NCBI RefSeq assembly: GCF_006864135.1
Contig: NZ_SADV01000010.1
Coordinates: 1 to 64,000, forward strand
Origin: Lysinibacillus sphaericus
GTDB taxonomy: Bacteria > Bacillota > Bacilli > Bacillales_A > Planococcaceae
Length of the DNA stretch: 64,000 nucleotides
Direction: 5' to 3'
Position 1 is the first letter of the stretch; every line of letters begins with the position of its first letter. Below, piece by piece: positions 1-64,000 of this stretch. The translations under genes were made by a program, and so were the position numbers. The notes beneath the pieces were generated by a model, which saw only the letters and a program-made list of their open reading frames with translations, searched no databases and was not told the origin of the DNA.

Positions 1-105
1 GATTCCTCCGTTTGAATGTTGGTGTGGTAACTACATTCTACACGAGGTCGTTATGGGCTTCCTTTATATTGACTTCTGGGTGTTGCACTTAATATTACAA
101 TCCGT
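1..105 (-). mobile_element. possible end of an IS30-type element with leader of a leftward gene outside the window
   Basis: Read leftward, this stretch ends in a strong ribosome binding site (GGAGGAATC) at bases 1-9, so a minus-strand gene should start just left of the window. The sequence around 79-105 (GGTGTTGCACTTAATATTAC on the plus strand) resembles the terminal repeats I associate with IS30-family elements, whose transposase leaders also carry this kind of ribosome binding site. The family name is from memory and the transposase itself is not visible. It could also be an ordinary gene leader. Confidence 0.4.
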
Positions 106-110
106 CTGTG

Positions 111-144
111 TAAAAAGAGCTGTCCAATAACTTATTGAACAGCT
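111..144 (-). terminator. terminator of the sigma/membrane-partner operon
   Basis: An 11-bp stem (AGCTGTTCAAT / ATTGGACAGCT on the minus strand) overlaps the last codons of the membrane-partner gene and is followed by CTTTTTAC. This is a typical intrinsic terminator for leftward transcription. Confidence 0.75.
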
Positions 145-1075
145 AGTAGTATATATAATATGCAAGATATAGAAATGAAAAAGCTAATGCAATACATAGT
201 TGAACAACAGCACTTGCTACTAGGTAACCTCGGGGCTCACCTGCTTTTTTACGATAATAAATTTGCATAATAGAGTAGAGCGTAAATAAGCCATATATAA
301 TCGTAGCGTGTATGGAATGCATCAGTAAATAGATAGCAAATAAAATACCTACAAACAAAACTAGCATGATGGCATTGGCGATGGCATGTTCGACTGTAGC
401 TGCAACAAAACGTCGTTTAATATGAGGCATTCTTTTTTTGGCAAGCCATAGTGTGAAATGCGTAAGCAATATAAAAATATTGCCAATGAGAAACTTGATG
501 GAACGTTTATCATCATAGTAGTACTCCAGTGAATCAGATGCATTGTCGAATTGAATTGCTTGTTCTGTTACGACATTAAAGAAAGTATCGTTATTAAGCA
601 CCTTCCATTTCTCTTGGGTTCCATCAGAATAGATAATCAACACGTCATGAGGTGTAAAGTAACCATTAGCTACCCACTGCGGTTCTGTTACTGAAACTGA
701 AGATGCATGTTCCATTTTTTCTTGTAGCTGCGTTAAAAATTGCTTATTTGTATAGCATTGCTGAGGTACATAAAGGCATGAAGCTTTCGCGATAAATGTT
801 TCTTTGTTTTCATTGCTGTGTACATAGACTTCAGCAATTGTTTTGTTTGTATCTGTTGTCAGTGGAGAGATGGCTGGCCCTTGGATAAAGGACAAAATTA
901 AAATACCAAGAACTGTGATAAACAACAAAGATACTGCCGGTATTTTCCAAGGCTTTTTAATAGGTCGTTTTTCTATTGTAGTAGGTGTAGTAATATTGTG
1001 CAGTATTTTTTCCTGCTGCTGCTTAGTTAATTTTAGGTCGCGTAAATGTTGCCAGGATTCCTCATTGTTCTTCAT
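143..1075 (-). CDS. membrane protein paired with ECF sigma factor (putative anti-sigma factor)
   Basis: 310-residue protein not recognised as a named family. A soluble N-terminal part of about 45 residues is followed by one membrane segment (around 46-65), an extracytoplasmic region of about 120 residues with two cysteines, and a C-terminal half with about four membrane segments. The ATG at 1075 is chosen because it follows GGAGGTG at the right distance; an upstream in-frame TTG would lie on top of that site. The gene overlaps the end of the sigma factor gene by 14 bp, so the two are translationally coupled. A membrane protein with a cytosolic N-terminus directly behind an ECF sigma gene is the usual arrangement of an anti-sigma factor. 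That role is inferred from position; no zinc-binding anti-sigma motif is evident. Confidence 0.75.
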   Translation of the reverse strand: MKNNEESWQHLRDLKLTKQQQEKILHNITTPTTIEKRPIKKPWKIPAVSLLFITVLGILILSFIQGPAISPLTTDTNKTIAEVYVHSNENKETFIAKASCLYVPQQCYTNKQFLTQLQEKMEHASSVSVTEPQWVANGYFTPHDVLIIYSDGTQEKWKVLNNDTFFNVVTEQAIQFDNASDSLEYYYDDKRSIKFLIGNIFILLTHFTLWLAKKRMPHIKRRFVAATVEHAIANAIMLVLFVGILFAIYLLMHSIHATIIYGLFTLYSIMQIYYRKKAGEPRGYLVASAVVQLCIALAFSFLYLAYYIYY

Positions 1076-1559
1076 CAAATTCACCTCCAAGCTGCTTTTT
1101 TAATGCAACAAGTGCACGTTTTAATGTGTTTTTTACCTTTCCTTCATTCCAGCCAAGTACATCACAAGTTTCCTGAATGGATAAACCCTCGATTTTACGT
1201 AAAATAATGACATCTCGATAGGTGAGCTTAAGTCTACTAATTGCAAAATACAACGTCTTTGCATCTTCTTGCTGGATGAGCCATTGGTGTGGTGAAGTTG
1301 GCTCAAGCTCTTCATGATCGTTTAAAAACGGTACAAATTGAATAAGTTTTTTCCGGCGGTAATGATCGTAGGCAAGATTACGTGCAGTACTCCTAAGCCA
1401 AGCGAGCTCTGCACCTTCTTTGATTGTCTGCTGATATTTTAAATAGCGGGCAAATGTCTCCTGTGTGAAATCCTCCGCTAATTTCTCATCATTGAGTAAG
1501 TAATATAAGTATTTAAAAATGGTTTGATTATGTAAGTAAAATAGCTCTTCAATCGTCAA
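1062..1559 (-). CDS. ECF-type RNA polymerase sigma factor
   Basis: 165-residue sigma-70 family protein of the extracytoplasmic-function group. Region 2 lies in the first half (LAEDFTQETFARYLKY, then AWLRSTARNLAYDHYRRKK), and region 4 near the end (LSIQETCDVLGWNEGKVKNT, a helix-turn-helix). The start is a TTG at 1559, placed 8 nt after AAAGGAGG; a longer frame upstream begins with an implausible basic leader and has no such site. It overlaps the downstream membrane-protein gene, its probable regulator. The regulon cannot be told from this window. Confidence 0.88.
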   Translation of the reverse strand: MTIEELFYLHNQTIFKYLYYLLNDEKLAEDFTQETFARYLKYQQTIKEGAELAWLRSTARNLAYDHYRRKKLIQFVPFLNDHEELEPTSPHQWLIQQEDAKTLYFAISRLKLTYRDVIILRKIEGLSIQETCDVLGWNEGKVKNTLKRALVALKKQLGGEFDEEQ

Positions 1560-1630
1560 AATGTGCACCTCCTTTCTCTTAAAGACGAGTGACTTTCTGA
1601 AAAGTATCATTTTACCAAAAAAAAAGCTTC

Positions 1631-1934
1631 TCATTAAAAATTAGGTATGACATTGTTGAAACGTATACTATGTATATAAGTTGATTGGAGTGGAGGCTGG
1701 GCGACTCCTTGGGGATCAGCAATAGAGGAACGAAGGCTAAAAGCATCACATCCTGTGATAACGCCTTCGTGACCAACATCGTGTTGGCCCGAGACCCTGG
1801 AGCGAGCAACGTGAGTGAAGCGGCTCATCGGACGCCCCCCAGGAAGCTTTGCTCTGTGCGAAAGCGTAGTGCTAACGTAGCGGCAGCAACAAAGCGCCCA
1901 GTCGGAACAGAAATCAACCCTACGTTAAGATGAT
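1631..1934 (+). repeat. MITE-like intergenic repeat, family 1, copy A (complete)
   Basis: The core runs 1680-1918, bounded by GTTGATT and AATCAAC. Inside the ends, CTGGGCG (left) and CGCCCAG (right) can also pair, so the whole element can fold on itself. The middle carries two small hairpins, ATCACATCCTGTGAT (1745-1759) and CCAACATCGTGTTGG (1773-1787), and the phrase AGGAAGCTTTGCTCTGTGCG. Five other copies occur in this window. It has no plausible gene; open frames across it are by-products. Confidence 0.85.
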
Positions 1935-1940
1935 AATCTT

Positions 1941-1979
1941 CAAAAATAAAAAGCAGAGAGTATTTGTACTCCCTGCTTA
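1941..1979 (-). terminator. serA terminator
   Basis: Stem AAGCAG.GAGTA / TACTC.CTGCTT with a TTTG loop, followed on the minus strand by TTTTTATTTTTG. It lies 13 bp past the serA stop codon. Confidence 0.8.
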
Positions 1980-1991
1980 TAAATCAATATA

Positions 1992-3599
1992 TTATAAGTT
2001 AATCGCTTTTACTTCATCAATATTTTCAAGCTTTGCTACGAATGTTAAATCTTCTTCTGTTACAGCATTGTCGATTGTTAACATCATGACTGCTGTACCA
2101 CCAACTTGTGCACGACCAACTTGCATTGTTGCGATGTTCACATCTTTTTCTGCTAGCTTTGTTGCTACGCGGCCGATTGCACCTGGTTTGTCCGTATTTT
2201 TAATGTAAAGAAGGTGACCTTGTGGAATAACGTCAACAACATAGTCTTCAACTTTAACAATACGTGCACCTAAACCATTTAATAATGTACCAGCAACTGT
2301 GTGTGTTTCGTTTACTGTTTTGATTTCAATCGTAATTAAGCTAGTGAAGCCTTTAGCAGTTGTAGTTTTATGCTCATTAATTTTCATGCCGATACGTTCA
2401 GATAAGTAGCGAGCATTTACGTCATTCACATGATTACCGTGGTTTTTAGCTAATAAGCCTTTTAAAGCGTTTGACGTTAATGGACGAACATCATAATTTG
2501 CTACTTCACCAGCATAAGATAAGTTGATTTCTTTTACAGGCTCAGTTGTAAGTTGAGATAAGAATGAACCTAGTTTTTCAGCTAATTCAAAGAAAGGCTC
2601 GACTTGTGCTAGTAACTCTTTTGGAATAGATGGCATGTTTACAGGGTTAGTTACAGTACCTGTTTTATAAAATTTAATGATGTCGTTTGAAACGTCTACA
2701 GCTACAGACTCTTGTGCTTCAATTGTAGATGCACCTAAGTGAGGTGTTGCGATTACTTGTGGTAAAGTAAGTAGTTTGTGATCTGTTGCTGGCTCAGATA
2801 TGAATACGTCTAGAGCAGCACCCGCTACTTTACCATCTATGATTGCATCATATAAATCATCCTCATTGATAATACCGCCACGTGCACAGTTAATGATACG
2901 CACGCCATCTTTCATCATAGCGAATTTTTCTTTGTTAATAAGGTTGCGTGTTTCAGGAAGAAGTGGTGTGTGTACTGTAATGAAATCTGCAGTTGCACAA
3001 ATTTCTTCAACTGTTGATTTTGTTACCCCTAACTCTTTAGCGCGTTCATCTGTTAGGAATGGATCGTATGCCATAACGTTCATGCGTTGACCTTTTGCAC
3101 GATAAGCAACTTCAACACCGATACGACCGAAGCCTACAACACCTAGCGTTTTATTTTTAAGCTCAACTCCAACATAAGATTTACGATCCCATTTACCATT
3201 TTTAAGTGTATTGAATGCTTGTGGGATGTGACGAGCAAGTGAAGTCATCATGGCAATAGTGTGCTCAGCAGCAGAGTTAGTGTTACCGTCTGGTGCATTC
3301 ACGACGATAATGCCATGTTCAGTTGCAGCAGTTAGATCGATGTTGTCTACACCCACTCCAGCACGTCCGATAAGTTTTAAGTTTTTAGCCGCTTCGATTA
3401 CTTCACGTGTTACCGTTGTTTGAGAACGTACTAGTAAAACATCTACATCCGCGATTTTTGCGATTAATTCTTCTGGTGCAAGACCAGTATCAACAATGAT
3501 ATTTAAGTCTAAATCTTGTTCTTGTCGTAGTGGGAAAATACCATCTTCACTTAGTGGGTCAGCGATAAATACGTTAATTGTTTTTGGTGCAGTAGTCAT
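1992..3599 (-). CDS. serA: D-3-phosphoglycerate dehydrogenase
   Basis: Catalyses the first step of the phosphorylated serine pathway, NAD-dependent oxidation of 3-phosphoglycerate to 3-phosphohydroxypyruvate, in the cytosol. The 535 residues match the long form: substrate domain split around a Rossmann fold with VVGFGRIG near residue 155, the catalytic arginine in NCARGG, the catalytic histidine in ATPHLGAST, then an intervening domain and a C-terminal ACT domain ([20 protein letters not shown]) that usually senses serine. The gene stands alone between its own terminator and a T-box leader (3716-4015), which points to induction by uncharged tRNA-Ser. The ATG at 3599 follows a purine-rich stretch (AAAAGGAGC). 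Confidence 0.97.
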
Positions 3600-3715
3600 T
3601 TGTAATTAGCTCCTTTTAATTAAAAATTTTTTAGTGTTCTTTATATACGAAACAGTCTGAATTTTGTAAAACTAAATATTTTACAGCATGCAAACAATCT
3701 CCTTTCTAAAATAAA

Positions 3716-4015
3716 AAACAATAAAAAAGCCTTCCACGCCTTACAAACACAAAGATTGTGTTGTAAGGGGCGAAAGGCTGAATAAACATTGGTTCGCGGT
3801 ACCACCCTTAATCACTGCTTGAAAGATTTCTAGCAGTCTTAGCAATATGCGTAACGTGCATGTGACGGATAAGCTTACTTTGGAGATGTTCGGCTTATCT
3901 ATTCAGGAGTGGAACTATTATCGTAGAAATCGCTGATTTACACCAACCATCAGCTCTCTTTGGATTTTCTTGCGACTAGCATGTCTCCGTCGTTATATTT
4001 TCGTGTGATTAAATT
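3716..4015 (-). ncRNA. T-box leader (tRNA-Ser type) upstream of serA
   Basis: Read leftward, the leader contains stem I with the GAGAG and GGTTGGTG elements, then TAAGGGTGGTACCGCG (3795-3810), the hallmark T-box sequence. After it comes a terminator, CGCCCCTTACAACACAA / TTGTGTTTGTAAGGCG, ending in CTTTTTTATTG (about 3722-3776). The codon just before ACTCCTGAA in stem I is TCC (3911-3913), a serine codon in the normal specifier position. Binding of uncharged tRNA-Ser should favour the antiterminator and let serA be transcribed. Motif and layout are seen; the mechanism is known for the family; the specifier assignment is my inference. Confidence 0.93.
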
Positions 4016-4022
4016 TGTTAAC

Positions 4023-4052
4023 ATCATAATCCTTATTGTTCACCTTTGTCAA
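4023..4052 (-). promoter_or_regulatory. promoter of the serA T-box leader
   Basis: On the minus strand TTGACA (4047-4052) and TATGAT (4023-4028) are separated by 18 bp, a good vegetative promoter that would start RNA just before the T-box leader. Confidence 0.75.
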
Positions 4053-4106
4053 CAATATTTCTAAAAAAGATTAAAAATCTTGACTTTGAAAGTCTAGAAA
4101 GGAACT

Positions 4107-4154
4107 AAAGACGAATATTATATTATTTTTATTTGATTAATGTTCGTCTTTTTA
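4107..4154. other. 14-bp stem-loop in the serA / FAD dehydrogenase intergenic region
   Basis: AAAGACGAATATTA (4107-4120) pairs with TAATGTTCGTCTTT (4138-4151) with a single G-T pair, followed by TTT. It looks like a terminator but no gene ends just before it. The rest of 4155-4400 shows no gene or clear signal. Confidence 0.5.
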
Positions 4155-4409
4155 GAAAGGACAATGAAAGCGCTGCCGATAGATGCTAAGTCTGATTACA
4201 TGGGCGTTTAACAAATATTTGAGGTCGAAAATTATACGGAAATATATTGGTGTTAAATGGATTATGTGAATAGAAACTTTCTTTGTTTAGTGGAAGAAAG
4301 CGAACGTTTTTTCTTGTCACATTTTCGTCAAATTTATAATGTGTAGAAGGTAAACGGTCCTTTAGAGAAGAATGTAAGTAATGAAAGATTGATTTTTAGG
4401 GGGTATTGA

Positions 4410-6068
4410 ATGATGTATGATGTAGCAATTGTCGGTGCAGGACTGGCAGGGTTAGTAGCTGCCTGTGAGTTAGCAGATGCAAAGAAAAAAATTGTTTTAG
4501 TAGATCAAGAACCTGAAAATTCAATGGGAGGACAGGCGTTCTGGTCCTTTGGAGGTATATTTTTAGTAAATTCACCCGAGCAAAGAAGGCTTGGTATTAA
4601 GGATAGTAAAGAGCTTGCGTGGCAAGATTGGCAAGGAACCGCTGGCTTTGATCGCTTGGAGGATGAAGATTCGTGGGCGTATAAATGGGCCAAAGCTTAT
4701 GTTGAATTTGCAGCTGGTGAAAAATATAGTTGGTTAAAGTCTATAGGTATTAAGTTTTTCCCTGTCGTCGGTTGGGCAGAACGTGGTGGATCATTAGCAG
4801 GCGGCCACGGAAATTCGGTTCCTAGATTTCATGTTGTTTGGGGAACTGGGCCAGGCATTGTAAAGCCTTTTGCTGAAAAAGTGAAAAAGGCCATAAAGGA
4901 TGGATATATAGATTTTAAACCAAGACATCGAGTAGATGAGTTTATTCAACAAGATGGAAGGATTACAGGGATTAGTGGAACAGTGTTGGCTGAAAGCTAT
5001 GCAATTCGCGGTGAAAAAAGCTCTAGGCTAGGTATTGGCGAATTTTCTTATGAAGCGGGAGCGGTTATTGTGGCGAGCGGTGGGATAGGGGCAAATTTTG
5101 ATTTAATCAGAAAAAATTGGCCTGCTCGACTAGGTACACCACCCAAAAATATGGTCAGTGGTGTACCTGCTTATGTAGATGGCAGAATGTTAGAAATTAC
5201 TGAGCATGCGGGAGGACGTATCGTTAATCGAGACCGCATGTGGCATTATACAGAAGGCTTGAAAAATTGGGACCCTATTTGGCCAAATCACGGCATTCGA
5301 ATTTTGCCTGGCCCTTCTTCATTATGGTTTGATGCAGAAGGCAATCGATTTGGAGCACCAAATTTTCCGGGTTTTGATACGTTAAGCACATTAGAGGCAA
5401 TTCAAAAAACAGGTTATGATTACTCCTGGTTTATTTTAACTGAAAAAATTATTGAAAAAGAATTTGCATTATCAGGCTCTGAACAAAATCCTGATTTAAC
5501 AAATAAAAGTATTCGTGATGTTCTGAAACGTGTTTTGCCAGGAGCGCCAGGTCCAATTCAGGCATTTAAAAATCATGGTGAGGATTTTGTGATTGCTAAT
5601 GATTTAAAGGATTTAGTTGCAGGGATGAACAAGCTGGCTGGCAATGATCTTCTTGATTTTATCAAAATTAAAGAGCAAATTTTAGCAAGGGATCGTGAAA
5701 TGGACAATAAATTTACAAAAGACTTACAGGTTAATGCTATTCATGGCGCAAGAAACTATGTTGGTGATAAATTTGTGCGCGTTGCGAAGCCTCATAAAAT
5801 ATTAGATCCCCAAAATTGGCCCCTTATTGCGGTACGTTTAAATATTTTAACGCGTAAAACATTAGGAGGCTTACAGACAAATTTGAATGGTGCAGTGTTA
5901 GGAATAAATAATCAGCCTGTACCGGGTTTATTTGCAGCTGGGGAAGTTAGTGGTTTTGGCGGTGGCGGCGTACATGGTTACCGTGCTTTAGAAGGGACAT
6001 TTGTTGGTGGTTGTTTATTTAGTGGCCGACAGGTAGGGCGTTACTTAGCTAAAGGGGTGCTCGGGTAA
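4410..6068 (+). CDS. FAD-binding dehydrogenase (3-ketosteroid dehydrogenase / fumarate reductase flavoprotein family)
   Basis: 552-residue flavoprotein. The N-terminus has a dinucleotide-binding fold (VAIVGAGLAGLVAA, residues 5-18, then VDQEPEN) and the C-terminus the second FAD-binding segment (GLFAAGEVSGFGGGGVHGYR). Length and pattern fit the FAD-binding-2 family, often called KsdD-like in Bacillales, but the substrate is unknown and the steroid name should not be taken literally. GGGGG at 4399-4403 precedes tandem ATGs at 4410 and 4413. The gene stands alone. Its last codons and stop fall inside a 21-bp periodic array (6055-6138), so the extreme C-terminus may have been supplied by that repeat. 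Confidence 0.85.
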   Translation: MMYDVAIVGAGLAGLVAACELADAKKKIVLVDQEPENSMGGQAFWSFGGIFLVNSPEQRRLGIKDSKELAWQDWQGTAGFDRLEDEDSWAYKWAKAYVEFAAGEKYSWLKSIGIKFFPVVGWAERGGSLAGGHGNSVPRFHVVWGTGPGIVKPFAEKVKKAIKDGYIDFKPRHRVDEFIQQDGRITGISGTVLAESYAIRGEKSSRLGIGEFSYEAGAVIVASGGIGANFDLIRKNWPARLGTPPKNMVSGVPAYVDGRMLEITEHAGGRIVNRDRMWHYTEGLKNWDPIWPNHGIRILPGPSSLWFDAEGNRFGAPNFPGFDTLSTLEAIQKTGYDYSWFILTEKIIEKEFALSGSEQNPDLTNKSIRDVLKRVLPGAPGPIQAFKNHGEDFVIANDLKDLVAGMNKLAGNDLLDFIKIKEQILARDREMDNKFTKDLQVNAIHGARNYVGDKFVRVAKPHKILDPQNWPLIAVRLNILTRKTLGGLQTNLNGAVLGINNQPVPGLFAAGEVSGFGGGGVHGYRALEGTFVGGCLFSGRQVGRYLAKGVLG

Positions 6069-6140
6069 GACGAGAAAGTGATCAGGTGCCATGTGAAATC
6101 GCTCGGGTACTAAAAATATCTGCTTAAGTAAATGCACAAT
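6055..6140. repeat. 21-bp periodic keyword array 1
   Basis: The four-base word GCTC, or a one-base variant, occurs at 6059 (GCTC), 6080 (GATC), 6101 (GCTC) and 6122 (GCTT), each exactly 21 bp apart. Two units continue with GGGTA. The bases in between are otherwise mostly unrelated. The first unit lies in the last codons of the upstream gene. Confidence 0.6.
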
Positions 6141-6180
6141 TACTACCCTTTACAGACAAGGTAGATGAACAAAAAATATG

Positions 6181-6219
6181 AAAGAGCATCACCACAAATG
6201 GATGATGCTCTTTTTTTCT
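6181..6219. terminator. bidirectional terminator between the FAD dehydrogenase and trhO
   Basis: GAGCATCA / TGATGCTC (6184-6191 and 6203-6210) followed by TTTTTTTCTT on the plus strand and by CTTT on the minus strand. It serves both converging genes. Confidence 0.85.
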
Positions 6220-7190
6220 TATAAAGAGGAATTTTGAACTTCAGCGATTTTAACTATTTGTTCCTCAATCTGCTCTTTTGTCCAACCATTCTCTTCAACG
6301 AAGAAGTTGCGTTTTGCGCGGCGACATTCGTCTGAACAGCTACGCATATAGAAGGCCTCATGCTTTTCCTCGCAAAGCATTAATTTATGGCATTCAGGAT
6401 TTGCGCAGTTTGTAAAACGTTCTGTCGGTTCACCAGTGAAGAAATCCTTGCCGACAATAACATGCTCAACCTGATTAATCGGTACACTACGACGTCGATC
6501 AAAGACAAACATTTGTCCATCCCATAGTTGACCTTTTACCTCAAGGTCTTTAGCATACGTGGCAATTCCACCATGTAACTGACCTACACTTTCCCCATAG
6601 CCTTCACGTTTTAACCAACCAGAGAATTTTTCACAGCGAATACCACCCGTGCAGTAAGTTAAAATTTTCTTATCAGCAAAATCTTCTTTATGAGCCTCCA
6701 TCCAAGCTGGTAGATCACGGAAGTTTTCAATATCTGGACGCACCGCACCACGGAAATGTCCGAGGTCATATTCATAATCATTACGCGCATCAATAACTAC
6801 TGTATTATCCTCCTGCATACGCTCCATAAATTCCTTTGGTGATAAATAATCCCCTGTTATTTCTAAAGGATTGATATCATCTTTTAAACCTAGGTGTACA
6901 ATCTCTCGACGAGGGCGTACATGCATCTTTTTAAAGGTATGCCCTTCAGCTTCATCAATTTTCCACATAATATCGCTAAAACGAGGGTCTGCCTTCATAT
7001 GATTCATATATGCATCAGTTTGCTCGACTGTACCTGAAACCGTTCCGTTAATGCCCTCATATCCAACTAAAATACGGCCAAGTAGCCCGATTTCTTGACA
7101 AACCGCTAAATGCTCCTCTGCGAATGCTACAGGGTCTTCAATAGCTATATATTTATAATAAAGTAATACACGATAGTCTTTCTGTGTCAC
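6219..7190 (-). CDS. trhO: tRNA uridine-34 hydroxylase (rhodanese-family, UPF0176)
   Basis: 323-residue TrhO/YceA family protein. Family members use oxygen to make 5-hydroxyuridine at the wobble position of certain tRNAs. An N-terminal ferredoxin-like domain (about 1-90) precedes a rhodanese domain with the active cysteine in [11 protein letters not shown] (near residue 190), and a cysteine-rich tail ([25 protein letters not shown]) that probably binds zinc. The start is a GTG at 7190, nine bases after AAAGGTGG. It converges on the FAD dehydrogenase gene. The family assignment is firm; the tRNA activity is known from E. coli and B. subtilis relatives, not from this sequence. Confidence 0.93.
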
Positions 7191-7235
7191 AATTATTAAC
7201 CACCTTTAAATCAATATTCGTCCGTGAACTACCTA

Positions 7236-8151
7236 CCACTTAAAACCTAACAGTTTATAAAGTGGGGGCTTCTCGACTCATCGTTGCTTTTAGTAGCCAA
7301 CGAAAACTGATCGAGCTATCCCTCTTGTTCCAAAAGTTCTTTTGTTATACTAACGCTAATAGGCGCAATCCTTCTTGTTTGATGTTGATGGTGGCATTCC
7401 AGTCTCTGTCTGCTACAAACCCACAATCACAGTAGAACGTACGCTCAGAAAGAGAAAGGGACACCTTTACTTGACCACAACAGGACCCGTTTTAGTGCGA
7501 GATACCGTTCAAGACTTGATGAGATGATGAGACGGAATTTCCCGATGTTGCTTTATTTTTACAAGTTTTAGTTTTGGTAATTTGATAGCGCCGTCCAACA
7601 GCATAATGTTTCCGTTGACCACATTGGTTGTATAGGATTGCTTTGACTTCCGATTTTTGAACTTCGGAAATTCCGCACGACCAGAGAAGAAATTGTTGTA
7701 TGCTTGCTGCAAATGTAGTTGAGCGTTTGCTAAGGCAAGGCTGTCTACTTCTTCAAACTCCTCTTTATATTTAGCAGGAGTCGGGAGTTTTTGCCTCTTT
7801 AATGCTTCCTTGTCGTCCTTGAACTGCTCAACCATTTCTTTTCGCTCCGAAAGCATTTTGTTGTAGACAAATCTAATCGTAAGGAGTTCCTCTTGTTCAT
7901 GCGTTGGATACAGACGAAACTTATAGGCTTTGGCCATATCAAATCACCTCACTTCATACCTTATTTTCTAATAAAAGTATTCATGGATTTTGATATCTCG
8001 GAGATATAACAACCTTTCATCTATCTAAAGCTGATTATATCATGCCATGGCAAAAAAAAGAGACTTCTTTAGTCTACACCTAACCGAAATTCATCTACCG
8101 CTTTCACTGGTGCTGTCACCCCTCCACGTTTAGAAGTGGAAGACTTCTTTC
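7236..8151 (-). mobile_element. decayed IS200/IS605-type element with both hairpin ends
   Basis: Each end shows the subterminal hairpin of this group in the same orientation: CCACTT...AAGTGG followed by GGGCTTCT (7236-7272), and CCAC...GTGG followed by AAGACTTCT (8124-8148). Between them lies a tnpB with an internal deletion; there is no tnpA. About 190 bp between the tnpB start (7937) and the right-hand end contain no gene. Elements of this type insert without duplicating target DNA, consistent with what is seen. Confidence 0.75.
7345..7937 (-). pseudogene. tnpB: tnpB remnant, internally deleted (RNA-guided nuclease family)
   Basis: An intact frame from 7937 to 7509 encodes the N-terminal 142 residues of a TnpB (KAYKFRLYPTHEQEELL, then SLALANAQLHLQQAYNNFF and FPKFKNRK). 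After a deletion and frameshift, the far C-terminus reappears at about 7345-7480, including the zinc-ribbon half CDCGFVADRDWNATINI and the end LRLLALV. The intervening part, which should carry most of the RuvC-like active site, is missing: about 590 bp remain of a usual 1,100 or so. The product cannot be an active nuclease. TnpB of this group normally uses a guide RNA from the 3' end of the element. Confidence 0.88.
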
Positions 8152-8265
8152 ATAGGGAAATTAAAGATAGCCTATCAAGTGCTATTTTGCGTAGGAGAGA
8201 AGGAGTTTTCTAAAAAAACACGAATAATAGATAGTGAATGACTATTCATATTTGGGGGTGTTGGG

Positions 8266-9048
8266 ATGGAATTTTCAACAATTACATTAGAAAAATTAGA
8301 TCGCCGTGCAACATTAACATTAAATCGACCACATGCCATGAACGCCATGGACGATGTGATGATGCGTGAACTAGCAGAATGCTTCGAAGCACTACAGCAA
8401 GAACAAGAAATACAAATTCTTGTTATTCGTGGGGAAGGAAAGGTCTTTTCCGCAGGTGGCGATATTAAAGCGATGCTAGATTCAAATAAGCCACTTGATA
8501 TTAATAATGCAATGGTTTATTTAACGCGTATTGTCAAGGCATATTATCAGCTACCGATGATCGTCATTGCAGCAGTTCATGGGGCGTCAGCTGGATTAGG
8601 CTTTAGTCTAGCGTTAGGAGCTGACATAGTTGTGGCATGTGAAAATAGTAAGCTCGCTATGAATTTCATAGGTATAGGGCTCATCCCAGATGGTGGCGGT
8701 CATTTCTTTATGAAGGAACGTGTGGGTACTGTTAAAGCTAAACAAATGATTTGGGAAGGCAAGGTATTAACTGCATCAGAAGCGCATGATGAAGGGTTAA
8801 TTGACTATGTTGCACCAGATGGGACTGTTTTTGCGATTACTGACCAACTAGTCGGAAAAATGCTTGCTTCTCCAATTGCATCGATGATTACGACTAAAAA
8901 AATTCTTCATGCTCAAAATTTACCGCAATTAGAGAGTATTTTATCAATGGAAGCAGCGGGGCAAGCAGCGATGCGTAAAACGGCTGATCATTTAGAGGGA
9001 ATCCATGCGTTTGTAGAGAAAAGAGCACCTGCCTTTGTAGGAAAATAA
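8266..9048 (+). CDS. enoyl-CoA hydratase/isomerase (crotonase) family protein
   Basis: 260 residues with the crotonase fold: first oxyanion-hole element in GKVFSAGGDIKAM (about 58-70), second in HGASAGLGFSLALGADIVVA (about 105-124), and a C-terminal helical part. In place of the hydratase glutamate motif (PGAGG) it has IPDGGGHFF, more like the isomerase and hydrolase branches, so simple enoyl-CoA hydratase activity is doubtful. A GGGGGTGTTGGG ribosome binding region precedes the ATG. It stands alone with a terminator behind it. A role in fatty-acid or related CoA-ester metabolism is all that can be supported. Confidence 0.88.
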   Translation: MEFSTITLEKLDRRATLTLNRPHAMNAMDDVMMRELAECFEALQQEQEIQILVIRGEGKVFSAGGDIKAMLDSNKPLDINNAMVYLTRIVKAYYQLPMIVIAAVHGASAGLGFSLALGADIVVACENSKLAMNFIGIGLIPDGGGHFFMKERVGTVKAKQMIWEGKVLTASEAHDEGLIDYVAPDGTVFAITDQLVGKMLASPIASMITTKKILHAQNLPQLESILSMEAAGQAAMRKTADHLEGIHAFVEKRAPAFVGK

Positions 9049-9096
9049 ATTTAACTATTTCTTTCAGTGGGCGTCCAAAGACCCGCTAAAAGAAGT

Positions 9097-9132
9097 AAAA
9101 AGGCGCGTAGTAAGCTTTTCTACGCGCCTTTT
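9097..9132. terminator. bidirectional terminator between crotonase and yhzD genes
   Basis: Perfect stem AGGCGCGTAG / CTACGCGCCT with A-tract before and TTTT after; works for both converging genes. Confidence 0.9.
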
Positions 9133-9143
9133 AATAGCCATTT

Positions 9144-9329
9144 TTAGACATGAAATAAAATTAATTTACCTGAGGAGTTCACAAGGCGATGAGTTTTGTT
9201 GGCAACACCTTTTTCTTCGATTTGTTGTAGACCGCTGATTTTTGCAGCCTCATCGTTTTCGAATGTCCATGTTTCATCAAATAATGTTTCCCCAGTTTTT
9301 TCAAAAGCTGTAAAACGATAATTCTCCAT
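9144..9329 (-). CDS. yhzD: YhzD-like small protein
   Basis: 61-residue soluble protein (MENYRFTAFEKTGETLFDET...). It looks like the YhzD family of Bacillales, which lies in the same chromosomal neighbourhood in B. subtilis. Its function is unknown. A clear GGGTGGGG site sits before the ATG, and a shared terminator follows. The name rests on remembered similarity and position. Confidence 0.75.
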   Translation of the reverse strand: MENYRFTAFEKTGETLFDETWTFENDEAAKISGLQQIEEKGVANKTHRLVNSSGKLILFHV

Positions 9330-9603
9330 ACAAACCCCACCCTTTATTTAATATATATTCTATTATACATAGAAGATTTATAAACTTCACGGTAAAACTA
9401 GCGAAAATTTCGATAAATTATGAAAGTTGTGGAAAATTTGAGGCAATACTATTAATGAACATTCTTTGAATACATTTCTCAACTAGCGTGAAGTATGATA
9501 AAATAGAACAAATATTCGGTTTCGACGTGATTCACGAATATCTCATTATAAAAATGAGATAAATAGCGGTTGGTAAATTATTGAAGTAATGATTCTAATG
9601 TGG

Positions 9604-9830
9604 TTCATCACCAAAAGTTGTGAATGACTTTTGTTAAAACGTCTACTATGAAATAAGTTGATTGGAGTGGAGGCTGGGTGACTCCTTGGGGATTAGCGAT
9701 AGAGGAACGAAGGAGCTTTGCTCTGTGCGAAAGCGAAGCGTCAGCAACAAATGTTTTCTGTAGCGAAAGCGAAGCGTCAGCTACAAAGCGCCCAGTCGGA
9801 ACGGAAATCAACCACACATTTTGGTGATGA
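9604..9830 (+). repeat. MITE-like intergenic repeat, family 1, copy B (shortened)
   Basis: Core 9657-9812 with GTTGATT/AATCAAC ends. An outer inverted pair, TCATCACCAAAA (9605-9616) and TTTTGGTGATGA (9818-9829), marks the real element borders. The internal hairpin modules of copy A are absent. The phrase GCGAAAGCGAAGCGTCAGC (or near it) is present twice, a small internal duplication. Confidence 0.85.
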
Positions 9831-9918
9831 TCCTCTAATGTACTAAATTATTTACTGCATTGCGAGTGATGAAAGAATGACGACAAGATATAGATTATTT
9901 ATTACTTGAGGTGATTGG

Positions 9919-11133
9919 ATGTCAGCTATTCGTTTTTTTCATATGGCAGATTTACATTTAGATAGTCCATTTAAGGGCTTATTTGGTTTACCAGAACAAA
10001 ACTTCAAAAAGATTCGAACAAGTACATTTGAAGCTTTTGATAAAATTATTCAAAAAGCTATTCAGGAGAAACCTGATTTTTTACTGATCGTCGGTGATAT
10101 ATATGATGGTGAAAATCGTAGCTTGCAGGCACAAAGAAGATTTCAAGAGGCTATGGAAAAACTCTTTCAGTATAATATCCCGGTCATTTTAAGCTATGGT
10201 AATCACGATCACTTAAATGGTGCTTGGACCCGTTTTGCGTTACCGAGCAACGTTTATGAATTACCAGCTGAAACAAGTGTAGTGCAATTAAAAATACGTG
10301 GTCAGCAAGTTAATATTTATGGCTTCAGCTATAGTGACCGTCATATAACGAAATCAATGATTGATAGTTATCCTATTGCACAGGACGAGCATGCGATTCA
10401 TATTGGTATGCTTCACGGTAGTGAAGCTAGCGATACTTCACATGCTGTTTATGCACCGTTCACAAAAGATCAACTTCTTGAAAAAAACTATCATTATTGG
10501 GCTTTAGGGCATATTCATAAACGACAACTTTTACATCAAAATCCACCGATTGTTTATCCAGGCAATATTCAAAGCCGACATCGGAAAGAGCAGGGGATAA
10601 AGGGTTTCTATGACGTAACCTTGTCACAAACCTCTACTGATTTGGAATTTGTACCTACATCTGCTGTTGTTTATAACACGGTAGAGATGGATTGTACGAA
10701 TGTGTTTCATGCAAATGAACTCCTAAAAAAATGTGAAGAAGCACTGATGTTTAATCGTCAAGAGTATGGGGCATCTGTTGTTGAACTGCATTTGAAAAAT
10801 ATAGATGATCAATCACAATCTTTATTTGAACATGCTACAGTTGATGCATGGCTAGAAACAATTCGAGAAGCTGAGGATGGGATTGAACCGATGTGCTGGG
10901 TACAAAAGCTTGTGTTACATCAATCATCCGTATTGTATGAGCATACTGCTGCGACTGAATCGGTGATGAATTTAATGGAGCAATGGGACATTTCTGAATG
11001 GAAGGATATTTTAAAGGAATTATACCAACATGCTGGTGGTGCAAGACTGATCGAGCCTTTAACAGAACAGGACATTAAAAATTTAATGCACAACGCGCAA
11101 GAATTATTAGCAGAAGAAATTCAAAGGGTGTGA
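9919..11133 (+). CDS. yhaO: DNA repair exonuclease of the SbcD/Mre11 type
   Basis: 404-residue calcineurin-like phosphoesterase with all metal-binding motifs: ADLHLDSPF (residues 9-17), VGDIYDGEN, YGNHDHLNG, GMLHGSE and LGHIHKRQ. Such proteins pair with a Rad50/SbcC-like ATPase to process DNA ends; here that partner is yhaN, which follows with a 4-bp overlap of frames. The C-terminal 130 residues are a family-specific cap. It is the first gene of the yhaO-yhaN-yhaM set, as in B. subtilis. The precise substrate of YhaO is not established. Confidence 0.93.
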   Translation: MSAIRFFHMADLHLDSPFKGLFGLPEQNFKKIRTSTFEAFDKIIQKAIQEKPDFLLIVGDIYDGENRSLQAQRRFQEAMEKLFQYNIPVILSYGNHDHLNGAWTRFALPSNVYELPAETSVVQLKIRGQQVNIYGFSYSDRHITKSMIDSYPIAQDEHAIHIGMLHGSEASDTSHAVYAPFTKDQLLEKNYHYWALGHIHKRQLLHQNPPIVYPGNIQSRHRKEQGIKGFYDVTLSQTSTDLEFVPTSAVVYNTVEMDCTNVFHANELLKKCEEALMFNRQEYGASVVELHLKNIDDQSQSLFEHATVDAWLETIREAEDGIEPMCWVQKLVLHQSSVLYEHTAATESVMNLMEQWDISEWKDILKELYQHAGGARLIEPLTEQDIKNLMHNAQELLAEEIQRV

Positions 11134-11138
11134 ATAAC

Positions 11139-14030
11139 ATGCTAACGATACAAAAAATCCAAATATATGGCTTTGGTAAGCATGAAAACATCACCATTAC
11201 TTTACACGAGGGCGTTACCATTTTTTATGGTATGAATGAGGCGGGTAAAACTACCATTCAACAGTTTATTTTACAAATACTTTTCGGATTTCCGACGAGA
11301 CAGCAGACACAACGCAAATATGAGCCGAAAGTATCGACTAAATTCGGTGGTCAGCTTACAATTGGGCATCCAACGTATGGGCAATGCACGATAGAACGCA
11401 TTAAAGGAAAGGCGGCTGGGGACGTCACAGTTTATCTAGAAGACGGAACAATTGGGCATGAGGAACTTTTAGCAAAACTATTATATGGTTATTCAAAGGC
11501 CTCCTTTGAGTCTATATTCTCCTTTTCATTACATGAACTACAGGGCATTGAAAAAATGTCAGAAGAAGAGCTCACGCATTTGTTGCTTGCCTCTGGGACA
11601 ACAGGGGTTCAACAGTTATCGTCTCTAGAAAAGAAGATGGACAAAGATGCTGGTGAGCTTTTTAAAAAAACAGGCAAAGTGCCACTCATTAATCAAAAAT
11701 TGGAGTATGTGAAAAAGCTAGAACGCACAATTAAACAAGAACAAGGTAATATTCAGACCTTTGAGGATAAATTATTACAATTACAACAGCTCGATCAAAG
11801 GCTAGAAGAGTTATATAGTCAGCAAAAAACACAGCAGCAAAATTGGCAGCAGCTCACAATTCTTCAACAGGCTATGCCGCTTTTAAAACAGCAAAAAGCT
11901 TTCGAACAGACGCGAAAAAGCTATGAACATGTGCAGTTTCCGCCAGAAGGGATTCGACGTTATGAGCAATTAAAGGATCGGCTTTTGCATGAAACACTAC
12001 AATTACAGCAGCTGAACGTGCAGTATCAGGAACTACAAAAAAAGCTTCAATTAACGGTGAACGAGCAAGCTATTACTGAAATGTCTAGACTTTTAAATAG
12101 GGAAGCAACATGGAATCAGTTAGTTGTTAAGGAACAGAACTTGATGGATGAGCTGTATTTAATTGAGCAAGAAATAGAAGCGCAGTTTCGTTTGTTAGGT
12201 GTTCAGGAAAAAACGGCGCAGGATATTTTGCTCGAGGAAACAGTGTCATTACAGCAAGAAGAACAGTTTCAACAACAGTTAAGCCTATTAGAAGAAGCAG
12301 AAGAAGAGCTGAAATTTCATTTGCGTTCGTTGGAGCAACTACATGCAGAATTAGATACAATTGCTCAACTAAAACAACAGCTTCAACAGGAGTCATTATC
12401 TACAGAGGAAGAACATATTTTAGCACAGTGGCCTCAACATAAGCGAAAGCTTGAACAATTGCGCTATGGAAGGTCGCAACGCTCGAAACAACAACAACCA
12501 AGTGTTTTTATATTTATTGTGTTAGCTATAAGTATGCTTTCATTTATTTATGGTGTTATGGAAAAAAATATGGCTGTCGTCGTTATAGGAGCGGTTATGT
12601 CGCTGATCATTATTTTTTATTTGAAATTTGCTAGACAAGCACATGAAGCGCCGAGTAAACAACAAAATCAGCAAATACATGAGTTAGAGCAGGAGGAAAA
12701 TGTTGCTCAAGCCATCCTGCTGAAAAAACAAAAACTTGAAGATCGCTTGTTACATGTAAATGAGCAACAGCAAGAAAAAGAACGTCAATATGTGAAACTT
12801 GAATATAAAATTCAGCGAGCTGAGCAGGTGAGTGAAGAGGCCACTCAGTCGCTTCAACATTTTTTAAGGCGCTATCGGATAGAGGGGAATATACCGAAAA
12901 CATTATTACCAGAGCTGTTTATGCGCATTCGCGGTGCTCAAGAGTTAGCAGCAAAAAAGAAGAGTACATTTACTCTTCTACAAACGGTACAAGCGGAGAA
13001 AATCGAGTTCCTAGAACAAGCGCAGCGAGTCTTACAAGTAGAGTATAGTGAGCAAGAAATCTTTATGCATTTACGTAATACATTCCTTACTTTACAGCAG
13101 GAGCAACAGATATCTCAACAAGCAAAAGAGCAGCTGACTAGCCTTCAGACCAAAATTCAAGGAGTTCAATCACATATAGACAGCTATGAGTCTGAAATTA
13201 CTCAGTTATATAATGCTGCGAATGTTCAAACAGAGAAGGATTATTATGAAACGCATGAACAATTTGAGCAACAACAAAAAATAACAACAGAACTTCAAGC
13301 CATTCAGAGTCAGCTAGCCTCGCTGAATGTAGACAACGAACAGTCATTAATAGACGATAAACAGCTTAAAGAAAAACTACTTGCTTTAGAAGAAGAGCGT
13401 GGCGCAATGCAGGTAGCCATAGATCATTGCCTAGAACAACGCGCGACACTACAAATCCAAAAAGAGAATCTTCTAAATGACGAGAAATATGGTCAATTGC
13501 TGCAACAGTTTGAAGAGGAGAAATCAATGCTACAACAGCTAATAGGGCAGTGGGCTACAAAAAAGGCATTGGCTACTGCGATTCATGAAACATTGTTCCG
13601 CCTAAGAGAAGAAAAACTACCCTATGTTTTGACAGAGGTTAATACAATATTTAATTTGTTAACAGGTGGACGTTACGATAAGCTTTTAATTAATGATGAA
13701 GGCTATTTTGTTACACAGGATGTTTCTGGATTACGTTATCAAATGGCAGAATTATCACAGGCTACGAAGGAGCAAGCTTATATTTCGTTGCGCATGGCAC
13801 TAGCAAAAACACTGACAACTTCTGCTCCATTTCCATTTATTATGGACGATCCTTTTGTCCATTTTGATCGAAACCGTACAGACAAAATGGTACAATTAAT
13901 GAAAGAAGTAGGATATGAACGTCAAATTTTATATTTTACTTGCCATGACGGGATGCTCGAGCATTGGCAGAAAGACCAAATAGTCAATGTTGGAGCACTA
14001 GCAAATGAAAGGGGAGTGGCGTCAACATGA
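11139..14030 (+). CDS. yhaN: SbcC/Rad50-like AAA ATPase with central membrane segment
   Basis: 963-residue ATPase. Walker A is [14 protein letters not shown] near residue 31 and Walker [14 protein letters not shown] about 60 residues from the end. Between them are long glutamine-rich coiled coils, interrupted near the middle by two adjacent hydrophobic segments ([18 protein letters not shown] and [18 protein letters not shown]). This suggests membrane anchoring, unlike classical SbcC. The ATG at 11139 follows AAAGGGTG; a GTG at 11130, overlapping the yhaO stop, is possible. It overlaps yhaM by four bases. It presumably drives YhaO; that pairing is inferred from family and coupling. Confidence 0.92.
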
Positions 14031-14965
14031 AGGGTATTACGACGCTCCAGGTTGGAGAATCAGTTGATCAATTTTTATTAATTAAACAGGCGACAAAAGG
14101 AGTTACCACAGTTGGAAAGCCATTTATGTCACTGTTATTACAAGATAAAAGTGGAGATATTGAGGCAAAGCTATGGGATACAAATGATGATCATGAAAAA
14201 CTGTATCACGCTGAGGCAATTGTCCGTGTAGGTGGGGAAATTCATGACTACCGTGGCAAAAACCAATTGCGTATAAAATCAATCCGTGTAGCAAAACCGG
14301 AGGAGGGAATTGCTATTAATGATTTAGTTCCTTCCTCAGCAACTCCAAAAGAAGAATTATATGAAGAATTGACGCAATTTTTCTTTGATATTAAAAATCC
14401 AAATATTTCTCGAATTACACGTGCAGCGATTAAAAAACATCAGGATGCTATTTTAGTATATCCAGCTGCAACGAAAAATCATCATGATTATGCATCTGGT
14501 CTTTTGGATCATATGGTGTCCATGTTAAGACTAGGAAGAGCAATTGCTGATTTATATCCTACATTAAATCGAGATCTGTTATATGCAGGGATAATTCTGC
14601 ATGATATCGGTAAGGTTGTTGAACTATCAGGGCCAGTTGCAACTATGTATACTGTTGAAGGGAATTTACTTGGTCATATTACGATTATGGTCAATGAAAT
14701 TGCCAAGATTGCTAGTGAACTAGAGATCGAGGGCGAGGAAGTTATGCTATTGCAACATATGGTGCTATCTCACCATGGTAAAGAAGAATGGGGCAGCCCG
14801 AAAAAACCAATGATTCAAGAAGCGGAAATTTTACATTATATTGATAATATTGATGCAAAGATGAACATGCTAGCACGAGCATTAGGCAAAACAGCACCGG
14901 GAGAATTTACTGAACGATTATTTCCGCTGGATAATCGATCGTTTTATAAGCCGTCTATTAAATAA
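14027..14965 (+). CDS. yhaM: 3'-5' exoribonuclease YhaM
   Basis: 312-residue nuclease with an OB-fold (about 15-90: [20 protein letters not shown]) followed by an HD domain: [35 protein letters not shown] and [11 protein letters not shown] supply the metal ligands. B. subtilis YhaM is a 3'-5' exonuclease acting on RNA and single-stranded DNA. The start overlaps the yhaN stop (ATGA), so yhaO-yhaN-yhaM form one translationally coupled operon. Confidence 0.95.
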
Positions 14966-14977
14966 ATGTAGATTTGT

Positions 14978-15076
14978 GGTTTCATAGGGGATGCTTTGTC
15001 TATAAGTTGAGTGGATTCGAGGCTGGGGATAGGTCATAGATGAGCTCCTTAGTAAAGGGACGAAGGCTAAACCTCT
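14978..15076 (+). repeat. MITE-like intergenic repeat, family 1, copy C (decayed left end)
   Basis: ATAAGTTGA, GAGGCTGGG and GGGACGAAGGCTAA occur in the same order and spacing as in copy A, but with many differences and no right end. An old, truncated copy. Confidence 0.6.
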
Positions 15077-15163
15077 AATACCTTTGTAAAAAAGGAAAGA
15101 GGATTCATTTTGAGTAAACTTTATTCAAAATGAGTATGTGTTTTCAAGATACTTTTTGTATAT

Positions 15164-15199
15164 AAAAAGGGTTACGCCTGTATAAGCGTAACCCTTTTT
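15164..15199. terminator. bidirectional terminator downstream of yhaM and prsA
   Basis: Perfect stem AAAAAGGGTTACGC / GCGTAACCCTTTTT with a 7-8 base loop, flanked by A- and T-tracts. Confidence 0.92.
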
Positions 15200-15218
15200 C
15201 ATATAGTAAAATAACAGA

Positions 15219-16181
15219 TTACTTTTTGTCAGTATCTTTTTTACTTTCTTTTTCAGCGTTTTCTTGCGCTTTTTTAACAGCTTCTTCTTGCGCTTTAGCT
15301 TGCTCTTCACTTGTTGTTGTAAGATCCTTGATAGCAGGTTCTAATTCTTTATCAGAAGTTTTTAAATCTGCATCTTTTGCCATTTTTGCAAGGATATCTT
15401 TAAGAACTTGTTTATCTTGACCTGTGTTCACTAATTTAGCTAGCATTTGTGAACGGATATTTGCTTCTTCGTCTTTGAATGAGCCAACACCTTTAACATC
15501 ACGCTTTTCCGTAATTTCAATTACGTGGTAACCGAAACTTGTTTTAACTGGTTCACTTAAAGTTTTTAACGGAAGGGCATAAGCAGCATCATTAAATTCA
15601 TCTACCATTGCACCAACAGAGAACCAGCCAAGCTCTCCACCTTTGTCAGCAGAGCCAGTATCAGTTGAGTATTCTTTTGCTACATCTGCAAATTTTGCGC
15701 CGCCTTTAATTTTGGCAATCACTTCTTTAGCTGTTTTCTCATCTGCAACTAAAATATGACGACCATTTAACTCCGTTTTCATTTGTTCATAATGTTTTTT
15801 TACATCTTTTTCTGTAAAAGCTTTATCTTTTAAAGCCTTTTCTGAAAGAAGCTGAACACGTAAAGTCTCTTTAAAGCCTTCTTTCGTTAAGCCATATTGA
15901 ACAAGAGCTTGGTCAAATTCATCACCTAATTGTGAAGCAGTATTGTCGTATGCTTCTTTAAGTTCTTTGTCTGATACTTTATATTTATCAGATAGTAATT
16001 TTTCAGTCACCATTTGTTGAACTACATGAGCACCTGCTAAATTTTTTGCTGATTCATTAAAGTCAGCGCCTGAAATGTCACCTAATTTAGAAGTAACAAC
16101 TGTTTTACTGTCCCCTCCGCTACAAGCTCCAAGCGCTAATACCGAGGCAGCTAATGTTAAAGATAAAACTGTCTTTTTCAT
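15219..16181 (-). CDS. prsA: foldase lipoprotein PrsA (parvulin peptidyl-prolyl isomerase)
   Basis: 320-residue lipoprotein that helps secreted proteins fold on the outer face of the membrane. The signal peptide ends in the lipobox ALGAC (cysteine 20). A SurA-like helical N-domain is followed by a parvulin domain (about 133-225: NGRHILVADEKTAKEVIAKI, GGELGWFSVGAMVDEFNDAA, SFGYHVIEI) and a C-terminal highly charged lysine/glutamate tail rich in KKAQENAEKE-type repeats. Length and layout match Bacillus PrsA. An upstream AAGGAGAGAATATCC serves the ATG at 16181. Gene position next to yhaM and hpr matches B. subtilis. Confidence 0.97.
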   Translation of the reverse strand: MKKTVLSLTLAASVLALGACSGGDSKTVVTSKLGDISGADFNESAKNLAGAHVVQQMVTEKLLSDKYKVSDKELKEAYDNTASQLGDEFDQALVQYGLTKEGFKETLRVQLLSEKALKDKAFTEKDVKKHYEQMKTELNGRHILVADEKTAKEVIAKIKGGAKFADVAKEYSTDTGSADKGGELGWFSVGAMVDEFNDAAYALPLKTLSEPVKTSFGYHVIEITEKRDVKGVGSFKDEEANIRSQMLAKLVNTGQDKQVLKDILAKMAKDADLKTSDKELEPAIKDLTTTSEEQAKAQEEAVKKAQENAEKESKKDTDKK

Positions 16182-16325
16182 AGTGGATATTCTCTCCTTA
16201 CAATGGTTTCGTCCATTTTTTACTATAACATAAACGTTTTAAAAACAAAATGGTTCCCCCTTGAGTATAGCCTATATTTCAAATTTTCAAGCGCATAGGA
16301 TATAGAAAAGAAAGGGGGTGAAGTT

Positions 16326-16430
16326 ATGAGCAGCGGAGGATATGGTGGCGGTGGCTACGGCTCAGGCTTTGCTTTATTAGTTGTGTTGTTTATTTTATTA
16401 ATTATCGTTGGCGCAGCGTTCCTATACTAA
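16326..16430 (+). CDS. YjcZ-family small sporulation protein
   Basis: 34-residue peptide. A glycine/tyrosine-rich head ([14 protein letters not shown]) is followed by one hydrophobic helix ([19 protein letters not shown]). This is the signature of the YjcZ family of small spore-associated proteins of Bacillales. AAAGGGGGTGAAG before the ATG is a strong ribosome binding site, and a good terminator follows. Spore membrane or coat association is family knowledge; no sporulation promoter was confirmed. Confidence 0.88.
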
Positions 16431-16445
16431 TTAATAAAAATGACG

Positions 16446-16479
16446 AAAAGCTAAGGATGTAACGTCCTTAGCTTTTTTT
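16446..16479 (+). terminator. terminator of the YjcZ-like gene
   Basis: AAAAGCTAAGGA / TCCTTAGCTTTTTTT with a 7-base loop. Confidence 0.9.
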
Positions 16480-16481
16480 AC

Positions 16482-16655
16482 AATGTAAGACATCCGCACC
16501 GCATTTTAGGTGACGTTACAAAATATGATTGGTCAGACCGAGTTATCACATTAGGTGTCCAAAAGGAAGTGGATGCCTTTTTCTTTCCGGCGGAATCGGC
16601 TTTGTGCTTGCAAAAGGCCGATTTCTGACGCAATTTTGCCGAGGCATAATTTCTA
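16482..16655 (+). repeat. hairpin repeat, family 2, copy A (decayed)
   Basis: Shares TCCGGCGGA, TTTGTGCTTG and GACGCAATTNTGCCGAGGCAT with the copies at 46.0 and 56.4 kb. Two hairpins are visible: AATCGGC...GGCCGATT and ATTTTGCCGAGGCATAAT. The left part (16482-16580) is more diverged. Confidence 0.65.
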
Positions 16656-16841
16656 CTATACTGCATATAAAACTTCAATATAAAATGAGACAAGTAATAT
16701 TGTAATAAGTATATTTATAGTTCGGAATACTTTTGGTTGTTTTTCTTCGGGAATTTCACGTCGCATGCACAGCGCATAAGTCATGCGGTTTATTTGAAAT
16801 AAATAGAATACCGAGAATAGAACTACAATCATTAACAGCAA
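16656..16841 (-). CDS. small two-helix membrane protein of unknown function
   Basis: 61 residues: a hydrophobic segment (MLLMIVVLFSVFYLFQI), a charged middle (CMRREIPEEKQPKVFRT) and a second hydrophobic segment (NILITILLVSFYIEVLY). The start is a TTG seven bases after GGGGAGG, which is strong support for a real gene. It is not recognised. Its 3' end borders a family-2 repeat, so its original C-terminus may have been altered. Confidence 0.55.
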   Translation of the reverse strand: MLLMIVVLFSVFYLFQINRMTYALCMRREIPEEKQPKVFRTINILITILLVSFYIEVLYAV

Positions 16842-16911
16842 GTCTATTCCTCCCCTCTTTCAGTATTAATAGCATAACAAAAAACGTCAATAAAACACAA
16901 GTACAAGCAAT

Positions 16912-17457
16912 TTAGTGAATAGTAGGTGGCACTAAAATTTCATAGCCCTTAGGCGTCTCCTCAATTTGGGAGTCTTTAGGCGAATCCAATAAATATTTCA
17001 CATATAGAATATCAATTACACATAGACTACAATGGTAAGCTAAAAGTAATGTGCAGTAATGTGTATACGCAGGGAATAACAGTGTACCTAATATAATGCT
17101 TGTATTTAAAACAATAAATGGTGTGAGTAAAGCTAAAATATAACGATTTTTCGATAAAGGTTCACGGATACGCATGTGTAGAACAGGAATAACATAAAAT
17201 TGGGTACGCACACGCAATTTTAAATGTTGACGTAAATCATACAATGCTAGAAAGTGTAAGCATTTGTGAATTGGATAGATTGCAAATACAGCAATTACAA
17301 AGAGCCAAAACAAACGATCTGTATAGTGCTCATCATTAAATAAATTAAACGTTACATAGGAAAGAGAGAATACAGTTAAAAAAGCAAAGACAGCCATGAT
17401 CATAATACGCGTTGTTCCGTAATGATGTTCAAGATTTAAAATTTTCCAACAATGCAT
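16912..17457 (-). CDS. DUF3267-type membrane protein (putative zincin)
   Basis: 181 residues with about five membrane segments. The motif HKCLHFLAL (an HxxxH pair) after the second helix resembles the DUF3267 family, described as putative membrane zinc peptidases. No conserved downstream acidic ligand is obvious. The ATG at 17457 is chosen for the ACGGAG upstream; the frame is open for 21 further codons. It lies between the small membrane protein and scoC. Activity is not shown. Confidence 0.7.
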   Translation of the reverse strand: MHCWKILNLEHHYGTTRIMIMAVFAFLTVFSLSYVTFNLFNDEHYTDRLFWLFVIAVFAIYPIHKCLHFLALYDLRQHLKLRVRTQFYVIPVLHMRIREPLSKNRYILALLTPFIVLNTSIILGTLLFPAYTHYCTLLLAYHCSLCVIDILYVKYLLDSPKDSQIEETPKGYEILVPPTIH

Positions 17458-17521
17458 GATTATCAACTCCGTAGTATGAATGGTCCTATCTAATGTAAAT
17501 TGAATTATGCTAGAATGCAAG

Positions 17522-17564
17522 AAAAAGGAGGTATCTCAGAAAAATTTCTGAAGTACCTCTTTTA
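17522..17564. terminator. terminator downstream of scoC
   Basis: GAGGTA..TCAGAAA / TTTCTGA..TACCTC with T-rich flanks on both strands (CTTTTTC leftward, TTTT rightward). It ends scoC transcription before the DUF3267 gene. Confidence 0.75.
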
Positions 17565-17639
17565 GCATGATTTATAGCTTTAAAGGCCATTAAGCTCAGA
17601 TTACGAACAGCCGAGCCTTAAAGCCTACTATTATCACTT

Positions 17640-18200
17640 TCATCCTTTTACAGTTGGACGTTCTTCTACCTTATCAAAGGACTCACGGAAGTGCTGGAAG
17701 GAACGCTCAAAAATGTCGATGAAGTCCTCGCCGTATATATTGCGAATAACAGCCATAACATCTAAAAATTCTGGGAAGCGACCGTATAGATCCTTTAAAG
17801 CTAATGAGCCTTCTAGGACAGAATGATACGTATTATGATAATTACTATTCATTTCAACAATAAGTTCTGTACCTGCTTCTGTTAACTCAACGTACGTATT
17901 ACGCTTATCGTCATCTCGCTTTGAAAACTTAAGGAATCCACGTTCTTCTAATTTTTTAGAAAAATTAAATGCTGTGGAAACGTGCATAACCCCGAATTTT
18001 GCCACATCAGAAATTGAAGCCCCTTTTAAATGATACGAAATCCATAAAATATGATGTTCGTTAATATTTAAATCGTAGGGTTTAATCCATTGCTGCCAAT
18101 CTTTCTCCACTGCTTTCCATAAGGCTTTTGATAATTGCGCAATTCTTTGACTATAAAGCATCGCTTCTTTTTGAGTGTATAATTCCTCTGACAAAGCCAT
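17640..18200 (-). CDS. scoC: MarR-family transition-state regulator Hpr (ScoC)
   Basis: About 186 residues of the Hpr/ScoC family, which represses protease, motility and sporulation genes in B. subtilis. A winged helix-turn-helix lies around residues 45-120 ([40 protein letters not shown]) in the larger N-terminal part typical of Hpr. Start ATG at 18200; a GTG three bases upstream is possible, and the ribosome binding site is weak for both. The neighbours prsA, yhaH and trpP match the B. subtilis order. Confidence 0.93.
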
Positions 18201-18356
18201 CACCTACTGCTTTCTTTAACATTTTAAAAATATTATAGCAATAAAGGAAAAAAGTTTAAAGTTAGAAAAATTAAAAAATTGAAAAGTGGTTAAAAAATAA
18301 CATTGTGTAGATTGGATTTGATAAAAATATAGTTTATTTATCAGGGTGTAAGGACT

Positions 18357-18752
18357 TTAGTCGCTAACTTTTTCTTGCGTTTTTTCCTTTTTTTCTGTAA
18401 ATTGTGCAACGTTTTTCTCGATTTCGCTTATTGAATTCTGTAATGCTTCTATTTCTTGTTGTAAGTTATTTTTTGATGGCTCGATTTCTTCAGTAAATGT
18501 AGTAATAGTTTGTTTTAAATCATTTATTATTAGTGGTATATTATTTTTCATTTCATTTGTGAGTGAATTAACGGATTGTTTAACTGTACCTGCTTGCTGT
18601 TTTACATCTAAAAGCTTGTCCTTTGTGCTTGTAGCGTTTGCTCGCAAATTAGCACGTAGCTGTTGTCCTGATTGAGGAGCTGAAAAAAGTACAGCGATTG
18701 TACCGCCGACAATCCCAGCTGCCACTCCAAATAAAAATGGTTTTGCTTTCAT
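18357..18752 (-). CDS. yhaH: YtxH-family protein
   Basis: 131 residues. An N-terminal membrane segment (FLFGVAAGIVGGTIAVLFSA, residues 6-25) with the GxxxG pattern is followed by PQSGQQLRANL, the YtxH signature, then a long charged helical region that probably forms a coiled coil. YtxH-like proteins are small, abundant and of uncertain function, often linked to stress. Same place relative to hpr and trpP as B. subtilis yhaH. Confidence 0.85.
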   Translation of the reverse strand: MKAKPFLFGVAAGIVGGTIAVLFSAPQSGQQLRANLRANATSTKDKLLDVKQQAGTVKQSVNSLTNEMKNNIPLIINDLKQTITTFTEEIEPSKNNLQQEIEALQNSISEIEKNVAQFTEKKEKTQEKVSD

Positions 18753-18830
18753 TTTAAATACCTCATTTCTGTAATGATCATGTGTTACCTACTATTAAAC
18801 CATGAAATGCATGAATACAAAAAGAAAAAA

Positions 18831-18870
18831 GAAACTAAACGAGTGATTTTCAATCACAGTTTAGTTTCCT
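18831..18870. terminator. terminator of trpP
   Basis: GAAACTAAAC..GTGATT / AATCAC..GTTTAGTTTC; on the minus strand it is followed by TTTTTTCTTTTTG. Confidence 0.85.
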
Positions 18871-18892
18871 TGAAGATGAACGTGCATTTTTA

Positions 18893-19423
18893 TTAAATTG
18901 AAATAGCTGTTTGGAATTTAGAACGCTTCACTAATTTTGCAACTATAGGATATATAATTGCAAAAGCAATAACATTAAATACAACAGCAGGTAATACAAC
19001 GCCTACAAACAGAACAGCGAATGTTGCACCTACATTTGCATTGAATACAAAAAGTGCGACTGTTAAAAAGACAGTTCCAGATAAAATTGTTCCTAAACCA
19101 ACTAAGCCAGCAGATACTGCAAAATTACTTGCCAATTTTTTCAGCACCATTAAGGCAGCTAAAAAGACAAAGCCTGTTACTGCTTTATCGATAATATTTG
19201 GAACAAGGCCAGCTGGAAATGTTGTAAACAATCCTGAAAGTACCCCTGTTGCTAAAGAAAGTAAGAACGTTTCTTTAATGGTAGGGAACAATAAAATGCC
19301 GATAAACATCATTGTTAGCATGAAATCAGGCTTCATGCCATTTACCATACCTGGTGTGACCACGTAAAGGGTAGCACCAACACCAACTAAAAGAGCCATT
19401 AATACTAAATTTTTTGTATTCAT
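18893..19423 (-). CDS. trpP: tryptophan transporter TrpP
   Basis: 176-residue integral membrane protein with about five to six helices, of the TrpP (YhaG) family thought to take up tryptophan. Typical glycine-rich segments (ALLVGVGATLYVVTPGMVNG, KPDFMLTMMFIGILL, LVGLGTILSGTVF) are present. The start ATG at 19423 sits behind GAGGAG, which is itself embedded in a run of NAG triplets (19426-19463). This is strong sequence support for both the gene name and for translational control by the tryptophan-binding protein TRAP. Confidence 0.93.
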   Translation of the reverse strand: MNTKNLVLMALLVGVGATLYVVTPGMVNGMKPDFMLTMMFIGILLFPTIKETFLLSLATGVLSGLFTTFPAGLVPNIIDKAVTGFVFLAALMVLKKLASNFAVSAGLVGLGTILSGTVFLTVALFVFNANVGATFAVLFVGVVLPAVVFNVIAFAIIYPIVAKLVKRSKFQTAISI

Positions 19424-19425
19424 TT

Positions 19426-19463
19426 CTAATCTCTCCTCGACTATGCTAATCTTTTTTTGTCTC
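19426..19463 (-). promoter_or_regulatory. TRAP-type binding site overlapping the trpP ribosome binding site
   Basis: Reading 5' to 3' on the minus strand in 5-nt steps: GAG, AAA, AAG, TAG, TAG, GAG, GAG, TAG, each separated by two bases and ending one base before the ATG. GAG and TAG repeats with 2-nt spacers are the known RNA target of TRAP. The Shine-Dalgarno (GAGGAG) lies inside the repeats, so bound TRAP would block ribosomes when tryptophan is plentiful, as known for B. subtilis trpP. Confidence 0.88.
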
Positions 19464-19557
19464 CTAACGTGTCCTCATGACCGTTAGCGAAACTTATTTG
19501 TGATTGTACGCTATAAATTTCAAAAATGCAATAGACAATTCTGACAATTAGGCTCAA

Positions 19558-19974
19558 TTACTGAAGGTTAGCTTTAATGCTTTCAGCAACTTCAGTTAAT
19601 TGCTCAGGTGTATATTTTTGTGTTTGCCAAATTAAGCCCAAGCCTTCTTTTTCATCGTAACGAGGAATAAAATGTAAGTGATAGTGGAAAACAGTTTGTC
19701 CAGCTGCAGCACCATTATTATTAATTGTATTAAGTCCGATTGGATGAAAAGCCGCCTTAATAGCATTTGCAATTTTCGGTGCTACTGCATATAAATTACG
19801 AGCTACATCCTCAGGCATTTCGTATAGATCCTTACAGTGATGTTTTGGAATTAATAGTGTATGACCTTTTGCTACAGGCGAAATGTCAGTAAATGCATAG
19901 ACATGCTCGTCTTCATAAATTTTTGTACTTGGAATAGATCCTTCAATGATTTTACAAAATAGGCAATCGCTCAT
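19558..19974 (-). CDS. hit: HIT-family nucleotide-binding protein
   Basis: 138-residue histidine-triad protein, complete: CLFCKI.EG.IPS at the N-terminus (zinc-binding CxxC type) and the catalytic HYHLHFIPR near residue 100. These enzymes cleave phosphoramidates of nucleotides. It is divergent from ecsA with about 100 bp between, the same pairing as in B. subtilis. AAGGAGGAATTTTCAA precedes the ATG. Confidence 0.96.
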   Translation of the reverse strand: MSDCLFCKIIEGSIPSTKIYEDEHVYAFTDISPVAKGHTLLIPKHHCKDLYEMPEDVARNLYAVAPKIANAIKAAFHPIGLNTINNNGAAAGQTVFHYHLHFIPRYDEKEGLGLIWQTQKYTPEQLTEVAESIKANLQ

Positions 19975-20078
19975 TTGAAAATTCCTCCTTATTTTATATG
20001 TAAGTACATTCTATCATAATCATAACTGTATCATTTGCTAATTTTTGATAAAATATAAACTAGAAGAGGAGTGAGGGC

Positions 20079-20828
20079 ATGACGGTATTAGAGGTACAAC
20101 ATGTGACAGGTGGTTATACAAGAAAGCCTGTTATTAAAGATTTATCATTTACGATTGAAAAAGGAGAACTTGTTGGCTTAATAGGTTTGAACGGCGCTGG
20201 TAAAAGTACAACGATTAAGCATATCATCGGAACAATGCTTCCAAAAGAAGGAGACATTCGTTTAAATGGTGTGACGTTAAAGGAAAATACGGACAAGTAT
20301 CGTACAGCATTTTCTTATATTCCTGAAACACCTGTATTGTACGATGAGCTAACATTACGTGAGCATTTAGAATTAACCGCAATGGCTTACGGTCTAGATG
20401 AAGCAACACTTGCAGCTCGTTCACAAATATTATTAAAAGAATTTCGAATGGAAAAGCGACTTAATTGGTTCCCTTCGCATTTCTCAAAGGGAATGCGTCA
20501 AAAGGTTATGATTATGTGTGCCTTTTTAGTCAATCCAAGTCTTTACATTATTGATGAGCCTTTTGTAGGGCTCGATCCACTTGGTATTCAATCATTGCTT
20601 GATCAGATGGATGAAAAGAAAAAAGAGGGCGCTTCTATATTAATGTCCACGCACATTTTATCGACCGCTGAAAAGCATTGTGACCGTATCATTTTATTGC
20701 ATGAAGGACGTGTGCGAGCACAAGGAACAATGGAGGATTTACGCAAGGCATTTGCGATGCCACATGCGACATTGGATGATTTATATATTGCAATGACAAA
20801 GGAGCGCGACCATGAAGAACTTGCGTGA
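20079..20828 (+). CDS. ecsA: ABC transporter ATP-binding protein EcsA
   Basis: 249-residue ABC ATPase: Walker A GLNGAGKSTT (near 38), Walker B LYIIDEPFVGLDP, H-loop STHIL. The signature is FSKGMRQK, a variant common in Ecs-type proteins rather than LSGGQ. With EcsB it forms the Ecs transporter, which in B. subtilis and S. aureus affects protein secretion, regulated membrane proteolysis and peptide export. ecsB starts inside its last codons (17-bp overlap). Confidence 0.95.
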   Translation: MTVLEVQHVTGGYTRKPVIKDLSFTIEKGELVGLIGLNGAGKSTTIKHIIGTMLPKEGDIRLNGVTLKENTDKYRTAFSYIPETPVLYDELTLREHLELTAMAYGLDEATLAARSQILLKEFRMEKRLNWFPSHFSKGMRQKVMIMCAFLVNPSLYIIDEPFVGLDPLGIQSLLDQMDEKKKEGASILMSTHILSTAEKHCDRIILLHEGRVRAQGTMEDLRKAFAMPHATLDDLYIAMTKERDHEELA

Positions 20829-21996
20829 TGTTTGGTCCTCTCGCTTCATGCACTATATAGGTGAAGTGCAAAAATATATGCGGTTTATTTTTACAGGGCA
20901 TTTAGCGATAGTACTAGTATTTCTTATCGGAGCAGGGGGCTATCAATATAGTGAATGGCTGAAAGTCGTACAGTCTGATTTTCCAGCAGAGGTATTAATC
21001 GCAGGATTTGTAGGGGTTTTATTGGCATTTAGTCGTCCGACTTCACTTTTGAGAGAGCCAGACCAAGTGTATTTATTACCTTTAGAATCAAAAATGTCGC
21101 AGTATTTCAAAAAGGCTTTAGCGTGGACGTTTTGGTCACAGGTGTGGATTGTGGCAATTGTTTATATCGTTAGTATCCCTTTACTAAAGACTGTTACTGA
21201 ATTAACTACATTTGAAATTTGGTCAGTGTTCCTACTTATTATTATATTGAAGTATTTGAGCGTTCAGGGTGAATTTAGCTTTCGGTATAGTGAACGCGGT
21301 CAAATGATCTGGGTGGACAGGCTGATTCGAGCTGTTATCTTTAGTGTGGCTGTGTACATGGGGCTTCATATGCAGCTTATTTTAGCGATTGTTGCTGCTG
21401 TAATTGGGTGCGTGTATATTGTAATATTTAGAAAAAAATGCACAGGTGAACCTGTCCCATACGAGCATTTTGTGAAGCTTGAACAAAATCGCATGATGAG
21501 CTTCTATCGTTTTGCTAATTATTTCACAGACGTTCCACATCTACGTGGTAGCATCCGTCGTCGAGGTTGGCTTGACTGGCTTTACAAATTTGTGCCATAC
21601 AACAAGGATAATACTCAAAAGTACTTGGTGTTCCGTACATTCATCCGAACAGATGATCATTTTTATTTATGGTTCCGTTTAACCGTGATTTCAGCTGTTA
21701 TTGCAGCCTTTGTAGATATCCCTGTCGTTTCATGGATTGTTGCAGGTGTATTGAGCTTTGCTACAACTATTCAATTAAAGCAGGCTTTATTATCAAGCGG
21801 TGAATTCCGCATGGACATGCTTTATCCGTTACCTGATGAAGCACGTAAAGTAGCAGTCAATCAAATTGTACGTCTTGCGATGGTCACTCAAGCTATTTTA
21901 GTTGGTCTATGTAGTATCACACAGCCAATGTTTTATGTAACTTTTATTATCATACTGGTTGTCAGTGAATTAACTGCTAAGGTCTCAAAACCTTGA
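20812..21996 (+). CDS. ecsB: ABC transporter permease EcsB
   Basis: 394-residue membrane protein of the EcsB family with about eight to ten helices in two groups, separated by a cytosolic stretch (HFVKLEQNRMMSFYRFANYF, FVPYNKDNTQKYL). It is coupled to ecsA by overlap. The third gene of the B. subtilis operon, ecsC, is not present here: a terminator follows at once. Confidence 0.94.
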   Translation: MKNLRDVWSSRFMHYIGEVQKYMRFIFTGHLAIVLVFLIGAGGYQYSEWLKVVQSDFPAEVLIAGFVGVLLAFSRPTSLLREPDQVYLLPLESKMSQYFKKALAWTFWSQVWIVAIVYIVSIPLLKTVTELTTFEIWSVFLLIIILKYLSVQGEFSFRYSERGQMIWVDRLIRAVIFSVAVYMGLHMQLILAIVAAVIGCVYIVIFRKKCTGEPVPYEHFVKLEQNRMMSFYRFANYFTDVPHLRGSIRRRGWLDWLYKFVPYNKDNTQKYLVFRTFIRTDDHFYLWFRLTVISAVIAAFVDIPVVSWIVAGVLSFATTIQLKQALLSSGEFRMDMLYPLPDEARKVAVNQIVRLAMVTQAILVGLCSITQPMFYVTFIIILVVSELTAKVSKP

Positions 21997-22017
21997 TAAT
22001 GGTTAATTTCAAATCAA

Positions 22018-22064
22018 AAGCTCATTTCTCCAATAACAGACTTGGAGAAATGAGCTTTATTTTC
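22018..22064. terminator. bidirectional terminator between ecsB and yhaA
   Basis: AAAGCTCATTTCTCCAA / TTGGAGAAATGAGCTTT, 17-bp stem, followed by ATTTTC. Confidence 0.92.
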
Positions 22065-23224
22065 TATTCTACTAATTGATAGTCTAGTGCTGCTGTTAAT
22101 AATACCTTTGCAGCAATGAGCATACCTTTTTCATCTATATCGAATTTTGGATGATGATGTGGTGCATATTCAGTTGGTTTGGCTCCAGTAAAGAAGAAAG
22201 TACCTGGTTTTTCCTCTAAGTAGTAAGAGAAATCTTCAGCCCCCATACTTGCTTTTACTTCAATAACATCGCAAATATCCTGAGCGATCGTACGCACAAA
22301 TAGTGTTTCTTTCTCATGATTTACAACCGCAGGGTAGCCACGACGATAATCCAATTCAATTGTACAATCATGCGCAATTTCTGTACCTTGGATAACCCGT
22401 TTAAACTCACGCTCCATCGTTTCACGAACATCTTTATCAAATGTTCGAATTGTACCATTTAAATAGGCTGTATCGGCAATAATATTGTCAGCATTAGATG
22501 CTACGAATGAACCAACTGATAAAACAGCCGATTCGATTGGATCAACTCGACGTGCCACAAGTTGTTGTAAATTCATAACAAGCTGAGAGCCAATAACAAT
22601 CGCATCCTTTGTTTGGTCCGGATGAGCACCGTGACCGCCTTGACCTCGAATTTTCATTTCAAAACTATCAACAGCAGCCATCGTTGGACCGACGTGGTAG
22701 CCAATCATGCCTGTTGGATGATTAGAAGATAGATGTGTACCAAAAATAGCATCAACGCCATTCAAAGCTCCAGCCTGTACCATTCCGATTGCTCCGCCTG
22801 GATCAGCCTCTTCAGCATGCTGATGAATTAGTACATATTCTCCTGCTAATTCATCGCGCATTTCCCACAATAGCTTACCTACGATTAGCAAAGTAGCTGT
22901 ATGTCCATCATGCCCGCAAGCATGCATAACGCCAGCCACAGTTGATTTGTATGGAACGTCTTTTTCATCTTGTATAGGCAGTGCGTCAAAGTCTGCTCGT
23001 AAAGCAATTGTTTTGCCAGGCTTGCTTCCTTTAATCCGGGCAATTAATCCGTAGCCACTGACATTAGCTTCAACCGGTACGCCTAAATTTTTATAAAAAC
23101 GAATAATATAATTAGCGGTTTCTTGCTCCTGGAAGCTCAGCTCTGGATGCATATGTAGATGACGACGAATCGCCACCATTTCATCAAAATGGTTATCAAT
23201 CTTTTCGAGTAGACGTTGGTTCAC
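22064..23224 (-). CDS. yhaA: M20-family amidohydrolase (N-acyl amino acid / peptide deacylase)
   Basis: 386-residue metal-dependent hydrolase of the M20D group. Metal and catalytic motifs: LHMHPELSFQE (about 21-31), HACGHDGHTATL (about 105-116), HQHAEEADPGGA and GGHGAHPDQ (dimerisation-domain histidine), with MGAEDFSYYLEEKPG near the C-terminus. Family members remove acyl groups from amino acids or hippurate-like compounds; the substrate here is unknown. The gene position next to ecs matches B. subtilis yhaA. AAGGAGG lies just before the ATG. Confidence 0.92.
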   Translation of the reverse strand: MNQRLLEKIDNHFDEMVAIRRHLHMHPELSFQEQETANYIIRFYKNLGVPVEANVSGYGLIARIKGSKPGKTIALRADFDALPIQDEKDVPYKSTVAGVMHACGHDGHTATLLIVGKLLWEMRDELAGEYVLIHQHAEEADPGGAIGMVQAGALNGVDAIFGTHLSSNHPTGMIGYHVGPTMAAVDSFEMKIRGQGGHGAHPDQTKDAIVIGSQLVMNLQQLVARRVDPIESAVLSVGSFVASNADNIIADTAYLNGTIRTFDKDVRETMEREFKRVIQGTEIAHDCTIELDYRRGYPAVVNHEKETLFVRTIAQDICDVIEVKASMGAEDFSYYLEEKPGTFFFTGAKPTEYAPHHHPKFDIDEKGMLIAAKVLLTAALDYQLVE

Positions 23225-23342
23225 AGTAGAACCTCCTTAAACAGATTATCCTAGATTTTTATTAATAACATAATAGTTTCACAAACTGGATAAACAACGG
23301 TTCAACACTTCATATAAAAGATATTCTAAGCAAGAGTAATGA

Positions 23343-23553
23343 ATTCCCCACGTTCTGGAGAATGCCCTCCGGAAGTGCAGTGAATACGTGCGCACACCCG
23401 GGGGATATCCGCAGAAGTGCAGAAAATAGTCGTGAATCGAAGTGGGATACTCGAAGAGCAGCGGGGGTACCCGGGCACCCGGTGAATACTCCGGGAGAGC
23501 AGTGAATACCCGCGCACTCGGGATACCCGCGGAAAGCAGTGAATCCTTGCACG
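23343..23553. repeat. GC-rich periodic keyword array 2 (about 11 units)
   Basis: The word ATAC (variants ATAT, ATAG, GTAC, ATCC, ATGC, ATTC) starts at 23343, 23362, 23384, 23405, 23426, 23447, 23467, 23486, 23506, 23523 and 23543. Four consecutive units are exactly 21 bp apart; the others are 17-22. Units often end in GCAGTGA. The stretch is far more GC-rich than its neighbours and ends at the hmoB stop region. Open frames across it are artefacts. Confidence 0.65.
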
Positions 23554-23559
23554 CTTCAA

Positions 23560-24078
23560 CTAATCCTCGTTTTCTTCTTTTGGAGCTGCGCTATAGGTTG
23601 TGACATATGAGGCTGCTGAGAAAATATTTTGCTGATTCACACCTGTTGGTTCTTTACGTTCAGCGTGTGCGGATGCAAAGGCTTTTGAGCTTTTCCATGC
23701 TTCAAACGAATGAGGGCCGTTCCATTGTGTCATGACAATGTATGTTTCACTATTTAATGGACGAAGTAGTCGAAATGCTACAAAGCCTGGCTCATCTTCT
23801 ATAGCGCCCGCTCGATTTAAAAAGCGATGTTCAAAAACTGGTCGACCCTCATCTGTAACGGGAATATTGTTGAATACAAAAAAGCCGCGTTCTTCTAAAT
23901 CATTTACTGAATCTAATACTTCGAATTTACGAGGTGTGGCAAAGACAGATTTTCCTTCAGTTTCGTGTATAAGCACAGAGTTCCCTTCTCCGTGTATTAA
24001 AATCATTGCCTCGTTTGGATATTTATTCTTTAACTGTTCTAAAAAATCACCTGTACCAGAAGTTAAATAAATATACAT
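23560..24078 (-). CDS. hmoB: heme-degrading monooxygenase HmoB-like
   Basis: 172 residues with a C-terminal antibiotic-biosynthesis-monooxygenase (ferredoxin-like) domain: HRFLNRAGAIEDEPGFVAFR and YIVMTQWNGPHSFEAWKSSK. B. subtilis HmoB (YhgC) opens the heme ring and releases iron, and its gene also stands beside hemEHY. Here the two are divergent, pairing heme breakdown with heme synthesis. Activity is inferred from family and position. AAGGAGGTCAATTTT precedes the ATG. Confidence 0.88.
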   Translation of the reverse strand: MYIYLTSGTGDFLEQLKNKYPNEAMILIHGEGNSVLIHETEGKSVFATPRKFEVLDSVNDLEERGFFVFNNIPVTDEGRPVFEHRFLNRAGAIEDEPGFVAFRLLRPLNSETYIVMTQWNGPHSFEAWKSSKAFASAHAERKEPTGVNQQNIFSAASYVTTYSAAPKEENED

Positions 24079-24183
24079 AAAATTGACCTCCTTATGAATT
24101 TTCTTAATATAGCGTGATTATCTCCATTTAAGTGGAAGTCTAAAGCTTTGTCAAAAAAGAAATCCTTTAGAAAGAACAATTTT

Positions 24184-24212
24184 ATGACATTTCACTATGA
24201 AAACTATACAAT
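24184..24212 (+). promoter_or_regulatory. probable hemE promoter
   Basis: ATGACA (24184-24189) and TACAAT (24207-24212) separated by 17 bp, about 100 bp before the hemE start. Plausible but not unique. Confidence 0.5.
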
Positions 24213-24311
24213 AACAGAGGAAGCGTTTACTATTGAAAACGGATATCAATAATAATGAAATAAACAAGAGAATTTTACGATATGAATTTTATTGAGGGGA
24301 AGGAACTATTC

Positions 24312-25361
24312 ATGACAACTTTTAATGATACTCTTCTACGTGCTGCACGAGGAGAAAGAACTGAACATACACCAGTATGGTATATGCGACAAGCAGGACG
24401 CTCTCAACCAGAATATCGTGCGATTAAAGAAAAGTATTCTTTAGAGGAAATTACACTTCAACCCGAGCTTTGTGCATATGTAACGCGATTACCAGTAGAA
24501 AATTACAATGTTGATGCGGCAATTTTATACAAAGATATAGTAACTCCACTCCCTGGTATTGGGGTAGATGTGAAAATCAAAGCAGGAGTAGGTCCTGTTA
24601 TTTCAAATCCTATTCGCTCAATCGCTGATATAGAAAAACTAGGCGAATTCAATGCGAAAGAACATACACCATACGTTTTAGAAACAATAAAAATGTTAAC
24701 AGCGGAACAATTGAATGTACCTCTAATCGGCTTTGCAGGTGCGCCATTTACTCTCGCAAGCTATATGATTGAAGGTGGTCCTTCAAGAAACTATAATAAA
24801 ACAAAGTCATTTATGGTATCAGAGCCTCAAGCTTGGTTTGCTTTAATGGACAAGTTGGCTGACATGATTATTTCTGATATTTCTGCTCAAGTAGAAGCGG
24901 GAGCAAAAGCTATCCAAATATTTGACTCTTGGGTTGGTGCTTTAAATGTTGAAGACTATCGTGTCTTCATTAAACCGATTATGACACGTATTTTTGCTGA
25001 ATTGAAAAAAGAAAATGTGCCACTTATTCAGTTTGGTGTCGGTGCAAGTCATTTAGCGAAAGAGTGGAATGATTTACCGGTTGATGTTGTTGGCTTAGAT
25101 TGGCGTTTACCAATTAAAGAAGCACGTGCAAACGGAATTACTAAACCAGTACAAGGCAATTTAGATCCATCGCTATTACTTGCTGATTGGTCAATTATTG
25201 AAAAACGCACGAAAGATATTATCGATCAAGGCTTAGAAATGCCAGGGCATATCTTTAACCTAGGTCATGGTGTATTCCCAGAGGTAGACCCAGAAGTGTT
25301 AAAACGTTTAACAGCTCTTATTCATGAGTATAGTGCTCAACAAATCCAAGCACGCTCTTAA
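24312..25361 (+). CDS. hemE: uroporphyrinogen decarboxylase
   Basis: 349-residue HemE: converts uroporphyrinogen III to coproporphyrinogen III by removing four carboxyl groups. The family motif [16 protein letters not shown] is near residue 20, and [17 protein letters not shown] in the middle. The ATG at 24312 is chosen because AAGGA lies seven bases upstream; an upstream ATG at 24282 lacks a site. First gene of hemE-hemH-hemY. A terminator-like hairpin separates it from hemH, so the operon may be split or attenuated. Confidence 0.97.
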
Positions 25362-25436
25362 TATAGATGTGAACAGGATATTAACGCTCATATTTCTTTT
25401 TTATGAATGATATCTTGATTTCATCGTAGAAAGGGT

Positions 25437-25471
25437 GCTGTCCAACCTAATGTATTGGACAGCTTCTTTTT
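25437..25471 (+). terminator. terminator between hemE and hemH
   Basis: GCTGTCCAA / TTGGACAGC followed by TTCTTTTTG, a good intrinsic terminator between two genes of one pathway. Confidence 0.8.
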
Positions 25472-25522
25472 GTCACATTACGTACGATTAAAGATAACTA
25501 TTATTTAGAGGTGAAAAGGTTA

Positions 25523-26443
25523 ATGAAAGAAGTTAAAGGCTTATTAGTTATGGCATACGGAACACCCTATAAAGAAGAAGACATCGAACCTTACTATACG
25601 CATATTCGCCACGGTCGCAAACCTTCAGAAGAGCATTTAGAAGATTTACGCAGTCGTTATGAAGCAATCGGTGGTTTATCGCCACTTGCTGCTGCTACTC
25701 AAGCGCAGGCTGAGGCTTTATGTGCACGTTTAAATGAAGTGCAAGATAATGTGGAATACAAATTATTTATCGGATTAAAGCATATCCACCCATTCATTGA
25801 AGATGCTGTAGAAGGAATGGTAGCGGAAGGTATTAAAGAAGCGGTTTCTATCGTGTTAGCTCCTCACTTCTCAACGTTCTCTATTAAATCATATAATGGT
25901 CGTGCAACAGAAGCGGCTGGAGATCGATTAACAATTACTTCTGTAGAATCTTGGTATGATGAACCAAAGTTCATTGAGTATTGGAAAATGAAAGTAAATG
26001 AAACGTTTAATGCAATGTCAGAAGAAGAACGTGAAAAAGCATGTTTAATCGTGTCTGCACACTCACTTCCAGAGAAAATTAAGGAGCTAGGCGATCCATA
26101 TGAAGATCAATTAATTGAGACGGCTCGATTAATTAGAGAAGCGACAGGTGTAAACAATGTAGAAGTTGGCTGGCAGTCAGCAGGGCAAACACCTGAGCCA
26201 TGGATTGGTCCAGATGTTCAGGACTTAACGCGTGAACTTTACGAGCAAAAGGGCTTCCATTCGTTCGTTTATACGCCAGTTGGCTTTGTAACAGAACATT
26301 TAGAAGTTTTATATGACAACGATTATGAATGTAAAGTTGTTTGTGATGAACTTGGCGCGAAATATTATCGTCCAGCAATGCCAAATACACACCCGTTATT
26401 TATTGATGCAATGGTTGATGCCATTCATAAAAAATTAAGCTAA
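25523..26443 (+). CDS. hemH: ferrochelatase (coproporphyrin III type)
   Basis: 306-residue ferrochelatase that inserts iron into the porphyrin. In Gram-positive Bacillales the substrate is coproporphyrin III (gene also called cpfC). Active-site elements: the histidine and glutamate in SAHSLPEKI and [11 protein letters not shown], and [20 protein letters not shown] at the N-terminus. The ATG at 25523 is nine bases after AGAGGTG. hemY follows 11-15 bp downstream. Confidence 0.97.
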
Positions 26444-26457
26444 GCGAAAAGAAAGTG

Positions 26458-27885
26458 ATGATGTTGGTGACTCAAAAAAGACGAAAGGTAGTTGTTGTAG
26501 GCGGTGGCATTACTGGCCTCACAGCTGCGTTCTATTTGCAAAAAGAAGCAAGCGCAAAAGAATTGCCGTTAGATATCGTACTTGTCGAGTCGTCATTACG
26601 TCTTGGCGGAAAAATACAAACACTGAGAAAAGATGGCTTTATTATCGAACGCGGTCCAGAATCTTTTTTTGATCGTGAGAATTATGTATATGCTTTGGCA
26701 AAGGATTTAGGCATTGAACAGGAAATGATTACAAGCAATACAGGTCCGACTTACGTTGCCGTCGGTAGTCAATTGTATCCAATCCCTAGCAATCTTTTGT
26801 CTGGAGCAACACCACATGTCACGTCATTTATTACATCAGGTTTGTTTTCACTTAGCGGGAAAGTTCGTGCGGCGGGGGATTTTTTCATCCCTCGTTCTGC
26901 ACAGAACGATGACCAACCATTAGGGCAATTTTTTAGAAGAAGATTCGGTGCTGAAATTGTAGAAAATTTAGTAGAGCCATTACTTGCTGGAACATTTGCT
27001 GGTGATATTGAACAGTTAAGTATGCGCTCAACATTCCCGCAGCTCTATGGATTAGAGCAAAAATATCGTAGCCTACTGATTGGTATGAAAAAGTCTGGTT
27101 CGAATTTTTTAAGTAACAAACTCAATACGAAAGATAAGGGGATTTTTCAAACATTTAATAATGGTCTTGAGACACTTATCGAAAAACTTGAAGAATCACT
27201 ACTTCCTGGGATAGTTATGAAGGGTGTTAAAGTTGAGGAAATTGAACATGGTAAGGATGGTACAGTCCAAGTTTTGTTCAACAATTTTACACAATTAAAA
27301 GCAGATGCTGTTATTATTGCTACACCATTTAATGTGGCAAGAAAAATGTTCAGTAAACACCAGTTATTAAATGAATTGAGTACGATGAAGGCAGCAACTA
27401 TTGCTACTGTGACAATGGCATTTAAAAAAGATCAGTTAGGTGATTTAGATGCGTTATCATTTTTTGTCTCCCGAAATAGTGATTTTTCAATAACTTCTTG
27501 TACGTGGATTAACCGCAAGTGGCCTGGTACAACACCAGATGATTATGTACTGTTACGCAGTTATATTGGCCGAGTGGGCGATGAGGCAATTGTTGCGTTA
27601 TCTGATACAGAAATTGAAAAGACTGTATTGCAGGATTTAATGAAAACAATTGGTGTAGATGGAGAACCGTTAATGACTGTAGTTTCCCGCTGGAAAAATG
27701 CCATGCCACAATATACGGTAGGACATGAGGCGAAGGTCGAGCGTTCAAAACAAGAGTTACGTGAACATTTTCCCGCTGTAAAGCTCTCAGGGAGCTCCTT
27801 CGAAGGAATATCAATACCTGAGTGCGTTGAGCAAGGTAAAAATGTTGCTGAAGAAATGTTGAAGGAAATGTTTGCGGATTTGTAA
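26458..27885 (+). CDS. hemY: coproporphyrinogen III oxidase (HemY/HemG, FAD-dependent)
   Basis: About 475 residues with an FAD-binding motif KVVVVGGGITGLTAAFYL at the N-terminus, a GPESF substrate region near residue 67 and a C-terminal FAD segment (GSSFEGISIPECVEQGK). It is the enzyme long called protoporphyrinogen oxidase, which in Bacillales oxidises coproporphyrinogen III (CgoX). Tandem start codons GTG-ATG-ATG occur at 26455, 26458 and 26461; which is used is unclear because the ribosome binding site is weak. Close spacing to hemH suggests one transcript. Confidence 0.96.
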   Translation: MMLVTQKRRKVVVVGGGITGLTAAFYLQKEASAKELPLDIVLVESSLRLGGKIQTLRKDGFIIERGPESFFDRENYVYALAKDLGIEQEMITSNTGPTYVAVGSQLYPIPSNLLSGATPHVTSFITSGLFSLSGKVRAAGDFFIPRSAQNDDQPLGQFFRRRFGAEIVENLVEPLLAGTFAGDIEQLSMRSTFPQLYGLEQKYRSLLIGMKKSGSNFLSNKLNTKDKGIFQTFNNGLETLIEKLEESLLPGIVMKGVKVEEIEHGKDGTVQVLFNNFTQLKADAVIIATPFNVARKMFSKHQLLNELSTMKAATIATVTMAFKKDQLGDLDALSFFVSRNSDFSITSCTWINRKWPGTTPDDYVLLRSYIGRVGDEAIVALSDTEIEKTVLQDLMKTIGVDGEPLMTVVSRWKNAMPQYTVGHEAKVERSKQELREHFPAVKLSGSSFEGISIPECVEQGKNVAEEMLKEMFADL

Positions 27886-27904
27886 GAAATAAATAGTTAT
27901 CAGT

Positions 27905-27947
27905 AAGTAGTACAAACTTGAAGATCAATGTTTGTACTACTTTTTTT
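27905..27947 (+). terminator. terminator of the hem operon
   Basis: AAGTAGTACAAAC / GTTTGTACTACTT followed by a T-tract. Confidence 0.92.
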
Positions 27948-28011
27948 ATTTTTGAAGTTTGATGTGGCAAAGTACAAATGATTGCACAAGTTAGATATCT
28001 CAAATTAAAAG

Positions 28012-28041
28012 CTGGGAAAGTAAGTTTCTACTTTCCCAGTA
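28012..28041 (-). terminator. terminator of the collagen-like gene
   Basis: CTGGGAAAGTA / TACTTTCCCAG stem; on the minus strand followed by CTTTTAATTT. Confidence 0.85.
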
Positions 28042-28053
28042 AAGATCTTAATG

Positions 28054-30951
<2,898 letters not shown>

Positions 30952-31040
30952 TTAACTTGTTGGTTATTCTAAAAATATCAATAGCGATAAAAGTATTTTT
31001 TAATCACGGTGTAATAACAACCCATTAGTATAGAAGCTAT

Positions 31041-32126
31041 TTAAGATGTTTCATTTTCTTTATTTAAAATACGCTCAAAATATTTTTTATTGTGTAGTAT
31101 TTTTTCGTCATTTGGTAAAAAGGATCTGGCTAATTCATTATGTGCGTTGGCAAGTTCATATTGTTGTAACCGATCAAAGAGGACACATAGTTGTAAGTGG
31201 GGTAACCATGTTGTAAAGGTTTTATTTTGAAAAGGGGCGTTAGGATTTTGTTTGATGTTAAGCGCTTGTTCATACCAAAAGATTGCTTCATAGGTTTTGG
31301 CCTGTTCCATAAAAAGAAAACCAAGTCTACAACACGCTTCAGGACGTGGAATATCGTATTCAAAGCTTCTTAGAATGGAACTCAAATTATTTTCGGGATC
31401 ATTTAAATGAGAATAACAGTCTGCTAATTTGAAACAGGCTGTAATATTGTCTTCTACCCAGCCTAATTTTGAAGTTAAAAACGTCTCATAGTAAAATATT
31501 GCGTCCTCAAATTGTCCGTGATCAAGTAATTCATTTGCGTAATAAAAAGTATCTCGTGGAGAGAGCGGTTCGCCTGAGTCAACTAATTGCTTATAGATAT
31601 TAATATTTCGGGAATGATCGTGACTAAGTGGTAAATGACTGACAGCGACATTACTATCCAATAGTTTTCCACCTACTTCTAAATATTCGTGTACGGCGCC
31701 TATCCATTGGAATTGTTTATCTCTTCTTACTAAGCGATATCTTCTTAATAGAGAACTTACATTTCCTTCATTATCAAAGCTTAAATTATAATTCATTGAA
31801 ACGGCGTCTATATCAAGAGTCAGGGATTCTTTTAGTGCTTTAAATTTTTCCTGATCCTCCTCTAATAATACGTCATCTGCATCTAGCCATAAAATGTACT
31901 CCTTTGTTGCTTGTTGGAATGAAAAATTTCTTGCAGCTGCAAAATGATGAATCCACTCAAAATCAAAAATACGATCTGTAAACTCTTTAACAATTTGCTT
32001 TGTATTGTCGGTAGAGCCAGTATCGATGATATTAATCTCATCGACTAAGTCTTTTACAGATGTTAGACATCTACCGATGACAGCTTCTTCATTTTTCACA
32101 ATCATACATAAGCTAATGGATACCAT
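31041..32126 (-). CDS. family 2 glycosyltransferase with TPR-like C-terminus
   Basis: 361 residues. The N-terminal GT-A domain is clear: SLCMIVKNEEAVIGRCL, then IIDTGSTDNT and the metal-binding LWLDADD near residue 100. The C-terminal half is helical with repeat-like spacing (ANELLDHGQFEDAIFYYETF, FLFMEQAKTYEAIFWYEQAL), resembling tetratricopeptide repeats. Such GT2-TPR proteins often sit beside collagen-like spore surface proteins in Bacillales. AAGGAGGAATCAAC lies before the ATG, and the collagen-like gene follows 147 bp downstream on the same strand. Addition of sugar to the threonines of that protein is an inference. Confidence 0.88.
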   Translation of the reverse strand: MVSISLCMIVKNEEAVIGRCLTSVKDLVDEINIIDTGSTDNTKQIVKEFTDRIFDFEWIHHFAAARNFSFQQATKEYILWLDADDVLLEEDQEKFKALKESLTLDIDAVSMNYNLSFDNEGNVSSLLRRYRLVRRDKQFQWIGAVHEYLEVGGKLLDSNVAVSHLPLSHDHSRNINIYKQLVDSGEPLSPRDTFYYANELLDHGQFEDAIFYYETFLTSKLGWVEDNITACFKLADCYSHLNDPENNLSSILRSFEYDIPRPEACCRLGFLFMEQAKTYEAIFWYEQALNIKQNPNAPFQNKTFTTWLPHLQLCVLFDRLQQYELANAHNELARSFLPNDEKILHNKKYFERILNKENETS

Positions 32127-32320
32127 AAAGTTGATTCCTCCTTACCATAATCTATGTAGTATATGTGCTACTATAATTTTGGATTGGATAAATGCTCGTA
32201 AATGTAAGCATTACATAATAATAATTGTGAAATTTGCTTGTTTTCTTTGTCATAAATTTACCTCTCAAGTTTCACGTGAATTTCACAATTGTGAAGTATA
32301 GTTAAGAAACAGAGGTGATG

Positions 32321-33286
32321 ATGTTGAAAAAATGGGCAATTTTCATTTTTTCTTTAGTACAGCTAGTATTGCTAGTAGGGTGTACGGAGAAATCGTTTGA
32401 GCCTATTGAACGCGATCAGAATTTTGTAGCATCCTTAAATATACAAGAGCCTTCTCTAGATTTTATCGATGAACAAGGTAATGTGAAAGCAACATGGTTA
32501 TTAGATAAAGCTTACTCGGGGGCAATTCTCCTCGGAAATGATCGTGTGTTATTGTATGGTCATCAATTAAATGAATTTGACATCTATACATTATCAACTG
32601 GAAAGAAGCTCTATTCCAAAAAAGTACAGCTTGGCTCAACGAATGCGTATTATGCTGAAAATAGAAAACAGTTTTTTATTGCGAATAGCAAAACGAATAC
32701 AGTGACAAGCTTTGATGAAGAGGGCAACGAACTGGCAACTCAGAAGCTTGGTAATTATCCTATGTCAATGGCGGCCTATAAAGATAAGCTATATGTGATT
32801 AATTATAAAGATACGAAATTATCGGTGTTAAATATTGAGAATCTAGAAATTGAACAAGAGTGGCCGATTCAAAAATCATCACATGGCATAGCAATTCTTG
32901 AAGAGAAAAATGAACTATGGATTGGTGGCCATGGAGAAGGAAGTAAACCGAATAGCTCTGTTAAAAAATATGATCTTATAACAGGCGTCAAACATGGGGA
33001 GATAGCAATGCCTTTAATGCCTGTTGGATTAACTAAAACAAAGGATGCTGTTCTCGTTGTTAGTCATGGCCGTAATGCATTATATGTTGCTGACTTTGAT
33101 GGAAATGTGAAATGGCAGCAAGAGGTAGGAGCTAATCCGTTTGTCGTAAATCAGTTTAAAGATTATATTGTTGTCGCTGGTTATGATGACCATACTTTGT
33201 ATTTTATAAAAGAAGGTCAGGTGAAAAAAACAGTTGATGTGGGGAAAGGTGCATTTCAATTGTTAGTGAGGGAGGAAAAAATGTGA
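32321..33286 (+). CDS. beta-propeller-like lipoprotein
   Basis: About 321 residues. A signal peptide ends in the lipobox LLVGC (near residue 20). The remainder has repeated short strands of the kind YYAENRKQFFIANSKTNTVT, DKLYVINYKDTKLSVLN and DAVLVVSHGRNALYVADFDG, the pattern of YncE-like or quinoprotein-like beta-propellers. Start codons GTG-ATG-ATG-TTG lie in tandem after AGAGGTG; ATG 32321 is taken. First gene of a four-gene operon with a response regulator (4-bp overlap), a histidine kinase and a second lipoprotein, so it may sense or report a condition outside the membrane. Its exact role is unknown. Confidence 0.78.
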   Translation: MLKKWAIFIFSLVQLVLLVGCTEKSFEPIERDQNFVASLNIQEPSLDFIDEQGNVKATWLLDKAYSGAILLGNDRVLLYGHQLNEFDIYTLSTGKKLYSKKVQLGSTNAYYAENRKQFFIANSKTNTVTSFDEEGNELATQKLGNYPMSMAAYKDKLYVINYKDTKLSVLNIENLEIEQEWPIQKSSHGIAILEEKNELWIGGHGEGSKPNSSVKKYDLITGVKHGEIAMPLMPVGLTKTKDAVLVVSHGRNALYVADFDGNVKWQQEVGANPFVVNQFKDYIVVAGYDDHTLYFIKEGQVKKTVDVGKGAFQLLVREEKM

Positions 33287-33966
33287 CAACTGTATTAATT
33301 GTTGATGATGAGCAAGATATGCGTAATTTAATAGAAATGATGCTCCATAATGCAAAAGTTGAGACCGTAACAGCAGCAAGTGGTACAGAAGCCTACGATA
33401 TGATTGTACGCGAAAATATTGATTTAGTTCTACTTGATGTGATGATGCCACACGAAGATGGCTTTGCGGTTTGTCAAAGTATACGTGCGATGTCGAATAT
33501 ACCAATTATTTTCCTGACAGCACGTGATGCAAATGAGGATAAGGTAAAAGGCTTAACAATTGGCGGAGATGATTATATTGTAAAACCCTTTACAAATGAC
33601 GAACTAGTTGCGCGGATTCATGCAGTGCTAAGAAGAAGTGGTACTAATATTGAAGACTTGCAGCAAAAATATGTGATATTAGGACCTATTAAAATAGATG
33701 AGATAGCACGCAAGGTATCTGTAGATGGAAAGAGTGTTCCACTTACGTTGAAGGAATTTGAACTATTACATTTATTTATGAATAATCCTGGAAATGCTTA
33801 TACGAGGGAGCAATTACTAGAACGCATTTGGGATATCGATTATGTAGGGGGAACAAGAACTGTTGACACTCATATAAAAACCTTACGTCTAAAGCTTGGA
33901 AAGGAAGCGGCGGGGCATATTCAAACCGTCTGGGGAGTGGGCTATCGCTTTGATCCTGGCGAATGA
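33283..33966 (+). CDS. OmpR/PhoB-family response regulator
   Basis: 227 residues. Receiver domain with the acidic pair VDDEQDM, the phosphorylation site LVLLDVMMP (Asp near 53), and lysine in GDDYIVKPF; C-terminal winged helix (LTLKEFELLHLFMNNPGNAY, VDTHIKTLRLKLG). The start is a GTG at 33283 overlapping the stop of the lipoprotein gene (GTGA), after GAGGGAGG. The partner kinase follows, overlapping by four bases. Confidence 0.95.
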   Translation: MTTVLIVDDEQDMRNLIEMMLHNAKVETVTAASGTEAYDMIVRENIDLVLLDVMMPHEDGFAVCQSIRAMSNIPIIFLTARDANEDKVKGLTIGGDDYIVKPFTNDELVARIHAVLRRSGTNIEDLQQKYVILGPIKIDEIARKVSVDGKSVPLTLKEFELLHLFMNNPGNAYTREQLLERIWDIDYVGGTRTVDTHIKTLRLKLGKEAAGHIQTVWGVGYRFDPGE

Positions 33967-35351
33967 AAAAAATTTCAACACGCATTTGGCTATTAATCTT
34001 TGCATTTTTGATCATTACCGTTGTCTTTATGTATGTCCTGACAGATTATTTATATGAAAGACTTTATGTAGAAGACACAGAAGAGATGATGGTAGAAGTA
34101 GGGACAAAGCTACAAACGATGTATACCGGTAGTAAGGTAACAGATGAATTTATTGCAGATATTGAACATTATGCTAATTATTCGAATTTGAATATTTTTG
34201 CAGTAAGAAATCCGCGAGAACTAAGTGCCTGTGTGCCGTTTGATATAGATTTCGAAACATTAATTGGTCCAGAAGAGCGACAGCAATTACTTGCGGGTGA
34301 ATATGTACAAAAAATTGGATATGAACCCCGATTTGATAGACAGCTAATTTCTGTAGTACTTCCGCTAGTGGATCAAAATAGGCTCGAAGGAATTATTTAT
34401 ATATACTTCCCACTAGCAAAAATTAGTGAGTTAGCGAATAATGAAGTCATTTTCTTATTTGTCAGCGCCTTTATATTTTTACTTGTCATCAGCTATTTAA
34501 TTTATAAAGGAATTCGACATATTATGCGACCGTTAAGTAATTTACAAAGAGCTGTTGAGCAAATGTCATACGGAAACTATGGAACGCGTGTGCCAGTTCA
34601 TTCGAAAGATGAAATCGGAAGGCTATCGAGCACCTTTAATCAAATGGCAGAGGCGATCCAACAAGAGGATGAGGCTCAAAAGACGTTTTTGGCGACTGTT
34701 TCACATGAATTACGGACACCTATTAGCTATGTAAAAGGCTATAGCGAAGCGATGCAAAAAGGTATTATCCCAGAACATCAAAAAGAGGAAACGATCCAGC
34801 TCATTGTACGTGAGGCAAATCGTATGGAACGTTTAACGAATGAATTACTTCAACTTGCTCGTATGGAAAATGAACAAGCAGAAATTACTTTATATCCAAT
34901 TCCTCTTGCCGAAACATTACGTGAGGTTCAAAAAATATTAACTCATCAGGCAGAGAAGAAGAACATTGTACTCCATTTAGATGCTGATGATGCATTAATC
35001 ATCAAAGCGGATGAAGTAAAGCTGAAACAAATTTTTATTAATATTATTGAAAATGCCATTAATTACTCGTATGAACAGTCAAAGGTTGAAATTACTGCCT
35101 TAGAGAAAGATGCTAGAGCACAAATTATCATTAAGGATTATGGAATGGGTATTCCTCAAGAGGATTTATCGCATGTAACCGAGCGTTTTTATCGTGTTAA
35201 CAAAGCGCGGAGCCGAGCAGATGGTGGTAGTGGACTAGGCTTGTCAATTGTTGAGCAATTGTTGAAGCAGTTACATGGCAAGATTGAGATTGAAAGTGAA
35301 GTTGAAAAAGGCACAGTTGTAAAAATCACATTGCCGTTAATGGAGGAATAA
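33963..35351 (+). CDS. sensor histidine kinase
   Basis: 462 residues. Two membrane helices (about 10-28 and 160-180) flank an extracytoplasmic sensor domain of about 130 residues, followed by HAMP (RPLSNLQRAVEQMSYGNYGT), the H-box ATVSHELRTPISYVKGY (His near 246) and the ATPase motifs IIENAINYSYEQ, DYGMGIP and GSGLGLSI. It overlaps the response regulator gene by ATGA. The signal may relate to the two lipoproteins in the operon. Confidence 0.95.
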   Translation: MKKISTRIWLLIFAFLIITVVFMYVLTDYLYERLYVEDTEEMMVEVGTKLQTMYTGSKVTDEFIADIEHYANYSNLNIFAVRNPRELSACVPFDIDFETLIGPEERQQLLAGEYVQKIGYEPRFDRQLISVVLPLVDQNRLEGIIYIYFPLAKISELANNEVIFLFVSAFIFLLVISYLIYKGIRHIMRPLSNLQRAVEQMSYGNYGTRVPVHSKDEIGRLSSTFNQMAEAIQQEDEAQKTFLATVSHELRTPISYVKGYSEAMQKGIIPEHQKEETIQLIVREANRMERLTNELLQLARMENEQAEITLYPIPLAETLREVQKILTHQAEKKNIVLHLDADDALIIKADEVKLKQIFINIIENAINYSYEQSKVEITALEKDARAQIIIKDYGMGIPQEDLSHVTERFYRVNKARSRADGGSGLGLSIVEQLLKQLHGKIEIESEVEKGTVVKITLPLMEE

Positions 35352-35354
35352 AAC

Positions 35355-35864
35355 ATGAAAAAATGGTTATTGGCATTAGTAGCAGTACCTGCATTATTAG
35401 TAGGTTGCGGAGAAAAGAAAGAGTCAGCAGCTCTACCAGAGCCTGAAGTGGCTCCAATACCAGAAGTTGAAATTTTAACATCGAAAGAAGTAGCGATCAA
35501 TGAAACAATTGATCTTGCGGCGCAAGTTGTACAAGGTGGCCAAAAAGTAGATAATGCAGTTGTACAATTTGAGGTTTGGGAATCTGGTAAACGTGATCAA
35601 TCGCAAATGATTGACGGTGAATTAGAGAAAGATGGCGTTTATAAAGCGACGACTACATTTGACCATGATGGGGTATATTATATGTATGCTCATACAACTG
35701 CTAATGGTGTTCATACTATGCCGAAGCAACAAATTACTGCTGGCAGCCCTGATATGACAAAAGTTTTACCAGAGGATGAAAAAGTAAATAACAATAGTAT
35801 GGATCATAACATGATGAATCACGGTAATGATACTTCTGAGCATAGTGATCATGAAAAAAAGTGA
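35355..35864 (+). CDS. FixH/YtkA-like lipoprotein with His/Met-rich tail
   Basis: 169 residues with lipobox ALLVGC (Cys near 19). The middle (about 37-125) is a YtkA/FixH-like immunoglobulin-type domain (ETIDLAAQVVQGGQKVDNAV, GVYYMYAHTTANGVHTMPKQ). The last 25 residues, beginning SMDHNMMNHG and ending SDHEKK, are rich in methionine and histidine, as in copper- or other metal-binding segments. It starts three bases after the kinase gene. Metal or redox sensing outside the membrane is a reasonable inference. Confidence 0.82.
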   Translation: MKKWLLALVAVPALLVGCGEKKESAALPEPEVAPIPEVEILTSKEVAINETIDLAAQVVQGGQKVDNAVVQFEVWESGKRDQSQMIDGELEKDGVYKATTTFDHDGVYYMYAHTTANGVHTMPKQQITAGSPDMTKVLPEDEKVNNNSMDHNMMNHGNDTSEHSDHEKK

Positions 35865-35905
35865 AAAAAATCACAATTAATGCTTGCATTATTTTTAAAA
35901 TAGGA

Positions 35906-35955
35906 ATATGATAATGACCAGATGACCGGAATGGTTTTCTGGTCATTATCATTTT
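35906..35955 (+). terminator. terminator of the two-component/lipoprotein operon
   Basis: GATAATGACCAGA / TCTGGTCATTATC followed by ATTTTC. The arms contain TGACC/GGTCA, similar to the operator before yhgE, so this could also be a regulator site for the following TetR gene. Confidence 0.75.
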
Positions 35956-36001
35956 CGTGTACAAAGGCATGTACATAACATAACAAGAAAGGATGTTATT
36001 A

Positions 36002-36574
36002 ATGGATCGTAGGCAGGAAATTCTTGAAGCAGCTGCAAAATCCTTTACATTGTTTGGTTACAAGGCAACAACAATGGAGCAAGTGGCTAAAATCGCTAAC
36101 GTCGGTAAAGGGACGATTTACACATTCTTTGCAAATAAAGAAATTTTATTTCAAGAGATAGCTATGTCACTTGTACGAGAGATGCAAGCAGAAGCAGATG
36201 TAGTGTTGGATGCATCCGCTAGCTTTATGGACAATGCGCATAATGCTTTAATGAAAATGCTACAGTTCCGTGAAAAACATCTTTTATTTGCGAAGTTATT
36301 AGAGGAAGAAAAAGAGCTACGAACGCCAGTAGTTAAACAAGCTTTAGTTCGCATTGAGACTGAAATTTTATCCTACGTTACAGAATTAATTCAAAGACGT
36401 ATCGATAAAGGAGAAATTAGAGATTGTGATGCAGAATTAGTAAGCTTTCTGTTGTTAAAGGCGTATCTAGCATTTGTCGTTGATTGGCATGAGCTACATG
36501 GCGACATTATTCCTGAAGAAAAGATATTAAATCTTTTCAAGGAAACAATCTTCCGTGGGCTAATTCTAACTTGA
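36002..36574 (+). CDS. yhgD: TetR-family regulator
   Basis: 190 residues. An N-terminal TetR helix-turn-helix (RRQEILEAAAKSFTLFGYKA, MEQVAKIANVGKGTIYTFFA) with a longer ligand domain behind. The ATG at 36002 lies eight bases after AAAGGA. It stands directly before yhgE, as in B. subtilis, and TGACCGA-N9-TCGGTCA lies between them. It is the likely repressor of yhgE and perhaps of itself; the ligand is unknown. Confidence 0.88.
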   Translation: MDRRQEILEAAAKSFTLFGYKATTMEQVAKIANVGKGTIYTFFANKEILFQEIAMSLVREMQAEADVVLDASASFMDNAHNALMKMLQFREKHLLFAKLLEEEKELRTPVVKQALVRIETEILSYVTELIQRRIDKGEIRDCDAELVSFLLLKAYLAFVVDWHELHGDIIPEEKILNLFKETIFRGLILT

Positions 36575-36638
36575 TTCAGCTGAGCTAAAGGTGAATCAAT
36601 GATAGTCTATTGAGGATTTAGGTTTTTTTGAATAAAAA

Positions 36639-36661
36639 TGACCGACTGACGTTTTCGGTCA
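36639..36661 (+). promoter_or_regulatory. palindromic operator before yhgE
   Basis: TGACCGA (36639-36645) and TCGGTCA (36655-36661) form a perfect inverted repeat with a 9-base spacer, 26 bp before the yhgE ATG. Size and shape suit a TetR dimer; the preceding gene encodes one. Confidence 0.75.
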
Positions 36662-36686
36662 AATATTATAGGAGTGAAGAAAACTT

Positions 36687-38876
36687 ATGATTAAAGCTGA
36701 GTGGCTTAAAATCTTAAAAACAAGGAAAATGCTTGTTTCAATAATCGCTGTATTATTTATCCCGGTGATGTACGCAGGCATGTTCTTATGGGCGTTCTGG
36801 GATCCGTATGAAGGCCTGCCTAATTTACCAGTAGCTGTTGTCAATGAAGATAAGGGCGCAGAAATGGAAGGGGTTAAATTAGATCTAGGGAAAGAATTAG
36901 TCGATAAGCTTGTCGATAGTAACGAGTTTAAGTTTATTGACGTTTCCAAAGAAGAAGCTGAAAAAGGCTTACATGGTCGAGACTATTATATGATTCTAGA
37001 AATTCCAACAAATTTCTCAGAGCATGCAACTACGTTATTAGATGACAAACCTTCTAAACTAGTTATGAATTATATTCCGAATGAAGGATTAAACTTCCTT
37101 GGTGCACAAATTGGTGAAACAGCAATGGACCGTGTACGTGCAGAAGTGAATTCAAAAGTTTCTGCTACTTATGCAGAAAAATTATTTGATTCAATTACAA
37201 CACTTGGAGATGGCTTTACAGAGGCTGCAGATGGCTCAAGTAAGCTAGATGAAGGTGCTAAAACTTTAGCCAATGGTGCAAAAGATTTAAAAGGTTATCT
37301 TGAGAAATTAGCATCAAGTACAGTTGAATTGTCAAATGGTGCAGATAAAATTACTAAAGGTGCTGGAGATGCTGCAAAAGGTGCAAATGACTTATCTACT
37401 GGTCTAGTAAAATTACAAGACGGTACAGTACAGTTACAAAAGGGTGCACAGCAAGCAGCAACAGGAGCATCAAGTCTTTCGCAAGGTGTATCACAATATA
37501 CACAAGGTGTAGCGCAAGTTCAAGCAGGTTTAGCTACACTTAGCGATAAACAAAAACAAATTAGTGCAGGCGCAGCTTCAATCGCTGATAATGCCGGTAA
37601 ATTAAATGGTGCAGCAGGCCAATTAACAGCGGGTTCTGCAAAAGTAGCAGAAGGCATCACAGCTTTATCTAATCAATTACAAGGCATGATGGCTTCATTG
37701 CCTGAAGAGCAAGCGGCAGTATTAAAACAAACATTAGCAGAGCTACAAGCAGGAAGTGCAAGCGTGCATAATGGTTTAGGTTCTTTAACTGCTGGTACAG
37801 GTCAATTACAAGCTGGTGCTAATCAATTAAGTTCTGGTGCATCGCAAATTGCAGCAGGTCAATCACAAGTGTTAGCAGGCGCTAATGCATTAACATCAAA
37901 AAGTGGTGCATTAATCGAAGGAGCAAAAGGTCTCCAAGCTGGTAATGCAACACTTGCTCAAAAATTAGGTGAATTAAATGCTGGTGTTAAGACAGCCGTA
38001 ACAGGTTCTAAAACATTGGCTTCAGGTTTAAATGAGCTAGCAAGTGGTTCAACAACATTGAATCAAGGTACATCAACACTTGCCTCTAAATCAGGTGAAT
38101 TAGCAGAAGGTTCTAAAACGCTTGCTGATGGTACTACTGAACTTGTAGATGGTACATCAACTTTATCTAGCAAACTAGGTGAAGCAAGTGAAAAAGCAAA
38201 AGAAGTTCATTCAAGTAAAGACACATATGATATGGTAGGTAGCCCAGTAGAGGTTGATAAAGAATCTGTTAACCATGTACCTAACTATGGAACAGGTTTC
38301 TCACCATACTTTATTTCTCTTGGTTTATTCGTTGGTGCGTTATTAATCTCTATCGTTTTCCCACTTGTGGAACCAGCAATTCGTCCAAAAAATGGAGCAG
38401 CTTGGTTTGCAAGTAAAGCTTCAGTTTTAGCAATAGTCGGCTTAATTCAAACTATATTAACAGTGGTTATTGTAAAATGGGGCTTAGGCCTTGAAGTAAA
38501 CAATTTCGGATACTTCTTCCTAACAGCATTATTAACAAGTTATGTTTTCTTAGCTTTAATTCAAATGTTAGTATCTATTTTCGGTGATCCAGGACGCTTC
38601 ATGGCGATTGTTGTATTAATTTTACAACTTACAACAAGCGCGGGTACATTCCCACTTGAGTTAATCCCATCACCATTGCAAGTATTTAATAAACTATTAC
38701 CAATGACATATACTGTTTCAGCATTTAAAGCAAGTATCTCAACTGGTGATACATCATTCTTAATGCAAAACTACGGAATTTTAGCAGGCTTCCTAGTAGC
38801 ATTCTTAGCTATTACTTTCGGTTATTTCATGTTACTACACACGAAACGTTACTCAAAAGTAGCTGAAGAAAATTAA
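36687..38876 (+). CDS. yhgE: YhgE/Pip-family membrane protein
   Basis: 729 residues. One N-terminal helix (VSIIAVLFIPVMYAGMFLWA), a large extracytoplasmic region and about five or six C-terminal helices of ABC-2 permease type. The outer region contains a long run of degenerate repeats of the form LxxGxxxLxxGxxxL (for example SSLSQGVSQYTQGVAQVQAG), predicted to make extended helical coils. Relatives include the phage infection protein Pip of lactococci; YhgE is otherwise uncharacterised, and export or small-molecule tolerance has been suggested because a TetR regulator is always nearby. The gene has its own terminator. Confidence 0.93.
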   Translation: MIKAEWLKILKTRKMLVSIIAVLFIPVMYAGMFLWAFWDPYEGLPNLPVAVVNEDKGAEMEGVKLDLGKELVDKLVDSNEFKFIDVSKEEAEKGLHGRDYYMILEIPTNFSEHATTLLDDKPSKLVMNYIPNEGLNFLGAQIGETAMDRVRAEVNSKVSATYAEKLFDSITTLGDGFTEAADGSSKLDEGAKTLANGAKDLKGYLEKLASSTVELSNGADKITKGAGDAAKGANDLSTGLVKLQDGTVQLQKGAQQAATGASSLSQGVSQYTQGVAQVQAGLATLSDKQKQISAGAASIADNAGKLNGAAGQLTAGSAKVAEGITALSNQLQGMMASLPEEQAAVLKQTLAELQAGSASVHNGLGSLTAGTGQLQAGANQLSSGASQIAAGQSQVLAGANALTSKSGALIEGAKGLQAGNATLAQKLGELNAGVKTAVTGSKTLASGLNELASGSTTLNQGTSTLASKSGELAEGSKTLADGTTELVDGTSTLSSKLGEASEKAKEVHSSKDTYDMVGSPVEVDKESVNHVPNYGTGFSPYFISLGLFVGALLISIVFPLVEPAIRPKNGAAWFASKASVLAIVGLIQTILTVVIVKWGLGLEVNNFGYFFLTALLTSYVFLALIQMLVSIFGDPGRFMAIVVLILQLTTSAGTFPLELIPSPLQVFNKLLPMTYTVSAFKASISTGDTSFLMQNYGILAGFLVAFLAITFGYFMLLHTKRYSKVAEEN

Positions 38877-38890
38877 AAATAGGAATTTTT

Positions 38891-38921
38891 TACACCCACC
38901 AATATTGGTGGGTGTTTTTTG
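38891..38921 (+). terminator. terminator of yhgE
   Basis: ACACCCACC / GGTGGGTGT with TTTTTT after it. Confidence 0.93.
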
Positions 38922-38964
38922 GTTGAATGATTGCTTTAAATAGGGGGAGGAAGAGCTACCAAAA

Positions 38965-39031
38965 AACTGTTCAGTTGGAGAGAAGAACTGCTCGGGTACG
39001 GGTGAAAATCGCTCATATGTAAAAAATCACA
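38965..39031. repeat. 21-bp periodic keyword array 3
   Basis: GTTC at 38969, GCTC at 38990 and GCTC at 39011, exactly 21 bp apart. The unit CTGCTCGGGTA is shared with array 1 (TGCTCGGGTA, CGCTCGGGTA), so these two arrays belong to one keyword family 32 kb apart. Confidence 0.6.
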
Positions 39032-39035
39032 CAAA

Positions 39036-39076
39036 AAACAGCAGCTGATATGAGCGTATCAGCTGCTGTTTTGTAA
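39036..39076. terminator. strong stem-loop, probable terminator for yhfH or read-through from yhgE
   Basis: AACAGCAGCTGATA / TATCAGCTGCTGTT, a 14-bp perfect stem, with TT to the right and AAAAAAC to the left, so T-rich on the minus strand. Confidence 0.75.
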
Positions 39077-39178
39077 GTGTAAGAGATTTAATTAAGGGTT
39101 CATCAAAATATGATGAGGGTTGTCATTATTAGTACGTGTGGGGCACGTATATGACGACTTTACAGAATAGGCAAATGC

Positions 39179-39304
39179 TTATAGGTGGTTACAGTTTTCA
39201 CAAGTGTTGCTGTAGCATTCACTTTGTTCTTCAATTTTTTCACCGCATTCTGTGCATTGCTTTGCAGGTAGGTTCTTGAAAAATTCAACTACATTTTCTA
39301 ACAT
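39179..39304 (-). CDS. yhfH: YhfH-like small cysteine-rich protein
   Basis: 41 residues (MLENVVEFFKNLPAKQCTEC...) with cysteines in CTEC and CENC spacing, suitable for binding one zinc ion. YhfH peptides of Bacillales have this form and lie next to lplJ, as here (divergent). GGAGGAGTCCACA precedes the ATG. Function unknown. Confidence 0.85.
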   Translation of the reverse strand: MLENVVEFFKNLPAKQCTECGEKIEEQSECYSNTCENCNHL

Positions 39305-39448
39305 TGTGGACTCCTCCTTTAAATTCATCTGTACTATTACTGTTTTGATATTTTATAGTGTATTATAACAGATGCTTTTCGTCAACACAAAATGCCTAAT
39401 TTACGATAAAATAAATATGGATATTTTGTGAAGGAGGAAACGTAATTT

Positions 39449-40441
39449 ATGATATTCGTTGATAATAAAGGGATTCATGACCCACGCATTAACCTTGCCA
39501 TTGAGGAGTATTTATTAAAAAAGATGGATGTTGAGAAGGAGCCAGTGTTACTTTTTTACATTAATCAACCTTCAATCATCATTGGTAAAAATCAAAATAC
39601 TATAGAAGAGATTAATACGGATTATGTAGAGGATAATGGCATTATCGTTGTGCGACGTCTTTCTGGTGGGGGCGCGGTGTATCATGATTTAGGGAATCTT
39701 AACTTCAGTTTTATCACGAAAGACGACGGCGATAGCTTTATGAATTATAAAAAGTTTACTCAGCCTGTTGTAGATGCACTTGCAAAAATGGGCGTTCATG
39801 CTGAGCTTTCTGGCCGTAACGACATTTTAGCGGAAGGGCGTAAAGTTTCTGGTAACGCACAGTTTTCTACAAAGGGCCGTATGTTTAGCCACGGTACTTT
39901 AATGTTTGATACAGAAATTGATGCTGTTGTATCCGCATTAAAGGTGAAGAAAGATAAAATTGAATCAAAGGGCATTAAATCGATCCGTTCACGAGTAGCT
40001 AATATTTCGGAGTTCTTAAAGGACAAGATGACAGTCGAAGAATTCCGCCTAGAAATTTTAAAATCCATTTTCGGTGGTGAAGAAAAGATTCGCTATTATG
40101 AGTTAACGGAGGAAGATTGGGCAAATATCCATAAGCTATCTGCTGAGCGTTATCAAACATGGGAATGGAACTATGGGAAATCGCCACGCTTTAACATTCA
40201 AAAAACACATCGTTTCCCAACAGGAGGCATTGATATTCGCTTAGAGGTGAATCACGGAATTATTGAAGAAGTGCATATTTTTGGTGATTTCTTCGGCGTG
40301 GGCGACATGGCAGATGTTGAACAACGATTAGTTGGGACAAACTATGATCGAACTGCAATTGCTGAGGCGTTAACAAATATTGATATTCCAACATACTTTG
40401 GTGGAATTACGACAGAAGAGTTTTTACAATTAATTTATTAA
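39449..40441 (+). CDS. lplJ: lipoate-protein ligase
   Basis: 330 residues. Activates free lipoate with ATP and attaches it to lipoyl domains. Motifs: NLAIEEYLL near residue 15, VVRRLSGGGAVYHDLGNLNF (about 69-88, the RRxSGGGAVxHD signature) and the substrate lysine in GRNDILAEGRKVSGNA. The C-terminal accessory domain is present (WNYGKSPRFNIQKTHRFPTG). AAGGAGGAAACG precedes the ATG. The neighbours yhfH and yhgE match B. subtilis. Confidence 0.95.
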   Translation: MIFVDNKGIHDPRINLAIEEYLLKKMDVEKEPVLLFYINQPSIIIGKNQNTIEEINTDYVEDNGIIVVRRLSGGGAVYHDLGNLNFSFITKDDGDSFMNYKKFTQPVVDALAKMGVHAELSGRNDILAEGRKVSGNAQFSTKGRMFSHGTLMFDTEIDAVVSALKVKKDKIESKGIKSIRSRVANISEFLKDKMTVEEFRLEILKSIFGGEEKIRYYELTEEDWANIHKLSAERYQTWEWNYGKSPRFNIQKTHRFPTGGIDIRLEVNHGIIEEVHIFGDFFGVGDMADVEQRLVGTNYDRTAIAEALTNIDIPTYFGGITTEEFLQLIY

Positions 40442-40488
40442 GAAAAGCTTGCGTAGAAAATTGAGGATTCGAGTTTGACATAATAAAG

Positions 40489-40529
40489 TAAAAGGACTCA
40501 CGCACAATTTTGTGGATGAATCCTTTTTG
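40489..40529 (+). terminator. terminator of lplJ
   Basis: AAAAGGA.TCA..CACAA / TTGTG..TGA.TCCTTTTT; also T-rich only to the right. Confidence 0.75.
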
Positions 40530-40584
40530 GATGTCGATAAAAATTAAAAATTGGGCGATAAAACGTAAAAATGTTTCGATAAAC
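40512..40584 (-). repeat. 21-bp periodic keyword array 4
   Basis: On the minus strand TTTATCG occurs three times, exactly 21 bp apart (TTTATCGAAACATT, TTTATCGCCCAATT, TTTATCGACATCC). TTCATCC, a one-base change in the TTTATC word, follows 21 bp later inside the lplJ terminator. The unit text is close to arrays 6 and 7 at 58.9 and 59.2 kb. Confidence 0.7.
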
Positions 40585-40589
40585 AAAGG

Positions 40590-40700
40590 TAGATGACACG
40601 TATCATGCGGATAAGTTGATGGGTGTGGAAGCTAGGCGACTAATTGGGAATTAGCAATAGAGGAACGAAGGCTAAAGGCATTACGTCCTGTGATAGACGG
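40590..40700 (+). repeat. MITE-like repeat, family 1, copy E left part
   Basis: ATAAGTTGAT, GGCGACTAATTGGG, AATAGAGGAACGAAGGCTAA and CGTCCTGTGATA follow in the order of copy A. After about 40700 the copy is interrupted by array 5. A right-end-like piece (GGACGCCCGCAGGAAAGCGA, then CGGAAATCA) is found at 40905-40945. Confidence 0.7.
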
Positions 40701-40709
40701 ATGCGTGTT

Positions 40710-40760
40710 TTAGCGGCGTTCTTCCTTTGGTTAGCGGCGCAACTCACACTTTTAGCGGCG
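40710..40760 (+). repeat. 21-bp periodic keyword array 5 (TTAGCGGCG)
   Basis: TTAGCGGCG starts at 40710, 40731 and 40752: three identical nine-base words exactly 21 bp apart with unrelated 12-base fillers. It lies in the middle of the copy E repeat. The following stretch to 40995 holds the copy E right-end piece and nothing else I can name. Confidence 0.75.
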
Positions 40761-40882
40761 AATTCCAACATAAGCTGGACAATTTGACTAAACTAAAGTC
40801 AGAGTTGAAGAATATTGTATAGAATTTTACACAATATTAAGGACTTGACTGGAAAGAGAAAGAGAATGAATCGACGGATGAA

Positions 40883-40955
40883 AGAGCCAAAGAAAGCGGC
40901 ACACGGACGCCCGCAGGAAAGCGAGTAGCCCGTAGCGGAAATCAGAGCCTTCTAA
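40883..40955 (+). repeat. right-end-like fragment of family 1 repeat
   Basis: CGGACGCCCGCAGGAAAGCG followed by GCGGAAATCAG resembles the last third of copy A. It may be the displaced right end of copy E or a separate related element. Confidence 0.5.
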
Positions 40956-40998
40956 ATGATTATAGTGGATAAAAATGGTTAATTAGCACACCTGCTAC

Positions 40999-41037
40999 AA
41001 AAGGTTCGCTGACAGTTATGTCATCGAACCTTTTTTT
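40999..41037 (+). promoter_or_regulatory. hairpin with TGACA-N4-TGTCA palindrome before the Bce-type operon
   Basis: AAGGTTCG / CGAACCTT stem followed by TTTTT, with TGACAGTTATGTCA (41010-41023) in its upper part. The whole can act as a terminator or attenuator. The inner palindrome has the TNACA-N4-TGTNA form I recall for Bce-type response regulators. GATACAAT just after may be a -10 box. Confidence 0.55.
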
Positions 41038-41068
41038 GATACAATATAGGATAGAAAGGAGTGTTGGT

Positions 41069-41773
41069 ATGGAGAAGCATCGAATATTTATTGTCGAAGA
41101 TGATGTAAAGATTGCGTCATTGCTTGCAGAAACGCTTAGAAAATATCAATACGAAGTTGAAACGATCAAAGAATTTGATCATCTCGTTGAAGAATTTACA
41201 GCATTTAATCCACATATGGTGTTGCTTGATATAAATTTACCTTCGTACGATGGCTACTATTGGTGTCGCCAGCTACGTCAACATACAACTTGTCCAATTA
41301 TTTTCATTTCCGCTCGTTCTGGCGAAATGGATCAAATTTTTGCGCTTGAAAATGGGGGCGACGATTTCATTACGAAGCCATTTAATTATGAAATTGTACT
41401 GGCTAAAATCCGCAGTCACTTGCGTCGTACATATGGTGAATATGCAGCAAGACAAGAGGAGCGGACAATTAAACAAGGACAGCTTATTCTTCATTTAGAA
41501 AGAATGGAGCTTCATAAAAATGATTTAGAGATTCCACTTCAGAAAAAAGAATGTATCATTTTAGAACTGTTAATGGGGAATGCTCCGAAAGTAGTGACAC
41601 GTGAGCAATTGTTAGAAGAGCTTTGGGACGATCAGGCATTTGTCGATGAGAATACATTGAACGTCAATATGACACGAGTGCGGAAAAAGTTGGCTGATTA
41701 TCATATTGCGTCTTCTATAGAAACTGTACGTGGAGCAGGCTATCGCTTTATTTTAAGTGCAGGTGAGTTATAG
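41069..41773 (+). CDS. BceR-like response regulator
   Basis: 234 residues, OmpR family. Receiver: VEDDVKIA, phosphorylation site MVLLDINLP, and GGDDFITKPF; C-terminal winged helix (PLQKKECIILELLMGNAPKV, NVNMTRVRKKL). ATG 41069 follows AAAGGAGTG; the frame is open further upstream but starts inside a terminator-like hairpin. First gene of a five-gene set ending with a BceAB-type transporter, so probably responds to antimicrobial peptides through the transporter. Confidence 0.93.
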   Translation: MEKHRIFIVEDDVKIASLLAETLRKYQYEVETIKEFDHLVEEFTAFNPHMVLLDINLPSYDGYYWCRQLRQHTTCPIIFISARSGEMDQIFALENGGDDFITKPFNYEIVLAKIRSHLRRTYGEYAARQEERTIKQGQLILHLERMELHKNDLEIPLQKKECIILELLMGNAPKVVTREQLLEELWDDQAFVDENTLNVNMTRVRKKLADYHIASSIETVRGAGYRFILSAGEL

Positions 41774-42756
41774 TGGGCTGGAAATTATTTCTGCGTGATT
41801 ACGCATCGTTCATTGTATTCCAGATCATATTAGTCGGCTTCATCATGGTCTTATATTGGTTGGACGGCTTTCGAAATGTTGATACTGCTATTTATTCCTT
41901 CTGTATTAGTTTAGTGTTATTAGCTTCGTTTTTACTTATCCGTTATTTAATGCGCCAACGTTATTTATTAAAAATATCACTGCTTCCTAAAACAATGGAG
42001 GATGTGTTGCAAAAAAATGCTAAAACACCTGAGGCGATACAGGTTGAGAAATATATGCATGAACTATATCGACAATATAAGCATGAGCTTCAAACGTTAT
42101 ATGCAGGCCAAAAACGGCATGATCAGTTTATTAATCAATGGGTGCATCAGATGAAAACGCCAATTTCTGTTATTGAGCTTTTATTGCAGGATGAACGTCC
42201 TCTCGATAAAAAGAATGTGCAGGAGGAAATTGACCGTTTGCGAAGAGGCTTGGATATGGTGTTGGTGAATGCTCGATTAGAAAATTTTGAAGAGGATATG
42301 CAAGTAGAACAGGTTGCTTTAAAAACGATTGTGACTGCAACTGTAAATGAAAATAAACGTTTATTTATTACAAAGCGTGTTTTCCCAGAAATTCATATTG
42401 AGGATGATATTATCGTAGCAAGTGATTCAAAATGGCTGCGCTTTATTCTCGGACAATTTGTAACGAATGCGGTTAAATATACGTTTGAATCAAATAAAAA
42501 AATAGTCATTTCCGCCATTATAAAGGATGACTACGTACAATTAGCCATTCGTGATGAAGGTATCGGTATTCCAGCTTCCGATCTTTCTCGTGTCACTAAA
42601 GCCTTTTTTACTGGTGAGAATGGGCGTAAAACTGGGGAATCCACAGGGATGGGCTTATATTTAGCAAAAGAAATCTGTGAAAAACTCGGTCACGAATTAC
42701 ACATTACATCAGAGGTAGGAAAAGGAACAATTGTTACAGTGACATTTACGAATTAG
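41773..42756 (+). CDS. BceS-like intramembrane-sensing histidine kinase
   Basis: 327 residues. Two helices close together at the N-terminus (about 11-30 and 37-56) with almost no outer loop, the hallmark of intramembrane-sensing kinases. H-box FINQWVHQMKTPISVIELLL (His near 126), then FVTNAVKYTFES, DEGIGIP and GMGLYLAKEI. The start is a GTG one base into the regulator's stop codon. Such kinases do not see the drug themselves but read the activity of the BceAB transporter. Confidence 0.93.
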   Translation: MGWKLFLRDYASFIVFQIILVGFIMVLYWLDGFRNVDTAIYSFCISLVLLASFLLIRYLMRQRYLLKISLLPKTMEDVLQKNAKTPEAIQVEKYMHELYRQYKHELQTLYAGQKRHDQFINQWVHQMKTPISVIELLLQDERPLDKKNVQEEIDRLRRGLDMVLVNARLENFEEDMQVEQVALKTIVTATVNENKRLFITKRVFPEIHIEDDIIVASDSKWLRFILGQFVTNAVKYTFESNKKIVISAIIKDDYVQLAIRDEGIGIPASDLSRVTKAFFTGENGRKTGESTGMGLYLAKEICEKLGHELHITSEVGKGTIVTVTFTN

Positions 42757-42767
42757 GGGGATCGGAA

Positions 42768-43202
42768 ATGATAGAAGTACGTTTGGATGAATGGGTTTTA
42801 CATGTAGAGACAGAAAAAACAGAGACATTATACGAATCGCAAAATGATGTTTGTGATTGTTTATCCTGTGAAAATTTCCGTAAAGCTAGTCTTTTGTTTA
42901 ATGAAGAAGTAATGCATTTTTCGAATAAGCTTGGGCTAGACTTACATAAACCAACTTTACTTAACGCTTTTCCAGTAGAAGGTGAGCAAGTGATGTACAG
43001 TGGGCATTATACGATTTGTGGAGAAGTCATGGAAGGCGAAATGGATGCCTGGGATGTAATTGTTGGGTCGCATTGCTTTAGTCTAGTGGAGGAGGATGGT
43101 AATCAGTTAGCTGAATCATTAACAGGGCCGCATTTTCAAATTGGCTTTGAGGTAGTATTGCAATGGCTGTTACCAGAATCTATGGAATTAAACAAGAAAT
43201 AA
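42768..43202 (+). CDS. conserved hypothetical protein in the Bce-type operon
   Basis: 144 residues, acidic, soluble, not recognised. It has CDCLSCENF near residue 30, a cluster of three cysteines that could bind metal, and ends in a hydrophobic-charged FEVVLQWLLPES. It lies 11 bp after the kinase and 12 bp before the ABC ATPase gene, so it is part of the same transcript. Classical bceRSAB operons lack such a gene. GGGGG precedes the ATG. No function is proposed. Confidence 0.7.
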   Translation: MIEVRLDEWVLHVETEKTETLYESQNDVCDCLSCENFRKASLLFNEEVMHFSNKLGLDLHKPTLLNAFPVEGEQVMYSGHYTICGEVMEGEMDAWDVIVGSHCFSLVEEDGNQLAESLTGPHFQIGFEVVLQWLLPESMELNKK

Positions 43203-43214
43203 GGTGAACAAGGT

Positions 43215-43991
43215 ATGCCTATTTTACAAATAAAAGACGTGACAAAGGTGTATGAAGGCAAAGTAACTCATCGTGCGTTAAATCAACTAAGCTTTGATGT
43301 TGAGGAAGGTGAGTTTTTAGCAGTCATGGGTCCATCAGGAAGTGGAAAAACAACATTATTGAATATCATTTCTACGATTGATGAACCAACGAGTGGAGAA
43401 ATCATTTTAGATGGCATGAACCCTCATACGCTGAAAGCAACTGAGCTAGCTTACTTTAGAAGAAGACAGCTTGGTTTTGTTTTTCAGGATTTTAATCTTT
43501 TGCATATGCTGACAGTGGAAGAGAATATTGTGCTGCCACTTACATTAGATCAACAACCATTAGAAGTAATGGAGGAGCGTCTTGCAAGCATTGTGGAAAA
43601 GCTCGATTTAACTTCGTTCTTGCATAAACGCCCAAATGAAATATCAGGTGGACAAGCACAAAGAACTGCCATTGGGCGGGCACTTATTCATAATCCAAGT
43701 CTCATTTTAGCAGATGAGCCAACAGGAAATTTGGATTCGAATTCTTCACGTGATGTACTTGAACTTTTAACAAAAATTAATCAGGAAAAACGAACAACGA
43801 TTGTAATGGTAACACATGATCCAATTGCAGCTAGTTACTGCGATCGCGTGTTATTTATTAAAGATGGTGAATTTTTCAATGAAATTTACAAAGATGATCG
43901 TCGTCAAATGTTTTTCCAACGAATATTAAATGTTTTGAGCTTACTAGGAGGAGGACAAGTAGGTGACCTTTCGACAATTCGCTTACCGTAA
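43215..43991 (+). CDS. BceA-like ABC transporter ATPase
   Basis: 258 residues. Walker A GPSGSGKTTLL near 39, signature ISGGQAQRTAIGRAL, Walker B SLILADEPTGNLDS, H-loop VTHDP. This is the LolD/MacB-type ATPase that partners FtsX-like permeases. Its final codons overlap the permease gene by 29 bp. Confidence 0.94.
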   Translation: MPILQIKDVTKVYEGKVTHRALNQLSFDVEEGEFLAVMGPSGSGKTTLLNIISTIDEPTSGEIILDGMNPHTLKATELAYFRRRQLGFVFQDFNLLHMLTVEENIVLPLTLDQQPLEVMEERLASIVEKLDLTSFLHKRPNEISGGQAQRTAIGRALIHNPSLILADEPTGNLDSNSSRDVLELLTKINQEKRTTIVMVTHDPIAASYCDRVLFIKDGEFFNEIYKDDRRQMFFQRILNVLSLLGGGQVGDLSTIRLP

Positions 43992-45897
43992 TGTCGTACG
44001 GAACAGCCGTATATACGGTGCCTTTTTCATGGCAAGCTTTTTTTCTGTGGCTGTGTTTTTCATCTATTCAATGCTCATGTTTCATCCGGATATTGAACAA
44101 GGGATTTTAGGAGAAGCATCATTAATTGGAATGGTAGGTGCGGAAACCGTACTCGTCCTTTTTACCTTATTCTTTTTATATTATTCGATGAGTGCTTTTT
44201 TAGAGGCTAGATCACATGAGTTTGCAATTTTATTACATTTAGGAATGGAAAAACGCCAGATGAATAGGCTTGTCTTTTTGGAGACAATGATTATTGGATC
44301 AGGCTCTATTTTTGTTGGGATTATATTTGGGTTCTCATTTTCGAAATTCTTTTTCATGATTGTTCGAGAAATTTTACATTTAGATAGTTTACCCTTATAT
44401 GTTTCATGGCAGCCATTTTTACTAACGATTGGTGTCTTCACAAGTGCTTTTGTAGTGATTTCCTTTATTAGTGTCTATTTTACACGTGAAAGAAAATTAC
44501 GCGATCTCCTGAAGGGGAATGACTATTTAAATAGTGTTTCAACCTATTCTAAAATTCGTGCAGTATTTGGTATTACCCTTATTATATCAGCATATGTACT
44601 AACGTTTATCGTATCGAATACATCTTGGATTGGTTTAACATTAATAATCCCGTTTTTAGCGACCTTTGGAACATATTATTTTTTCAGTGATTCTTTACCT
44701 TGCTTTTTAGATAAAGCACGGGGCAAACGTAAATTTCATTGGCAACGCTATCGACTTCTTTCGTTAGCTGAGCAAACGCATATTATGATGGACAATGTGA
44801 AAATGTTTTTTGTAGTAACGATGGTGTCAACAATGGCCTTTTTATCGGTCGGTGTATTAGCGACGATGTCATCCTATACAATACAATATGATCGTTTAAA
44901 TCCATTAGGGCTTGTCTATAAGGGGGATGTCGACAATCCCTATGAGCGAAATCATATCGCCTCTTTACGAATTCAATTAGAGGAGAAGGGTTTGTCCTAT
45001 CATTTATCGCGCTTTGTTGTCATCAAGCAAACATCTTCATATACTCACAATGAGGTTGAAGTTTTTAGGGAATCGGATATGAATGTATTACTTTCTTCCT
45101 ATAGTTACCCTTTACTTGATTTGGCTTCAGGGGAGGCAGTGTTTATACCATACTCGGAAGATTCTCTAAAAAGACTAAAAAATAAAGTTGTGCATACTGT
45201 ATTAGAGGAAAATTCTATCCCGATAACAATTGATAGCGTATATCCTAAAATAGTATTCCCAGGGTCTATTGTTAGTGTGAATTCTATAGTGATAAGTGAT
45301 GAGGATTTTAGAAAGCTTAGAAAGCCGATTGCTGATAAAAACGTTGTGCAGCCAATCTATCATTTATTTACCTTCTATATCCCTCAGTGGGTGGCAACGA
45401 AAGAGATCGGCAAGGACATAGAGGAGTTAAAAGCCTCTCAATATTTTTATAAGAAGGATAGATTCAGCCCATTTTACTTTGAAAATGCAGGGTTAAATTA
45501 TTCTTATATATTAGCTACTTACTCATTATTCACATTAGTAGGGGTTTTAGTAGCAACGGTATTTTTATTAGCAGCAGGTAGCTTCGTTTACTTTAAACTG
45601 CATACTTCTCTTGAAAGAGAAAAGCGTAAATTCGATGTCTTAAAGCGAATGGGCTTAACAGATACAGAGCTCAAAAAGCTTGTGAATCGTCATTTGTTCC
45701 CACAATTTTTCTTGCCATGGGGTGTTGCAATGATGCATAGTGCCTTTGCTTTTCTTATGGTTCAAGGTATCTTGAAGGATATTGCTAATATTTCCATTGT
45801 CAAAGAAGTTGTCTTTGCTTTTGGATTTTTTGTTTTAATACAAGTAGTCTATTTTTATTTGATTCGTTGGCGGTACATCTCGCATATTCGTTCGTAA
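43963..45897 (+). CDS. BceB-like ABC permease (FtsX family)
   Basis: 644 residues with about ten membrane helices and a large outer loop of about 200 residues between the seventh and eighth (about 300-510), as in BceB. The FtsX-type domain lies near both ends (YSMSAFLEARSHEFAILLHL, SLEREKRKFDVLKRMGLTDT). BceAB transporters free cell-wall lipid carriers from peptides such as bacitracin and signal to the linked kinase. The start is a GTG after GGAGGACAAGTAG. The precise drug is not predictable. Confidence 0.93.
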   Translation: MTFRQFAYRNVVRNSRIYGAFFMASFFSVAVFFIYSMLMFHPDIEQGILGEASLIGMVGAETVLVLFTLFFLYYSMSAFLEARSHEFAILLHLGMEKRQMNRLVFLETMIIGSGSIFVGIIFGFSFSKFFFMIVREILHLDSLPLYVSWQPFLLTIGVFTSAFVVISFISVYFTRERKLRDLLKGNDYLNSVSTYSKIRAVFGITLIISAYVLTFIVSNTSWIGLTLIIPFLATFGTYYFFSDSLPCFLDKARGKRKFHWQRYRLLSLAEQTHIMMDNVKMFFVVTMVSTMAFLSVGVLATMSSYTIQYDRLNPLGLVYKGDVDNPYERNHIASLRIQLEEKGLSYHLSRFVVIKQTSSYTHNEVEVFRESDMNVLLSSYSYPLLDLASGEAVFIPYSEDSLKRLKNKVVHTVLEENSIPITIDSVYPKIVFPGSIVSVNSIVISDEDFRKLRKPIADKNVVQPIYHLFTFYIPQWVATKEIGKDIEELKASQYFYKKDRFSPFYFENAGLNYSYILATYSLFTLVGVLVATVFLLAAGSFVYFKLHTSLEREKRKFDVLKRMGLTDTELKKLVNRHLFPQFFLPWGVAMMHSAFAFLMVQGILKDIANISIVKEVVFAFGFFVLIQVVYFYLIRWRYISHIRS

Positions 45898-46017
45898 TCA
45901 AAATGTGCAATGGAGAAAAAAATGAATTATTTGACGTAATTTATGACATGAAATAAAAAGTTTCGTTGTCTTTTAGATGTGTTTCTTATATAATATTACT
46001 GAATAATGATTCATTTT

Positions 46018-46335
46018 ATCTTCATTCAGTAGCAGACTCCCACCTCTGAGGTGGTGTGATGGATTCGGGTGTGATTCCATTTTAAGGGATGTCCATACAT
46101 CTACTGAGTGAAGGTAAAGCCTCCGGCGGATGTCACGGATTTACAAAGGAATGCTTAAAGGATGTTAGCCTAAAACCTTCGCATCTTGCGAAAACGGCTA
46201 ACTGACCTGCATCGGTAATAACGCCACGTCCTTGTGGCATTACCGAAATGACCGACATCGTGTCGGCCCTCGTGCAGGCCTGGGCACAATTAAAAATCCT
46301 GACCTCAATTATGCCAAGGCGAAATTGATACGATA
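46018..46335 (+). repeat. hairpin repeat, family 2, copy B (long form)
   Basis: Begins with CATTCAGTAG, which can pair with CTACTGAGTG (46098-46107), then GCCTCCGGCGGATGTCACGG and several hairpin modules: CGCATCTTGCG, GCCAC..GTGGC inside GGTAAT..ATTACC (46214-46243) and CCGACATCGTGTCGG (46252-46266). It ends with CAATTATGCCAAGGCG. It fills the whole gap between the Bce operon and lcfB. Confidence 0.7.
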
Positions 46336-46349
46336 AGGGGATGGTGTAA

Positions 46350-47897
46350 TTGAATTTAGTTTCAAGTGTTCGTCAACAAGCATTAGAGCAACCGGATAAA
46401 ATTGCGTATCATTTTATGGGGAAAGATACGACGTACGGTGAATTTGAACACACGGTAGGTCGCTTTGCAAAGGGGTTACAAGATTTAGGGGTAGAAAAAG
46501 GGGACCATGTGGCGTGTTTACTCGGCAATACACCACATTATTTAATTGCGTTATATGCAACAATGCGTTTAGGAGCAACGGCAATTCCGATTAATCCAAT
46601 CTATACACCGGATGAAATTTCGTATATTTTGCATAATGGTGATGTAAAAGCTGTTATTGCACTAGATGCACTTCTTCCATTAGTAGAAATGGGTGTACAT
46701 GCTTTTCCAAAAGTAAAAACATTTGTTGTTTGTGAAACAACAGAGAATGTTGCTGAAAAAGTAATGACTTTATCCGAAGAAGCAAAGGCAAAAATTCATT
46801 TATTTTCACAAGTGATTGCTAGTGCATCGGACTCTTTCCAACCAGTAGAAGTAGCTGATGATGATAATGCAATTATTTTATATACTTCAGGAACGACAGG
46901 TACTCCGAAGGGTGCAATGCTGACTCATAGAAATATCTATTCAAATGCACGAGATGTTGCGCATTATTTAGACTATAAAGCAGATGATCGTGTTATTGCC
47001 ACGTTACCAGTTTTCCATGTATTTGCATTAACTGTCGTCGCCAATGCACCTTTATTGAGTGGAGCAACGATTTTACTTGTACCACGTTTTAGTCCAACTG
47101 AAATCTTTAAATTAACGAAGGAACAAAAGGCAACAGTCTTCGCTGGTGTGCCAACTATGTATAACTTCTTGTATCAATTACCTGAAAGCAACCCTGAAGA
47201 TTTCTCTACAATACGTTTAGCGATTTCAGGTGGCGCGTCTTTACCGGTAGCACTATTACATAATTTCGAGAAGAAATTTAATGTGCGTGTATCAGAGGGC
47301 TTTGGCCTATCAGAAGCTTCACCAGTAACGTGCTTTAACCCATTGGATCGTGAGCGTAAGGCAGGTTCTATTGGGACATCCATTTCCAATGTTGAAAATA
47401 AGGTGGTGGATGTTAACGGTCAGGAAGTGCCCGTTGGAGAAGTAGGGGAGCTAATTGTACGAGGGCCTAACGTTATGAAGGGCTATTATAAATTACCTGA
47501 AGAAACAGCGATGACTATACGTGATGGCTGGTTATATACAGGGGACTTAGCTAGAGTTGACGAAGAAGGGTATTTCTACATCGTTGACCGTAAAAAAGAT
47601 ATGATTATTGTAGGTGGATTTAATGTCTATCCAAGAGAGGTTGAAGAAGTACTCTTTGCTCATAATAATATTGTTGAAGCGGCAGTTGTAGGTTACCCAG
47701 ACCCTAACTTAGGTGAAGCTGTACATGCATATGTTGTCTTAAAAGATGCAGAAGCAACTTCGACAGAAGACCTTCTAGCATACTGTGCAAAGCATATGGT
47801 GAAATACAAGGTTCCTAAAGTAATTGAGATTATGGATGAATTACCGAAAAATACGACAGGCAAAATTTTGCGTCGTACATTAAAAGAAAAAGTATAA
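46350..47897 (+). CDS. lcfB: long-chain fatty-acid-CoA ligase
   Basis: 515 residues of the AMP-forming acyl-CoA synthetase family. P-loop-like ILYTSGTTGTPKGAM near residue 175, VSEGFGLSEASPV, DGWLYTGDLARVDEEGYFYI, and the catalytic lysine in LPKNTTGKILRR. It is closest in form to B. subtilis LcfB (YhfL), whose gene is also near lplJ. The start is a TTG at 46350, 10-12 bases after AAGGGG; no ATG lies in a suitable place. Confidence 0.93.
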   Translation: MNLVSSVRQQALEQPDKIAYHFMGKDTTYGEFEHTVGRFAKGLQDLGVEKGDHVACLLGNTPHYLIALYATMRLGATAIPINPIYTPDEISYILHNGDVKAVIALDALLPLVEMGVHAFPKVKTFVVCETTENVAEKVMTLSEEAKAKIHLFSQVIASASDSFQPVEVADDDNAIILYTSGTTGTPKGAMLTHRNIYSNARDVAHYLDYKADDRVIATLPVFHVFALTVVANAPLLSGATILLVPRFSPTEIFKLTKEQKATVFAGVPTMYNFLYQLPESNPEDFSTIRLAISGGASLPVALLHNFEKKFNVRVSEGFGLSEASPVTCFNPLDRERKAGSIGTSISNVENKVVDVNGQEVPVGEVGELIVRGPNVMKGYYKLPEETAMTIRDGWLYTGDLARVDEEGYFYIVDRKKDMIIVGGFNVYPREVEEVLFAHNNIVEAAVVGYPDPNLGEAVHAYVVLKDAEATSTEDLLAYCAKHMVKYKVPKVIEIMDELPKNTTGKILRRTLKEKV

Positions 47898-47903
47898 GAA
47901 ACC

Positions 47904-47937
47904 GTAGCTACTATTGAAAAAAATAGTAGCTTTTTTT
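47904..47937 (+). terminator. terminator of lcfB
   Basis: GCTACTATT / AATAGTAGC followed by TTTTTTT. Confidence 0.93.
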
Positions 47938-47989
47938 GTATTCTTTGAAAACACCTTGCTAGGCGAGGGGTTCCGGAAAGTTTTTAGCT

Positions 47990-48130
47990 ATGGACAAGAA
48001 AAAAAAACCAATCATACAATGAAGATGGTCTGGTCAACCGACTTCATGCGAAAGGGGTACCCAAATGGATAATAAAAGTTTAGCCCATACGAAATGGAAT
48101 TGTAAGTATCATCTGATTTATTCCGCATAA
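47990..48130 (+). pseudogene. IS200-type tnpA remnant
   Basis: A 21-codon frame (48065-48130), MDNKSLAHTKWNCKYHLIYS plus Ala and a stop, matches the beginning of IS200-family TnpA. A hairpin upstream (ATGAAGATGGTC / GACTTCAT, 48017-48050) matches the structured leader of IS200. The rest of the transposase, including the catalytic HxH and tyrosine, is gone. Confidence 0.75.
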
Positions 48131-48556
48131 ATGAACAGTCAGATTCTCATTTCAAAATTTAAGAGAAGGTGGGAGATCAACTGCCCCTAAAGTTCAATTG
48201 ATTAGGGGCCACAAATGTATTCTGTGAGAAAGCGCGTGAGCACATAAACGTTTGCATAGAATGTGAGATATTAGCTAGTGTTCCTCTAGTGAGGGACGCG
48301 GAACACCCACTGATTGAACCTTCACTTTAGGCCAATATTACAGCAATGTAAAAAAGCGTGGCCACTTATTTAAATAAGTTGAGTGTATATGTCTGTAAGT
48401 GATAAAATCAAACTTGTGAAATCTACATACTTTTTAAAGGCTTGTCATATAGTGAGGGAGAAGTAACACCAATAACTGTAAAGAAGAATGGAACCTTTGG
48501 TGTCTAGCTACGTCAAAGCCTTTAGAAAATTTAATTGAAAGAGAGCATACGGAAAA
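48131..48556. other. gene-free stretch with several stem-loops between the IS200 relic and dedA
   Basis: No convincing gene. Visible hairpins: GCCCCTAA...TTAGGGGC (about 48184-48210), GTGTTCC...GGAACAC (48276-48307) with CCTCTAGTGAGG inside, and CACTTATTTAAATAAGTTGAGTG (48362-48384). It may be the far end of the IS element or an unrelated structured RNA. See finding. Confidence 0.45.
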
Positions 48557-49207
48557 ATGATAGAACTCATCAAGGAGTTAATTAGTTTTATTATGCATAT
48601 TGATGTGCATTTAGAGGAGATCATTCGTAAGTTTGGTAATTTGAGTTATTTCGTTCTATTTGCAATTGTTTTTGTTGAAACAGGTGTCGTAATTTTCCCA
48701 TTCCTGCCAGGTGATTCATTGCTTTTTGCAAGTGGAACATTAGCAGCAGCAATGGGCGCATTTAATATGTGGATATTAATTCCTGTGTTTTTAGCGGCTG
48801 CCATTTTAGGGGATACGATGAACTATCATATTGGTCATAAAGTAGGGACATCCATTCCACAAAAGAGCTTCCTTGGTAGAGTCGTAAAAAAAGAACGTAT
48901 GGAAGCAGCAGAAAAGTTCTTTAATAAACACGGTGGAAAAACGATTGTCATCGCGCGTTTTATGCCTTTTATCCGTACATTCATACCATTTGTTGCAGGG
49001 GCTAGTAAAATGAAGTATGGCTACTTCATTATGTATAATATTTTAGGTGCAGTGTTATGGGTATTCAGCTGTACATTACTAGGTTATTTCTTTGGTAATA
49101 TTCCAATTATTAAAGATAACTTCTCAACGGTTCTTATATTAATTATCTTAATTTCAGTTGTACCAGCCGTTATTGGTGCTATTAAATCAAAAACAAGTAG
49201 AAAATAA
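48557..49207 (+). CDS. DedA-family membrane protein
   Basis: 216 residues with about five helices and the DedA/VTT signature: FVETGVVIFPFLPGDSLLFA near residue 40, GDTMNYHIGHKVG, and IARFMPFIRTFIPFVAGASK (about 135-154) with the conserved arginines. DedA proteins act as lipid scramblases or flippases, including for undecaprenyl phosphate in some species. It stands alone with its own terminator; the ribosome binding site is weak. Confidence 0.9.
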   Translation: MIELIKELISFIMHIDVHLEEIIRKFGNLSYFVLFAIVFVETGVVIFPFLPGDSLLFASGTLAAAMGAFNMWILIPVFLAAAILGDTMNYHIGHKVGTSIPQKSFLGRVVKKERMEAAEKFFNKHGGKTIVIARFMPFIRTFIPFVAGASKMKYGYFIMYNILGAVLWVFSCTLLGYFFGNIPIIKDNFSTVLILIILISVVPAVIGAIKSKTSRK

Positions 49208-49210
49208 AAC

Positions 49211-49260
49211 AAGGACAGTCTAAAGGTGAAAAAAATCACTGCGGACTGTCCTTGTTTTTT
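49211..49260. terminator. bidirectional terminator between dedA and the GntR/ABC operon
   Basis: AAGGACAGTC / GACTGTCCTT followed by GTTTTTTAC. Confidence 0.85.
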
Positions 49261-49265
49261 ACTAT

Positions 49266-49964
49266 CTAAAAAAGACCTTGGGAGTCTTCCAGAACTGTAC
49301 TTCGTGGAATGTCGATAACGATGACATTTGGATTGGAATAGCTCATTACATATGATTCACGTTCTAGCTCACGATTCATATCTAAAATACCTAATGTTGC
49401 TTTTATACGAAAATAATTTACTTGTTGTCTAGAAAGAGATTCAATAAATAGCTGGTTTTGTGCCACGTATATGTTAGGTAACGGTACTTCGTCTGAAAGA
49501 TCAATACCTTCTATAATGACAGGAAGTTGATAATAGGTAACAAGAGCTTTTCCAGATTCCATATTGTCATTATAGCGCACTCGAATAGTAACGCTTGAAC
49601 CACTGTCACCTTCATTTACAACAACAGGTAATGTATCTCCTTTATATCTTAGCTCCCACGTTTTCTTTTTGTATTCCTCCGTTAAATAAGAAGAATCGTT
49701 TTCTTGATCGTACTTTTGTATTTGATCTGATTTTTTCTCAACTTGTTTAATTTCAGAAGGAGAAAGTATTGGTATTTTTGATTCTGAAAAAAAACTAATA
49801 TAAATGAAGGCAGTAAGTCCAAGTACGATATAGCTAGTAATGCCAATTATAATACGCTTAGGGGTCCAAATATTTTTAGCTTTTTTCCCTAATTTACTTA
49901 GTAGTATATAAATAGCAATTACCAGTAGTATTGTAGTAAAAAAGAATAGTGTAGTCGCCGTCAT
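49266..49964 (-). CDS. membrane-anchored accessory protein of the GntR/ABC operon
   Basis: 232 residues. Two N-terminal membrane helices (about 4-22 and 37-60), then an outer or soluble domain of about 170 residues rich in beta strands (WELRYKGDTLPVVVNEGDSG, VTIRVRYND). Not recognised. It overlaps the permease gene by four bases, is last in the operon and probably works with that transporter. Confidence 0.7.
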   Translation of the reverse strand: MTATTLFFFTTILLVIAIYILLSKLGKKAKNIWTPKRIIIGITSYIVLGLTAFIYISFFSESKIPILSPSEIKQVEKKSDQIQKYDQENDSSYLTEEYKKKTWELRYKGDTLPVVVNEGDSGSSVTIRVRYNDNMESGKALVTYYQLPVIIEGIDLSDEVPLPNIYVAQNQLFIESLSRQQVNYFRIKATLGILDMNRELERESYVMSYSNPNVIVIDIPRSTVLEDSQGLF

Positions 49965-50698
49965 TTGCGAGTCACCTCCGATTTATCAGCAATCCAAATA
50001 GTGAGGCTAAAGCATAGTAGAGCCATAAGCAAATAAAGAACACTAATCATAAGATTGGATAACATTATTAATGACCTAAGATTTATCAACTCTGGTGACA
50101 TAAAAAATAATATAAAGCCAAGCAGCAGAAAAGTAGATACAAGTATTTTTATCACTACTGGCCCCTTGAAGCTGGTGCCTAATAGTAAGCCGATTGCGCC
50201 AAATAAACAGAGGCTACTGAAACATAATAGTAATATTGATGGTGAAATAAATAGATCTTCTATTATAAAGGATTTTTTCTCCACTAATAAAATTCCGAAT
50301 ACTTGTAAATAGTAAGTAGAAATCATAATGATGACCGCAATAAAACTGTAAATAATCATGACAAATATATTGGCAATAGCGCTAGATGTTCGACTAGAAA
50401 TAATGGATAAGTCATCAATACGATACGCTTTTGTTGTAAAGAGAAGTGCTACAATAAATGCCCAAATTGCTGTAACAATAAGAAATATATCGAGTGAGTA
50501 ATTATAGAAATGAACAGTTAAATTTTCTCCTCCATGACCAGAAGACCCACTCCCTGAGCTAGATGTTAAAAGCCCAAAAATGATTTGTACAATAACTAAG
50601 GAACTAAGGGCAGAAATATATAATTTTGCTTTCCATTTCACTTGTTTTTTAACAATGGTTTTCAGTGAAATATTAGTCAAAGATTGCATCAATATCAC
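49961..50698 (-). CDS. ABC transporter permease-like membrane protein
   Basis: 245 residues with six predicted helices and a short glycine/serine-rich outer loop (SSSGSGSSGHGG). No family motif is recognised, but it is coupled on both sides (26-bp overlap with the ATPase gene, 4-bp with the accessory gene), so it is the likely membrane part of this ABC system. Confidence 0.78.
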   Translation of the reverse strand: MILMQSLTNISLKTIVKKQVKWKAKLYISALSSLVIVQIIFGLLTSSSGSGSSGHGGENLTVHFYNYSLDIFLIVTAIWAFIVALLFTTKAYRIDDLSIISSRTSSAIANIFVMIIYSFIAVIIMISTYYLQVFGILLVEKKSFIIEDLFISPSILLLCFSSLCLFGAIGLLLGTSFKGPVVIKILVSTFLLLGFILFFMSPELINLRSLIMLSNLMISVLYLLMALLCFSLTIWIADKSEVTRK

Positions 50699-51566
50699 TT
50701 CCTTTTTTACTTGTTAAATACTTGCACACTTCACTTGCTGTAAGGGATGATACCGTGATGCCTTTTGCTCGAAGTATTTCTTCTGAGACGAATAGATTAC
50801 TAGCATCTATTATTGCTGAGGTCATCCCTGCCATAATCTTTTGAGCGTATACTTCCGTCTCAGAGAACAGATCTGCAAGTGCATCGCTTGGTCCACTAAG
50901 TGATATAAGCTGTTCCTTAAATTCATCCAATGGTGCGTGGGCAATGACAGAGCCTTCATCTATTAATATAATTTCTTCTAAAATAGATTCCATCTCTTGC
51001 AAATGGTGACTAGTAATTAAAAATGTTCGTGGAAAGGCTAGGTATTCCTTTAAAATCGCTCTGTAAAAATCTGTACGAATCACTTCGTCCATGCCATTCA
51101 TCGGTTCGTCTAAAATAGTCAGTGCACAGCGGCTTACTAATCCGTAGACAAGGTTAAAGGTTGCTAATTGACCTTTAGATAATTGCTGATGCTTTGCTGT
51201 GAGATCTATACCTGCATAATCGAGCATGCGATAAGCTAACTCATTTTGCCAATTAGGATAAAAATCAGCGCCCATCTTTAGAATATCTTCGAGTGACAAG
51301 TAATCAGAAAAGCTTAATTGATCATCGATAAAAATCATATTGGCAGCAGTTTGAATATTATTAAAGGGATTTTCATTAAACACTTTGCATGATCCAGTTG
51401 TAGGCCTTAGATAGCCAGCAAAAATATTAAGTAATGTCGACTTACCAGCACCGTTGCGACCAATAATGCCGATAATTTTCTCTGCATCAATAGCGCAGGT
51501 TACGCGCTGTAGTGCATTACGGCGTCCAAAGCTTTTAGATAGCTCCTCACATTGAATAATATTCAT
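50673..51566 (-). CDS. ABC transporter ATPase of the YtrB type
   Basis: 297 residues. Walker A GIIGRNGAGKSTLLNIF near 35, signature variant LSKGQLATF, Walker B LTILDEPMNGMDE, H-loop TSHHL. A C-terminal extension of about 90 residues is typical of ATPases in GntR(YtrA)-controlled operons, which respond to cell-wall antibiotics in B. subtilis. It overlaps the GntR gene by four bases. Confidence 0.9.
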   Translation of the reverse strand: MNIIQCEELSKSFGRRNALQRVTCAIDAEKIIGIIGRNGAGKSTLLNIFAGYLRPTTGSCKVFNENPFNNIQTAANMIFIDDQLSFSDYLSLEDILKMGADFYPNWQNELAYRMLDYAGIDLTAKHQQLSKGQLATFNLVYGLVSRCALTILDEPMNGMDEVIRTDFYRAILKEYLAFPRTFLITSHHLQEMESILEEIILIDEGSVIAHAPLDEFKEQLISLSGPSDALADLFSETEVYAQKIMAGMTSAIIDASNLFVSEEILRAKGITVSSLTASEVCKYLTSKKGSDIDAIFD

Positions 51567-51937
51567 TCCAATCCCTCCTGTGTTTTTCGAATAAGCACTA
51601 GCAATTCTTCATCAGATACAAGTAAACGTTTTGCCTCTAATACGATCTCTTGTGCCATTTTCGTCAATATTTCGTTTCGACGTTTCAATAAAATTCGTTC
51701 CTTTGCATCCGTAGCGACAAACATACCTAACCCCCGTTTTTTATATAAAAGTTGCTCTTCAAGTAAAATTGTCAGCCCTTTACCAGCTGTAGCAGGATTT
51801 ATATTGAATAATTCAGCTAGCTGGTATTGTGAATAGACCTTCGCGTCTGTCTGTAATCGATCGGCGATGATTTCGTGCTGTAGCCATTCAGCAATTTGAA
51901 TATAAATCGGTGTTGTACCATCTAGATGAACGTGCAT
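51563..51937 (-). CDS. GntR-family regulator (YtrA subfamily)
   Basis: 124 residues: GntR winged helix (TPIYIQIAEWLQHEIIADRL, YSQYQLAELFNINPATAGKG) and a short C-terminal helical dimerisation part, the YtrA form. The ATG at 51937 follows AAAGGGGG. First gene of the leftward operon; a 13-bp palindrome in its leader is a likely operator, so it probably represses its own operon. Confidence 0.9.
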   Translation of the reverse strand: MHVHLDGTTPIYIQIAEWLQHEIIADRLQTDAKVYSQYQLAELFNINPATAGKGLTILLEEQLLYKKRGLGMFVATDAKERILLKRRNEILTKMAQEIVLEAKRLLVSDEELLVLIRKTQEGLE

Positions 51938-51957
51938 CGCAAAACCCCCTTTCATTC

Positions 51958-52018
51958 CTATGTAACATAGTGCATTAGTGTTGTAATGTACTGTATATTG
52001 AAAACTGGAAAATGTCAA
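51958..52018 (-). promoter_or_regulatory. promoter and palindromic operator of the GntR/ABC operon
   Basis: On the minus strand TTGACA (52013-52018) and TACAGT (51990-51995) are 17 bp apart. Downstream, CTATGTTACATAG (51958-51970) is a perfect inverted repeat around one central base, between the start of transcription and the ribosome binding site, a suitable place for GntR binding. Confidence 0.7.
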
Positions 52019-52290
52019 TATGAAATGAAATTTTTGACAAAAATGTTTAGGAAGGATTAAGTGAAATTGAAAAAAATCTCTCTGGAAAAGGAATACATGA
52101 AATATGAGTAGTTTGGAGTTTTAGGTAATGATTTTTAGGGGTTAATCACCGAAAGTTGGGATTAAAGAATTTGAAGTGTCCTTCGGATAGCGTCATAAAA
52201 GTGATAAAATATTTTCTTGTATAGAATGTTAATTAATGTTAGGCGACTTTTAGACAGTTACTTGAATGATAAGCAGAGAGTAATGAAAGA

Positions 52291-52299
52291 TGCTATAAT
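52291..52299 (+). promoter_or_regulatory. extended -10 promoter of the EAL-HDOD gene
   Basis: TGCTATAAT has a perfect TATAAT box with the TGN extension; no good -35. The 300 bp before it (52019-52290) hold no gene I can see. Confidence 0.55.
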
Positions 52300-52337
52300 A
52301 TTTATTACTAGAATATGGAGAAATGGGGGGCGACGAA

Positions 52338-53567
52338 ATGGAAGTATTTATCGGCAGACAGCCTATTTTTAACCTTCATGAACAAGTCGTTGCGTATGAA
52401 TTATTATATCGTAGCAAAAACGTAAATGCTTTTCCGATAGTCGATCCAGATGCTGCAACAATCGATGTACTAGTAAACTCATTTCTTTCAATTGGCATTG
52501 AAGAGGTAACAAAAGGTAAACCTAGTTTTGTTAATTTTACAGAAAACTTACTTATGAGTTCCTTAAATGAATTTTTAAATCCATCGCAAGTTGTTATTGA
52601 GATTTTAGAGAATGTCCCTATTACAACTCAGTTAGTCGAGAGAGTTATTGAGCTAAAATCATATGGGTTTAATATTGCATTAGATGATTTTATTTTGGAT
52701 GATAAGGTACAAGTTTATGATGAGTTATTTCCTTATATCGATTTTATAAAAGTTGATTTTTTAGTATCACCGTTATTGGAGCGCATGGAAATTGAAAATA
52801 AAGTGAAAGAAAATTTCCCTCACATAAAACTACTGGCTGAGAAGGTTGAAACACGTAATCAATTTGAAGTGGCAAAGCATTCTGGCTATGAATTATTTCA
52901 AGGCTATTTTTTTGAACAACCTCAAATCATTACAGCTACCGATATACCTGCTAATACTATTCAATATTTATATATTATTACGCTATTAAAAGAAGAGGAA
53001 CCGAATATACAATTATTAGCTGATAATATCGAGCGTGATATTTCTTTAACGTATAAATTATTGCAAATGGTTAATAACTCAGAGCTACGGTCTAAATCCA
53101 AGGTACGTTCGATAAAACAAGCAATTATATTACTCGGCGTTTCAAATTTACAAAAGTGGATTTATTTATTGGCAATGCGAGAAATTGATAGAAATGCTGA
53201 AAATGATCTTTTTAAAGAAGTCATGCGTACTTCTTTATTTAGAGCAAAAGTTTGTGAGAAATTAGCCAAGCTTTCCTATAAGAAAAACTTCTCTGAATAT
53301 TTTTTAGTCGGGATGTTTTCGTTGATAGACACTTTGTTGCAAAGACCGCTGAATGTTATTTTACAGCAGCTACCTTTTTCAGAAGAAATAACAGAAACGA
53401 TTTTAGGTAATCAAACTGAAATGACACCTTATCTGGAATTCAGTATAGCGTTAGGTAAGTTAGATTGGTCTACTTTAGAAAATTTAGCTCCTCAGCTCAA
53501 TATGAATTTCACAAATATTGATCTTTTATACAACGAAGCAATGGAGTGGGCAGAAAAATCTTTATAA
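52338..53567 (+). CDS. EAL-HDOD domain signalling protein (YuxH-like)
   Basis: 409 residues. N-terminal EAL-like domain (about 1-205): FIGRQPIFNLHEQVVAYELL takes the place of the EAL loop, with FVNFTENLL, VIEILENV and FNIALDDFILDD following. The catalytic EAL sequence is replaced by YELLYR, so cyclic-di-GMP hydrolysis is doubtful. C-terminal HDOD domain (about 210-400: TYKLLQMVNNSELRSKSKVR, IKQAIILLGVSNLQKWIYLL). It probably acts as a sensor or scaffold. ATG 52338 follows GGGGGGCGACGAA. Confidence 0.88.
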   Translation: MEVFIGRQPIFNLHEQVVAYELLYRSKNVNAFPIVDPDAATIDVLVNSFLSIGIEEVTKGKPSFVNFTENLLMSSLNEFLNPSQVVIEILENVPITTQLVERVIELKSYGFNIALDDFILDDKVQVYDELFPYIDFIKVDFLVSPLLERMEIENKVKENFPHIKLLAEKVETRNQFEVAKHSGYELFQGYFFEQPQIITATDIPANTIQYLYIITLLKEEEPNIQLLADNIERDISLTYKLLQMVNNSELRSKSKVRSIKQAIILLGVSNLQKWIYLLAMREIDRNAENDLFKEVMRTSLFRAKVCEKLAKLSYKKNFSEYFLVGMFSLIDTLLQRPLNVILQQLPFSEEITETILGNQTEMTPYLEFSIALGKLDWSTLENLAPQLNMNFTNIDLLYNEAMEWAEKSL

Positions 53568-53637
53568 AACAAGGATTTGTTATCTTCAATGTCCTGTAGT
53601 GGGATTTGCAGTTAAGTATATATTTTAGTGAAAAGTC

Positions 53638-53683
53638 AAAAATAAGCTATCTTAAAATTCTATTTAAGGTAGCTTATTTTTTA
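53638..53683 (+). terminator. terminator of the EAL-HDOD gene
   Basis: AAATAAGCTA.CTTAAA / TTTAAG.TAGCTTATTT with T-tract. Confidence 0.9.
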
Positions 53684-53703
53684 TGTTTTATACATTATTG
53701 GGC

Positions 53704-53914
53704 TCATCATTTATAGTAGGGGATGACATTTTTTAAACTTATGCCTTGTGTATAGTTGATTGGAGTAGAGACTGGGCGATTTCTTGGGGTCAGATAACAC
53801 CGCGAGTGAAGCGGTGCATTAGACACCCCCAGGAAGCTTTGCTCTGTGCGACAGCGAAGCGCCAGCACGAATTGCCCTGTCGGAACGGAAATCAACCACA
53901 CGTTATGGTGATGA
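53704..53914 (+). repeat. MITE-like intergenic repeat, family 1, copy D
   Basis: Core 53755-53896 between GTTGATT and ATCAAC; outer TCATCA (53704) and TGATGA (53909) mark the borders as in copy B. It contains GCTTTGCTCTGTGCG and the extra hairpin ACCGCGAGTGAAGCGGT. Confidence 0.82.
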
Positions 53915-54028
53915 ACTAAAATATAAAATTACATGTTTCCTTCATCAAGACGAAGTTCTCAATGCGAATACTATTTGCTATAATCATCTCGTATTTAAAA
54001 GATTCTGATAGTTGAAGCGGGTGGGGAA

Positions 54029-54877
54029 ATGAGTCAAATTCGTGGAGTAAGGGAAAGCATTGTAGAGTATATGTACGTCATAGTAGGAGCAGCAATTATT
54101 GCTATTGGCTTCAATGTATTTTTACTGCCAAATCAAGTAGCTTCTGGCGGAGTAAGTGGGATTAGTACAATTTTACACGGTTTATTTGGTTGGAATCCAG
54201 GCTTTATCCAATATGCATTCAATATTCCATTATTTATAGCAGGTGTAGTAGTACTTGGGAAAAAATTTGGAATCAAATCGTTTATTGGAACAATAACATT
54301 ACCGTTTATTGTATTACTAACGAACAGTTGGGGACCATGGACGGATAATCCTTTACTCGGTGCACTTTTTGGGGGTATTGTGGTCGGTTTAGGAATAGGA
54401 CTTGTCTTTAAGGGGAATGCTTCTACTGGTGGCACTGATTTACTAGCACAAATAATTACAAAGTATACCGGCATATCGCTTGGTACAAGTGTACTTTTAA
54501 TTGATGGGATTATCGCGATTAGTGCAGCAATTGTTTTTGACTTAGAGAAAGGTTTGTATGCCCTGATTGGACTTTATGTCACTACAAAAACGATTGATAT
54601 TATTCAGCTCGGCTTAAGTCAGTCTAAAATGGTTTATATTATTACGATGAAACAAGATGAAGTACGTGATGCCATTTATGCCGAGATTGATCGGGGAGTG
54701 ACAAAGTTGCCTGCTATAGGTGGCTATACAAGGGAAGCACGACCAGTGCTCATGGTTGTTGTTTACCAAACAGAATTCACAAAGCTGAAACAACTCATTA
54801 AAAACGTTGACCCATCAGCGTTTGTTATCGTTTCTGATGCTTATGAGGTGTTAGGAGAAGGTTTCAAACGTGCATAA
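54029..54877 (+). CDS. YitT-family membrane protein
   Basis: 282 residues. Five or six N-terminal helices (DUF161/YitT membrane part, with GGVSGISTIL and NASTGGTDLLAQII), followed by a cytosolic DUF2179 domain of about 80 residues at the C-terminus (RGVTKLPAIGGYTREARPVL). The family is widespread in Bacillales with unknown transport function. GGTGGGGAA precedes the ATG. Confidence 0.9.
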   Translation: MSQIRGVRESIVEYMYVIVGAAIIAIGFNVFLLPNQVASGGVSGISTILHGLFGWNPGFIQYAFNIPLFIAGVVVLGKKFGIKSFIGTITLPFIVLLTNSWGPWTDNPLLGALFGGIVVGLGIGLVFKGNASTGGTDLLAQIITKYTGISLGTSVLLIDGIIAISAAIVFDLEKGLYALIGLYVTTKTIDIIQLGLSQSKMVYIITMKQDEVRDAIYAEIDRGVTKLPAIGGYTREARPVLMVVVYQTEFTKLKQLIKNVDPSAFVIVSDAYEVLGEGFKRA

Positions 54878-54928
54878 TTTTGGTATAATGTCGGAGAAAG
54901 ATATTATTTATTTTTAGGAGGGGCCCTA

Positions 54929-55249
54929 ATGAAAAAGGCAATGTTAACATTAGCGATTGGTTCAGCAATCTTCTTAGCTGCTTGTGGCGGAGGTAAAACA
55001 ACTTCAACTGAAGGTTCAAAAACTGCTACTCCAAATGGCGAAACAATTGCTATGAAATCTTGTATCGCTTGCCATGGTAGCGAGCTACAAGGCCAAAATA
55101 ATGCACCAAAAATTAGCGATGTAGGCTCTCGTTTAACAGAAAAAGAAATTTTAAATGTTATTGAAAATGGTAAAGGTACAATGCCTCCTGGTGTTATTAA
55201 AGGTGCGGATGCAGAAGCAGTTGCCAAATGGTTAGCTACTCAAAAATAA
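54929..55249 (+). CDS. cccB: membrane-anchored cytochrome c551
   Basis: 106 residues. Lipoprotein signal with LAAC (Cys near 19), a short flexible linker, then a small class I cytochrome c: heme site CIACH (about 46-50) and axial methionine in GTMPPG. Matches CccB-type cytochromes of Bacillales that carry electrons to terminal oxidases on the outer membrane face. AGGAGGGGCCCTA precedes the ATG. Confidence 0.93.
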   Translation: MKKAMLTLAIGSAIFLAACGGGKTTSTEGSKTATPNGETIAMKSCIACHGSELQGQNNAPKISDVGSRLTEKEILNVIENGKGTMPPGVIKGADAEAVAKWLATQK

Positions 55250-55259
55250 AACGAAATGA

Positions 55260-55291
55260 AACTAGCGGGCTGGAGAACCGCTAGTTTTTTA
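55260..55291 (+). terminator. terminator of cccB
   Basis: AACTAGCGG / CCGCTAGTT followed by TTTT. Confidence 0.92.
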
Positions 55292-55448
55292 TATTTTGTA
55301 GATTTTTTAGTCAGGGCAAACAGAGTGTAAATACATTTCTTTTATACATAGACATGCTAAAATAAGGTGAAACTGCAATCATTAGGCTGATTGCTAGTTA
55401 ACTTAGGACAAAACATATTCAATTCCTTTGAATGGAGGCTACTAAACA

Positions 55449-56384
55449 TTGGTCGTAGTATTAACAAGAGACGTTATGGAGAAATTTAAGTTAGAACTAT
55501 TAGCTGGTGAGGAAGGAATAGGAAGAACGATTGTTACTAGTGATATTTCAAGACCTGGGCTCGAGATGGCGGGCTATTTTACGCATTATCCTGCCAATCG
55601 AGTGCAATTGCTAGGAAAAACAGAACTATCCTTTTTTGAAATGCTGCCTTCAGATGTGAAACTGGAGCGCATGCGTTTACTGTGCTCGCAGGATACACCA
55701 GCTATTATTATTTCTCGTGATTTAGAGGTGCCTAAGGAACTTATACAAGCGTCTAATGAAAAACATGTACCTGTATTTAAAACGCATATGACAACAACAA
55801 AATTTTCGAGTAGGCTAACTAACTATTTAGAAGGTCGCTTAGCACCAATGACTGCTGCTCACGGAGTTTTAGTTGATATATACGGCATCGGTGTGCTAAT
55901 TATCGGAAAAAGTGGTGTAGGGAAAAGTGAAACAGCACTGGAGCTTGTCAAGAAGGGGCACCGCTTAGTAGCTGATGATTGTGTAGAGATCCGTCAGGAA
56001 TCAGAGAATTTTTTAATTGGGAGTCCACCTCCTCTTTTAGAACATTTACTCGAAATTCGAGGCATTGGTATTATCGATATTATGACACTCTTTGGAGCAA
56101 GTGCGGTACGACCGTACAAACGTATCACATTAGTTATCGAATTAGAAATATGGGATCCAGAAAAAGTATATGATCGTCTAGGTTTAGAGGAAGAAAAAAT
56201 GAAAATCATTGATACGGAATTAACAAAGTTAACGATTCCTGTAAGACCTGGGCGTAACGTGTCTGTTATTATTGAAGTAGCAGCAATGAACTATCGTTTG
56301 AAAAAGATGGGTGTTAATGCAGCCGAGGAGTTTTCTAGACGATTAGATGAAGTAATCTCATCAACAGATGAATTGGACGACTAA
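55449..56384 (+). CDS. hprK: HPr kinase/phosphorylase
   Basis: 311 residues. Phosphorylates Ser-46 of HPr and reverses it, the switch for carbon catabolite control in low-GC Gram-positives. P-loop [16 protein letters not shown] near residue 155 and the HprK signature [16 protein letters not shown] near 205. The start is a TTG at 55449 after GGAGG; no nearer ATG fits. hprK-lgt-ppaX order matches B. subtilis, but here a family-2 repeat separates it from lgt. Confidence 0.96.
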
Positions 56385-56399
56385 TCGTTTTTAACTTTT

Positions 56400-56665
56400 T
56401 CCAGCGAGTGTTTTTTGTACCGAAAGCGCAGCGACAGGTACAGAAGTTTTCGACCTTATAGGTGGTGAGATGAATGCGAGTTACTTTTCAGTGGGTGTAC
56501 AAACATCATGCTGAAATAGAGGAACGAACTTCACATCCTGTGAAAACGCCTAAGTGACCAACATCGTGTTGGCCTAAGCCTCCGGCGGATGTCACGGAAA
56601 TCGGAAAGTTCTTTGTACAAGCACAAAGTCGATTCCGGACGCAATTATGCCGAGGCATTAGAATT
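56400..56665 (+). repeat. hairpin repeat, family 2, copy C
   Basis: Contains TTCACATCCTGTGAA (56530-56544) and CCAACATCGTGTTGG (56558-56572), then GCCTCCGGCGGATGTCACGG, a long hairpin (AATCG...CTTTGTACAAGCACAAAG...CGATT) and CGCAATTATGCCGAGGCAT. It fills the hprK-lgt gap. Confidence 0.75.
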
Positions 56666-56700
56666 TTTTTGCAAATGTAATGAATTGAGAGGAGTATAAG

Positions 56701-57522
56701 ATGGACTTGTTATTATTAGAAATTAATCCGATTGCTTTCCATTTAGGACCTATTCCTGTTCGTTGGTATGGGTTACTAATCGTATCGGGTATTATTTTAG
56801 CTTATATTGTAGGACAAAGAGAGGCTGTGAAGAGAGGTTTACCCGAGGATTTTCTTGCGGACTTATTACTATGGGCTGTTCCTATATCCATAATTTGTGC
56901 ACGTATTTACTATGTTACGATGCGTTGGGATTATTATAGTGAAAACCCTGGGAAAATTATTGAAATTTGGAATGGTGGTATCGCTATTCACGGTGCTCTT
57001 ATTGGTGCCTTTTTGACAGCTTACATATTCACTCGTAGAAGAAATATTAGCTTTTTACAAGTAGCGGATATTGCGGCACCGAGTATTTTAATTGGGCAAA
57101 TAATTGGCCGATGGGGAAATTTTATGAACCAGGAAGCTTATGGTGGTCCAGTATCACGTGGATTTTTAGAACATCTAATGCTACCGGATTGGATTATTAA
57201 TCAAATGTATGTTGAAGAATTAGGGACATATGTACATCCTACTTTTTTATATGAATCCGTCTGGAACTTTATTGGGCTCATTATTTTATTAGTTTTACGC
57301 AAAGTAAATTTAAATCGTGGTGAAATATTTTTCGGCTATTTAATTTGGTATTCAATCGGTCGCTTCTATATAGAAGGCATGCGTACAGATAGTCTATATT
57401 TAGTAGGAGATTTACGCTCTGCTCAGATTGTTTCAATCATAGGTATTGTAGTAGGGCTTGGCGCGATTATTTACCGTCGTATAAAAGTAAAACCTGCAGT
57501 AAAGTATTTAGATCATAAATAA
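56701..57522 (+). CDS. lgt: prolipoprotein diacylglyceryl transferase
   Basis: 273-residue membrane enzyme that adds diacylglycerol to the lipobox cysteine of prolipoproteins such as PrsA and CccB in this window. About seven helices; family motifs IRWYGLL-type [35 protein letters not shown] and [22 protein letters not shown] precedes the ATG. ppaX starts 12 bp after the stop. Confidence 0.97.
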
Positions 57523-57534
57523 GGGGTGCAAAGC

Positions 57535-58176
57535 ATGACTGTAAAGGCATTACTATTTGATTTTGATGGTACATTACTTAATACAAATGATTTAATCATT
57601 CAAACATTTATGCATGTTTTAAACGAGCGATTTCCCGGGCAATATTCGCCAAAAGATTGCCTGAAATTCCTCGGGCCATCCTTGAAACAGACATTTTCTG
57701 ACATTGCTCCTGGTGAAGAGGAAGCAATGATTACTAAATATCGTGAATATAATGAATTACATCACGATGAGCTTGTCACTCAATATCCTGAAGTTGTATC
57801 TACTTTAGAGCAATTAAAGGCTATGGGTATCAAGTTAGCGATTGTATCTACAAAACGTAATAAGATGATAGATCGGGGTCTATCTGTACTAGGTGCAAGT
57901 CATTTATTTGACATCCGTATTGGCACGGATGATGTGAAAAATGTAAAGCCTGACCCAGAACCAGTTTTGCTTGCGCTTGAACGTCTTGGTGTAAACAAAG
58001 AAGATGCCATTATGATTGGCGACAATTCTCATGATATTGTGGCCGGGCATAACGCTGGAGTTAGAGCAGCTGGTGTCGCATGGGCTTTTAAAGGTGAGGA
58101 ATACTTACAGCAATTCAAGCCGGAATATATGTTGCATCATATGACGGATTTATTTGAAATTGTGAAAGCGGGGTAA
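57535..58176 (+). CDS. ppaX: pyrophosphatase PpaX (HAD family)
   Basis: 213-residue HAD phosphatase: nucleophile motif LLFDFDGTLLNTND (Asp near 9), LAIVSTKRN, and GDNSHDIVAG. PpaX hydrolyses pyrophosphate released when HprK dephosphorylates HPr, which fits its place in the hprK cluster. ATG 57535 lies after AAGGGGTG. Confidence 0.93.
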   Translation: MTVKALLFDFDGTLLNTNDLIIQTFMHVLNERFPGQYSPKDCLKFLGPSLKQTFSDIAPGEEEAMITKYREYNELHHDELVTQYPEVVSTLEQLKAMGIKLAIVSTKRNKMIDRGLSVLGASHLFDIRIGTDDVKNVKPDPEPVLLALERLGVNKEDAIMIGDNSHDIVAGHNAGVRAAGVAWAFKGEEYLQQFKPEYMLHHMTDLFEIVKAG

Positions 58177-58180
58177 GTAA

Positions 58181-58723
58181 ATGGCACGTAAAACAGAACG
58201 CTACCGTGTCGAAGGAGCGAACTCGCTTTGGAATATTTATGATACGGTGTCCTTTTGGAAAGTGATGAAGTGTTTCGTTGTCATTCAAATTGGACGCTTC
58301 ACACCATTTTTACGTGTGAAAAACTGGCTGTATCGATCTTTTTTAAAGATGGAGATTGGTGACCAAACTTCCATAGCTTTAATGGTGATGCCAGATACAA
58401 TGTTTCCAGAACGTATTCATATCGGTGATAATACCGTTATAGGCTTCAGTACGACTATTTTGGCGCATGAATATTTAATAGAGGAATATCGCCTTGGAGA
58501 TGTTCATATTGGCAATGAAGTGATGGTTGGCGCCAATTCAACGATACTACCAGGTGTTACGATAGGTGACGGTGCGATTGTGTCAGCTGCAACCCTTGTG
58601 CATAAGGATGTGCCAGCTGGCTGTCTAGCAGGCGGTAATCCTATGCAAATAATTTATACAGCTGAACAAATGGCGGAGCGCAAACGCAATGAAGTAGTGG
58701 AATGGTGCACGCCGAAAAAATAA
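58181..58723 (+). CDS. yvoF: hexapeptide-repeat acyltransferase
   Basis: 180 residues. N-terminal helical part followed by left-handed beta-helix repeats (IHIGDNTVIGFSTTILAHEY, VHIGNEVMVGANSTILPGVT, IGDGAIVSAATLV), as in acetyltransferases of the maltose/galactoside O-acetyltransferase type. In B. subtilis the similar yvoF follows ppaX. The acceptor is unknown. It begins four bases after ppaX. Confidence 0.9.
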   Translation: MARKTERYRVEGANSLWNIYDTVSFWKVMKCFVVIQIGRFTPFLRVKNWLYRSFLKMEIGDQTSIALMVMPDTMFPERIHIGDNTVIGFSTTILAHEYLIEEYRLGDVHIGNEVMVGANSTILPGVTIGDGAIVSAATLVHKDVPAGCLAGGNPMQIIYTAEQMAERKRNEVVEWCTPKK

Positions 58724-58730
58724 TAACATC

Positions 58731-58765
58731 TAAACTGTGCATGCTTTACTGTGCACAGTTTTTTT
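58731..58765 (+). terminator. terminator of the hprK-lgt-ppaX-yvoF cluster
   Basis: AAACTGTGCA / TGTGCACAGTTT followed by TTTT. Confidence 0.88.
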
Positions 58766-58799
58766 GTTGAAAACAATTGTAACAATGAAATTAAAGTAG

Positions 58800-58937
58800 G
58801 ACTCTCCGGCAAAAAGAGGAGTTGAATTTCCGTCCCGACTGGGCGCTTTATCGCTGCCGCTTCGCTTTCGCGCAGATAAAACATTTGTCGCTACCGCTTC
58901 GCTTTCGCACAGAGCAAAGCTCCCTGAGGGCGTCCTT
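58800..58937 (-). repeat. MITE-like repeat, family 1, copy F (right half, inverted)
   Basis: GTTGAATTTCCGTCCCGACT and GGGCGC, then two copies of CGCTTCGCTTTCGC, and AGAGCAAAGCTCCCTGAGGG on the plus strand form the reverse complement of the right half of copies A and B. The left half is missing and array 6 begins at the break. Confidence 0.78.
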
Positions 58938-58941
58938 TTAG

Positions 58942-58999
58942 TTTATCGGAACACTTTTAGAATTTATCACCCAACTTTTGAATTTTATCGACAATGTAC
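58942..58999 (+). repeat. 21-bp periodic keyword array 6
   Basis: TTTATC starts at 58942, 58963 and 58984, exactly 21 bp apart, with units TTTATCGGAACACTTTTAG, TTTATCACCCAACTTTTG and TTTATCGACA. Nearly the same text as array 4 read on the other strand. Confidence 0.72.
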
Positions 59000-59068
59000 A
59001 TTTTTGCTAGTCTAATCATGTGCACTTTCGCTGACTAACTACGTTTCTATACAAGTGCGTGAATAATC

Positions 59069-59180
59069 ACAACTTGACACGGAGCCTCTACTCGCATGAT
59101 TCGCTAGCCTAGAACCCAGCTATATCAATGGCTGGCTAACCGATCGAGGCTATCATGCTCGCTACTCCCAGTAAAGTTGT
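59069..59180. other. 112-bp nested inverted repeat (large imperfect hairpin)
   Basis: Nested pairs from outside in: ACAACTT / AAGTTGT (59069-59075, 59174-59180), GAG / CTC, AGCCT / AGGCT and CCAGC / GCTGG. A long imperfect stem without a gene, between yvoF and hisZ. It could be a small mobile element or a structured RNA. Confidence 0.55.
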
Positions 59181-59226
59181 AATATACGAAGGGAATCAAA
59201 AATGTACTTGGTTATTTATTTCAACG

Positions 59227-59280
59227 TTTATACTAACTTTTTAGTTTTATTACCCAACTTCTAAATTTTATCAACATCCA
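59227..59280 (+). repeat. 21-bp periodic keyword array 7
   Basis: TTTATT at 59246 and TTTATC at 59267 are 21 bp apart, preceded by TTTATA at 59227 (19 bp). The text TTATTACCCAACTTCTAAAT parallels array 6 (TTATCACCCAACTTTTGAAT). Confidence 0.6.
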
Positions 59281-59435
59281 CCTTCCGAAGAGCAAAAAAG
59301 ATTTTTTGTCTAAAGGTTACAAGTTTAAAGAGAGAAAAACTTGCTCTGCTGAATACGTTTCAATTTATTTATTTTCGAGTATAATTAACAGAATAATCAG
59401 TATTGAAATTATTCGATAATTCAAACGAAGTTGCA

Positions 59436-59464
59436 TTGACTAGCAAGAAAAAATAAGTTAGAAT
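59436..59464 (+). promoter_or_regulatory. promoter of the histidine operon
   Basis: TTGACT (59436-59441) and TAGAAT (59459-59464) with exactly 17 bp between. The leader to hisZ is short, with a small hairpin (AACTC / GAGTT) but no T-box motif. Confidence 0.75.
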
Positions 59465-59528
59465 ACTTTCATAATCTAACTCTCTAATACTCTAGTGAGT
59501 TAAAGTGAAACGCGAGGAAGTGTCAAAA

Positions 59529-60701
59529 TTGTCGTCGATTAAAATGTTTGAAAAACCACTTGGAATGCGCGATACATTTCCGCAAATTTTTGAAAAGGTA
59601 GAGGCTGTAAGAAATACAGGGCGAGAGTTTTTATGCGGAAGAGGCTATGAATTTATTAAAACGCCTGCAGTAGAGTATTTTGATACAGTCGGCAAAGCAT
59701 CAGCGATAGCCAATGCGCAATTATTTAAATTAGTAGATGGCCAGGGCAACACGTTAGTACTACGACCTGATATGACAACACCGATTGCACGAGTAGCAAC
59801 ATCAAAATTATTAAAAGAGATGATTCCCTTACGCCTTGCTTATTTTGCTAGTGTCTTTCGCGCACAGGAAGCGGAAGGTGGACGCCCAGCAGAATTTGAT
59901 CAGATGGGGATTGAGTTAATTGGAGATAATTCCGTATATGCGGATGCTGAGGTTATTGTGACAGCAATGGAGTTATTAAAGCAATTGGGATTAACGAAAT
60001 TTAAAGTAACGATCGGACATGCTGGTATATTAAATTGCATTTTACAAGATTATACAGAAAGTGTTGAACAACAAAATATACTTCGGACGCTACTTGTACA
60101 ACGCAATTACGTAGGGTTTGAAGACGCGGTAGAATCATTTGATTTACCTAAAACAAAATCCGATGCATTATTGCAATTTATTGAAGAAGCAATGCATTTG
60201 AAAGAAATTCAAGATATTGAAAAATATGTGCGAAAAAATGACGCATTAGAATATATGCAACAGCTCGCTAAGCTACTTGAAATGGCAAACTTAGCGGATT
60301 ATGTAGCCTTTGATTTTACACTTTCTAGTCACATGAGTTATTACACAGGCATGTTATTTGAAGTGTTTGCAACCGGCAGTGGTTTTCCATTAGGCAATGG
60401 GGGACGCTATGACGGATTGCTGGAGGTATTTGGCTCAAAAGTAGGTGCTACAGGATTTAGTATTCGTGTTGACCGCCTATTAGAAACAATTGATGCGCAA
60501 TCTCATGAACGACAAGAAGCTACAGTCGTGCTATTTGAGGAAGAACAATTTGAAGCGGCTCTTACCAAGGTACAGACGCTACGTGTACCCGGTAAACAGG
60601 TTACCTTACAGTTAAGGAGTAGCCTTGTCGATGAAGAAGCTTTTTTAGCACACTTTACAGAAGTAGTTGTGGTGGGACAGGAGGACGTTGACGGTGAATG
60701 A
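59529..60701 (+). CDS. hisZ: ATP phosphoribosyltransferase regulatory subunit
   Basis: About 390 residues, homologous to histidyl-tRNA synthetase but lacking aminoacylation ability in this family. It is needed by the short form of HisG. Class II motifs: [45 protein letters not shown] and [12 protein letters not shown]. The start is uncertain: TTG 59529 lies eight bases after GAGGAAG; GTG 59520 and GTG 59505 are alternatives. First gene of the his operon. Confidence 0.95.
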
Positions 60702-61317
60702 ATTAACGATTGCTATGCCGAAGGGACGCATTTTTGACGAGGCATATCAGATGCTATTAGAAGCTGGCTTTAATTTACCAGAAGAAGTCGAAATGTCTCG
60801 TAAATTAATGCTTGAGATTCCAGAAGAGAAAATACGTTTTATATTAGCAAAGCCGATGGATGTTCCTGTTTATGTTGAGCACGGTGTAGCTGACATTGGT
60901 ATTGCCGGGAAGGATGTTTTGTTAGAACAGCAACGAGAAGTGCATGAATTGCTGGATTTAAAAATAAGTACTTGTTATATCGCATCAGCAGGCTTACCTG
61001 ATACGACGATGAATGAAATTGCACCAAGAATAGCGACGAAATATCCTAATATTGCAATGAAATATTATAAGGGTATTGGAGAGCAGGTTGAAATTATTGA
61101 GCTAAATGGATCGATTGAATTGGCGCCTATGATTGGCTTGGCAGATCGAATTGTTGATATTGTTTCAACGGGCCGGACATTGAAAGAAAATGGCTTAGTG
61201 AAGTATGAATTTATTACAGACGTATCATCACGATTAATTGCCAACCCAGTAAGCTATCGCATGAAGAGCGATCGTATTATCGATCTCGTGAAACGTTTGA
61301 AAAAATGCGTTAAATAA
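60694..61317 (+). CDS. hisG: ATP phosphoribosyltransferase, short form
   Basis: 207 residues, the short HisG that needs HisZ. First committed step of histidine synthesis (ATP plus PRPP). Motifs: [24 protein letters not shown] and [16 protein letters not shown] (PRPP binding). The start is GTG 60694, nine bases after CAGGAGG, and overlaps hisZ by eight bases. Confidence 0.97.
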
Positions 61318-61370
61318 AAATGTCTACTGTCTGGAAGAGGTCATCCCTAGATTTAAAGGAGAATAATCCT

Positions 61371-62645
61371 ATGAAAATAGTAAAGCTAGAAAAAGGTATT
61401 TCCTTAAAACGACCACTGGAAGGTGGAAATGAAGAACAGTTAAAGGTTGTACGTCAAGTATTGAAAGATGTTCGTGCACAAGGTGATGCAGCCATACGTT
61501 TTTATACAGAAAAATGGGATGGTTTTGCCCCTGACTATTTACGCGTCACGAAGGAAGAGTTAGAAGAGGGCGCTAATACAATTGATCAACAGCTTTATGC
61601 TGATTTAACAGAAGCTGCTCAAAACATTCGCCTTTATCACGAGCAGCAAAAACGTTCAGGTTATCGCTTGGAACTTACAGATGGTTCATGGCTTGGACAA
61701 CGAATTACTGCTCTCGATGCAGTAGGTCTTTATGTTCCTGGTGGTACAGCAGCATACCCTTCTTCGGTCTTGATGAACGTTATCCCTGCACAAGTTGCTG
61801 GTGTCCAGCGCATTGTTATAACATCACCAGCAGGTCGCGATGGAAAATTACCTCCAGGTGTGCTTGCTGCAGCGCATATTTTAGGAGTAGAAGAAATATA
61901 CAAAATCGGTGGAGCTCAGGCGATTGCTGCTCTTGCGTATGGTACAGAGACAATTTCTCCAGTTGATAAAATTACGGGCCCAGGAAATATTTTTGTAGCA
62001 TTAGCAAAACGTGAAGTGTTTGGTGAGGTAGCAATTGACATGATTGCAGGCCCAAGTGAAATTGCCGTGTTAGCAGATGACACAGCATTTGCTGATGAAA
62101 TCGCGGCCGATCTTTTATCACAAGCTGAACACGATAAATTAGCTTGTGCCATTTTAGTAACGACTTCTGAACAATTGGCTATAAAAGTAGCTGATGAAGT
62201 GGAGAAGCAATTAACGACTTTACCGCGTGAAGAGGTAGCACGTGCATCTATAGAAAACTTCGGTGTCATTTATGTGGCTGAAACAATGGTAGATGCCGTA
62301 GATGCCATTAATTCGCTAGCGCCTGAGCATTTAGAAATTATCACAAAAAATGCTGAGGCTGTAGCTGAGCAAGTACGACATGCAGGGGGTATTTTCATTG
62401 GCCGTTATAGCTCTGAACCCGTTGGTGATTACTTTGCAGGGACAAATCATGTGCTGCCAACGAATAGTACTGCACGCTTTGCAAGCGGCTTAAACGTCGA
62501 TGATTTTGTGAAAAAATCGAGCGTCGTCTTTTATAGTGAAAAAACTTGGGCAGAAAACGCACCGAAAATTGCACGTCTAGCACGTATGGAAGGCTTAGAG
62601 GGTCATGCGCGTGCAGTGGAATCGCGTGGTTGGGAAAAGGGGTAA
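61371..62645 (+). CDS. hisD: histidinol dehydrogenase
   Basis: 424 residues. Oxidises histidinol to histidine in two NAD-dependent steps, zinc enzyme. Motifs: VGLYVPGGTAAYPSSVLMN, DKITGPGNIFVALAKREV, DMIAGPSEIAVLAD, LLSQAEHD and GDYFAGTNHVLPT. ATG 61371 follows AAGGAG; the frame is open upstream but without a site. Confidence 0.97.
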   Translation: MKIVKLEKGISLKRPLEGGNEEQLKVVRQVLKDVRAQGDAAIRFYTEKWDGFAPDYLRVTKEELEEGANTIDQQLYADLTEAAQNIRLYHEQQKRSGYRLELTDGSWLGQRITALDAVGLYVPGGTAAYPSSVLMNVIPAQVAGVQRIVITSPAGRDGKLPPGVLAAAHILGVEEIYKIGGAQAIAALAYGTETISPVDKITGPGNIFVALAKREVFGEVAIDMIAGPSEIAVLADDTAFADEIAADLLSQAEHDKLACAILVTTSEQLAIKVADEVEKQLTTLPREEVARASIENFGVIYVAETMVDAVDAINSLAPEHLEIITKNAEAVAEQVRHAGGIFIGRYSSEPVGDYFAGTNHVLPTNSTARFASGLNVDDFVKKSSVVFYSEKTWAENAPKIARLARMEGLEGHARAVESRGWEKG

Positions 62646-62649
62646 TACA

Positions 62650-63249
62650 ATGACTGAAAAGAAACGATATGCAAAAGTTGAACGTACAACAAATGAAACT
62701 CAAATTTCTGTAGCTATCGATTTAGATGGTGAAGGGAAGGCAAATATTAAAACGGGTGTTGGCTTTATGGATCACATGCTTGACCTATTTATTAAACATG
62801 GGCTTTTTGATGGGACGATAGAAGCGAATGGTGATACATATATAGACGATCATCATACAACAGAAGATCTAGGAATTGTATTAGGCCAAGCTATTCGTGA
62901 AGCGCTCGGAGATAAAAAAGGAATAAAGCGTTACGGCACAGCATTTGTGCCAATGGATGATGCACTTGCACAGGTCGTTGTAGATTGCTCGAATCGCCCA
63001 CACTTAGAATATCGTGTGCCACAGTTGAAGGAAAAGGTCGGTAGCTTCGATACTGAATTAGTACATGAATTTTTGTGGAAGTTTGCACTTGAGGCACGGA
63101 TGAATGTTCATGTGATCGTACCTTATGGCCATAATACCCATCATATTATTGAAGCTATTTTTAAGGCGTTAGCACGTGCCATTGACGCAGCAGTTGAAAT
63201 TGATCCACGTGTTAAAGGTGTACCATCGACTAAGGGGCTGTTAACGTGA
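62650..63249 (+). CDS. hisB: imidazoleglycerol-phosphate dehydratase
   Basis: 199 residues, the monofunctional dehydratase. Metal-binding motifs: GFMDHMLDLFIKHG, DDHHTTEDLGI, and HNTHHIIEAIFKA near the C-terminus. ATG 62650 follows AAAAGGGG. hisH overlaps by four bases. Confidence 0.97.
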   Translation: MTEKKRYAKVERTTNETQISVAIDLDGEGKANIKTGVGFMDHMLDLFIKHGLFDGTIEANGDTYIDDHHTTEDLGIVLGQAIREALGDKKGIKRYGTAFVPMDDALAQVVVDCSNRPHLEYRVPQLKEKVGSFDTELVHEFLWKFALEARMNVHVIVPYGHNTHHIIEAIFKALARAIDAAVEIDPRVKGVPSTKGLLT

Positions 63250-63878
63250 AAATTGGTGTTATTGATTATGGAATGGGAAATTTATTTAGCGTTGAACAAG
63301 CATTAAAACGACTTGCCTGTGAGGTTGTTGTGACGGCTAACGAGACAGTGCTAGATGCAACAGATGCACTGTTACTTCCTGGTGTTGGAGCGTTTCCAGA
63401 TGCCATTAAACGTTTAGCTGAAACGAATTTAGATCAATATTTACACAAGGTGAAAGCAGAAAATCGACCACTTCTCGGAATATGCTTAGGCATGCAATTG
63501 TTATTTGAGCAAAGTGAAGAAGTGTCTCCGACGAAGGGGCTGGGCTTTTTTAAAGGAAGCATTAAACGATTTACTGGTGACAAAGCTGCACAGAAGTATC
63601 GAGTGCCGCATATGGGATGGAATGAGCTCGTAGTGACAAAGCATCCTTCTTGGTTAAATGGTGAAGTAACGGCAAAGCATGTTTATTTTGTGCACTCATT
63701 TTATGCAACTGATATCGATGAAACGGAGCTTGTCGCTTATGCGGATTATCATGGTATTAAAGTTCCTGGCATTGTGGCAAATGGCTCTATTACGGGCATG
63801 CAGTTTCATCCTGAAAAGTCAGGTGAACTAGGTGTGCATTTATTAGAGCAATGGTTGAAGGGGGTGGCATCATGTTAA
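63246..63878 (+). CDS. hisH: imidazole glycerol phosphate synthase, glutaminase subunit
   Basis: 210 residues, class I glutamine amidotransferase: nucleophile in [15 protein letters not shown] (Cys near 80), histidine and glutamate in [10 protein letters not shown]. Provides ammonia to HisF. GTG start at 63246 overlaps the hisB stop. hisF begins inside its last codons. Confidence 0.96.
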
Positions 63879-64000
63879 CAAAGCGCATTATTCCATGTCT
63901 TGATGTGAAAGAGGGACGTGTTGTAAAAGGTGTACAGTTTGTGTCATTACGTGATGCGGGTGACCCAGTTGAACTTGCTAAGTTTTATGATGAGCAAGGG
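63872..64000 (+). CDS. hisF: imidazole glycerol phosphate synthase, cyclase subunit (partial)
   Basis: The first 43 residues ([40 protein letters not shown]) match the HisF N-terminus, including the catalytic Asp in PCLDVK. The window ends inside the gene. It overlaps hisH by seven bases. hisA, usually between hisH and hisF, is not there. Confidence 0.95.

Follow-up and report, generated by a model that had tools for sequence, protein, structure and literature searches.

The nearest described kind of element to the arrays reported here is the STAR element of Staphylococcus aureus, which consists of one 14-bp GC-rich word separated by spacers of 40-44 bp (PMC3532100). STAR elements are intergenic direct repeats at dispersed, stable loci, where they expand and contract and carry locus-specific spacers, and they have no known function (PMC3532100, PMC5294841). 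The arrays in the window, that is, the whole 64,000-nucleotide stretch of DNA analysed here, and elsewhere in the same genome are likewise intergenic direct repeats at dispersed loci, with a conserved word, freer, locus-specific spacers and a varying number of units. They differ from STAR elements in their many unrelated words, their one dominant step and their occurrence in the Lysinibacillus family; where STAR elements combine a signature of 14 bp and spacers of 40-44 bp (PMC3532100), these arrays have a 21-bp step and differing words. The main text of a survey of periodic repeats (PMC6344855) names neither 21 bp nor Lysinibacillus. No published description of such arrays was found in the open-licence papers searched, where absence is not proof.

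Iterons of plasmid replication origins are direct repeats about two helix turns apart, with protein bound on one face, and B-DNA has a helix repeat of 10.5 bp, two of which make 21 bp. The present arrays are also direct repeats at integral helix turns but, unlike iterons, they are dispersed over the chromosome in many copies, leave most of the unit free and gave no match in plasmids (two array queries). Bacterial minisatellites, or VNTR loci, are made of head-to-tail units whose number varies between relatives; here too tandem units were mostly gained or lost whole, and some individual units measure 18-20 bp. In contrast to functionless minisatellites, however, the columns of the unit do not decay alike, part of it being constrained, and one period is common to unrelated families. 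A CRISPR array shares the repeat-and-spacer look, but it combines a repeat of about 21 bp or more with a spacer of about 20 bp or more, whereas here the entire unit is 21 bp, the word 7-9 bp, and one word occurs at many loci. Since Cas1 (PF01867), detected in 9 of 14 control genomes, gave 0 matches in this genome (G000), a CRISPR identity was rejected, and the statement of the preliminary description that these are not CRISPR arrays holds as far as Cas1 is concerned.

Seven arrays were delimited in the window. At 6059..6142 (+ strand), four 21-bp units read GCTCGGGTA / GATCAGGTG / GCTCGGGTA / GCTTAAGTA, and the start of this array overlaps the final ten bases of ORF 4410-6068. Its family, GCTCGGGTA, recurs with about three units at 38969..39031 (+), the counterpart of which is a four-unit array with the same word in the syntenic G156 stretch (L135) and in its named copy (L150). 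A GC-rich irregular array of family GAATACCCGCG at 23370..23535 (+) has ATA words at 23382, 23403, 23424 and 23445, a step of 21, followed by steps of 39, 20 and 17. Three words at step 21 form each of the arrays at 40535..40597 (+, family CGATAAA), 40704..40766 (+, family TTAGCGGCG) and 58936..58998 (- strand, family CGATAAA, seen as TTTATC on the + strand). The TTAGCGGCG array sits within a larger dispersed repeat, copies of which elsewhere in the genome are up to 98% identical. A degraded array of the CGATAAA family, weak alone, lies at 59225..59275 (- strand; TTTATC, TTTATT and TTTATA on the + strand). Rfam provided no name for any array of the window.

The words were located where the preliminary description had placed them. 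The seven window regions, chosen by eye, were each shuffled 1000 times, so that p could not fall below 0.001; at period 21, six of them reached p <= 0.005 for three units: 6050-6165 (0.001, also for four units), 38965-39045 (0.005), 40525-40605 (0.001), 40695-40775 (0.001), 58925-59005 (0.003) and 23340-23560 (0.004). With two units, p was weak at 38965-39045 (0.087) and at 23340-23560 (0.085), and in the latter period 20 beat period 21. Period 20 also outscored 21 at 59215-59290 (three-unit p 0.046, two-unit p 0.007).

The 21-bp clock proposed in that description was borne out in sampled intergenic DNA of the genome, and the result that would have refuted it, no enrichment of lag 21 over lags 18-24, did not occur; intergenic DNA was delimited here and in the period scan below with genes called by ORF length only. 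Across 104,582 bp from 24 stretches of 20 kb, picked regardless of arrays, lag 21 gave 91 8-base matches, and its multiples 42 and 63 gave 126 and 54, compared with 20, 6, 15, 17, 6 and 10 at the neighbouring lags 18, 19, 20, 22, 23 and 24, and a shuffle background with mean 6.1 and a maximum of 16 among 30 values. A scan of 483 intergenic segments, from the window and 40 stretches (16 of them picked for holding CGATAAA arrays), yielded 26 segments with a three-unit score >= 20 at period 21, whereas none of the other periods between 12 and 33 had more than 2. As a separate observation, lags 34, 68 and 81 peak as well in the 24 stretches (76, 82 and 84 matches), and extra peaks appear at lags 36 and 37 when the window is taken alone.

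Pairs of single words gave the same spacing. CGATAAA-N14-CGATAAA occurs in the genome 38 times exactly and 89 times with one mismatch (reversed-pattern control, 7); when any spacing between 4 and 34 N was allowed, 37 of the 55 exact pairs fell at step 21 and at most 2 at every other step, with 13 in all for the reversed control. Departures from the step are mostly shorter: a 20-bp step was seen for 41 of 657 CGATAAA/TGATAAA pairs and for 30 of 160 GCTGATAAA pairs, and one of 19 bp for 9 of 110 CGCGGGTA pairs. Steps of 31-32 or 10-11 bp account for 3 and 5 of the 657 CGATAAA/TGATAAA pairs and for 0 among the other six words. Because such steps are nearly absent, the step must be a unit of fixed length, which goes beyond keeping to the same helix face, and helix phase alone, with 31-32 bp steps permitted, was rejected. 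A tandem repeat inherits its unit length regardless.

Arrays of this build extend beyond the window to further stretches of the genome and, in a word-blind scan of named loci, to six genera of the family. The same scan detected no array in 26 named loci from outside the family. Arrays are also sparse in parts of the family: the 11 loci of Caryophanon, Chryseomicrobium, Rummeliibacillus, Savagea and Kurthia had none, and an array was present in 1 of the 17 named Lysinibacillus loci and in 1 of 20 stretches from other genomes of the family. Within the sample examined, the arrays are nearly restricted to one family of Bacillales. Of 250 family genomes, 49 carry the three-unit CGATAAA pattern; in the richest genome seen, G133, it has 222 exact places, of which the first 100 fall in 41 loci. 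The keywords had been described as array-specific. They do differ, but they recur across arrays and genomes, so that they mark families, each with many copies, and not single arrays. From genus to genus the words are unrelated, and a reader of all of them would have to be many proteins or one of changeable specificity. A common ancestral word, sought with the pattern AATCGCYGATAAA, was rejected as a general rule, since p <= 0.05 was reached in 12 of 55 Lysinibacillus arrays, 0 of 14 from Psychrobacillus and 0 of 7 from other genera. That threshold was, however, reached by the sub-word AATCGCT alone in 2 of the 14 arrays from Psychrobacillus and by CGATAAA in one array of another genus (L249, p 0.05).

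We also compared word and filler in orthologous arrays, using all genome pairs, which are not independent, and keeping the unit pairs in which at least 8 of the 14 filler letters matched, a filter that lowers the filler figure. Mismatches in orthologous unit pairs were 42/945 in the word versus 438/1890 in the filler at the C62 locus, 7/224 versus 106/448 at C17 and 5/245 versus 43/490 at C12, so that the rate of change in the word is 4 to 8 times lower. With the same chain filter, neutral expectations for the word are 0.176, 0.178 and 0.080, respectively, and the observed values of 0.044, 0.031 and 0.020 lie 4 to 6 times lower. A different word, in Psychrobacillus, behaved likewise at three loci (2/88 versus 24/143); the array was present in 4 of 12 loci inspected there, one of the four not being used. 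The conserved word spans 7 to 9 adjacent letters. A word under such constraint implies that something reads it.

Judging from sequence comparison, we give a probability of roughly one half to the reading that the arrays are dispersed head-to-tail rows of recognition words, one per 21 bp, for one or more putative sequence-specific DNA-binding proteins. As 21 bp make two turns of B-DNA, proteins on successive words would all face the same side of the helix, as on iterons, and we infer both that the word is bound by protein and that the two-turn spacing would be what fixes the step. Arrays would multiply locally through unit duplication and spread as multi-unit blocks, partly inside larger dispersed repeats. 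Among the three readings in the preliminary description, binding sites phased by two helix turns therefore fits best, given the conservation of the word relative to the filler and the lack of RNA structure described below, the protein itself being the inferred part.

A possible, though doubtful, alternative places the arrays inside short non-autonomous mobile elements, where they would be internal or subterminal binding sites for transposases, the words following transposase specificity. The same unit order is repeated at many G133 loci (among the first 100 of the 222 exact places), the dispersed repeat that encloses the TTAGCGGCG array has copies up to 98% identical, and filled and empty orthologous sites, compared by eye, show that the presence of arrays is polymorphic. 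At 40442-41017 of the window, inspected by eye, each of the 29 relatives compared lacks the arrays, which means that no single site is indispensable. However, among the 12 best-matching of 32 genomes, the C62 unit chain was kept in 10 of 11 relatives inspected, with words conserved down to 77-80% DNA identity, which is more than expected of a dead insert. Rows of tens of units, as some arrays have, are moreover unlike transposon ends, and plasmid or phage carriage is ruled against by the lack of matches (two queries for plasmids, one for phages).

Plain minisatellites, in which slippage or recombination would yield functionless 21-bp tandem units and the words would be the least-decayed columns, are unlikely and already disfavoured. 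Orthologous arrays do differ in unit number, mostly by whole units, the C53 array has, by eye, as few as about 3 units and as many as several tens, and 42-bp alternation is common. Slippage, as first suggested, thus explains gain and loss of units, but not the slow change of the word, nor one period common to many unrelated words with other periods rare. Still less probable is an element acting in RNA, with the arrays as read-through 3' ends that serve as sponges for an RNA-binding protein or a small RNA: they do lie behind terminators, 3' of genes, with non-palindromic words head to tail, but structure was not in excess (for 76 arrays, fold z came to -0.14 on one strand and -0.19 on the other, versus -0.51 in 70 other intergenic pieces), a 21-nt step has no evident reason in RNA, and GATAAA arrays in tandem contexts run 30 with and 20 against the flanking genes, which makes orientation weak as a rule. 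Decayed in-frame repeats of seven codons, also raised earlier, are already disfavoured and barely credible, since, although 21 is divisible by three and open frames traverse some arrays, no frame is kept across units (2.07 open frames observed versus 2.01 column-shuffled in 56 arrays, p <= 0.05 in 1 of 56) and conservation covers 7 to 9 adjacent letters. Caution is needed before 21-bp word arrays are called CRISPR or decayed genes.

As for a role of the recognition-word rows, a tentative but committed guess is that they would form a protein-coated barrier behind terminators, separating neighbouring transcription units. Equally tentatively, they may belong to a chromosomal system common to the whole family, with putative DNA-binding, perhaps filament-forming, proteins of a single class and changeable specificity reading word rows at a fixed two-turn step; the geometry would be inherited across genera, the word rewritten in each lineage, and transcription units would have their ends marked or insulated by the arrays. 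With many intergenic arrays of such build in the genomes of one bacterial family, identifying the reader of the word would account for a whole class of noncoding DNA in bacteria. Because the step is fixed while the words are free, the arrays also permit a clean test of helix-phased recognition.

A predicted intrinsic terminator lay at most 30 bp ahead of the start in 27 of 76 arrays, versus 12% when 1520 positions were drawn at random within those intergenic regions, and the gene context was convergent in 24 of 75 arrays versus 166 of 1133 (p 0.0002); the p-values are optimistic, since orthologues, one or more duplicates and arrays from stretches chosen for their arrays are among the 76. Both biases could simply mark where insertion harms least. 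In the window, a terminator-like hairpin followed by a T-run at about 40490-40528, recognised by eye, precedes the CGATAAA array at 40535..40597.

The 64 kb of the window (38% GC) form the start of contig 1 in the 5.12-Mb draft genome of Lysinibacillus sphaericus, and seven places in it had been named in a preliminary description as arrays, that is, intergenic rows in which a short conserved word and a freer filler recur with a dominant step of 21 bp. These places were examined by direct reading and then by a shuffle test of each region. Six of the seven were upheld at 21 bp with three units (p ≤ 0.005, shuffles per region), the place at 59215–59290 being weak, with period 20 outscoring 21 there; with two units, the same kind of test was not significant for 38965–39045 (p = 0.087) and 23340–23560 (p = 0.085). 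Four word families, each comprising the arrays with one word, covered all seven places, and Rfam gave no named match on the window's arrays. At 6059–6068, the stop codon of an FAD-dehydrogenase-like open reading frame (4410–6068) lies within the first word (GGGTAA) of the GCTCGGGTA array.

In the intergenic DNA of the window (10.5 kb), 7-base matches numbered 11 at lag 21 against a shuffle mean of 1.3, and 15, 13 and 13 at lags 36, 37 and 42. We also analyzed 24 stretches of 20 kb from the same genome, picked blind to arrays and containing 104.6 kb of intergenic DNA in 261 segments, where 8-base matches amounted to 91 at lag 21, 126 at lag 42 and 54 at lag 63, with a mean of 6.1 and a maximum of 16 in shuffles and 6 to 20 matches at each of lags 18–20 and 22–24. 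A scan of periods 12–33 in 483 segments, for which 16 of the 40 stretches had been picked for known CGATAAA arrays, gave 26 segments at period 21 with a score above 20 for three units and at most two at any other period. Since both scans favored 21 over its neighbors, the comparison of lag 21 with lags 18–24, named beforehand as the one on which the class should fail, does not refute it. Further lag peaks were seen at 34, 68 and 81 bp in the 24-stretch sample.

The families comprise CGATAAA, the commonest seen, GCTGATAAA, TTAGCGGCG, GCTCGGGTA, GACGGAAAG, GGATAG, GAATACCCGCG/CGCGGGTA and others. When the spacing was allowed to vary, the own genome had 55 exact CGATAAA pairs, of which 37 were 21 bp apart, other steps occurring at most twice each, and in all sequence analyzed 21 was the commonest step for each of seven words (417/657, 102/160, 16/23, 66/105, 31/53, 87/110 and 10/16 pairs). 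Deviations were mainly short (18–20 bp) and seldom long, and a 42-bp alternation of units was frequent. In one genome (G178, L349:6940–8430), tandem GCTGATAAA units, with steps mainly of 21 and some of 18 and 20 bp, extend over about 1.5 kb behind a terminator-like hairpin; the gene upstream is presumably flagellin-like.

Within arrays, fillers differ by 43–60% and words by 4.5–7.4%. Comparison of orthologous units with relatives gave mismatch rates of 0.044 for the word and 0.232 for the filler at locus C62, 0.031 and 0.237 at C17, and 0.020 and 0.088 at C12, calculated over all genome pairs, which are non-independent, after excluding unit pairs in which the filler matched at fewer than 8 of its 14 positions. 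Neutral word rates simulated with the identical chain filter were 0.176, 0.178 and 0.080, respectively; as these exceed the observed rates, the filter cannot account for the difference between word and filler. In Psychrobacillus, where the array of the word TTTAGTTG was missing from 8 of 12 loci inspected, three of the four carriers gave 2/88 mismatches in the word vs. 24/143 in the filler of orthologous units.

At C62, 10 of the 11 relatives that were inspected had a chain of units, these 11 and the own genome being the best-matching 12 of 32 genomes; the most distant had 77–80% DNA identity, and the array is old. Of 31 genomes matched at locus C53, 12 were inspected, the own one among them; 8 of these carried the GACGGAAAG array, which the four more distant ones lacked and whose length varied from about 3 units to several tens. 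Units were gained and lost mainly whole, and single 20-bp units occur. At C12, both flanks were located in 15 genomes, six of which, the own one among them, carry the array; in four of these six it lay directly behind a run of at least six T. At window site 40442–41017, inspection by eye of 30 genomes with both flanks found the window's arrays in the own genome only, and other inserts or nothing in the relatives. The lipoate ligase gene lplA (39449–40441) adjoins this site; its product is 98% identical to the Lysinibacillus xylanilyticus counterpart, and the best 16 named records listed for it, which may omit the window's own genome, are all from Lysinibacillus. MITE-like hairpin repeats (GTTGATTGGAGTGGAG...GGAACGGAAATCAACC, by eye), which contain variable inserts, occur at 9663–9830, 53755–53905, 58790–58930 and 40610–40690, and several relatives have repeats of the same kind at the site orthologous to 40442–41017.

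Three-unit CGATAAA, with one mismatch allowed, was detected in 49 of the 250 genomes examined from the bacterial family, own included, and in 7 of 19 genera; some of these matches, such as the 20-unit array of G192 and those of G095, may differ in nature. The reversed pattern gave 7 matches in 3 of the same 250 genomes, and among 56 genomes from the class outside the family, one had a single match. When 80 named loci, each spanning up to 21 kb around lplA, were scanned without reference to any word, 16 segments with arrays emerged from the 54 family loci: nine in Psychrobacillus, two each in Ureibacillus and Paenisporosarcina, and one each in Lysinibacillus (17 loci), Viridibacillus and Tetzosporium, with none at the loci of Caryophanon, Chryseomicrobium, Rummeliibacillus, Savagea and Kurthia. 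For this tally, we took five Lysinibacillus-labelled loci to be Ureibacillus and one Bacillus sp. to be Psychrobacillus. The 26 loci outside the family had no array vs. 8.0 expected (Poisson P(0) = 3e-4, the loci being orthologous and non-independent). Periods 17–20 and 22–25 gave three family segments, two at 20, both from Paenisporosarcina and likewise detected at 21, and one at 24 (Kurthia), and four segments outside the family (17, 18, 24 and 25). Arrays were present in all of four Lysinibacillus genomes sampled for 100 kb each at regular places (2, 2, 3 and 2 segments) and in 1 of 20 stretches, three of them short, from other family genomes; two of the four Lysinibacillus genomes (G127 and G063) had no three-unit CGATAAA match. 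A single word drifting across genera was rejected, as the word differs by genus and relatedness is supported only within Lysinibacillus.

Convergent gene pairs flanked 24 of 75 arrays vs. 166 of the 1133 intergenic regions that measured 150 bp or more (p = 0.0002), and divergent pairs 8 of 75 vs. 242 of 1133 (p = 0.03), counting arrays with both neighbors and genes called by ORF length. In a set of 76 that includes at least one duplicate (L135/L150), several orthologues and some arrays whose stretches had been picked, 27 arrays began no more than 30 bp after a predicted intrinsic terminator, vs. 12% of placements drawn at random in the regions concerned. Such an array might act as a barrier, a guess drawn from position, which could equally reflect sites where inserts do no harm. 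RNA structure in the arrays did not go beyond shuffles (mean z −0.14 and −0.19 by strand; background −0.51), and open frames showed no excess over column-shuffled arrays.

The constrained word, the fixed step of two helix turns, the free filler, the lack of an RNA or protein signal and the chromosomal dispersal point to arrays as rows of putative sites for one or more DNA-binding proteins. The main rival is that they are mobile elements. Genome G133 holds 222 exact three-unit CGATAAA places, and among the 100 listed, which fall in 41 loci, the same order of units (fillers GCCCAAATAG / TGAGATTTTG / GCTCAAATAG / GAGCGATTTTG) recurs at many loci; therefore, multi-unit blocks have spread. The TTAGCGGCG array lies within a dispersed repeat whose copies in the own genome are up to 98% identical, and two queries of plasmids and one of phages returned no array match. 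Both readings may be true, blocks having spread as repeats and some having later been retained for their words. Our search of open-licence papers found no description of a class of 21-bp word arrays; the nearest described kind is the STAR elements of Staphylococcus aureus (PMC3532100), which have a single word and a spacer of 40–44 bp, whereas the present arrays have many words and a 21-bp step.

On contig 2 of G133, the listed CGATAAA loci numbered 20 on the plus and 1 on the minus strand between 1.04 and 2.94 Mb, and 11 and 9 between 0 and 1.04 Mb, a bias that may be partly due to gene orientation; in the stretches sampled, the GC skew switches sign somewhere from about 2.23 to 2.80 Mb. The window also contains three matches to Bacillaceae-1 RNA (RF01690; 1721–1787, 46154–46219 and 56515–56572) and a gene for a collagen-like protein (28054–30927) in which a 9-bp repeat occurs about 250 times.
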